Positions 1 to 23,642 of a stretch of DNA of 23,642 bases are shown here, piece by piece. The stretch covers positions 1-23,642 of the IMG/VR virus record IMGVR_UViG_3300021959_000396; one strand, 5' to 3'. The position numbers and the translations under genes were made by a program. The DNA is from a virus. How positions within the stretch are numbered: the first letter of the stretch is position 1; the number at the start of each line of letters is the position of its first letter. The notes below the pieces were generated by a model. That model saw only the letters and a program-made list of their open reading frames with translations. It was not told the origin of the DNA and made no database searches.

Positions 1-640
1 CTTCGTCAATACTGCCTTTGGCTTCTTTCATTGCTCTAACAAAAATGTCGCCTGTGATTAAACCTTGACTACCTAAATCTTTTAGTTTACCAATAGGCAC
101 GTTTAGAGTTCGTGCTAATGCTCTTGCTACATCTGGTAAACCTTCTAGTATGGATCTAAGTTCATCACCTTGGAATCTACCTGATTGTAGTGCCTGTCCT
201 AACTGTAATAATGGTCCTTGTGCTTCTTGTGCCGATAGTCCACTTGCTGTAATGGCTTTGGATACTGATTCTACAATATCTGCTGTTTCTTCACTGGTTA
301 TACCAAGTTCGTCTTGTGCTCTGGCTATTCTAAAGTATAAGTCACCAACACCATCTAAATCACTTCTAGATGCTATTGCTATTTGTCTTATTCTATCGAA
401 CTGACCTGCTACTACTTCTGCACTTGGATTTAGTGTTAGCAGTTTGTTCTTTAAGTTGGTAATACTATCACCAAACTGTACTATTTCTCTAACAGCAAAA
501 GCACCTGCTAATGTTCGTAATATATTACTGGTTCTAGATCCAGTTGCTCCTAACTCTTGTACTTCTTTGGTACTTTTGTTGATACCTCTATCAAACTGCC
601 TGCTGTCTAACTCTAGTGCTACTCTAATATCTTTTGCCAT
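1..640 (-). CDS. Tail tape measure protein, N-terminal part (3' end outside window)
   Basis: This protein sets tail length and fills the tail tube before DNA ejection. The frame is open from the ATG at 640 to the left edge, giving about 213 residues. It begins MAKDIRVALELD and contains the conserved tape-measure segment with GQALQSGRFQGDELRSILEG, then GLPDVARALA and a GLITGDIFVRAMKEA-like end (roughly positions 200-1). That segment is typical of the tape-measure N-terminal domain family. The start overlaps the stop of the preceding gene as TAATG. Its place after the G/GT chaperone genes is the standard order in long-tailed phages. The C-terminal, probably much longer, part is not visible. Confidence 0.9.
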   Translation of the reverse strand, partial: MAKDIRVALELDSRQFDRGINKSTKEVQELGATGSRTSNILRTLAGAFAVREIVQFGDSITNLKNKLLTLNPSAEVVAGQFDRIRQIAIASRSDLDGVGDLYFRIARAQDELGITSEETADIVESVSKAITASGLSAQEAQGPLLQLGQALQSGRFQGDELRSILEGLPDVARALARTLNVPIGKLKDLGSQGLITGDIFVRAMKEAKGSIDE

Positions 641-921
641 TATACTCTCTTAATGTACCTATCAGTTTCTTTGTTCCAAAACTCAATAGTTGGTTTTGTG
701 AATCCATCTGGTGCTTTTGGACTTTGTCCTGCATCCAATGGTCCTGCATATGAGTAGTTTGCTTTTAGTTCATCGCCACGTCTTACTGTATTACGTCTTG
801 CGTTACCAGATCGTTTAGGAGTATTTTCTTTCATAACTTTTAAACCAAGTTTGGTCAAATGGTCAGGCAGTTTTAGTGCCTTTTTCATTCTTCTGTTAAA
901 AATACTGCTATCTACTTTCAT
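640..921 (-). CDS. HK97 gp10-like small tail/neck protein
   Basis: This is a basic protein of 93 residues. The central pattern TPKRSGNARRNT, then a YSYAGPLDAGQSPKAP stretch and a TKPTIEFW-like end, matches small HK97-gp10-like phage proteins that act at the head-tail junction or in tail completion. It sits between the GT chaperone extension and the tape measure. Its start overlaps the GT stop (TAATG at 919-923), and its own stop overlaps the tape-measure start in the same way, so all three are probably translationally coupled. The family call rests on motif resemblance by eye; the exact role (tail terminator or connector) is inferred. Confidence 0.65.
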   Translation of the reverse strand: MKVDSSIFNRRMKKALKLPDHLTKLGLKVMKENTPKRSGNARRNTVRRGDELKANYSYAGPLDAGQSPKAPDGFTKPTIEFWNKETDRYIKRV

Positions 922-1480
922 TATTTTTCTCTTTGCGCCTTTGCTCTATCAACTGCGGCTTGTAGTTGCTCCTGGTTGAATAAACTAGTATCCATACTAC
1001 TATCTCTGTCTTGTTTTTGCTCTACATACTTCTTGTATGTGAAAGCAACGTCCATAACAGTTATATCAAAACTGTCACCTTGTTTTAGCACTTGACTTGG
1101 TAGTAACCCATACCTGTGTGCTAACTGATCTAACAACAACAAAAATGTAGTATTTGGATCTCCTGGGGTAATGGTATGGTTACTTACTTTCCCAAGTGTT
1201 CTGATACTAAAGTAATAACTTCTGTTAGTACATCAAAAGGTAACTCAGCACCATCTTCCATAATGCTTTCTCCTTTTTCATCTAATACAAGTTTTGATAC
1301 TAATATTGCAACGTCACTGAAGTTTTCTTTATCAGCATTTGCTAATCTTCCGAATACTTCTAATGGTTGTCTGTCATATATGTAAAAATCAAGTGCGTCA
1401 CCATACTTTTCTACAAGTTCTGGTTTATCAACTGTGAGTTTTACTAACTGTGGTTTGTTTGCTAAATCTTTTAAGTTCAT
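921..1480 (-). CDS. Tail assembly chaperone GT fusion made by -1 frameshift
   Basis: Translation starts at 1480, follows the G frame to the AAG codon ending at 1187, slips back one base on GGGAAAG, and continues GTA AGT AAC down to the stop at 921-923. This adds 88 residues, giving a fusion of about 186. The added part includes LLLDQLAHRYGLLPSQVLKQ and a basic C-terminus; in lambda the equivalent T part recruits the tail tube protein. The T frame is open right up to the slippery site and lacks a convincing start of its own: the first candidate is a TTG at 1142 with no properly spaced ribosome site. The heptamer and frame relation are read directly; function is from the lambda G/GT system. Confidence 0.8.
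1184..1480 (-). CDS. Tail assembly chaperone, G-like (unshifted product)
   Basis: The product has 98 residues. It is acidic, with YDRQPLEVFGRL, an LVLDEKGESIMEDG stretch and a C-terminal LTEVITLVSEHLGK. Position, size and the frameshift at its end make it the equivalent of lambda gpG, which coats the tape measure during tail assembly. The ATG at 1480 has a GGAG ribosome site 8 bases upstream and overlaps the TGA of a 59-residue gene (ATGA). Its last codons are TTG GGA AAG TAA; the first three carry a slippery heptamer, so a fraction of ribosomes should enter the next frame (see the GT entry). Confidence 0.75.
   Translation of the reverse strand: MNLKDLANKPQLVKLTVDKPELVEKYGDALDFYIYDRQPLEVFGRLANADKENFSDVAILVSKLVLDEKGESIMEDGAELPFDVLTEVITLVSEHLGK
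1187..1193 (-). promoter_or_regulatory. Slippery heptamer GGGAAAG for -1 ribosomal frameshift
   Basis: On the minus strand the bases from 1193 down to 1187 read GGGAAAG, phased as TTG GGA AAG followed directly by TAA. This is the canonical X XXY YYZ arrangement and the same heptamer as the lambda G/GT site. After slippage the reading continues in frame with the T segment ending at 921. Confidence 0.85.
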
Positions 1481-1656
1481 TGTTTTTTCTCCATATCTGT
1501 TAACAAGTGATTAATAGCACTTAAACTGAAACTAAGTCTGTTTTGTGCTTTTGCTAAATCTTTTTCAGCACAACGAAGTTCACTCTTCGCCTTCGCCGTC
1601 TCTTCTATCATCGACTTCAGAATCTCTTCCGTCGTGTGATCCTGCCATATCTTCAT
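1477..1656 (-). CDS. Small alpha-helical protein overprinted on the upstream gene's 3' end
   Basis: This is an unrecognised 59-residue frame, beginning MKIWQDHTTEEILKSMIEET and ending LLTDMEKKQ, that looks like one long amphipathic or coiled-coil helix. The ATG at 1656 has AGAGGA about 8 bases upstream. Its TGA overlaps the ATG of the G chaperone gene as ATGA, a typical coupling arrangement. The first 77 bases lie in another frame over the end of the 94-residue gene, whose C-terminus there is low-complexity and acidic. It otherwise fills the gap 1481-1579. An ATAAATA motif 21 bases before the ATG could give it its own late promoter. Function unknown. Confidence 0.6.
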   Translation of the reverse strand: MKIWQDHTTEEILKSMIEETAKAKSELRCAEKDLAKAQNRLSFSLSAINHLLTDMEKKQ

Positions 1657-1864
1657 AACTCTTTTCCTCTACATCTATATTTATTGGTTTTTTGTTTTTT
1701 GCCTTGGCTTTGACACCACTATCAGGTAGTTCAAAACCGTGCTGTTTTGCTAAATCATCTATATTGTGTTCTGAACCATCAACTAGAGTAACCATACGGT
1801 CTTCTCTGCCTGTCCATACACCATTCTTATATAGATTAAGCCATATATGTTTTTGTCTGTCCAT
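1580..1864 (-). CDS. Unknown small protein between tail tube and tail chaperone genes
   Basis: The product has 94 residues and begins MDRQKHIWLNLYKNGVWTGR. A folded-looking N-terminal half of about 55 residues contains VTLVDGSEHNIDDLAKQHGF. A hydrophilic tail follows, rich in Asp, Glu, Gly and Arg. The ATG at 1864 is preceded by AAGGAG on the minus strand. It comes just after a terminator hairpin that follows the tail tube gene, so it is probably expressed less than the tube protein. The disordered C-terminus coincides with the stretch overprinted by the 59-residue gene. I do not recognise a family; from position it is probably a tail assembly accessory. Confidence 0.65.
   Translation of the reverse strand: MDRQKHIWLNLYKNGVWTGREDRMVTLVDGSEHNIDDLAKQHGFELPDSGVKAKAKNKKPINIDVEEKSYEDMAGSHDGRDSEVDDRRDGEGEE
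1678..1684 (-). promoter_or_regulatory. Possible internal T4-type late promoter (ATAAATA)
   Basis: The minus strand reads ATAAATA here, 21 bases before the ATG at 1656, and downstream of the terminator at 1876-1905. It lies inside the 94-residue coding region (codons CCA ATA AAT ATA), so it could be a coincidence of codon use. Confidence 0.35.
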
Positions 1865-1875
1865 CTTTTACTCCT

Positions 1876-1905
1876 TAAAAAATGCTCCCCATATGAGGAG
1901 CATTT
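1876..1905 (-). terminator. Intrinsic terminator after the tail tube gene
   Basis: On the minus strand AAATGCTCC and GGAGCATTT form a perfect 9-base stem with an 8-base loop, followed by a run of T residues. It lies between the tail tube gene and the 94-residue gene in the direction of transcription. It probably lowers expression of the tail assembly genes relative to the abundant tube protein. Confidence 0.75.
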
Positions 1906-1929
1906 ATTGGTTTTTATGAAAACAACTGC

Positions 1930-2409
1930 TTACGAAGTTGCGCCTTCACTTAAATCTCCATCAACTTCGATTGTGATTGGACTGACCCATATTGGGCTCG
2001 AAGGATTTACCGTAGGAGCAAGTCCTGTGATATATCCTGTTCCAAAAACATATTTCTTACCAGAACCTGCTGTTCCTTGGAAATATATTCTAAAGTCGAT
2101 TTTGGTTTTGTCGTTTGAAGTTCCAAATAATCCTTTGTTAATGATTGGACTTGCGTCTGTGCCATCACCAAAGAACTGAGTACTATCTAACACACAGTTT
2201 AAGCCGATACTGTTAGTTGCCACAGTTGTAATAACTGCTTCACTTTGCTCGTCTAAAGTCTGGTATCTGAAGGTGCCCTGATTATTTGTTATTGAAACGT
2301 CCTGAAGATTTAACAACGTCATAGTAGTAGCAGGAGTTCCTGCTGTTCCTAAGTCTGAAATCTCAACTGTTGCTTCCAGTGTGCTTTCATTTACATTTAT
2401 TATTGCCAT
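1930..2409 (-). CDS. Major tail tube protein
   Basis: The protein has 159 residues, beta-rich, Thr/Ser/Gly-rich and with almost no Lys-rich tracts. It begins MAIINVNESTLEATVEISDL and includes GTAGSGKKYVFGTGYITGLA and a C-terminal PITIEVDGDLSEG. Size, composition and position (after the connector genes, followed by a terminator and the G/GT chaperone) fit the tail tube subunit, which polymerises around the tape measure. The ATG at 2409 has an AGGAG site upstream. No sheath gene accompanies it, consistent with a non-contractile tail. Family assignment is from context and composition rather than a diagnostic motif. Confidence 0.75.
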   Translation of the reverse strand: MAIINVNESTLEATVEISDLGTAGTPATTMTLLNLQDVSITNNQGTFRYQTLDEQSEAVITTVATNSIGLNCVLDSTQFFGDGTDASPIINKGLFGTSNDKTKIDFRIYFQGTAGSGKKYVFGTGYITGLAPTVNPSSPIWVSPITIEVDGDLSEGATS

Positions 2410-2430
2410 CTCTGGGTCTCCTATTATCTA

Positions 2431-2826
2431 TTATATTTTTACAAACCTATACTCAAATGTATAAGTCAGTATATCGCTTTCTATTTCTGAAGTACTACTG
2501 CTTTCACTTATTGAAGTGTTAGCAATGGCACTTTTAGCACCTAAGATACTTGCGATGCGTGTATCTAAGTCTGCTGGGGGGTTTTTAGCATCAACACTCA
2601 GATAAGCATTTAACGTGCTTTCCGTTTGATATACGTCAGGTGTGTTATTAACAAACTGATATGCTTGAGTCTGTGATTGTTGCTCTTGATCCAAATACAA
2701 AGTTTTCATATTTTTGATATTGAGTTGATCACTGCCACTAGTATATGGAAGTTCTTGACTAACACTGACGTTGCCACTGGCTAAGTCTGTGCTAAGTCTT
2801 GTTAATAAGTCTGCTCTAATGCCCAT
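2431..2826 (-). CDS. Probable tail terminator or tail-completion protein
   Basis: The product has 131 residues, beginning MGIRADLLTRLSTDLA and ending TYTFEYRFVKI. The length, the N-terminal helix followed by a mixed segment, and the location between the head-tail connector and the tail tube gene suit a tail terminator or neck protein. The start overlaps the previous stop as TAATG at 2824-2828, so the two should be coupled. I see no diagnostic motif; the role is inferred from gene order. Confidence 0.55.
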   Translation of the reverse strand: MGIRADLLTRLSTDLASGNVSVSQELPYTSGSDQLNIKNMKTLYLDQEQQSQTQAYQFVNNTPDVYQTESTLNAYLSVDAKNPPADLDTRIASILGAKSAIANTSISESSSTSEIESDILTYTFEYRFVKI

Positions 2827-3386
2827 TACCTTACTCTTGTTGTGTTACGTTTGTTTCTAGTTCTGCGATTGGTTCTAAATGACACCATACGGTCTTCATT
2901 GTCGATACCATCGCCTTCTCTGTCATACCAGTCCCACATATCCGTTAGTTCTTCATACAAGTCTTGAAACTTGTTTTCGTAATATTGGATCTTTTGTACT
3001 TCTGGTGAAAGTTCATCACCAAAATCAGCAACTTTAGGTAGAACGTATTCTTTTAACACATAGTAAGCACACATATCAGTAAAATCTGCTTGTCTACTTA
3101 CTATTCTGTTTGGATTAAAAGCAGGGATATTATTGAAATCAACAATACCCTCGCCTGTGTATCCTAAATACTGTCTCCATTTAGCACTTGCTCTTATCTT
3201 TTGATTGATTCGATTGGTGCTTTTGATTGATAAGTCGTCTATATACTCATCAAGAGTTGCTGGAGTATCTGGGGCATCTGCATAACTTACTTCATTACTT
3301 TCAAAAACTCTTTGGTCTTTGTCTCTAACGTCACTGGCGTCACAATAACTTGTTACGTTACCACTACCATCTGTTATGAATGCCAT
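2826..3386 (-). CDS. Head-tail connector (adaptor) protein
   Basis: The protein has 186 residues. The N-terminus MAFITDGSGNVTSYCDASDV resembles the opening of phage adaptor proteins, in which an incoming DNA segment of the head is sealed beneath the portal. A helical middle (LDEYIDDLSIKSTNRINQKI and a KIQYYENKFQDLYEELTDMW-like helix) and a very basic C-terminus (RTNRRTRNKRNTTRVR) follow. The ATG at 3386 has GGGAG upstream. It lies between capsid and tail-completion genes, which is the usual position. The adaptor call is by architecture and order. Confidence 0.6.
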   Translation of the reverse strand: MAFITDGSGNVTSYCDASDVRDKDQRVFESNEVSYADAPDTPATLDEYIDDLSIKSTNRINQKIRASAKWRQYLGYTGEGIVDFNNIPAFNPNRIVSRQADFTDMCAYYVLKEYVLPKVADFGDELSPEVQKIQYYENKFQDLYEELTDMWDWYDREGDGIDNEDRMVSFRTNRRTRNKRNTTRVR

Positions 3387-3398
3387 AATATAACTCCC

Positions 3399-4361
3399 TT
3401 ACGCCGCTATGTTTTTAACGATATTGTTAGATCTTAGGAAACGGATTCCTGATGCTTGACCCACTAATGAATCGATTAACACTCTGTCACCCAATGCACT
3501 TAATGAACCTACTGTACCGCCGTTAGCAATATGTGTCAACTGGTCGATAAGTTGAAGTTCCACTGCCGCGGAAATAGCCGCATAGTAGAATCCACTTGCG
3601 TCTGTTGGTGCATTAACATCTCTTAGTTTAGCAACTGCTTCACCAAAGTTACCTAGGGTAGCCTTTTGTGCTGTTGCTCCAACTTGTGTGTTACCTGCGA
3701 CTGCTTTAATGTAGGATTTTTGGATTTGAGCAAAACCGTTTCTCAAAGTTGAAACCATTTCGATTCTATCAAATGATACATCCTCGAAGGATTTTAACTC
3801 GGCGGACCTTTTTACCGCATATCCCATCGCCTCTGGCGAAAATACTGGACAAATATCCTGGTTTCCTGTGATTGTGTTAACCAACTCAATGTTGTTACCA
3901 GTTGTACCATCTAAATCTGATGCGTTTGCTGGTGCTGTTTCTGTGTTGTTTAACATCACTCTGAAGCCTGCTTCGTCTGTGGATTGTGCTAACATTCTTG
4001 ATAGTCTAGTTACTACACTATTACGTACAGTTTCTACGCCACCATCCTCGAGTGCTTCCATATTTACGTATGAAAACGCTCCTCTTTTATTGACTGCTAA
4101 GTCAACGGCTACTGGTGCAAAGTCAGGGTTAGTACCAGGTGTTAAACTGATATCTGATCCTTCTGCTATTGAACTTTGGCCTAATCCCCACGCATTGGTG
4201 ACCGGGATTCTCATTTTGTTACCTACTGCGCCTTCTAGATTGTAACTGTTTACAATCAACGTTGGAGAAGGTAATAGCACAGAGTTATCATAATAAGGGA
4301 TAAGATCTGCGGATACTTCCTCGAAAAGCACATTAAATAAACTACTTGTTGTTACTGACAT
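3399..4361 (-). CDS. Major capsid protein
   Basis: The protein has 320 residues, beginning MSVTTSSLFNVLFEEVSADL. It carries features common in HK97-fold capsid subunits without an N-terminal scaffold domain: an early strand LLPSPTLIVNSYNLEGAVGN, a spine-helix region around VETVRNSVVTRLSRMLAQST, and a beta-rich C-terminal half ending FLRSNNIVKNIAA. It directly follows a separate scaffold-like gene, as expected. The ATG at 4361 has an AAGGAG site. The gene is less AT-rich than its neighbours in places (for example around 3780-3840), as is usual for highly expressed genes. The capsid role is inferred from order, size and fold features. Confidence 0.75.
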   Translation of the reverse strand: MSVTTSSLFNVLFEEVSADLIPYYDNSVLLPSPTLIVNSYNLEGAVGNKMRIPVTNAWGLGQSSIAEGSDISLTPGTNPDFAPVAVDLAVNKRGAFSYVNMEALEDGGVETVRNSVVTRLSRMLAQSTDEAGFRVMLNNTETAPANASDLDGTTGNNIELVNTITGNQDICPVFSPEAMGYAVKRSAELKSFEDVSFDRIEMVSTLRNGFAQIQKSYIKAVAGNTQVGATAQKATLGNFGEAVAKLRDVNAPTDASGFYYAAISAAVELQLIDQLTHIANGGTVGSLSALGDRVLIDSLVGQASGIRFLRSNNIVKNIAA

Positions 4362-4393
4362 TTTTGTCTCCTTGTTTTAGTTAATGTTATTGG

Positions 4394-5266
4394 TTACCTC
4401 AGTTGTCCTGAACGTAACTCTTCTATTTTTTTCATATGCTTAGTAATCATATCATCATTGATTTGACTCCTACTCAAATGTTTGTTGTGATCACGCAACT
4501 GAACATAAGCATTTCTGTATAAACTGTCTGACTTTATTCTATCTTCATTGATAGGTTGTGTCTTCTTGCTTACACTATCGCTTTTGTCTGCGTCAAACAC
4601 AGATGCACCTTTTTTGGCAAATGGTAAACCCAAGTTCTTGCCAATCATTTCAACTGCTGATTTATAATCAGGAGTTTCGCCGTCGGTAGTAAGGAAATCA
4701 TCGCCTACTCTAATAGCAAACGTTTCACCTTCCACTGCAAACATATTTCTGGCTTTCATTAAATCAATAACTGCCGCCTTTTGTTCACTTTCCCAACTGC
4801 TTGGCATTTCGTTTTGTAGTTTGCTTAAATGATTTGTCAAAACAAAATCTGTTTTAACTCTATCAAGTTCACTACGCAACTCCTCAACTGTTTGTTCACG
4901 TTTCTTAACTGCATCTCTCAAACTGTTTACGTCTAAACTATTTGGTGCTTCATCAATATTCGCGGTTTGTAGTTGATTAACAACTGTCTTTACCTGCTTT
5001 ATGTCGTCCACATTTAGTTCTTTTAATAAACTTTGTTCTGTATCTCTACGAGCATTTGCGGCTATTTTGTTAGTGTCATCACGTGTGAAAACTCTAACTC
5101 CGTCAACATACATTTTACCATCTCTGTGTTCCACTGCTGGAGCACTTGAGGTTGCTTCTGCTGTTTTTTCAGATTCTACTGGAGTTTTATCTCCAACATC
5201 ACTATCTGTATGTAGTGGTTGCGTGTTAACACCTGCAACTGGTGTATCTGTATCCATCTCTGGCAT
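4394..5266 (-). CDS. Capsid scaffold-like protein
   Basis: The protein has 290 residues and is highly charged. A disordered acidic N-terminus (MPEMDTDTPVAGVNT) is followed by a short folded segment (HRDGKMYVDGVRVFTRDD). A long coiled coil covers roughly residues 70-165, with VKKREQTVEELRSELDRVK. The C-terminus is helical and basic. This is the usual make-up of phage scaffolding proteins, which guide capsid assembly and then leave or are degraded. It lies between portal and capsid genes. The ATG at 5266 has AAGGAG upstream. No protease signature is evident in it. Confidence 0.7.
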   Translation of the reverse strand: MPEMDTDTPVAGVNTQPLHTDSDVGDKTPVESEKTAEATSSAPAVEHRDGKMYVDGVRVFTRDDTNKIAANARRDTEQSLLKELNVDDIKQVKTVVNQLQTANIDEAPNSLDVNSLRDAVKKREQTVEELRSELDRVKTDFVLTNHLSKLQNEMPSSWESEQKAAVIDLMKARNMFAVEGETFAIRVGDDFLTTDGETPDYKSAVEMIGKNLGLPFAKKGASVFDADKSDSVSKKTQPINEDRIKSDSLYRNAYVQLRDHNKHLSRSQINDDMITKHMKKIEELRSGQLR

Positions 5267-5311
5267 ATTATTCTCCTTGTTTAACGATAGAAGTTATCGT
5301 AAATCAAAATA

Positions 5312-6997
5312 TTAAACGCCATTGTCGGTTGATGTTGATGACATCAACTGTTCAAGTCGTTTGCGTATCTTGTCACGCATTTCTTCTTCAAATCCAACGT
5401 CTTCATTAACGTCATTATTTTGGCCAACTGCCTGTTCATACTCTAAATGAGTAGCAAACGGCATATAAGTAACTACTCCGTCTTCTCTGGTGTGAGAATG
5501 GAAGCCGTCACCGCCTAAACTTTGTGCTACACTCACTGCTTCTGCTTCTGTGGCATAGTCTTTTATTTGTGGTAAAGCAAACTGAGTCTTATAACTGTTG
5601 TATGCGGATAATAAACTGTTTATCTCGCCTATTTCGTGCTCTAATGCTTTCTTACTGTATTGTCTATTGTAACTTATACTGAAATCTTGTGGTATTTGTT
5701 GGTTAGTCCAGTCAAACCACAACTTGAACAGTTTCATTTCTGCGTTTTCTAAGTTTTGTGCTTTACGTCTTACGAATGCTTCTAACTTGCTGTCATACTG
5801 TTCTAACTGTTCACCTGAACGTGATGCTTTGATAAGGTCATCACTTCTAATCATTGCGATTTCAGCCATTTTGGTAATCTTTTGTTCTACAAGTTCTCTG
5901 ATTTCTGTGATTGCTTGTAGTGGTGGTGCCACAAAGTCGTAAACATAAGCAGGTGCTTCATTACCTATACCTGCTGGTACTCTCACAACACTTCCTGGTT
6001 CAGCACCAATGGCGCCATCATTTAGGTTGTCTGTGGTTTCGTCTACTACTAATGTGCCGTGTGCACCATAACTTATGACACTATATATCTCTGCCATATC
6101 GCCGTATATACTTCTCTGTATTTGTGCTAAGTCGAAACTGGGTGTTGCTCCAACACCTGAATATATTTTCATTCCTTGGTAAACTGGCACAACTGGGATA
6201 ACACCAAGTTCGTTTTCTTCAACTACTCGGTAATAGTCCTCATACTTTTCTAGGTTGGGACTGTCAACATCAGGCACGTAATCATCTTCTTCTGATGTCC
6301 ATACTGTTTCTATAGTGTCCGGAGTTATCATCCTATACACAGTTTGCTCGTCGTCCTCGTGAAGTTTGATTACGATTTTCTTCAACACGAGTTCGCCTCT
6401 GCTGTTATACCCATAGTGCCAGTTTGTAACATCTAATGGGGTATGTATGTTCCATTTAGGAACATCTGAATCTAAAGGTTTGATACAACTTATCCAAACT
6501 ACTCCAAAGATAAAACTTTTTAAGTCTACCTCTGCCATAAAGTTGTTTAAGTCTGTTTCTGATCCATCTACATCGTGTACGAAATCTTCCATTTCTGGTG
6601 TTTCTGGTAATACACGTTGTGGTGGGTTTTTGAATAGTATGCTGTTGTACTCTGAACTTATCAATCTCAAATAGTTCAAGTATGGTGTGTTTTTCAGTTT
6701 CTCTGAATAAAAACTGCCGTCATCAACTTGGTCCAATCCACGTTTTGCTTGGTAACTACTGCTAACATTCTCAATCTTTGCTTTGTACTTCTTGATAAAA
6801 CTGCCATCTGCGGCTGTTTCATATGTGTTAACGGTTTCTGCGGGAGTGTTCATATCAACAGCATAGGCTTTTAGATACCTACCGTCTCTGTATTCTACGC
6901 CACCATAATATGCATTAATGCAGTGACGCCAATCGTCTTCGTAACGATCGTATAAGTTATGAACACCTGTGATAAAATCTATGTAAGAATCACTCAA
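5312..6997 (-). CDS. Portal protein
   Basis: The product has about 561 residues; the portal forms the dodecameric DNA channel at one capsid vertex. Recognisable stretches are SEYNSILFKNPPQRVLPE, VVWISCIKPLDSDVPKWN, ENELGVIPVVPVYQG, QRSIYGDMAEIYSVISYGAH, and the helix with EQLEQYDSKLEAFVRRKAQN. These resemble portal proteins of the DUF4055-like group. I place the start at the TTG at 6997 because a GGAG lies 7 bases upstream and fits a transcript from the ATAAATA motif at 7035-7041. A TTG at 7030 extends the frame by 11 residues but has no ribosome site and lies at the expected transcription start. It heads the structural unit running to the tape measure. Confidence 0.8.
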   Translation of the reverse strand: MSDSYIDFITGVHNLYDRYEDDWRHCINAYYGGVEYRDGRYLKAYAVDMNTPAETVNTYETAADGSFIKKYKAKIENVSSSYQAKRGLDQVDDGSFYSEKLKNTPYLNYLRLISSEYNSILFKNPPQRVLPETPEMEDFVHDVDGSETDLNNFMAEVDLKSFIFGVVWISCIKPLDSDVPKWNIHTPLDVTNWHYGYNSRGELVLKKIVIKLHEDDEQTVYRMITPDTIETVWTSEEDDYVPDVDSPNLEKYEDYYRVVEENELGVIPVVPVYQGMKIYSGVGATPSFDLAQIQRSIYGDMAEIYSVISYGAHGTLVVDETTDNLNDGAIGAEPGSVVRVPAGIGNEAPAYVYDFVAPPLQAITEIRELVEQKITKMAEIAMIRSDDLIKASRSGEQLEQYDSKLEAFVRRKAQNLENAEMKLFKLWFDWTNQQIPQDFSISYNRQYSKKALEHEIGEINSLLSAYNSYKTQFALPQIKDYATEAEAVSVAQSLGGDGFHSHTREDGVVTYMPFATHLEYEQAVGQNNDVNEDVGFEEEMRDKIRKRLEQLMSSTSTDNGV

Positions 6998-7034
6998 AAG
7001 GGATCTCCAATATTGGTTATGTATATACAAGTAC

Positions 7035-7041
7035 TATTTAT
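7035..7041 (-). promoter_or_regulatory. T4-type late promoter for the portal-to-tail unit
   Basis: The minus strand reads AAAAGGCATAAATA, with ATAAATA 37 bases before the TTG start at 6997. A GGAG ribosome site lies between. The same AAAAGGCATAAATA string precedes the small terminase gene. No -35 element is obvious. A plus-strand sigma70 promoter diverges from it at 7083. Confidence 0.65.
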
Positions 7042-7082
7042 GCCTTTTGGGTAAAATCTCTGTATTTTTGCGTGAAAAAAGG

Positions 7083-7111
7083 TTGACGAGCGTGAGATTT
7101 TTCAGTATAAT
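7083..7111 (+). promoter_or_regulatory. Sigma70-type promoter 1
   Basis: TTGACG at 7083-7088, a 17-base spacer and TATAAT at 7106-7111. The 41 bases from the -10 box through the start codon (7106-7146) are identical to 8036-8076 and include the ribosome site AAAAGGAG. Confidence 0.85.
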
Positions 7112-7142
7112 AGTTGTATATTTTAAATAAAAGGAGTAAAAT

Positions 7143-7823
7143 ATGACAAATGGTGAAATAAGAAAATACTGCAAAGACAACAATGTGTCTAAAGCAGAAG
7201 CATACGCATACTTTAATCAAGTGATGCGAAATAACTTGGCAAACAAGCCAGTTAAAAGTAAAATAGTCAAAAAACTTATGAATGCTCATAAGGCTAGCAA
7301 AGAAATCAAAAAGCCTGTGGGTTTATACATTGGCTACAAACCAAAAAATCACAAAGAAGGTAGCACTTATAGTACTTGGCGTTTGGTTGCTGATTACGAT
7401 AACATTATGGAATCTAAAAGAATGTTAGACAGAGATGGGTTTACCAGAGAGGATTTGAGTAGTGCTTTATGGGAATATTTTAGAAATGACAAGTATCAAG
7501 TAGATATGAATGGTAACTGTATTGAAGATACTCACGCATTAGCAACTGCTGTAATGGCTTATCTTACAACTTACAATGGTTTTGTTGGTGCTAATACTGG
7601 TTATTTAATGACTGTGAAAGAATGGGATCCTACAAATCCTAACGGTGCTAAACACGGTGGTATTAGATTAAAAGCCAATGGTTTTGAAAAACACACATCA
7701 TTTGAAGATTGGAACACTTGGACAGCCGAGAACCAAAACGATAAAGATGAAATCAGATCATTATTTGATGGTTGTTTTGCTATGGAAGATGCTATGGCAG
7801 ACGGCACAATAATAGGTATATAG
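7143..7823 (+). CDS. Unknown protein, first gene of plus-strand cassette
   Basis: The product has 226 residues. The basic helical N-terminus (about residues 1-60, with MTNGEIRKYCKDNNVSKAEA and IVKKLMNAHKASKEIKKP) could bind nucleic acid. The remainder is mixed and includes STWRLVADYDNIMESKRMLD, an HALATAVMAYLTTYNG helix and an acidic C-terminus. No catalytic motif or family is recognised. It is driven by a consensus sigma70 promoter and an AAAAGGAG ribosome site, so it is probably expressed early. The next small gene follows after nine bases. Confidence 0.75.
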   Translation: MTNGEIRKYCKDNNVSKAEAYAYFNQVMRNNLANKPVKSKIVKKLMNAHKASKEIKKPVGLYIGYKPKNHKEGSTYSTWRLVADYDNIMESKRMLDRDGFTREDLSSALWEYFRNDKYQVDMNGNCIEDTHALATAVMAYLTTYNGFVGANTGYLMTVKEWDPTNPNGAKHGGIRLKANGFEKHTSFEDWNTWTAENQNDKDEIRSLFDGCFAMEDAMADGTIIGI

Positions 7824-7832
7824 GAGGACGAT

Positions 7833-8012
7833 ATGTCAGAAGATCAAGTAAAAAAACTAATCAAAGATCTAGATCCAGCCAGAAAAGTAGAAGTTTTAAC
7901 TGCTAATCTGTTTAGGATATATTTAGACCCAGAATGTAAACTTTCAGACGCAGAGCAAAAAACTGTAACAGGTGCTCTTAGGATTGTTAGTTTATATAGA
8001 AGTAAAATATAG
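7833..8012 (+). CDS. Small helical protein of unknown function
   Basis: The product has 59 residues, beginning MSEDQVKKLIKDLDPARKVE and ending ALRIVSLYRSKI, and appears wholly alpha-helical. The ATG at 7833 has GGAGG about 6 bases upstream, starting within the stop of the preceding gene, so the two are likely one transcript. Promoter 2 begins directly after its stop. No family recognised. Confidence 0.7.
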   Translation: MSEDQVKKLIKDLDPARKVEVLTANLFRIYLDPECKLSDAEQKTVTGALRIVSLYRSKI

Positions 8013-8013
8013 G

Positions 8014-8041
8014 TTGACAACGCATCTATATTTGTTATAAT
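8014..8041 (+). promoter_or_regulatory. Sigma70-type promoter 2
   Basis: TTGACA at 8014-8019, a 16-base spacer and TATAAT at 8036-8041. It is followed by a leader identical to that of promoter 1 up to the ATG at 8073. Confidence 0.85.
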
Positions 8042-8072
8042 AGTTGTATATTTTAAATAAAAGGAGTAAAAT

Positions 8073-8276
8073 ATGATGACATACGAACAACTACAAGACT
8101 TAATGGATAAGGCTTGGGATTTGGCTGTTGAACGAGCACAGTCAGAACACAATATACTGCCTGACGCAGATGGAGATTACTCTAACAGTGATCATCAGGT
8201 AGTGAATGCAATCCAGAGTGAAATATTTGAAGAACTAGGCGGTGATTTAGATGCTTACTATGAGGAGATGGCGTAA
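8073..8276 (+). CDS. Small acidic protein of unknown function
   Basis: The product has 67 residues and is acidic and helical, with MMTYEQLQDLMDKAWDLAVE and an EIFEELGGDLDAYYEEMA end. The start has AAAAGGAG upstream in the conserved leader. The stop overlaps the next ATG as TAATG within a GAGGAGATGGCGTAATG junction that recurs with small changes at three other gene boundaries. First gene of a three-gene unit with 8276-8611 and 8611-9564. Function unknown. Confidence 0.7.
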   Translation: MMTYEQLQDLMDKAWDLAVERAQSEHNILPDADGDYSNSDHQVVNAIQSEIFEELGGDLDAYYEEMA

Positions 8277-8611
8277 TGAGTAAATCATCAGTATCAAAAC
8301 ACACACCTGAAGTATTAAAGGATGTGCTGAAAAAAAGAGCAAAGCATATTGATGCACTAGCAGTATTGCAAAAAGACATAGACTTTTTACAAGACTTGCA
8401 AAAAACATTTGGTAATAACCCTACCAAAGAAGAAAATGTGGTACTGGCAAAGTATCTTTCTGTGTTAGATTACAAAACAGAATACTTGGGCCAACTGTTA
8501 GAGAAAGCAGATATGAACTTCAGCAAAGAAAGAAGCACATTCAAACATTTTCATCATATGAAAGACTTATATAATATCACAGTAGTAATATCAGAAAAGG
8601 AGGTGGCGTAA
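8276..8611 (+). CDS. Helical, coiled-coil protein of unknown function
   Basis: The product has 111 residues, Lys-rich and predicted mostly helical, with LKDVLKKRAKHIDALAVLQK, FLQDLQKTFGNNPTKEEN and an HFHHMKDLYNITVVISEKEVA end. Both boundaries are TAATG overlaps, and its 3' end carries the recurrent AAGGAGGTGGCGTAATG junction that serves as ribosome site for the next gene. It is probably translated together with the metallopeptidase-like protein downstream. No family recognised. Confidence 0.7.
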   Translation: MSKSSVSKHTPEVLKDVLKKRAKHIDALAVLQKDIDFLQDLQKTFGNNPTKEENVVLAKYLSVLDYKTEYLGQLLEKADMNFSKERSTFKHFHHMKDLYNITVVISEKEVA

Positions 8612-9564
8612 TGAGTAATATAGGACTCAAAATAAGAAACGAAAACGAACAACAAGTTGTGGATATTATGACTAGATGCCACGATTGGTTAGCAAAAGAG
8701 TTAGACATAGAAAGCAATATGGCTTTTGGTAGAACTTGTAACTGGGGCAAAGACGCCTTTCACGTAGGCTTATGGTATAACTCTTCTAACCAAAGTGTGT
8801 TAAACTTTAGAAACTTGTATGGTGCTAATATGTATCGAATGTTAAAGATTGTGGCACACGAGGCTAGACACGCCGTGCAATACAAAACTGGTATGCTTGT
8901 TGAAGCAGGTCGTAGTCGTAAAACAAAACACGACGGCAAATGGGAAACTGGTATATGGAATGGTGAATACTGGAGTGGACCATACAGAGATGCTCCTTGG
9001 GAAATAGATGCTAGAGCACACGCAGAGCCTTATGCACAAATGGTTATTGATGCTGGTATTATCAGTCAAGAAGAACTCAGTTTGAAACTTGCTGGTAGAG
9101 AAGGTGATAGTGACCATATGATTGTGAGATTAGAAGATGAGACTTATGATGAGATCAGAGAAAAATATGGTAAGGTTTCTTTTTGGAAAGTGGCGGCTAT
9201 AACTAGAGAAGAAGATCTTGCTAATACAGATAGATTTGAAGATTTAGTCAAGTCGCATTTTGTTCTCAAAAGCAACAAACGGTATTCATACAACTATCCA
9301 GATTCATTGAAAGATGACGAGGGCAGAGTATTCCATAGTCCTGAACTTAAGGCTTTTTGCAAAGAAGCAAAAAAGGTTTGGGACGATGCCAAGAAACAGA
9401 CCAAACTCACATACAGAGATGATGCTATAGCATTCTTAACTCAAGAAGAAACTGCTGAACTTAAGAAAGCAAAGGCTACTAAAAATGATATGTTTTGGGC
9501 CGCACAGAAGAATGTGGTTGAATACAAATCACGTCCTGCTACTGAAGATGATTTGGTATATTAA
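8611..9564 (+). CDS. Metallopeptidase-like protein (HExxH)
   Basis: The product has 317 residues. The helix MLKIVAHEARHAVQY holds the zinc-peptidase signature HEARH at residues 83-87: two His ligands and the catalytic Glu84. About 44 residues later the segment PWEIDARAHAE (129-139) offers Glu131 as a third ligand, as in gluzincin-type peptidases. No signal peptide or membrane segment is seen, so it should act in the host cytoplasm. It could cleave a host or phage protein during takeover, or be an antidefence factor; the substrate is unknown. Translation is coupled to the preceding gene through AGGAGGTGGCGTAATG. Confidence 0.7.
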   Translation: MSNIGLKIRNENEQQVVDIMTRCHDWLAKELDIESNMAFGRTCNWGKDAFHVGLWYNSSNQSVLNFRNLYGANMYRMLKIVAHEARHAVQYKTGMLVEAGRSRKTKHDGKWETGIWNGEYWSGPYRDAPWEIDARAHAEPYAQMVIDAGIISQEELSLKLAGREGDSDHMIVRLEDETYDEIREKYGKVSFWKVAAITREEDLANTDRFEDLVKSHFVLKSNKRYSYNYPDSLKDDEGRVFHSPELKAFCKEAKKVWDDAKKQTKLTYRDDAIAFLTQEETAELKKAKATKNDMFWAAQKNVVEYKSRPATEDDLVY

Positions 9565-9568
9565 GAGG

Positions 9569-9597
9569 TTGACACAGGCGGCTAATAACGTTATAAT
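9569..9597 (+). promoter_or_regulatory. Sigma70-type promoter 3
   Basis: TTGACA at 9569-9574, a 17-base spacer and TATAAT at 9592-9597, followed by AGTTGTATATTT and AAAAGGAG before the ATG at 9627. It begins 5 bases after the metallopeptidase stop. Confidence 0.85.
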
Positions 9598-9626
9598 AGT
9601 TGTATATTTAAAAAAAGGAGTAATAT

Positions 9627-9821
9627 ATGAGTAAAAATAATCAAATATCAAACTGGAGCCAAACTTACTATTCAGGCTTAAAAGCATATCAACACAAAGC
9701 AAACAACGAATGGTTTGTTATGATGTTCGATAAGTTTCTTAAGGCAGATGGTGTACTCACAGTTCCTAACTTGGGTAAATCATTTACCAAAAGTGGTTCA
9801 ACCTATAAGGAGGTGGCGTAA
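9627..9821 (+). CDS. Small protein of unknown function
   Basis: The product has 64 residues, aromatic-rich: MSKNNQISNWSQTYYSGLKA, then NNEWFVMMFDKFLKADG and a KEVA end encoded by the recurrent GGAGGTGGCG junction. The start lies in the conserved promoter leader with AAAAGGAG. The stop overlaps the next start as TAATG. Function unknown. Confidence 0.65.
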   Translation: MSKNNQISNWSQTYYSGLKAYQHKANNEWFVMMFDKFLKADGVLTVPNLGKSFTKSGSTYKEVA

Positions 9822-10120
9822 TGAGACTAACACAAGAACAACGAGATTTCATTGTACAACAGATTGAATCAAGTATCAATGATGGTCAAGTATATGACTA
9901 TTACGATTTTGATAATATAACAATCACTTGGGTTCAAGCAGACGAGTCTTATATAGTGGAGAACAACGGTAAGCAAATCAGGTTCGTTAGTCCAAGTGAC
10001 ATTGCTTGGCATCTAGACGATTTGTCAGACCAACAACTTATAGATTGGTTTATTGAAGAACACGGTTGTGATGATTGGTTTGAAGAATGTTTAGAAGAAG
10101 AAATGCAGGAGGTGGCGTAA
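9821..10120 (+). CDS. Acidic small protein of unknown function
   Basis: The product has 99 residues and is strongly acidic, rich in Asp, Glu, Trp and Tyr: MRLTQEQRDFIVQQIESSIN, a DIAWHLDDLSDQQLIDWFIE helix and an EECLEEEMQEVA end. A compact acidic protein of this kind could mimic DNA or bind a basic partner, but nothing here proves that. It is coupled on both sides by TAATG overlaps, and its last codons form the ribosome site of the next, highly basic gene, so the acidic and basic products may be partners. Confidence 0.7.
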   Translation: MRLTQEQRDFIVQQIESSINDGQVYDYYDFDNITITWVQADESYIVENNGKQIRFVSPSDIAWHLDDLSDQQLIDWFIEEHGCDDWFEECLEEEMQEVA

Positions 10121-10341
10121 TGGCTAAGTTAAAAGGCAAAGCAAGAGCAAAGGCTCGTAAGACAAAACGTATGGCATACAAACAATCTAAAAACTGTATG
10201 TTATTGCTACCAAACGGTGGATATAAAATGATTTCTGAAAAAGAAGCAGATGCATTGAAAGATGGATTAGGATTGCAAAGATTATCTGAAAGATTGAAGA
10301 TGTTTACACAAAGGTTGACTTCATCCTCAGAGATGCTATAA
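10120..10341 (+). CDS. Basic small protein of unknown function
   Basis: The product has 73 residues. The N-terminus MAKLKGKARAKARKTKRMAY is very basic and the rest is helical (EKEADALKDGLGLQRLSERL). I start it at the ATG at 10120, which has AGGAGGTGGCG upstream; an in-frame ATG at 10087 lies inside the previous gene and lacks a ribosome site. It may bind nucleic acid. The last codons and stop (ATG CTA TAA) are built into the -10 box of promoter 4, showing how tightly the modules are packed. Confidence 0.65.
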   Translation: MAKLKGKARAKARKTKRMAYKQSKNCMLLLPNGGYKMISEKEADALKDGLGLQRLSERLKMFTQRLTSSSEML

Positions 10342-10342
10342 T
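10315..10342 (+). promoter_or_regulatory. Sigma70-type promoter 4
   Basis: TTGACT at 10315-10320, a 16-base spacer and TATAAT at 10337-10342, lying inside the end of the preceding gene. AGTTTTATATT and AAAAGGAG follow before the ATG at 10372. Confidence 0.85.
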
Positions 10343-10371
10343 AGTTTTATATTAAACAAAAGGAGTAATAT

Positions 10372-10764
10372 ATGAAAACATTCAACTACAAAGACAACAT
10401 AAACTACGATGATGATAGATATTCGCCTGGTTTATACAGACTACACGTGGGCAAATACGAATCACCGTACCATATTGTGCTAGGCGAGTTTGTACACTTT
10501 AATGATATGCAAAAGTATGTGCAAAATGCTTTTCCAAAAATGTGTGTTACTGATATTGATTATATAGGTAGCAGAGCAAATATGGATAACTTCGACTCAG
10601 TGGTAGAATCATTAATGGCTACACCATTTAATAGAAAACTGTTCAAAGGTCCACAAAGTATGGATGACTGGATGCAGTTTCATAAAAACAGAACAACTTT
10701 CCAACCAGTTCAAGATGCTACTGAAACAGAAGATTTACAATCAAGACAGTCGGCATTCAGTTAA
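10372..10764 (+). CDS. Unknown protein
   Basis: The product has 130 residues. The N-terminal part is mixed alpha/beta (YSPGLYRLHVGKYESPYHIV and a GEFVHFNDMQKYVQNAFPK helix) and the C-terminal tail is polar and probably disordered (DATETEDLQSRQSAFS). It starts in the fourth copy of the promoter-leader module with AAAAGGAG. No catalytic motif recognised. Its stop overlaps the next start as TAATG. Confidence 0.7.
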   Translation: MKTFNYKDNINYDDDRYSPGLYRLHVGKYESPYHIVLGEFVHFNDMQKYVQNAFPKMCVTDIDYIGSRANMDNFDSVVESLMATPFNRKLFKGPQSMDDWMQFHKNRTTFQPVQDATETEDLQSRQSAFS

Positions 10765-10958
10765 TGTATGAGATTGTAGCAGAAAAACCCACTAGGGTAA
10801 CTCGCAAACAGTGGCGCAACAAACAATGCGCCATTGCTTATTGTAGTATACTACAAAACAGATGGAAGAACGAATATTTCAAAGTCCAGAGACTGCGGGG
10901 CACTCATACCCCATTCCTTCGGTCTTATATGCCAGGCTGGCCCACTGGTGGACGATAA
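10764..10958 (+). CDS. Doubtful small ORF over a hairpin-rich stretch
   Basis: The 64-residue frame starts MYEIVAEKPTRVTRKQWRNK at a TAATG overlap with the previous gene, without the usual GGAGG. The C-terminal half uses codons unusual for this genome (CGG, CTG, GGC, CCC) and ends inside a terminator-like hairpin. Perfect inverted repeats run through it (812-833 and 841-856 of the 10-kb block, i.e. 10812-10833 and 10841-10856). The first half may be coding; the second may serve as RNA structure. Function unknown. Confidence 0.4.
   Translation: MYEIVAEKPTRVTRKQWRNKQCAIAYCSILQNRWKNEYFKVQRLRGTHTPFLRSYMPGWPTGGR
10812..10856. repeat. Inverted repeat and 16-base perfect palindrome
   Basis: TGGCGCA (10812-10818) and TGCGCCA (10827-10833) form a perfect 7-base stem. 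Directly after it, 10841-10856 reads TTGTAGTATACTACAA, a perfect palindrome that could be a dimeric repressor site or part of a folded RNA. Confidence 0.6.
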
Positions 10959-10968
10959 GGGCCTTTTT
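10939..10968 (+). terminator. Possible intrinsic terminator of first plus-strand unit
   Basis: GGCCC at 10939-10943 and GGGCC at 10959-10963 form a G/C-only stem with a 15-base loop, followed by TTTTT. It lies between the early-type promoters and the ATAAATA-driven unit at 11027, so it would separate the two expression classes. The loop is long for a strong terminator. Confidence 0.5.
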
Positions 10969-10992
10969 ACACACTCAATCAGTATAAAAGTG

Positions 10993-10999
10993 ATAAATA
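10993..10999 (+). promoter_or_regulatory. T4-type late promoter on the plus strand
   Basis: AAAGTGATAAATACT, with ATAAATA 27 bases before the ATG at 11027 and AAAAGGAG between. The same 15-base string occurs on the minus strand before the 14210 gene. It suggests that the three genes 11027-12592 are expressed late. Confidence 0.6.
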
Positions 11000-11026
11000 C
11001 TTTTGTTAGCAACAAAAGGAGATACA

Positions 11027-11707
11027 ATGAAAATACACACAAAATACTTTGGCCCAGGGCCTAGACAAAACGTAACTAAAGATTTAGATTTACCTGTGCC
11101 TACTGTTATAAAAGATCAAAAGGTGCAAGACTATGACGGTAATCGTTGGATAACCAAATCCATAAAACTTATACCATTTAACACTCAAAAAGCACCTAAT
11201 GGTGTTGACAACTGGGTTTATTTTGATTTAGACACAGAAGAATGGATATATGGTTGGTTAACCAGAATAGTGTTAGAATATCAACACAAAATAAACACTT
11301 TCCCCACAGCACTGGGCAAGTTAGACCAAACAATCAATAAAAAAGGCACATACGATAGATTAAACAGTTTTAACAGTATACTAACTACTTGTAGTGGATT
11401 GGTATTGAATCGCACCAGAGCAACTGAAATAAAGTTCACTACCAAACAGTTAGCAGACATAGAAAAAGTGTTTGACATAGCAACTTATGTGTTTAGAGAT
11501 ATTCGCGTTAAGAATCACAGCACAGGAGAGTTTGAATCCAGTGTGCTCACAACCAAAGATATTGGCTATCACAGAACTACCAAAGTGCCCAATGAAGATA
11601 TAATGAGAATATATTTTATGAAGAATCCAGGTCTCACTATAGGCGCAGATGGTCACACATACGATGACACACCACTGGATCTTTTTATAGGAGGCAAAAA
11701 TGGCTAA
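11027..11707 (+). CDS. Unknown protein
   Basis: The product has 226 residues: MKIHTKYFGPGPRQNVTKDL, then a DNWVYFDLDTEEWIYGWLTR aromatic patch, a helical middle (ADIEKVFDIATYVFRDIRVK) and a C-terminal DIMRIYFMKNPGL. The ATG at 11027 is chosen because AAAAGGAG lies 5 bases upstream; a longer frame from a TTG at 11003 has no such site. It heads a three-gene unit and overlaps the helix-turn-helix gene by 8 bases. No family recognised. Confidence 0.7.
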   Translation: MKIHTKYFGPGPRQNVTKDLDLPVPTVIKDQKVQDYDGNRWITKSIKLIPFNTQKAPNGVDNWVYFDLDTEEWIYGWLTRIVLEYQHKINTFPTALGKLDQTINKKGTYDRLNSFNSILTTCSGLVLNRTRATEIKFTTKQLADIEKVFDIATYVFRDIRVKNHSTGEFESSVLTTKDIGYHRTTKVPNEDIMRIYFMKNPGLTIGADGHTYDDTPLDLFIGGKNG

Positions 11708-12095
11708 CGGTAGCAAAATAACATTACCAGACGGTACCAAAATAACTCAGTTTGAACAAAAATGGGGCATTGATGCAGTACAGTTGGCAAAACTGGAAGG
11801 AGTAGGCCCAGCCACTATTCATATGAGAGTATTGAACTATGGCACACCCTTTCAAAGACGAGCAAAAACCACTATGTGGGAAGACGTTTACGGTAAAACA
11901 CTGGGTGAAATAGCCATTGAAGAAGGCTTACACCCTGTGACCTGTGCTAACAAACACTACACACTGGGCAGTTGTTATGCCAAAACAGATCAACGTTTTG
12001 CACGTGGTAAACTTACCAAAGAAGATTGGACCAAAAATCCTAGATATTTGAGAATGATCAAACCCACACACTTCACATTGGAGGACATACTGTGA
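11700..12095 (+). CDS. Two-repeat helix-turn-helix protein
   Basis: The product has 131 residues. Two copies of a unit of about 36 residues are seen. One is WGIDAVQLAKLEGVGPATI plus NYGTPF (about 22-51). The other is YGKTLGEIAIEEGLHPVTC plus TLGSCYA (about 64-94). Each looks like a helix-turn-helix ending in a G-x-x-[YF] element. The same unit occurs three times in the protein at 14368-15039, so the two genes are paralogues. It probably binds DNA, perhaps phage control regions. The ATG at 11700 is preceded by an AGGAGG-like site and overlaps the upstream gene by 8 bases. Confidence 0.7.
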   Translation: MANGSKITLPDGTKITQFEQKWGIDAVQLAKLEGVGPATIHMRVLNYGTPFQRRAKTTMWEDVYGKTLGEIAIEEGLHPVTCANKHYTLGSCYAKTDQRFARGKLTKEDWTKNPRYLRMIKPTHFTLEDIL

Positions 12096-12592
12096 ACCCA
12101 CATTTGGAATATTTGGACCATTTGGATCAACACCAGTACAGCACATTTAATATGGCACAGAAAATGACTGTGATTAATGATTTCGCAGAACTTTGCGGTT
12201 TACAGCCATTTAGCCGTAATGGTATTGTGTGGATATACAATGATCCTGCTAAGTCACCTAATCCTAGACAACCTTACGTAACTGTATACTTCAATGCGGC
12301 TAGTGTGCTAGACAACACAGGAAACATAGTGTGTAATAGTTATGGAATAGATACTCTAGATGCTATTGAGTTTGAAGCAGGATTCAAAAACCCTACCAGT
12401 GAATGGTACAGCAAAAGTGAACACAGAACTTTGGGTTTGCCAAAACTAAAGCCTATTGAAATACATCAAGAAAGCATTAATGTGGATTATACAGATTTAG
12501 CCAGTGTTAAGAGATTGTTCACTATGTGGAGCAAAGTTATCAACTATGATTGGGTTGGTAAACTGATTGATCCTGGTATTAAAGGCATCTAA
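12092..12592 (+). CDS. Unknown protein, last gene of first plus-strand cassette
   Basis: The product has 166 residues: MNPHLEYLDHLDQHQYSTFN, an NDFAELCGLQPFSRNGIVWI segment, and a C-terminal SVKRLFTMWSKVINYDWVGK. I start it at the GTG at 12092, which overlaps the upstream TGA (GTGA) and has GGAGG about 8 bases before. Its TAA overlaps the stop of the convergent minus-strand gene by three bases. No catalytic motif or family recognised. Confidence 0.7.
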   Translation: MNPHLEYLDHLDQHQYSTFNMAQKMTVINDFAELCGLQPFSRNGIVWIYNDPAKSPNPRQPYVTVYFNAASVLDNTGNIVCNSYGIDTLDAIEFEAGFKNPTSEWYSKSEHRTLGLPKLKPIEIHQESINVDYTDLASVKRLFTMWSKVINYDWVGKLIDPGIKGI

Positions 12593-12801
12593 TCCTTCTT
12601 TTTACCAAATATTCTATCCCAACCTTCAGCATATAAATCATCATCAGTACCACGTCGTGCTGAGCCTTTTCCTCCGTGAGTTTGAGTTGGCTTATACTTA
12701 AAGCCTTCTGATTTATCACGCATTTCTCTTAATGCTGGTGTGTTGTTGATTATCTTTTCGTTGCGGATCCATTCTTTTGATCCTTTTGGTGGTGTTGTCA
12801 T
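12589..12801 (-). CDS. Small conserved-type phage protein, unknown function
   Basis: The product has 70 residues, polar and basic. It includes THGGKGSARRGTDDDLYAEG and a WDRIFGKKKD end. This GGKGS plus W/YDxIFGKK ending is familiar from small proteins of marine phages, usually without assigned function. The start overlaps the large terminase stop (ATGA), so it is translated with the terminase. It is the last gene before the oppositely oriented cassette. Confidence 0.65.
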   Translation of the reverse strand: MTTPPKGSKEWIRNEKIINNTPALREMRDKSEGFKYKPTQTHGGKGSARRGTDDDLYAEGWDRIFGKKKD

Positions 12802-14027
12802 AAGTTTCTCCCTGTGCTACGCCTTGTGGGCATATACTTTTCTGTTCTAACGTTACGTATGGGCCAAGTTCTTTCTATATAGTAACCCAATGCATCTGTG
12901 ATATGGTCATAGCCTGAAGTTTTATCTGGCTGTCGGGTGCCTTCTTTGTATGTCATTTTGATTAAGCCTTCTCTAGTCTGTTTACACTTGGGATCAATGA
13001 ATAACAAGTGTTCCTTCACGGTGTTACGCAATCTGGCATTAACCGCCGCAATACGTTCTGCTACAGGAGGGTTAGTGCTACCTGTTCGCACGTGAAAGCC
13101 GTGTTGTTGTAGTATTAAGTGGTCTGTGATACCTGTTGAAGCAGTAGTACGTCTTACACCTGATGCGTCTGGATACACAATAACTCCACGTTTAGGATAT
13201 CGTCTTTTTATCTCTTCGCACATCTCATTGGTGTTTGAACTGTATATGGTTATTTCATCTATTACCCAAGCACGTTCGCCATCTTGTATGCAGATAACAG
13301 CACTCATTGGATCTATGTTAAAGTCCATTCCTATGTGCAATGGTGCAGTAGGTGGTATTTGTGGCATACTGGCAATATTGGCATCTGAGAAAGCATAGTA
13401 GCATACACCACTATATGAAACAAACTGCGATAAGTATTCCTGTTCGAATGTGCGTTCGTCTAAGTCTTTTTTGGCTTGTGCTATCTCTTCAGGCGGCACA
13501 TTACCACCTTGTTCTGTGGTGAACTGCCAACTGCTCCATTCTGATTCTGAGCCTTGATTGTACAAATCATAAAACCAGTTTCTGCCTTTAGGTGAGCCAA
13601 TGAATAGTGCGTGTCCGCCAGTATCTGATAATGTGGGCCGAAGTATTTGATAGAATGTGTCTGCGTGTATGTCAGCACACTCATCCATTACTATAAAGTT
13701 ATATTTGGCACCACGTAATGCTTCTCTGTTGTCTGCACTACGAATATATATGATACTGCCATTCTTTAACTGTATGTTGAGATCACTTTCATTTACTTTG
13801 TCTATCCATCTCACAGCATACAGTCTATTTTTCAGTTCGTCCCATATAACTTGCTTTGCTTGTCGATAAGTTGGTGCCACATACAGGCAACGTTGATTGG
13901 GTAATCTGGCAAACTTGGCAAGTTCATTGATACTCAAAAAACTTTTGCCAAAACGTCTACCCGCGGCTACTACTCTAAATCGCGCGGTGCTGTCACTCAC
14001 AGTTTGTTGCGGTGCAGTCAGTTTCAC
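12798..14027 (-). CDS. Terminase large subunit
   Basis: This is the 409-residue ATP-driven DNA packaging motor and nuclease. The ATPase has Walker A GRRFGKS (23-29), Walker B IVMDE (112-116) and the coupling motif IGSPKG (about 143-148). The nuclease domain has MDFNID with Asp235, VIDEI with Asp257 and Glu258, VYPDAS with Asp287, and the terminal GYDHITDALGYY (Asp374 and Asp378). All key acidic residues are present. The GTG at 14027 follows the upstream stop by three bases with no clear ribosome site, so it is likely coupled to the membrane-protein gene. Length is typical of compact phage terminases. Confidence 0.93.
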   Translation of the reverse strand: MKLTAPQQTVSDSTARFRVVAAGRRFGKSFLSINELAKFARLPNQRCLYVAPTYRQAKQVIWDELKNRLYAVRWIDKVNESDLNIQLKNGSIIYIRSADNREALRGAKYNFIVMDECADIHADTFYQILRPTLSDTGGHALFIGSPKGRNWFYDLYNQGSESEWSSWQFTTEQGGNVPPEEIAQAKKDLDERTFEQEYLSQFVSYSGVCYYAFSDANIASMPQIPPTAPLHIGMDFNIDPMSAVICIQDGERAWVIDEITIYSSNTNEMCEEIKRRYPKRGVIVYPDASGVRRTTASTGITDHLILQQHGFHVRTGSTNPPVAERIAAVNARLRNTVKEHLLFIDPKCKQTREGLIKMTYKEGTRQPDKTSGYDHITDALGYYIERTWPIRNVRTEKYMPTRRSTGRNL

Positions 14028-14030
14028 AGT

Positions 14031-14210
14031 TTAATGTAGATTGTTGTTAGGCTTTTGTAGTTCTGAACCATAACCTATAATCAATGTTATAATGGTTAAT
14101 GGTGTAAACCAGGGGTTTAACATTCCCAACATTTGACCCCACAGCATACTGATACCTGCTATGCTCATTGTGTTTATAAACTTGGTCTTTTCTTCTGAAT
14201 ACATCTTCAT
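14031..14210 (-). CDS. Small membrane protein, holin candidate
   Basis: The product has 59 residues. A short charged N-terminus (MKMYSEEKTKF) is followed by one or two hydrophobic segments over about residues 12-48 (MSIAGISMLWGQMLGMLNPW and PLTIITLIIGYG), then a polar tail. The start at 14210 is supported by AAGGAG 8 bases upstream and by the ATAAATA motif at 14240; a longer frame from 14249 would start inside that motif. Size and topology would allow a holin, but no endolysin is next to it, so the lysis role is a guess. Transcribed with the large terminase. Confidence 0.65.
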   Translation of the reverse strand: MKMYSEEKTKFINTMSIAGISMLWGQMLGMLNPWFTPLTIITLIIGYGSELQKPNNNLH

Positions 14211-14239
14211 ATCTCTATCTCCTTGGATTGTTACAGTAG

Positions 14240-14246
14240 TATTTAT
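14240..14246 (-). promoter_or_regulatory. T4-type late promoter for the large terminase unit
   Basis: The minus strand reads AAAGTGATAAATACT, 29 bases before the ATG at 14210, with AAGGAG between. It diverges from the sigma70-type promoter at 14289. Confidence 0.65.
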
Positions 14247-14288
14247 CACTTTGAACCAACTTTTCCAGTTTTTTTTGTGTTTTGATCG

Positions 14289-14317
14289 TTGACCATTTCG
14301 GGGAATACGGGTATAAT
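14289..14317 (+). promoter_or_regulatory. Sigma70-type promoter 5
   Basis: TTGACC at 14289-14294, a 17-base spacer and TATAAT at 14312-14317. The leader differs from those of promoters 1-4 and carries GAGGA before the ATG at 14368. Confidence 0.75.
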
Positions 14318-14367
14318 ATATATATGTTTAGCAATAATGCTAGACTGTTTATAAAGTGAGGAAATAT

Positions 14368-15039
14368 ATGAATAAACTAAAAAAAGCAGATACTATAGCC
14401 TGCCAGGCTAGAAGATTGTGCAAACAACAATATGGTAAAACTCTAGAAGTAATAGCCAGAGAAGAAGGTGTCAAACCCGCGGCTATTATTAATAGATTAA
14501 GAAGAACTGGCAATGCTTATGCGAGTACTCCTAAAAATGTTGCTATAACAGGTGTCGTACAAAGACGTATACGCAAAGAGGAGTTATATAATAAGTTTGG
14601 TTTCACTGCGCCACAACTAGCAGAACAGTTAGGCGTAGATGAGACTACTATATATCAGAGATACAAAACATATGGCACACCATATATACAAAAAGGGACC
14701 GCCGGTAGAAAAATGGCAAGTGTTCCAACAACACCAAGTGTTCCAAAAACACCAGCACCAAAAGCCAATCCACTAAAGGCAGATTTCTATACAAAAAACA
14801 ATATCAGTCTCAAAGATATGTTTGGAGAAACTGTAGAAGAGATTGCACTTAGAGAAGGTCTAAGTGATAATGCTATACGTAAAAGATATCATAAAACTGG
14901 ATCGCCTTATGCCCATAATCAGATAGGCATCACGGATCACAGAATAAACACTCTATTTGCTCAAGCAGAAAGACTGTTAGATATTATAGATGCTCTCAAC
15001 GAAATCAAAGTTGTACAACAATCTAAGTTAAGCAAATGA
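14368..15039 (+). CDS. Three-repeat helix-turn-helix protein
   Basis: The product has 223 residues. There are three copies of a helix-turn-helix-like unit. They are YGKTLEVIAREEGVKPAAI with RTGNAYA (about 22-52), FGFTAPQLAEQLGVDETTI with TYGTPYI (about 77-107), and FGETVEEIALREGLSDNAI with KTGSPYA (about 152-182). A Pro/Thr/Lys linker at 117-135 separates repeats two and three, and the C-terminus is a helix (ERLLDIIDALNEIK). The protein is basic and should bind DNA, possibly tandem sites. The ATG at 14368 follows GAGGA by 6 bases; an upstream in-frame GTG at 14356 has no site. It overlaps the next gene as ATGA. Confidence 0.75.
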   Translation: MNKLKKADTIACQARRLCKQQYGKTLEVIAREEGVKPAAIINRLRRTGNAYASTPKNVAITGVVQRRIRKEELYNKFGFTAPQLAEQLGVDETTIYQRYKTYGTPYIQKGTAGRKMASVPTTPSVPKTPAPKANPLKADFYTKNNISLKDMFGETVEEIALREGLSDNAIRKRYHKTGSPYAHNQIGITDHRINTLFAQAERLLDIIDALNEIKVVQQSKLSK

Positions 15040-15374
15040 TTACGCCTAGAATCAGTAGTCATTGTAGAGAACAATGTGTTCAACGTAATATCAGTCTGCT
15101 AGAACTTTGTGCTGTATACACATACGGCACAAAGAGCAGAAGCATAAGACTAGATATTAATCGTTTAAACGGTAAAAGACGTTACAGTAGTGGTAAACAC
15201 AGTTTAGCCAGAAGTAACAAGTGTAATAGTGTTTATATCAGTCTGCGTAGAGCAGATTGGTTAGAGATACGCAATATGCCGGGAATACGCAAAAGCATCA
15301 AGCATTTGATATTGGTATTAGACGTAGATAGAGATATCGTTATGACTATTTACAATAATCCCAGAGTGTTTTAA
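15036..15374 (+). CDS. DUF4258-like protein
   Basis: The product has 112 residues and is basic. The N-terminal ISSHCREQCVQRNISLLELC resembles the H-x-R-E-R-x-x-x-R-x-I-s start of DUF4258 proteins, and the C-terminal VLDVDRDIVMTIYNN resembles their closing strand. That family is related to RelE/BrnT-like folds, some of which are RNase toxins, but activity cannot be read here. It is coupled by ATGA to the DNA-binding protein before it, an arrangement reminiscent of toxin-antitoxin pairs although the order could equally be a simple regulator pair. The stop overlaps the convergent 15371 gene. Confidence 0.6.
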   Translation: MITPRISSHCREQCVQRNISLLELCAVYTYGTKSRSIRLDINRLNGKRRYSSGKHSLARSNKCNSVYISLRRADWLEIRNMPGIRKSIKHLILVLDVDRDIVMTIYNNPRVF

Positions 15375-15679
15375 TCTTCTATGTTACTGTTTAGCCAAGT
15401 GCTTACGCCAGGATATCCCCACAATGCCATTGCCAGTATAACACCGCCATCCTTCATTGATTTGCCCTGTTTTCTGGCTCTGTCATAGTTTGGCTTATGT
15501 CTAGCAATAAAACTTTTCATACGTTTCAGTGTGTCATTACTCAAGTTATCACCGTTTGCCAACTGTTTTGCTCTGGCTATGCCTACTGGTGTTCCTGCAC
15601 GTTTTGATGGTGGTAGTTCACTTCTAACTTCTAGTGCCTTTCGGGCAAGTTTGCGAACATTTACGGGTGGTACTGGCAT
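15371..15679 (-). CDS. Small phage protein with prohead-associated type domain
   Basis: The product has 102 residues. It shows the sequence pattern ARKALEVRSE, GTPVGIARAKQLANG, LSNDTLKRMKSFIARH and a closing GGVILAMALWGYPGVSTW. That pattern occurs in many phages as a separate protein or fused to prohead-protease or XkdF-like proteins; its biochemical role is not established. The start overlaps the small terminase stop (TAATG), placing it in the packaging operon. Identification is by remembered motif pattern. Confidence 0.6.
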   Translation of the reverse strand: MPVPPVNVRKLARKALEVRSELPPSKRAGTPVGIARAKQLANGDNLSNDTLKRMKSFIARHKPNYDRARKQGKSMKDGGVILAMALWGYPGVSTWLNSNIED

Positions 15680-16074
15680 TATTCTGTTTCTCCACTGATA
15701 TCATTCCACGGTAGTATATCTGAATCACTTTCTTTGGTTGGTGAGTCTGCCATTCCTAACCATTGTTTACTGAGCCAAATCATCATTACTCTGTCGCCAT
15801 TGAGTGCAGTTTCCAACATCTTGCTACGCAACTTGCGTTTAGTATTTTGACGTGCTTTTACATATAAATCGCGAAAGTTGTTGCGAAGTGTGGTTTCTGG
15901 CACACCGTAGTATTCTGAAAAGTCTTTCCAAGTACTGAACAAGCAAGCCATTTGATAGAACTCTGGCTCAGGAATAACTGTTTTGTTTTCTCCTCTGCCT
16001 ACTACTCTACCTGTGACGGTTTTTTCGCCGTATTTGATGTTTTTTACTTGATATGGTGCTACTTCATTTGCCAT
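15679..16074 (-). CDS. Probable terminase small subunit
   Basis: The product has 131 residues. A helix-turn-helix-like segment (TWKDFSEYYGVPETTLRNNF, about 48-68) is followed by a basic helix (YVKARQNTKRKLRSKMLETA) and WLSKQWLGMADSP (about 100-112), a phrase frequent in small terminases. It would recognise phage DNA and hand it to the large subunit. The ATG at 16074 has AGGAG upstream and an ATAAATA promoter 36 bases before it. The large terminase gene lies downstream on the same strand but is separated from it by an inserted plus-strand cassette. Confidence 0.7.
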   Translation of the reverse strand: MANEVAPYQVKNIKYGEKTVTGRVVGRGENKTVIPEPEFYQMACLFSTWKDFSEYYGVPETTLRNNFRDLYVKARQNTKRKLRSKMLETALNGDRVMMIWLSKQWLGMADSPTKESDSDILPWNDISGETE

Positions 16075-16110
16075 TGCGACTCCTGTAAATCAGTTATACT
16101 GTATATGCTG

Positions 16111-16117
16111 TATTTAT
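16111..16117 (-). promoter_or_regulatory. T4-type late promoter for the small terminase unit
   Basis: The minus strand reads AAAAGGCATAAATA, 36 bases before the ATG at 16074. The TAA stop of the upstream 88-residue gene is part of the motif. Confidence 0.65.
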
Positions 16118-16380
16118 GCCTTTTTGGTAAGTCTTACCCATTTTTCCGCAGTTTTTCGCCACAATATGCGTTTAGTGGGTGCAGGTACTGGTGTATCGTC
16201 TATGATAACATAACGTTTTTGTATAGTTGCTGTATTATCCAATAACCAATCCAGTGTGCGTTGTTGGGTTTTATTTGGGTTATGCATTACACTTCTTACC
16301 CAGTTCATATGACTGTGATGCACTTGTTTTTTGTCTAACAGTGGAGGAGTGGGTTCATAATACTGTTTTGATTCCTTCAT
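16114..16380 (-). CDS. Unknown small basic protein
   Basis: The product has 88 residues: MKESKQYYEPTPPLLDKKQV, a helical NWVRSVMHNPNKTQQRTLDW segment, YVIIDDTPVPAPTKR, and a basic WRKTAEKWVRLTKKA end. The ATG at 16380 has no ribosome site and lies 6 bases after an ATAAATA motif, so either the message is nearly leaderless or the true start is elsewhere. Its stop merges with the small terminase promoter. No family recognised. Confidence 0.55.
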   Translation of the reverse strand: MKESKQYYEPTPPLLDKKQVHHSHMNWVRSVMHNPNKTQQRTLDWLLDNTATIQKRYVIIDDTPVPAPTKRILWRKTAEKWVRLTKKA

Positions 16381-16386
16381 CTACAC

Positions 16387-16393
16387 TATTTAT
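16387..16393 (-). promoter_or_regulatory. ATAAATA motif, doubtful late promoter
   Basis: The motif is 6 bases before the ATG at 16380, which leaves no room for a leader, unlike the other copies. It could be a leaderless start or a chance occurrence in AT-rich sequence. Confidence 0.3.
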
Positions 16394-16828
16394 TAAAACC
16401 CTACATAAGTGGTGTGTAATACTCATTATAGCACATCAAAGTGTTATAAGAGAAGTCAAGTAAACAACCAACAACTAAACACGAAGTGTTTTTGTTGAGT
16501 TGTTTTTGTGGAATGCGAAGCATTACGCAACTCACTATACATATTACGTGTGCGAACTGCGTTCACACAAAACAAAACACAAACACTCGTTAGCACTCGT
16601 GTATTGTTGTTTTGTTTAGTATTTCTTTCCTATATGTAAAGTTATTATGTAGATTGATCAGTCAAGAAAACACTACTACTAGTGCTTTCCAACTGTGTCA
16701 TTATGTGAGTATCACAGCCTTTCAAACAGAGGTATTTGAATCAGTATGTAAGCAATGGATTCTGTCCTTCTCCAACCTCAACGACTATACTATTGTATAA
16801 GTTATACCTCGCGTTAGTGTATAACTGT
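16394..16828. other. Gene-poor stretch with successive hairpins
   Basis: No convincing gene on either strand. Inverted repeats follow one another: AACAACT/AGTTGTT (16470-16476, 16498-16504) enclosing AAACAC/GTGTTT; AATGC/GCATT (16512-16524); GTGT-GAAC/GTTC-ACAC (16548-16568); AAACAAAACA/TGTTTTGTTT (16570-16579, 16608-16617); and AGTTATAC/GTATAACT (16800-16807, 16819-16826). The direction of any transcript is unclear. A packaging site, a structured RNA or terminators are possible, given the position upstream of the small terminase gene. Confidence 0.55.
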
Positions 16829-16969
16829 TTATGCTTTACTGTTTTGCTTGATAACAACATAACCAAGTCTTTCTGCGGCTTCAACGATATTGTCCAAAGT
16901 CCTGCCAGGGTCTCTATATCTGGTGACCAACCTTATGTGTTGTTTGTTAAACTCTGCTAGGATGTACAT
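16829..16969 (-). CDS. Small ORF of 46 residues, probable
   Basis: The frame starts MYILAEFNKQHIRLVTRYRD and continues with TLDNIVEAAERLGYVVIKQN, a plausible helix-strand unit with codon use like the neighbours. The ATG at 16969 overlaps the end of the 83-residue gene by 23 bases in another frame. Only a short AAGG lies just before it, so translation may depend on the upstream gene. A perfect 8-base hairpin begins 3 bases after its stop. No family recognised. Confidence 0.5.
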   Translation of the reverse strand: MYILAEFNKQHIRLVTRYRDPGRTLDNIVEAAERLGYVVIKQNSKA

Positions 16970-17198
16970 CGCCTTTTGGTGTGCCCAATCCACCAGAGTA
17001 TGTTCTTTTGCCTTGATATTTTTTATTTTGCCTTAATGCCTGTTCTGCCTTGCGTGATTTTGATTTACCAGCATCTTCGTCCCACATAATCCAACCCATT
17101 ATTTTATCAAGTTGGTATGGAGCAAGTGTGCTTAAATCTGATGTGCCATAATATTTTTGTGCCTTTGCTATTGCCTGTTTTTCTATTTTACTTTGCAT
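16947..17198 (-). CDS. Unknown small basic protein
   Basis: The product has 83 residues. The helical N-terminus (MQSKIEKQAIAKAQKYYGTS), a middle with YQLDKIMGWIMWDEDAGKSK, and a Lys/Arg/Gly-rich probably disordered C-terminus (RQNKKYQGKRTYSGGLGTPK) suggest a nucleic-acid or virion-associated protein. The ATG at 17198 has AAGGA upstream and an ATAAATA motif 32 bases before it. It stands between two hairpin-rich stretches. No family recognised. Confidence 0.65.
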   Translation of the reverse strand: MQSKIEKQAIAKAQKYYGTSDLSTLAPYQLDKIMGWIMWDEDAGKSKSRKAEQALRQNKKYQGKRTYSGGLGTPKGDVHPSRV

Positions 17199-17230
17199 AG
17201 TTTTACTATCCTTATCATTTATTGCAAAGT

Positions 17231-17237
17231 TATTTAT
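17231..17237 (-). promoter_or_regulatory. T4-type late promoter for the 17198 gene
   Basis: The minus strand reads TTTGAGATAAATA, 32 bases before the ATG. Upstream is TTTTACCCCCAAAA, which resembles the ACCCAAAA string before the motif at 7035. Confidence 0.65.
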
Positions 17238-17351
17238 CTCAAAGATTGAGTTTTGGGGGTAAAAAAGGAAATGTAGACAACATTAAATATTAATGATATT
17301 AGCAACAAACATTAAGGACATCATAGATATAAAAATATAGTACAATGCAAG

Positions 17352-17690
17352 TTTCCCGCAGAAGGGGAAAGATATTTTAAAGTTGCCTACACACTTATTT
17401 ATCACTACTTGTGCTGTATGGGAAATATACTGAGTGAACCTGTACTCAGCAAGAAACATTGTGATAATGTTTCTTACTTTGTATACTATTGATAACCGGA
17501 TAAGTATCAATATATTTTAGAAGAAATGTTCAATCAATGGCATTAGACTGAACATCAAAATGGCACATTAATCAATCTAGTGGATTTATCGATGTGCTGT
17601 AACAGGTATGTTTGAATAACAGAGGCTACTCTGTTCAATCGGGGATATTACTATATTGTCAGATAAAGTGTATATGATATACCCGTTACA
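17352..17690 (-). ncRNA. Candidate late-expressed structured noncoding RNA
   Basis: No credible ORF fills this stretch. It starts just after an ATAAATA motif (17695-17701, minus) and holds eight inverted repeats: CGGG-ATAT/ATAT-CCCG (17640-17685, around a GTATAT/ATATAC palindrome at 17670-17682); AACAGAG/CTCTGTT (17618-17635, 4-base loop); GCACAT/ATGTGC (17563-17597); ATGTTCA/TGAACAT (17526-17555); TATTGATA/TATCAATA (17487-17512); AAGAAACATT/AATGTTTCTT (17451-17475, perfect 10-base stem); CTGAGT/ACTCAG (17430-17449); TTTCCC/GGGAAA (17352-17370). The ACCTGT in the 17430 hairpin loop complements ACAGGT at 17602-17607, a possible pseudoknot. The 3' end is unknown; a second ATAAATA lies inside. 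No match to a known RNA class is claimed. Confidence 0.55.
17396..17402 (-). promoter_or_regulatory. ATAAATA motif without a downstream gene
   Basis: The minus strand reads AGTGATAAATAAG. No ORF follows before the next motif at 17231; the TTTCCC/GGGAAA hairpin does. It could start a short RNA or feed the 17198 gene with a long leader. Confidence 0.45.
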
Positions 17691-17694
17691 ATAT

Positions 17695-17701
17695 TATTTA
17701 T
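17695..17701 (-). promoter_or_regulatory. T4-type late promoter of the candidate noncoding RNA
   Basis: The minus strand reads TTTTGAGATAAATA. TTTGAGATAAATA is identical to the copy at 17231, with a similar ACCCAAAAA upstream. Transcription would enter the hairpin-rich stretch that has no gene. Confidence 0.6.
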
Positions 17702-17722
17702 CTCAAAACTGCTTTTTGGGTG

Positions 17723-17974
17723 CTAAAACAATACTAGTTCTACTACCACTGTGAGCAAAGTTGTTAACACAAGACCCATAATGGTCCATATTCTTGTGTC
17801 CAATCTGTCTAATCTTGTGGTAAAAAATGTTCTATTATCCTTTACTTCTTCTTCTAATCTGTGTATACAGTCGTGAATATGTTTAACATCTGTTTCCATC
17901 ACAGAGATTTTGTTGTTTAAATGCTGATTGGTTACACTTTTGTTAGACACTTCGATGTCCTGATATCCAAGCAT
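17723..17974 (-). CDS. Coiled-coil protein with C-terminal membrane anchor (XhlA/lysis-like)
   Basis: The product has 83 residues. A coiled coil spans about 25-62 (MET DVKHIHDCIHRLEEEV, then FFTTRLDRLDTRIW), followed by one hydrophobic segment at 64-83 (IMGLVLTTLLTVVVELVLF). This layout matches XhlA-like haemolysin or lysis accessory proteins. The ATG at 17974 overlaps the 48-residue gene by 32 bases and has a weak ribosome site; an internal ATG (residue 26) is possible. It is the last gene before the noncoding stretch. Lysis function is inferred from architecture only. Confidence 0.6.
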   Translation of the reverse strand: MLGYQDIEVSNKSVTNQHLNNKISVMETDVKHIHDCIHRLEEEVKDNRTFFTTRLDRLDTRIWTIMGLVLTTLLTVVVELVLF

Positions 17975-18089
17975 CTACATCAGCAGTGGATCCCAAATCA
18001 CCACGTGCTACTGCGTCAAACAGTTCTTGCCAGACATCCTGTTCGCCATAAGTGTCATAAGCATATTGCATTATTTCAGTTTGTGTCAT
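17943..18089 (-). CDS. Small acidic protein of unknown function
   Basis: The product has 48 residues, beginning MTQTEIMQYAYDTYGEQDVW and ending TADVDAWISGHRSV. It appears helical and acidic. The ATG at 18089 has AAGGAG upstream, itself just past the stop of the Lys-rich gene. Too short for most gene callers but with regular spacing in a series of small genes between tail adhesin and lysis-like genes. No family recognised. Confidence 0.6.
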   Translation of the reverse strand: MTQTEIMQYAYDTYGEQDVWQELFDAVARGDLGSTADVDAWISGHRSV

Positions 18090-18098
18090 AACTACTCC

Positions 18099-18164
18099 TT
18101 AATATCTCTTTTTGCCTTTACCTTTTTTCATCCCTTTTTTCTTTTTGCCTTTTGTGTAAGCCAT
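18099..18164 (-). CDS. Tiny Lys/Gly-rich protein
   Basis: The product has 21 residues. After MAYT it is almost only Lys and Gly, with one internal Met, and ends Arg-Tyr. The ATG at 18164 follows AAGGAG at good spacing, and the next gene starts 9 bases after its stop. A strongly cationic peptide could bind nucleic acid or condense with the packaged genome, but this is speculation. Short Lys/Gly peptides of this sort occur in other marine phages as unannotated ORFs. Confidence 0.6.
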   Translation of the reverse strand: MAYTKGKKKKGMKKGKGKKRY

Positions 18165-18174
18165 TTGTTTCTCC

Positions 18175-18357
18175 TTATAATGGTATTTTGCTCCAAGTAT
18201 TTGAAACTTCATCAAATACTGCTTTTTCTACGTAATCAGGATATTCATCACCGTGGTCACATATAGGTGCTTCCACAGTGGTATATGATAATCCTGGTTT
18301 GATTGTGTCACTGGTACCTAAAAAGTCACCTGTTTCACTGTCATAATAATAATACAT
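18175..18357 (-). CDS. Small tail-fibre-associated protein, unknown
   Basis: The product has 60 residues, beginning MYYYYDSETGDFLGTSDTIK, Tyr- and acid-rich, with a C-terminal VEKAVFDEVSNTWSKIPL. The YYYD-x-x-TG-x-FLG opening is like short domains found at ends of tail fibres or in fibre chaperones. It begins 3 bases after the stop of the large adhesin gene. Function inferred from position only. Confidence 0.6.
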   Translation of the reverse strand: MYYYYDSETGDFLGTSDTIKPGLSYTTVEAPICDHGDEYPDYVEKAVFDEVSNTWSKIPL

Positions 18358-18360
18358 AAT

Positions 18361-20718
18361 CTATCCGTTGTTGGTGTATGCTGATAACTGGAAGTCATAC
18401 ACTGGTGTTGAACTTTCGTTTGTGTCTATTCTCAGTATTGGGTTGGTGTTGTTGCCACTTGTTACATCAATAGGACAACATATCATAAATCCATCATCAT
18501 CGATTGCGGCATCCCAATACTTGTTAGTGCCTATGTAACTGTTTACATTTGTTCTGGTATGTGTGGATGTACAAGTGTCTCCACTAAATCCATAACTGCT
18601 GTCTAATGGTGATGTTGGTATGATATTCACAAAATCTTGGGCAAAAGGCATCATATATATTCTACCATCTGCACCTAATCTACCTTTTGCGGATTGTTCA
18701 TTTGAGGAAATACTGTTGTTAGGATCATATCTTTGGAAAAACAATGTGTCAATGTCAAATATTCCTATGTCACCACTATTCCAGGGTGTAGCATATATTT
18801 TACCATCTGCACCTAATACAGCATCTTGATATTGATCAAAAGCACCTGGTGTACTACTGCCTGATTTTAGTGTTATTTGGGTAAATGTATCTGTGCTAGG
18901 ATCCCATTTGTAAACACCTGCACGTCTGTAAGGCAACATATACACACAACCGTCTTTAGGATGTGTACACATATTAGGATGTGTAAATCCAGCACCAGCA
19001 CTGGTTATATTTGTGCTAGAACTGGTGTTTGTGCTGGGGTCAAATAACATATGATTGGTGCTGTTTTTTGGTTTGAATATTATTCTGCCATCATCTAATG
19101 GATGTGCACCATAATAACCACCTGTACTCAAGTTACTGTTAAAATGCGACGTGCTTGTTCCTGTTGAAGGATCCCATTCAACTACTGTTCTACTGCTGTT
19201 AAAAGGTGGAATATAAACTTTACCATTTGTGCTTAAAACAGGTTGTAAATGTGTTCTACCTGAACCTTGCCCTGTGATAGTTATTGTGCTGGTTGTTCCT
19301 GTTGAAGGATCATATAACTCTGCTTTTAGATCTCTTGGTCCTAATAACACTTTGCCATCTGGTAAACTTATAGCACCCATATTTCTGTTTGAGTTAGTGG
19401 TTAATGAACTGCCTGTCATATCATATGTTACAGCACCAGCACTATTCATAGTGTTAGCAACACCTTGCCATTCACTGTATGTTGGCATAGTTGGCCAACT
19501 TGGGTATGTTGGTCCTACTGGTGTTTCTGTTATTGTTAGTGTGCCTGTTGTTGCTACTACTGAGCCTGTTATAGAACCCGTTCTAAGACTTACTGTAAAC
19601 GTCTCTGAGCCACTTATGCCTCCACTTACTGTAGTTACCGTGCCTGTGCCTGTGTTACTGGTTATTGTAATAGTGCCGTTTGTTGCTGTGAAATCAGCAT
19701 CTGTTGTGGTGCCATTGTTGATTGTGTAGAACAATATTGTGCTGTCTGCTACATCTGTTGTGGTTGCTGTTATTGTAAAACTGGTTCCTTCTACTGATGA
19801 ACTTGGTGATCCTGCTAAACTGTATGTTGGTGTGACTGTTTCTGGGTCTTTTACCACAACTACTACCACTCCACTACCACCATTACCACCTGCACCGCCA
19901 CCTGATCCAGTATTTCCTACACCATTTATGTTTTGTGTTGCAGTTCCGCCTGGCGTTAACACCCAGCCTCTGCCGTATCCACCTATACCTGATCCACCGG
20001 CTCCACCTGCTCCTTGTGATGTTGCTGATTCATTATCTCCACCACCGCCACCACCAGCATAGTAGTTACCGTCTATCCAGTAGTATCCTGCACCACCGTC
20101 TCCACCACTAGTGCCTGCTTGACCAACTCCTCCAGCACCTCCGCCACCGCCTCCAGTGCTAGATCCGTTACCACCTGCGTTACCGTAATGTGTTGTTTTG
20201 CCTGTGTTTGTGCCAGCAGTACTTGAACCACCTGTTGCAGTTCCCCACGTGGCTCCACCACCGCCAGAACCACCATTTAAACCTCTACCAGCACCGCCAC
20301 CATCGGCTGTGTATGGACCAAATACTGTGTCACCACCATTTGCACCACCACTTGGATCATTCAAACCACTATCTCCACCTGCTCCTACTGTCACACCAAC
20401 TGTGGTAACAGTATCATCTCCTCCTGTGAGATTCCAAGTGAATAAGTTTTGTAAAATGATAAGTTCTCCAGCACCACCACCGCCTGAACTAAGTCCTGCA
20501 GGGTTTGATACTAGATTGGGGTCATCGCCCCCACCACCGCCACCACCTACTAGTAACACTTGGTCAATAGCACCTGATTCTGCTATGGTGAGAGTGCCAT
20601 TTGATGTAAACTTGTGAAGTCTCAGTCTATCTTGTCCACTGCCAACAAAACTTGTGGTACCACCACTTATGTTTGCTGGTTCTCCGTTTACATTGTCAAA
20701 TGTAGCACTAAGTGGCAT
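18361..20718 (-). CDS. Tail adhesin: glycine-rich, Calx-beta-like and propeller-like protein
   Basis: The product has 785 residues. The N-terminal strand region is followed by a glycine-rich domain (about 53-290), opening IDQVLLVGGGGGGG and closing GGSGVVVVVVKD, likely to form polyglycine-type helices as in some phage adhesins. Residues about 297-398 look like a Calx-beta repeat (SVEGTSFTITATT, DADFTATNGTITI, ETFTVSLRTG). From about 445 to 780 seven repeats carry D/N-G-[KRCF]-[VIM]-[YLIFM]-x-x-P followed by WDPSTGT-like segments, consistent with a seven-bladed propeller. It probably recognises the host surface. The start overlaps the fibre gene stop (TAATG). Confidence 0.75.
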   Translation of the reverse strand: MPLSATFDNVNGEPANISGGTTSFVGSGQDRLRLHKFTSNGTLTIAESGAIDQVLLVGGGGGGGDDPNLVSNPAGLSSGGGGAGELIILQNLFTWNLTGGDDTVTTVGVTVGAGGDSGLNDPSGGANGGDTVFGPYTADGGGAGRGLNGGSGGGGATWGTATGGSSTAGTNTGKTTHYGNAGGNGSSTGGGGGGAGGVGQAGTSGGDGGAGYYWIDGNYYAGGGGGGDNESATSQGAGGAGGSGIGGYGRGWVLTPGGTATQNINGVGNTGSGGGAGGNGGSGVVVVVVKDPETVTPTYSLAGSPSSSVEGTSFTITATTTDVADSTILFYTINNGTTTDADFTATNGTITITSNTGTGTVTTVSGGISGSETFTVSLRTGSITGSVVATTGTLTITETPVGPTYPSWPTMPTYSEWQGVANTMNSAGAVTYDMTGSSLTTNSNRNMGAISLPDGKVLLGPRDLKAELYDPSTGTTSTITITGQGSGRTHLQPVLSTNGKVYIPPFNSSRTVVEWDPSTGTSTSHFNSNLSTGGYYGAHPLDDGRIIFKPKNSTNHMLFDPSTNTSSSTNITSAGAGFTHPNMCTHPKDGCVYMLPYRRAGVYKWDPSTDTFTQITLKSGSSTPGAFDQYQDAVLGADGKIYATPWNSGDIGIFDIDTLFFQRYDPNNSISSNEQSAKGRLGADGRIYMMPFAQDFVNIIPTSPLDSSYGFSGDTCTSTHTRTNVNSYIGTNKYWDAAIDDDGFMICCPIDVTSGNNTNPILRIDTNESSTPVYDFQLSAYTNNG

Positions 20719-23642
20719 TATGCGTATCCTTTGGTTAAACTAAAGTAATAGGTTGTGCCGTCATACATAAAGTTTATTAAATCTATTTCGTTTATGCCTG
20801 TGCTTAGTGTGTTTAATCCTCCTGCCCATTTGATGTTAGCACCTGTGGTTAATGTTCTTGAACCTGTGCCGTCTTGTGTTATAATGATAACACCACTACT
20901 ACCTGCTACAGCATTACCTAAACTGTTTATTGTTAGTGCGCCTGTGGCTGTTATCTGGAATATACTACCATTGTCTAAATCTATTGTGCTACTGACGTCA
21001 CCACTTTGGTTACCCAATGCTATTGTTGTTTCATTGAACTTTTTGAGTGTTATATCATCAGCAGTTATACTTGCTACACTACCACTGTTTAATCTTGCGT
21101 CTACTCTTGCGTCTGTGTAGTATAAGTTAGTGTTCTCTGGTACTATACTGGTGTCTAATGTGGCTGTTACTGTTTGATTACTGCTGTTACCTATAAACAC
21201 TTTGCCGTCATTTAAGTTAGGTGTAGCATTTGTTCTAAATGCACCTTGTACAAGAATGTGATTACCACTTACAACTTTACCTATTTTTTGTATAAACCTG
21301 TTTTCACCTGTTGGTGGTGTTTCTGTTAAACCACCTGGTGTTGTGTGATCGATATATAAGTCTGCACCTGCTGTAAAACCGTGACTGCTAAAGTTCATTA
21401 CACCACTTGTTACTACTTGTCCTACACCGCTGACTATGTTTTCTCTGATTATACCTATGGCAGGCATTTTTGTGGCATCATCCGCATCTGCTAAATCCAC
21501 GTGAGGATTATCACCATCATTACCACCTGTTAGATATACTGCATCACCTTTGTTTAATGTGCTACCTGTGTTGTTATACACATCTAATAATACTGCACCA
21601 TCGATATCACCAAAGAAATCACCATTTGCTGTGATATCATTACCTGTTATATTACCTGTTGTTAATACATTGGTACTAAAACTTGCTAATAATGTACTTG
21701 CGGCAGTTTGTGCTCTTGTGTCAGTGAAATATAAGTTTGTGTTTTCACTTAAATCAGCAGTTGATTTAAAACTTAAATCCAAGTTGTTGCCTGTTTGTAA
21801 GTTTACTCTTGCATCTGCTCTAGCATCTGTGTAGTATAAGTTAGTGCCTTCGCTTAAATCTGTTGTGCTAAACACACTCATATCTACTGCTATGTCGTTG
21901 GCATTTACTGTTATACCGTTACCAGCACCTACATTAAGTGTAACATTGCCTGTGTCTCCACCGCCTGTTAAACCACTGCCTGCTGTGACACCACTGATTA
22001 AATCAGTATCACTTAATCTAAACTCACCTGTGCCACTATCATATGCTAAGCCTGTGCCAGCATTAAAGTAACCTCTTATTGTGCTTTGATGATTGCTGAT
22101 ATCACTTACTGTTCCTGTGACATCACCTGTTAGATCACCTGTGAATGCGTCTGCTTCAACACCTATGCTACCATACTTAAATGCTTGTTGCACATTGTCA
22201 TATCTCCACAGTTGCGTTCCAGTGTGACCGTCTTTGTACATATACAAGTCATTTGTGCCTATTGGTAACTTCCAACTGTATAAAGCACCACTGCTTCCTG
22301 CATATTGATTTATTTTGTTTTTAAATGTGATTGTGGCTGTGCCATCTACGTCAACGTTTGTATTATTAGTAACACCTGTGTTTAAACCTGTTGTTAAACC
22401 ACTGTCAGTGAACAATGTAACTAATATACCAAAATCTCTTTGAGCATAATAAGTGTTTCCATTTACTGCTGTTCCAAAACTACCACTGAAACCATTAAGT
22501 TCTACTTCCATTCCATTTACAAAATCTTCTGGGAAACTGTCTTCTCTGCTTCTGTTATTAATCTGTACAGCATCACCACCTAAACCAAAGTTTCCTATAG
22601 AATAAAAGTTTATCAAATCTAGTTCGGTTGTGCTACCAGGTTCCTGATATTTGCCTCTGTTTAATGATACCGTGCTGTCAGCAAAAGCAGTTGTGTCTCG
22701 CCAAAGACCTAGTTCGATATCATTGTCATAACGAGTATCTTTACCATTGTAGGCATATAAGGCACTACCTGTGTTTGTTGATTGTACTCTTCTTGCTACA
22801 GCATATTTTTCTAATGTTGCTCTGTTTTGTGCTTGAGTACTTGCACCTGTTGGTCCAAAAAATACTTGGTCACCACTTAAATGCAAACTGTTACTGTTTT
22901 TTGCAGTATTTTGCCACGTGCTGTCTGTGGCTATTCTCTGAGTTGCACTTGTATTTGTTGATGCTGATAAAACAAAATCTGTTGTTTTGTTATTGCTTGT
23001 ATAGTTAGATGCGTAAAAACTTAACTTACTTGGTGGTATATATGTACTGTTATCTACAGTCTGGCTTCTACCCCAAGCCATAACACGACCTATTTCTGAT
23101 CCTGCTCTTGGGTATTGCTCACTTCGAGGACTATTAACATCGCCTTCAAAGGCACTAAACATTAACCTAGTTCCTGCTAATGATCTATAGTCGCTATACT
23201 CACGGGCACCACTGAAGTTTGTGTATGATGATAATCCTATTTGAGTTACTGGTAAACGTCTAGAATCGTTAATATCTCCTAAACTTTCACTCAGTCCGTC
23301 CCAACCTATGTTCATACCATTTACTTCAAAGTAATCATTAAATGGTCTATTACCTAACTCTGTGTTATTACCTACAACTATACCACGTGGTGCTCTAAAT
23401 GTGATTTCATTTTTAAATAAATCAGTTCCTGTAGCATTCTTGCCTATTTTCCAATAACTTCTACCTTTGAAAACATTTTCGTCTGTGTTACTGAAATCAG
23501 ATGCTGATAAACCACCACTGAATGTTACATCGTCTAAACCTAACTCTACATTGTTATTTTTTGTACTGGTATTAACCACAGTATAATAACCCACATCTGT
23601 ATTAGATCCTGGATTATTAAAGTTAAAAGTACCATCTAATAT
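20718..23642 (-). CDS. Long tail fibre or side-tail protein (start outside window)
   Basis: The frame is open to the right edge: 16 codons precede the GTG at 23594, beginning ILDGTFNFNNPGSNTD, so the GTG is probably not the start and at least 974 residues are encoded. It is Asn/Thr/Gly/Ser-rich with beta character. Three copies of a [E]-x-TNLY[YF]TDAR-x-DAR-like repeat (about 21104-21150, 21713-21755 and 21814-21860) are typical of trimeric phage fibres. A C-terminal TTGANIKWAGGLNTLSTG plus MYDGTTYYFSLTKGYA ending is also fibre-like. The stop is shared with the adhesin start. Confidence 0.8.
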   Translation of the reverse strand: MLDGTFNFNNPGSNTDVGYYTVVNTSTKNNNVELGLDDVTFSGGLSASDFSNTDENVFKGRSYWKIGKNATGTDLFKNEITFRAPRGIVVGNNTELGNRPFNDYFEVNGMNIGWDGLSESLGDINDSRRLPVTQIGLSSYTNFSGAREYSDYRSLAGTRLMFSAFEGDVNSPRSEQYPRAGSEIGRVMAWGRSQTVDNSTYIPPSKLSFYASNYTSNNKTTDFVLSASTNTSATQRIATDSTWQNTAKNSNSLHLSGDQVFFGPTGASTQAQNRATLEKYAVARRVQSTNTGSALYAYNGKDTRYDNDIELGLWRDTTAFADSTVSLNRGKYQEPGSTTELDLINFYSIGNFGLGGDAVQINNRSREDSFPEDFVNGMEVELNGFSGSFGTAVNGNTYYAQRDFGILVTLFTDSGLTTGLNTGVTNNTNVDVDGTATITFKNKINQYAGSSGALYSWKLPIGTNDLYMYKDGHTGTQLWRYDNVQQAFKYGSIGVEADAFTGDLTGDVTGTVSDISNHQSTIRGYFNAGTGLAYDSGTGEFRLSDTDLISGVTAGSGLTGGGDTGNVTLNVGAGNGITVNANDIAVDMSVFSTTDLSEGTNLYYTDARADARVNLQTGNNLDLSFKSTADLSENTNLYFTDTRAQTAASTLLASFSTNVLTTGNITGNDITANGDFFGDIDGAVLLDVYNNTGSTLNKGDAVYLTGGNDGDNPHVDLADADDATKMPAIGIIRENIVSGVGQVVTSGVMNFSSHGFTAGADLYIDHTTPGGLTETPPTGENRFIQKIGKVVSGNHILVQGAFRTNATPNLNDGKVFIGNSSNQTVTATLDTSIVPENTNLYYTDARVDARLNSGSVASITADDITLKKFNETTIALGNQSGDVSSTIDLDNGSIFQITATGALTINSLGNAVAGSSGVIIITQDGTGSRTLTTGANIKWAGGLNTLSTGINEIDLINFMYDGTTYYFSLTKGYA

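Follow-up and report, generated by a model that had tools for sequence, protein, structure and literature searches.

T4-Type Late Promoters Ahead of Non-T4 Virion Genes in a Family of Small Aquatic Phages That May Borrow the Late Transcription of a Larger Phage

ATAAATA boxes occur throughout a family of small, uncultured, water-borne phages and, on well-supported sequence grounds, act as T4-type late promoters of virion genes that are themselves not of the T4 kind. The presence of this late-gene switch without a recognisable reader or DNA-copying gene suggests that the family probably depends on a larger phage in the same cell, with the helper link drawn from genome comparison. We judge the chances to be about even that these are satellite-like phages borrowing the late transcription of a co-infecting large phage. 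The window, that is, the whole stretch of DNA analyzed, is IMG/VR record IMGVR_UViG_3300021959_000396 at its full length (positions 1 to 23,642; 23,642 nucleotides).

Results

The window holds nine copies of ATAAATA, all but the plus-strand copy at 10993 lying on the minus strand. Their raw number is that of chance (9 versus a shuffle mean of 8.48, with 48 of 100 shuffles reaching 9), and enrichment over the window as a whole was rejected on this basis; their placement is not that of chance. Seven copies lie wholly inside the 1,944 intergenic bases defined by a hand-curated gene list, a count that dinucleotide shuffling of this sequence reached in 3 of 1000 trials, the control that the earlier note had proposed. 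Eight of the nine had been called intergenic in that note; the total stands, but the copy at 16111 shares bases with the stop codon of the ORF upstream, and the copy at 1678 sits inside an ORF. The 8-base T4 form TATAAATA occurs 0 times in the window, with 2.3 expected.

As had been claimed, boxes precede the portal, small terminase, membrane protein/large terminase, and 17198 units and one plus-strand unit. On the minus strand, they are found 37 nt upstream of the TTG start of the portal unit (7035..7041), 29 nt upstream of the ATG of a short membrane-type ORF and the large terminase (14240..14246), 36 nt upstream of the small terminase ATG (16111..16117), and 32 nt upstream of the ATG of ORF 16947-17198 (17231..17237); the plus-strand box (10993..10999) lies 27 nt upstream of the ATG of ORF 11027-11707. 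The internal minus-strand copy (1678..1684, within ORF 1580-1864) is located 21 nt upstream of ORF 1477-1656, where the tail genes begin, and its homologues read ATAAATA in 13 of 18 cases and GTAAATA in 5 of 18. These six distances agree with an earlier count of seven boxes 21–37 bases from a start codon; the seventh box (16387..16393, minus strand), belonging to ORF 16114-16380, is instead exactly 6 nt from its ATG, and a near-leaderless transcript is therefore expected there. The two remaining minus-strand copies (17396..17402 and 17695..17701) have no start of an ORF of at least 40 aa within ∼120 nt.

Across the family, an ATAAATA box is present within 150 bases of the portal start in 71 of 76 relatives, compared with 0.034 expected in each. 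In the intergenic sequence of 29 family contigs, late-strand boxes are enriched approximately fourfold (104 versus 26.6 expected), and boxes on the opposite strand are not enriched (17 versus 16.2 expected). The boxes are conserved although the flanking sequence has diverged. Box-to-ATG distances peak at 6 nt, with 11 boxes (6 of which belong to one homologous gene) compared with 0–2 for control 7-mers, and no boxes are seen at 8–13 nt; in the T4-like phage HTVC008M, used for comparison, 7 of 18 boxes are found at 5 nt. The 6-nt cluster appears to fit the T4 late start site, and the base at the T4 +1 place is a purine in 68% of cases; an RNA start ∼6 nt below the box is predicted indirectly from these two features. 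A TTGACA-like −35 element (at most two mismatches, suitable spacing) accompanies 20 of 111 family sites versus 23 in shuffles, bearing out the earlier remark that these boxes have no −35 box, and at position −13 of the same 111 sites G is found in 51% and T in 14%. The portal placement, late-strand bias, 6-nt spacing, and lack of a −35 element together uphold the proposal of the earlier note that T4-type late promoters stand ahead of non-T4 virion genes. A contig from a sister group (G051) has the same gene style, only two ATAAATA copies, and no end redundancy.

Genes on the opposite strand are preceded by near-perfect host-type sigma-70 promoters (25 of 58 loci versus 5 of 290 shuffles). In the window, all on the plus strand, these are TTGACG-N17-TATAAT at 7083..7111 (ORF 7143-7823), TTGACA-N16-TATAAT at 8014..8041 (ORF 8073-8276), TTGACA-N17-TATAAT at 9569..9597 (ORF 9627-9821), TTGACT-N16-TATAAT at 10315..10342 (ORF 10372-10764), and TTGACC-N17-TATAAT at 14289..14317 (ORF 14356-15039). 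The putative early genes occupy 7143-12592 and 14356-15374. With such early promoters, the family is able to begin expression alone, which counts against a need for a helper.

The virion genes of the window are all on the minus strand. We identified the portal protein (5312..6997; phrog_145, E 6e-39), the large terminase (12798..14027; PF03237 above its cut-off, 44% to Pelagibacter phages), and a tape-measure protein truncated by the record end (2..640; phrog_3336, E 4e-51). The likely scaffold (4394..5266) has a weak match to phrog_2303 (E 0.012). The likely major capsid protein (3399..4361), kept in 30 of 31 contigs, is so called from its position after the portal and scaffold, a name that stays provisional because neither the phage collection nor PHROG gave a match. 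For the likely small terminase (15679..16074), the window copy itself has no family match; its cluster occurs in 22 of 31 contigs, and 3 of 91 scanned proteins match phrog_309 (small terminase).

All seven apparently complete family genomes (26.8–34.3 kb) encode a portal, a terminase, a tape measure, and other conserved clusters of virion type, and the family, judged by these matches, has its own head, tail, and packaging genes. Just two non-virion clusters are common to all seven: that of the small terminase, and a mixed HTH/HNH one whose G010 members are HNH endonucleases. Profile searches with 91 non-virion proteins of these genomes (91 of 110 listed ORFs) recognized no replication, integration, sigma, or lysozyme gene, and gave no integrase match; because many ORFs have no assigned function, the absence of replication genes holds only as far as the profiles reach. 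One scan of bacterial genome contigs with the portal alignment, as a route to a prophage or host, returned no relative; on these two results the family would not be classed as prophage or temperate. A 214-aa family gene has no match in phages.

The earlier note held that the phage encodes, or exploits, a late sigma system comparable to that of T4. At the sensitivity used, a gp55-type late sigma was rejected for the family (0 of 40 contigs, 7 of them apparently complete, with three kinds of profile, our own profile being used in 31), and the gp55 profile found its target in 5 of 5 T4-type control genomes. A gp45-type clamp was likewise found in 0 of 8 family contigs, with the controls found, and by gp55 and clamp together the family would not be classed with the T4-like phages (Straboviridae, Kyanoviridae). 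The lack of a late sigma homologue in the genome, set beforehand as a test, tells against "encodes" only; "exploits" fits best, and the same collection contains large phages that share the extended promoter and have polymerase relatives with gp55.

The family might instead express, from its host-type early promoters, a late sigma or activator of its own, too diverged to recognize, that reads ATAAATA and makes a helper unnecessary. This is the strongest of the alternatives, if still an unlikely one. Early genes with good host-type promoters do exist, most of them with no assigned function, and a protein with repeated HTH units, represented in the window at 14356..15039 (plus strand; D5-like regulator phrog_323) behind a host-type promoter, is widespread, one copy matching Sigma70_r4_2 (PF08281) at E 9e-10. 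However, the model of the HTH protein consists of two small HTH units and has no sigma-2-like domain, and a fold search with the model, with a sigma in mind, gave no informative match. No match was found with the Sigma70_r2 profile, on which T4 gp55 itself scores weakly, and the near-empty set of non-virion clusters shared by all seven apparently complete genomes also speaks against a common sigma.

The reading in which a larger phage supplies the late sigma draws on an extended motif, GATAAATAN4TGTTATAACA, common to the family and to fragments of T4-like large phages. The two groups also have genes in common, and the large phages share the G preference at −13 (49% versus 51% in the family). 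Contigs of class G040 bear the exact extended motif, and a 291-aa gp55 is encoded on large-phage contig G055. Polymerase relatives of the motif-bearing large-phage fragments carry gp55 in 5 of 7 contigs; gp55 was found on 0 of 15 motif-bearing non-family contigs searched, the exact extended motif in 0 of 7 large gp55-bearing relatives searched, and a gp45-type clamp in 0 of 5 large relatives searched with that profile. Other candidate links were set aside: a small shared gene with no or weak matches, cluster 22 (phrog_2859), whose matches are scattered over many kinds of phage, and a glycosyltransferase whose best match, in the T4-like phage C48C1, is too weak (30%) to name a helper.

A second alternative, in our estimation a rather improbable one, is that a host sigma factor or regulator reads the box in an ordinary host-dependent phage. 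The host-type promoters do show early use of the host enzyme, but ATAAATA differs from a sigma-70 −10 hexamer and lacks a −35 partner, and the same box serves large phages that have a late sigma. The box is kept across family contigs of 36–49% GC and in the freshwater phage DSL-LC06, making a single host factor unlikely, whereas the Pelagibacter phage HTVC111P, alike in size and terminase, has no such placement. It is very improbable that the boxes arise by chance or from coding sequence in AT-rich DNA, or that they work at the RNA level and not as promoters: the chance-level count in the window and the internal copy in coding sequence speak for this, but the placement, strand bias, 8–13 nt spacing gap, and conservation despite diverged flanks speak against it.

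Discussion

In the mechanism we propose, ATAAATA would stand alone as a −10-type box spanning −12 to −6, unaccompanied by a −35 element, and RNA would begin ∼6 nt downstream. Opposite-strand (early) genes would be driven by host-type sigma-70 promoters and virion genes by ATAAATA; the phages would make their own head and tail, then await co-infection by a large phage equipped with a gp55-type sigma, and that phage would provide late transcription and, probably, replication and lysis too. It is the combination of no recognized late sigma and no recognized replication gene that makes the 27–34 kb genomes look satellite-like. We infer the start site, early/late timing, helper identity, and helper dependence alike from sequence comparison. 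A bolder version, which we put forward tentatively and with less confidence than the satellite reading itself, is that these are widespread aquatic "virophages" of bacteria: complete 27–34 kb tailed phages that would replicate only alongside large gp55-bearing phages, using the helper's late promoter and extended initial sequence to time their virion genes and host promoters for their early genes.

If this is true, satellites with their own virions would be a common aquatic phage lifestyle, not a Streptomyces rarity, with the late sigma of the helper as the hook. The pairing of T4-type late promoters with no late sigma would then be a signature of helper-dependent phages in metagenomes, and the family a natural test of the extent to which T4-type late transcription is open to capture in trans. 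Should the family have its own sigma instead, it would be a new minimal reader of the T4-type promoter, and either answer is informative. The open-access literature yielded no report combining the late-promoter, satellite, and T4/jumbo themes; subscription papers lie mostly outside it, and absence in print is unproven.

In T4, the late promoters (gp55, gp33, gp45), as described in passages of PMC2988020, are likewise a lone −10-type A/T box with no −35, AT-rich just below, and with a start about one helical turn down. They differ in that a T precedes the box there, as in the 8-base form absent from the window, and mostly a G here, although some sites in T4 and in its relatives have a different base at −13 (PMC2988020, same passages); and T4 encodes gp55 and a clamp gene, none being detected in the family. 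DSL-LC06 (proposed "Nanhuiviridae"; sections of PMC10611076) is a distant relative with a circular 29.8 kb genome, a related portal (25%) and terminase (44%), ATAAATA divided 7 to 1 by strand, and a GenBank annotation without a replication gene; the text of that paper has 0 mentions of satellite or helper, and neither promoters nor helpers are discussed in the cited sections. The Pelagibacter phages HTVC111P and HTVC112P are alike in size, terminase (∼45%), and portal (∼25%) and differ in having Pelagibacter given as host; HTVC111P also differs in its annotated DnaD-domain protein and lysozyme and has no placed ATAAATA boxes.

The Mulch and Flayer satellite phages of Streptomyces, in the portions of PMC10690885 that describe them, also have their own encapsidation genes and no key replication genes, and MiniFlayer, like the family, has no integrase. 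They are smaller (14.8 and 17.4 kb versus 27–34 kb here), and their helper is known, whereas ours is proposed from sequence; the main text of that paper never mentions promoters. The virophages Sputnik and Mavirus, as presented in parts of PMC6723459, are again small viruses with their own capsid and with genes under the helper's late promoter; they differ in being eukaryotic viruses with unrelated proteins, whose helper link has been shown. By analogy, the present family may be a bacterial counterpart of these virophages, which use the late promoter of a giant virus.

Late Promoter Boxes in the Window and Related Phages

The window contains nine copies of the T4-type late promoter box ATAAATA, all of them where the earlier note had placed them. 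The total is no higher than in shuffled sequence (9 versus a shuffle mean of 8.48), and neither the full T4 late form TATAAATA anywhere in the window nor a −35 element at the boxes was found. Seven boxes fall within 1,944 hand-curated intergenic bases, a number reached in only 3 of 1,000 shuffles; the box positions are not random. Box-to-start distances are 21, 37, 27, 29, 36, 6, and 32 nt; for the remaining two boxes, no start codon is within reach. The earlier list, with seven boxes about 21–37 bases before a start codon, is correct except for copy 16387, which is actually 6 nt from its ATG.

The window, with genes for a tape-measure protein, portal, and terminase, is a complete IMG/VR record (23,642 bases) that is classed as linear and is therefore probably a fragment; no T4-like match was found for its portal or likely capsid protein. 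Two short ORFs directly upstream of the tape-measure gene (921–1142 and 1184–1480) could be a putative frameshifted tail chaperone pair, and an ORF on the presumed early (plus) strand at 8611–9564 has, by eye, an HEARH motif and a zinc metalloprotease-like look, with only weak PHROG matches, to families of unassigned function.

Portal searches yielded 33 loci in a first round and 80 in a second (45%–99% identity), from small uncultured aquatic phages referred to here as the family; 31 contigs, two of them from first-round loci, were read entirely or almost so after joining, with genes taken from our own simple ORF calls, and no relatives were found in the bacterial genomes scanned. ATAAATA lies at most 150 bases upstream of the portal start in 71 of the 76 loci having that start (expectation 0.034 per locus), the exceptions being L019 (cut off), L101 (GTAAATA instead), L113, L114, and L116, and the sequence flanking this box has diverged among family members. 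On the late strand, that of the virion genes (minus in the window), 29 contigs (two near-duplicates dropped) hold 104 intergenic boxes versus 26.6 expected (SD 5.6; maximum 42 in 100 shuffles), and on the other strand 17 versus 16.2 expected. The ORF-internal copy at 1678 recurs in its homologues as ATAAATA (13/18) or GTAAATA (5/18), one false member of the 19-member cluster having been set aside; because the box persists although only 42% of Ile codons are ATA and 55% of Asn codons AAT, the DNA here seems to be kept beyond the protein. In many family members (L087, L004, L076, and others), a palindrome like TGTTATAACA begins just below the portal box, approximately at the expected RNA start; it is present in large-phage fragments as well.

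Box Spacing and Two Promoter Classes

Among 192 distinct boxes in the 31 contigs (ORFs of at least 45 aa counted), 11 lie exactly 6 nt ahead of an ATG, 3 at 5 or 7 nt, none at 8–13 nt, and others from 14 nt up; nine control 7-mers occur 0–2 times each at 6 nt. Six of the 11 belong to one homologous gene, which retains the 6 nt in all eight versions. A 49–55 aa gene with the N terminus M(T/S)(P/A)(Y/F)EIRL is invariably found 6 nt below ATAAATA (L024, L026, L027, L031, L095, L103, L107, and L109). In the T4-like pelagiphage HTVC008M, 7 of 18 boxes stand 5 nt before the start. Judging from the spacing, RNA would start ∼6 nt below the box, in T4 fashion (late promoter geometry as given in PMC2988020), and near-leaderless genes would then yield the 6-nt peak. 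No −35 element accompanies the boxes across the family.

When no more than one mismatch is allowed, 25 of 58 loci show a sigma-70 promoter on the opposite strand within the 300 bases before the portal (versus 5 of 290 shuffles); on the portal strand, none of the 58 does. Five such promoters precede plus-strand genes in the window: four belong to a repeated cassette that also includes a leader and a ribosome site (7083–7146, 8014–8076, 9569–9630, and 10315–10375), and the fifth, at 14289, is not among the cassettes. With sigma-70 promoters on the opposite strand and boxes on the late strand, the two classes therefore split most genes by strand, the box at 10993 being an exception; the two gene classes would presumably be early and late, respectively.

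Possible Sources of a Late Sigma

The earlier note allowed that the phage encodes its own gp55-type (T4-type) late sigma, but none was detected in the family contigs. The gp55 profile phrog_234 has no match in 22 plus 18 contigs (5 of 5 control genomes detected), and phrog_12791, a closer family for the large-phage sigma, has none in 31 (both large-phage controls detected). Our own profile, built from eight gp55 proteins (leave-one-out E of 4e-33 or better), gives a best E of only 0.11, for a short frame in G015, across all six-frame ORFs of the 31 contigs and of DSL-LC06, a distant relative (proposed family "Nanhuiviridae"). One sigma-like lead, an HTH-repeat protein, was rejected: its model shows two small HTH units, and the fold search was uninformative.

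Genome completeness was judged from assembly overlaps. Six contigs have matching ends (G019, 1,363 bases; G010, 98; G023, 202; G024, 249; G025, 93; G027, 101), and G022 (L119–L121; 47,908 bases) carries two variants of a 27.3–27.7 kb unit, ∼1.75× head to tail, which points to a concatemer or to a circular map assembled as a chimera. From these seven apparently complete contigs, 91 of 110 listed non-virion ORFs of at least 70 aa were scanned. Pfam matches comprise sugar, methyl-transfer, HNH, and HTH families, a single DUF5824, and a single TnsD; PHROGs, among the matches listed (25 of 26 families), comprise endonucleases, glycosyl- and methyltransferases, small terminase, and unknowns; and neither these nor Pfam include an integrase, polymerase, primase, helicase, sigma, or lysozyme. 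Certain family members outside these seven carry AAA ATPases. The circular, 29.8 kb DSL-LC06 resembles the family, and its GenBank annotation shows no replication proteins, in disagreement with a general statement in its paper that all the genomes treated there have them (PMC10611076).

We consider it an even call, and the likeliest reading, that family late transcription relies on a helper phage's gp55-type sigma. Host core polymerase with such a sigma from another phage would read the late genes, and the supplying phage would provide replication and lysis too; sequence comparison is consistent with such late-promoter borrowing. The extended motif GATAAATAN4TGTTATAACA is found in 39 IMG/VR contigs: 18 from the family, 4 from a sister group (terminase 51%–54%), 9 that carry T4-like genes for a clamp loader or ribonucleotide reductase, 4 DNA-similar to those, and 4 unassigned. 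The contig G040, of which 100 of 101.6 kb was read, encodes a polymerase (27%, E = 3e-64) and a clamp loader (31%) that are both T4-like, and the base preceding the box is G in 49% for its group and 51% for the family. The G040 polymerase has relatives on contigs that reach 374 kb, and 5 of 7 searched carry gp55. Family and large phages also have in common a gene for a 355-aa protein (51% identical; DNA 66% over 728 bases) and a 120-residue portal stretch (46% identical). A long gp55-type sigma of ∼290 aa is found in large aquatic phages (G055, G058, and other relatives of L192:10526–13180). The sister-group contig G051 (L219, L220; 26,367 bases; terminase 51%, portal 24%, similar gene style) has the extended motif ahead of a fibre-like gene.

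Three results count against the helper link: the exact extended motif is absent from all seven large relatives searched, gp55 from all 15 motif-bearing fragments searched, and a gp45-type (sliding) clamp was not detected in five large relatives. A late sigma of the family's own, unrecognised by profiles that detected their controls, is the next candidate, a rather unlikely one. A host factor reading the box, set beside a motif held in common with contigs bearing T4-like genes, is more doubtful still. That the boxes are not promoters at all, as their chance-level total in the window might suggest, is highly improbable against their intergenic, late-strand excess.

Of known systems, the Mulch and Flayer satellites come closest (PMC10690885), together, in mode of action, with virophages that bear a giant virus's late promoter (PMC6723459).

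Follow-up and report, generated by a model that had tools for sequence, protein, structure and literature searches.

What is encoded in a gap among the structural genes of a tailed phage in which no credible gene can be read? The gap lies in the window, by which we mean the whole stretch of DNA analyzed here, a 23.6-kb tailed-phage virus record in which tape measure, portal, and large terminase genes were identified and whose structural genes are on the minus strand. It separates an 83-aa coiled-coil gene from an 83-aa ORF (table 1). A sequence-only reading had proposed here one candidate structured noncoding RNA, at 17352-17701, expressed late from its own T4-type promoter. Our analysis revealed two neighboring structured noncoding RNAs in the region, RNA-A and RNA-B, each behind its own promoter motif on the structural-gene strand and with a fold conserved by compensating mutations in related phages; their expression remains untested. 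The RNAs belong to a previously undescribed set in related phages, for which late expression is inferred and a function is not yet known.

Table 1. Positions in the window of the two RNAs, their parts, the promoter motifs, and the flanking genes
Feature	Coordinates	Strand	Remarks
Small coiled-coil protein gene	17723..17974	-	83 aa; C-terminal hydrophobic stretch; directly upstream of RNA-A
RNA-A late promoter (predicted)	17689..17702	-	GATAAATA (17695-17702) + ATATT + G; +1 = 17689
RNA-A	17451..17689	-	about 240 nt; fold z -5.0; 3' end inferred from last conserved hairpin
P1 closing helix, 5' arm	17679..17689	-	GUAACGGGUAU; begins at +1; covariation
P1 closing helix, 3' arm	17599..17609	-	AUACCUGUUAC; covariation
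P2 hairpin, enclosed by P1	17618..17635	-	varies between homologues
P3 hairpin	17563..17597	-	GCACA...UGUGC; GCAUAACA...UGUUAUGC in L099
Unpaired conserved CAUUUU	17557..17562	-	GCCAUUUU; directly 3' of P3
P4 hairpin	17523..17556	-	arm sequences vary among homologues; loop in the window shows UGCCA
Unpaired conserved segment	17516..17525	-	UUCUUCUAAA; UUUUCCUAAA in relatives
Extra hairpin	17487..17512	-	UAUUGAUA...UAUCAAUA; present in window and L002
3' hairpin	17451..17475	-	AAGAAACAUU/AAUGUUUCUU, then GCUGA; last RNA-A hairpin
RNA-B late promoter (predicted)	17390..17403	-	GATAAATA + AGTGT + G; +1 = 17390
RNA-B	17273..17390	-	about 118 nt; closed by GUAGGCAAC (17382-17390) with GUUGUCUAC (17273-17281)
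Third GATAAATA promoter (predicted)	17225..17238	-	precedes next gene
83-aa ORF	16947..17198	-	read from third promoter

Promoters and Folding of the Two Units

The minus strand of 17260-17722 folded 5.9 s.d. better than dinucleotide shuffles, none of 100 shuffles being as good, whereas the plus strand of the same region was only 2.6 s.d. better than its shuffles. The only three copies of GATAAATAA in the whole window (17702, 17403, and 17238) lie in the intergenic gap, all on the minus strand, a count to be compared with 0.41 expected and reached by none of 100 shuffles. The exact T4 consensus TATAAATA is absent from the window, hence the match of its promoters to the consensus is 7/8; the homologous locus L002, in turn, carries the exact TATAAATA where the window has GATAAATA. 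Both RNAs begin at a G located five bases past GATAAATA, and the spacing from promoter to the +1 G was 5-6 nt in all nine RNA-A homologues (the window included), so that a T4-type motif at about -10, at a short fixed distance from the start, is present as expected of such a promoter. Across 126 promoter sites a T followed by a G was favored in the start region, and the motif was biased toward the structural-gene strand in the related loci. A search for a gp55-type sigma factor gave no match in 24 records, all of them fragments, while the T4 control was found. The fixed spacing, together with the covariation and shared loop motif described below, suggests that T4-type late promoters are used outside T4-like myoviruses and for noncoding units.

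The earlier reading fared well in most of its parts. The inverted repeats that it listed were confirmed (AAGAAACATT/AATGTTTCTT, a perfect 10 bp at 17451-17475; TATTGATA/TATCAATA, 8 bp; AACAGAG/CTCTGTT, 7 bp), as were the lack of a credible gene, no conserved ORF being found, and the T4-type -10 motif upstream on the minus strand, with its 7/8 match and constant spacing in all homologues. The single RNA held only in part: the structured RNA is real, but there are two units, and the left border at 17352 is wrong for RNA-B, which extends beyond it to 17273. Late expression is supported by the promoter motif by inference alone, since neither transcript nor timing has been tested.

RNA-B of the window reached a fold z of -4.9, within the range of -3.4 to -6.4 observed for RNA-B against shuffles, and its closing helix covaried in seven homologues (p 0.00125). 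The window's own RNA-B lacks UGCCA, a motif treated below. The 83-aa ORF beyond it does not belong to the RNA units, because no relative was found when relatives of this ORF were searched for.

Conservation of the RNA-A Fold in Related Phages

The first three related contigs with the same arrangement were reached via the neighboring tail-type gene, and further ones via a DNA pattern for the RNA-A core together with alignment of the coiled-coil protein. RNA-A homologues were thus assembled from the window, L002, L003, L004, L007, L008, L009, L030, and L099, several of which have duplicate loci. Five homologues folded independently each exhibited a z between -5.0 and -6.6 and converged on one architecture, in which P1 closes from the first base around the variable P2 and is followed by P3, CAUUUU, P4, UUUUCCUAAA, and a last hairpin. 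P2 takes the form of a hairpin with loop UUUUAUCGAG in L007, L008, L009, L030, and L099. The 3' hairpin resembles an intrinsic terminator in relatives (stem and U-run); in the window it is degenerate and was not scored as one.

To count covariation, we excised the helix arms and linked them by N, because the full-length MAFFT alignment misplaced the 5' ends. Seven distinct sequences were compared over P1, P3, and P4 together: both sides had changed in 15 of 23 pairs (8.4 in shuffles), 93% of cells were paired (72% in shuffles), and the covariation score was 0.605 against 0.195, none of 500 shuffles scoring as high. The signal vanished when the partner was slid by 1-3 columns. Both-side changes reached 6/6 pairs in P4, whose arms were picked per sequence, a choice that favors pairing there; P1 and P3 were anchored. 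For P1 we also ran a permutation test in which nothing but the +1 position and a conserved downstream GCA defined the arms; own-sequence pairing was the best, and only 1 of 5040 permutations was as good. We therefore regard it as very likely that RNA-A is a real structured RNA. This strong covariation in diverged homologues supports the earlier structured noncoding reading, and of the observations named beforehand as able to refute it, absence of covariation and a conserved ORF were checked and neither was met. The proposed pseudoknot found no support: although ACAGGT (17602-17607) and ACCTGT (17438-17443) are indeed complementary, relatives have no equivalent ACAGGU loop, and the ACCUGU strand belongs to the covarying closing helix P1.

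The units also behave as noncoding sequence. They contain no conserved ORF, the longest sense ORFs (17-61 codons) being mostly unrelated, and the differences in unit length are not multiples of three. When the RNA-A core was searched for with a covariance model, each record gave one match, and among records with a readable large terminase, RNA-A was present in exactly those with at least 74% terminase identity to the window; below 74%, only weak matches were obtained. One weak match (25.4 bits), at L056 6744-6827, lies behind a late-type promoter and is possibly a remote RNA-A relative. No DNA match to RNA-A was found in cultured phages, and four pattern matches in cellular genomes had neither promoter nor P1 and were judged to be chance. 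Rfam yielded no match at gathering thresholds, nor up to E=1 on 16500-17800, in line with the earlier statement that the RNA could be matched to neither GOLLD nor ROOL. Neither the window nor any of eight related loci contained a tRNA or tmRNA according to ARAGORN, and no description of such RNAs was found in the literature searched, which did not cover most subscription journals.

A Wider Set Sharing a UGCC(A) Motif

Around the loci of the coiled-coil gene we collected 160 non-identical [GT]ATAAATA sites, at 25.6% of which a strong closing helix (score of at least 9) starts at +1; shuffles gave 2.1%, and randomly chosen G sites of the same loci 1.0%. Grouping the units with a closing-helix score of at least 8 by shared sequence resulted in 37 clusters. 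A few of them overlap coding sequence and could have arisen by chance, and distant ancestry is partly shared among the clusters, so that motif counts do not represent fully independent origins. UGCCA occurs in 26 of the 37 clusters (5.3 expected; 6 on the opposite strand), UCUCC in 14 (2.9 expected), UCCUAA in 11 (2.2 expected), and UGGYCUCC in 6 (0.03 expected). A stem of at least 5 bp closes a small loop around GCC at 19 of 31 UGCCA sites, where 4.3 were expected, and these stems differ in sequence, as exemplified by AAAUCAAGAU-UGCC-AUUUUGAUUU and AAUGU-UGCC-ACAUU. The most conserved UGCCA of RNA-A itself is partly paired in P3 (unpaired 0.2-0.25). CUCC was mostly unpaired (mean 0.75 against a background of 0.44), and UUGCCAA was among the most enriched 7-mers, at 11/31 versus 0.5. 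L099 units were left out of the unpairedness, 7-mer, and antisense-specificity statistics, in which most other affected loci were represented by duplicate contigs; the main cluster statistics come from a corrected count.

We conclude that a set of short RNAs in uncultured siphophages shares the T4-type late promoter motif, a helix from the first transcribed base, and the UGCC(A) motif, usually in the small loop of a hairpin whose stem varies in sequence, and often with unpaired CUCC, the transcription of these units being inferred. RNA-A very probably belongs to this set. The genes downstream of the RNAs differ between phages, hence these RNAs do not serve as leaders of one gene. The longer word UGGYCUCCGA was seen to recur in RNAs of otherwise different families (L007, L030, L059, L076, L096, L077, and L169). 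Another RNA-like family (GCUGGGUUAGG...UCUCC...CCGG...) was observed at L062 6879, L069 6873, L093 7190, L087 6866, and L079 5194, with its promoter within the 3' end of a small terminase-like gene.

Possible Role, Rival Explanations, and Known Systems

As a working mechanism, we infer that a late transcription system resembling that of T4 would produce the RNAs, that the closing helix at the 5' end may protect them from 5'-dependent decay, and that they would act in trans. One common partner would recognize the UGCC loop; it is most likely a protein that binds RNA, encoded by the phage or by its host, because a constant 4-5 base loop is carried on changing stems, an arrangement that we infer to suit protein recognition better than base pairing. 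By analogy with CsrB/RsmZ, and with a different motif, the RNAs may titrate or scaffold this protein, for which there are no binding data. As a whole, this mechanism is tentative, and we are slightly more inclined to doubt than to accept it: binding is untested, and the absence of any identified binding protein or observed transcript counts against what has been inferred from sequence. UGCC-loop hairpins with long stems are also few elsewhere in the genomes, and no mRNA site stood out clearly as an operator for such a protein. The lack of UGCCA in the window's RNA-B, the partial pairing of the most conserved UGCCA in RNA-A, and the missing gp55 match in the fragmentary records likewise speak against this mechanism. 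A bolder reading sees a late RNA regulon, in which each phage would have between one and several small noncoding RNAs, drawn from many sequence families; every one would be transcribed from a T4-type late promoter and closed at the first base, and all would show the UGCC loop to one partner. We do not favor it outright, the balance tipping narrowly against it; if true, it would amount to a phage RNA system of a new kind and not a new family of a known kind. Structured phage RNAs have so far been isolated cases with unknown roles. In this poorly known phage group, the covarying helices, the constant distance to the promoter, and the common loop motif together make of a gap without annotation a set of RNAs that can be tested, with the UGCC loop as a direct handle for finding the partner.

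Among other explanations, a less likely but still possible one is that these are base-pairing small RNAs which, late in infection, mask the sites where translation begins on host mRNAs or on early mRNAs of the phage. What makes it attractive is that the words with the highest enrichment are the reverse complements of Shine-Dalgarno and start-codon sequences: unpaired UCUCC and UCCUAA match the Shine-Dalgarno sequences GGAGA and UUAGGA, and UGCCAU matches AUGGCA start sites. The RNA-A order GCCAUUUU-P4-UUUUCCUAAA is antiparallel to UUUAGGA...AAAAUGGC, and L097 has AUGAGCUCC against GGAGCUCAU at the start of the next gene. However, with L099 units left out, matched downstream leaders had no advantage over mismatched leaders (mean rank 0.44), nor did start sites of the own genome over foreign ones (mean rank 0.49); the two motifs occurred in mixed order (9 versus 7), and the base after UGCCA tracks the stem and not the start codon. 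Specific complementarity to mRNA start sites of the same phage, as would be expected of a trans-acting antisense RNA, was thus not found, phage targets alone having been considered and not those of the host. We consider it unlikely that the units are tandem promoter-terminator spacers whose stems merely stabilize or terminate transcripts between late genes, without function in trans. Some units do end in classical intrinsic terminators (L003: AAAACCCGTTATTCGTAACGGGTTTTCTTTT), and in L003 the leader of the following gene likewise has a 5' hairpin that begins at +1, but insulation requires neither conserved unpaired segments (GCCAUUUU, UUUUCCUAAA) nor shared loop motifs, and full promoter-to-terminator units without ORFs are maintained.

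Two further proposals appear very unlikely. According to one, the RNAs assist packaging or are themselves packaged, in a role like that of phi29 pRNA, which would agree with their position between tail/lysis-type genes and terminase genes (for RNA-A, between the coiled-coil and terminase genes in those phages that could be read); against it stand the several unrelated RNAs per phage group, differing even in close relatives, and a terminase that matches ordinary large terminases, which are not known to use RNA. According to the other, the hairpins mimic tRNA and serve as decoys for an anticodon nuclease or some other factor that binds tRNA. The enriched UUGCCAA is identical to the anticodon loop of tRNA-Gly(GCC), but the predicted stems mostly close loops of 4-5 bases (UGCC, GCCA) and not a 7-base anticodon loop, and the ARAGORN search was negative.

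The protein-partner reading draws on CsrB/RsmZ-type RNAs, otherwise diverging RNAs in which a constant short loop motif is displayed on variable stems. The present RNAs share this property (the 19 of 31 sites above), although the motif is UGCC(A) and not the GGA bound by CsrA, and, unlike those decoys, they have mostly one to three hairpins each and no known partner protein; the likeness claimed is one of working only, by analogy. With GOLLD and ROOL they have in common being structured noncoding RNAs of phages and prophages without known protein product, and GOLLD RNA rises during lysis (PMC12286853). GOLLD and ROOL, however, measure several hundred to more than 800 nt, well above RNA-A and RNA-B, and often lie near tRNAs, which are missing here in the window and eight related loci; moreover, no Rfam covariance model matched the present RNAs, of which a genome carries more than one, every unit having a T4-type promoter to itself. 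Phage T4, whose late promoters are of the TATAAATA type, likewise has small RNAs with no known role, RNA C and RNA D, and a review reported no functionally characterized trans-acting small RNA of T4 (PMC3014915); they lie in the tRNA region, whereas the present RNAs lie among siphophage structural genes, directly behind late-type promoters. ICP1 makes an abundant noncoding RNA between gp139 and gp140, in an ORF-less gap adjoining the lysis cluster (PMC7567579), but this is one RNA of about 800 nt, unlike the multiple shorter RNAs described here. The phi29 pRNA is also a small structured RNA encoded by a phage, and differs in that here no Rfam match was found, several RNA families occur in the phage group, and the large terminase is ordinary.

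Concerning the surroundings of the RNAs, the coiled-coil gene is directly upstream of RNA-A in every RNA-A phage, and a family search with its protein gave only sub-threshold matches (e.g., XhlA, E 0.039). The tail-type protein (window 18361-20718) has a glycine-rich domain (Pfam Gly_rich_2). In L003 (after 4714), L002 (after 5489), and L099 (next ORF), RNA-B is followed by a gene whose protein has a strongly basic N-terminus (MTKNRKQQRAHNKAIRIANQQ; VKKSVKQRKAANRAIYHAVQQQ) that resembles arginine-rich RNA-binding motifs; the window has no such gene there. Farther downstream, distant relatives share a non-annotated stretch of unusually high conservation (window ~16600-16900, L003 ~5100-5450, and the corresponding parts of L004 and L008), which reads GGTTGGA.AAGG...TTTGAAA.GGCTGTGATACTCACATAA. 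The large terminase reading contains an in-frame stop in two records, TAA in G019 (record of L101) and TGA in G013 (record of L084), where it lies in two pieces. Lastly, a mini-ORF of about 13-18 codons, reading MA(T)...TEP...NT-stop (ATGGCAACA...ACAGAACCC...AACACATAA), recurs in L009 (after the GCGAAG unit), L080 3010, L052 3339, and L003 ~4950-5050; it sometimes overlaps a longer gene out of frame and has apparently shrunk to ATG GCA TAA in L007 and L008.
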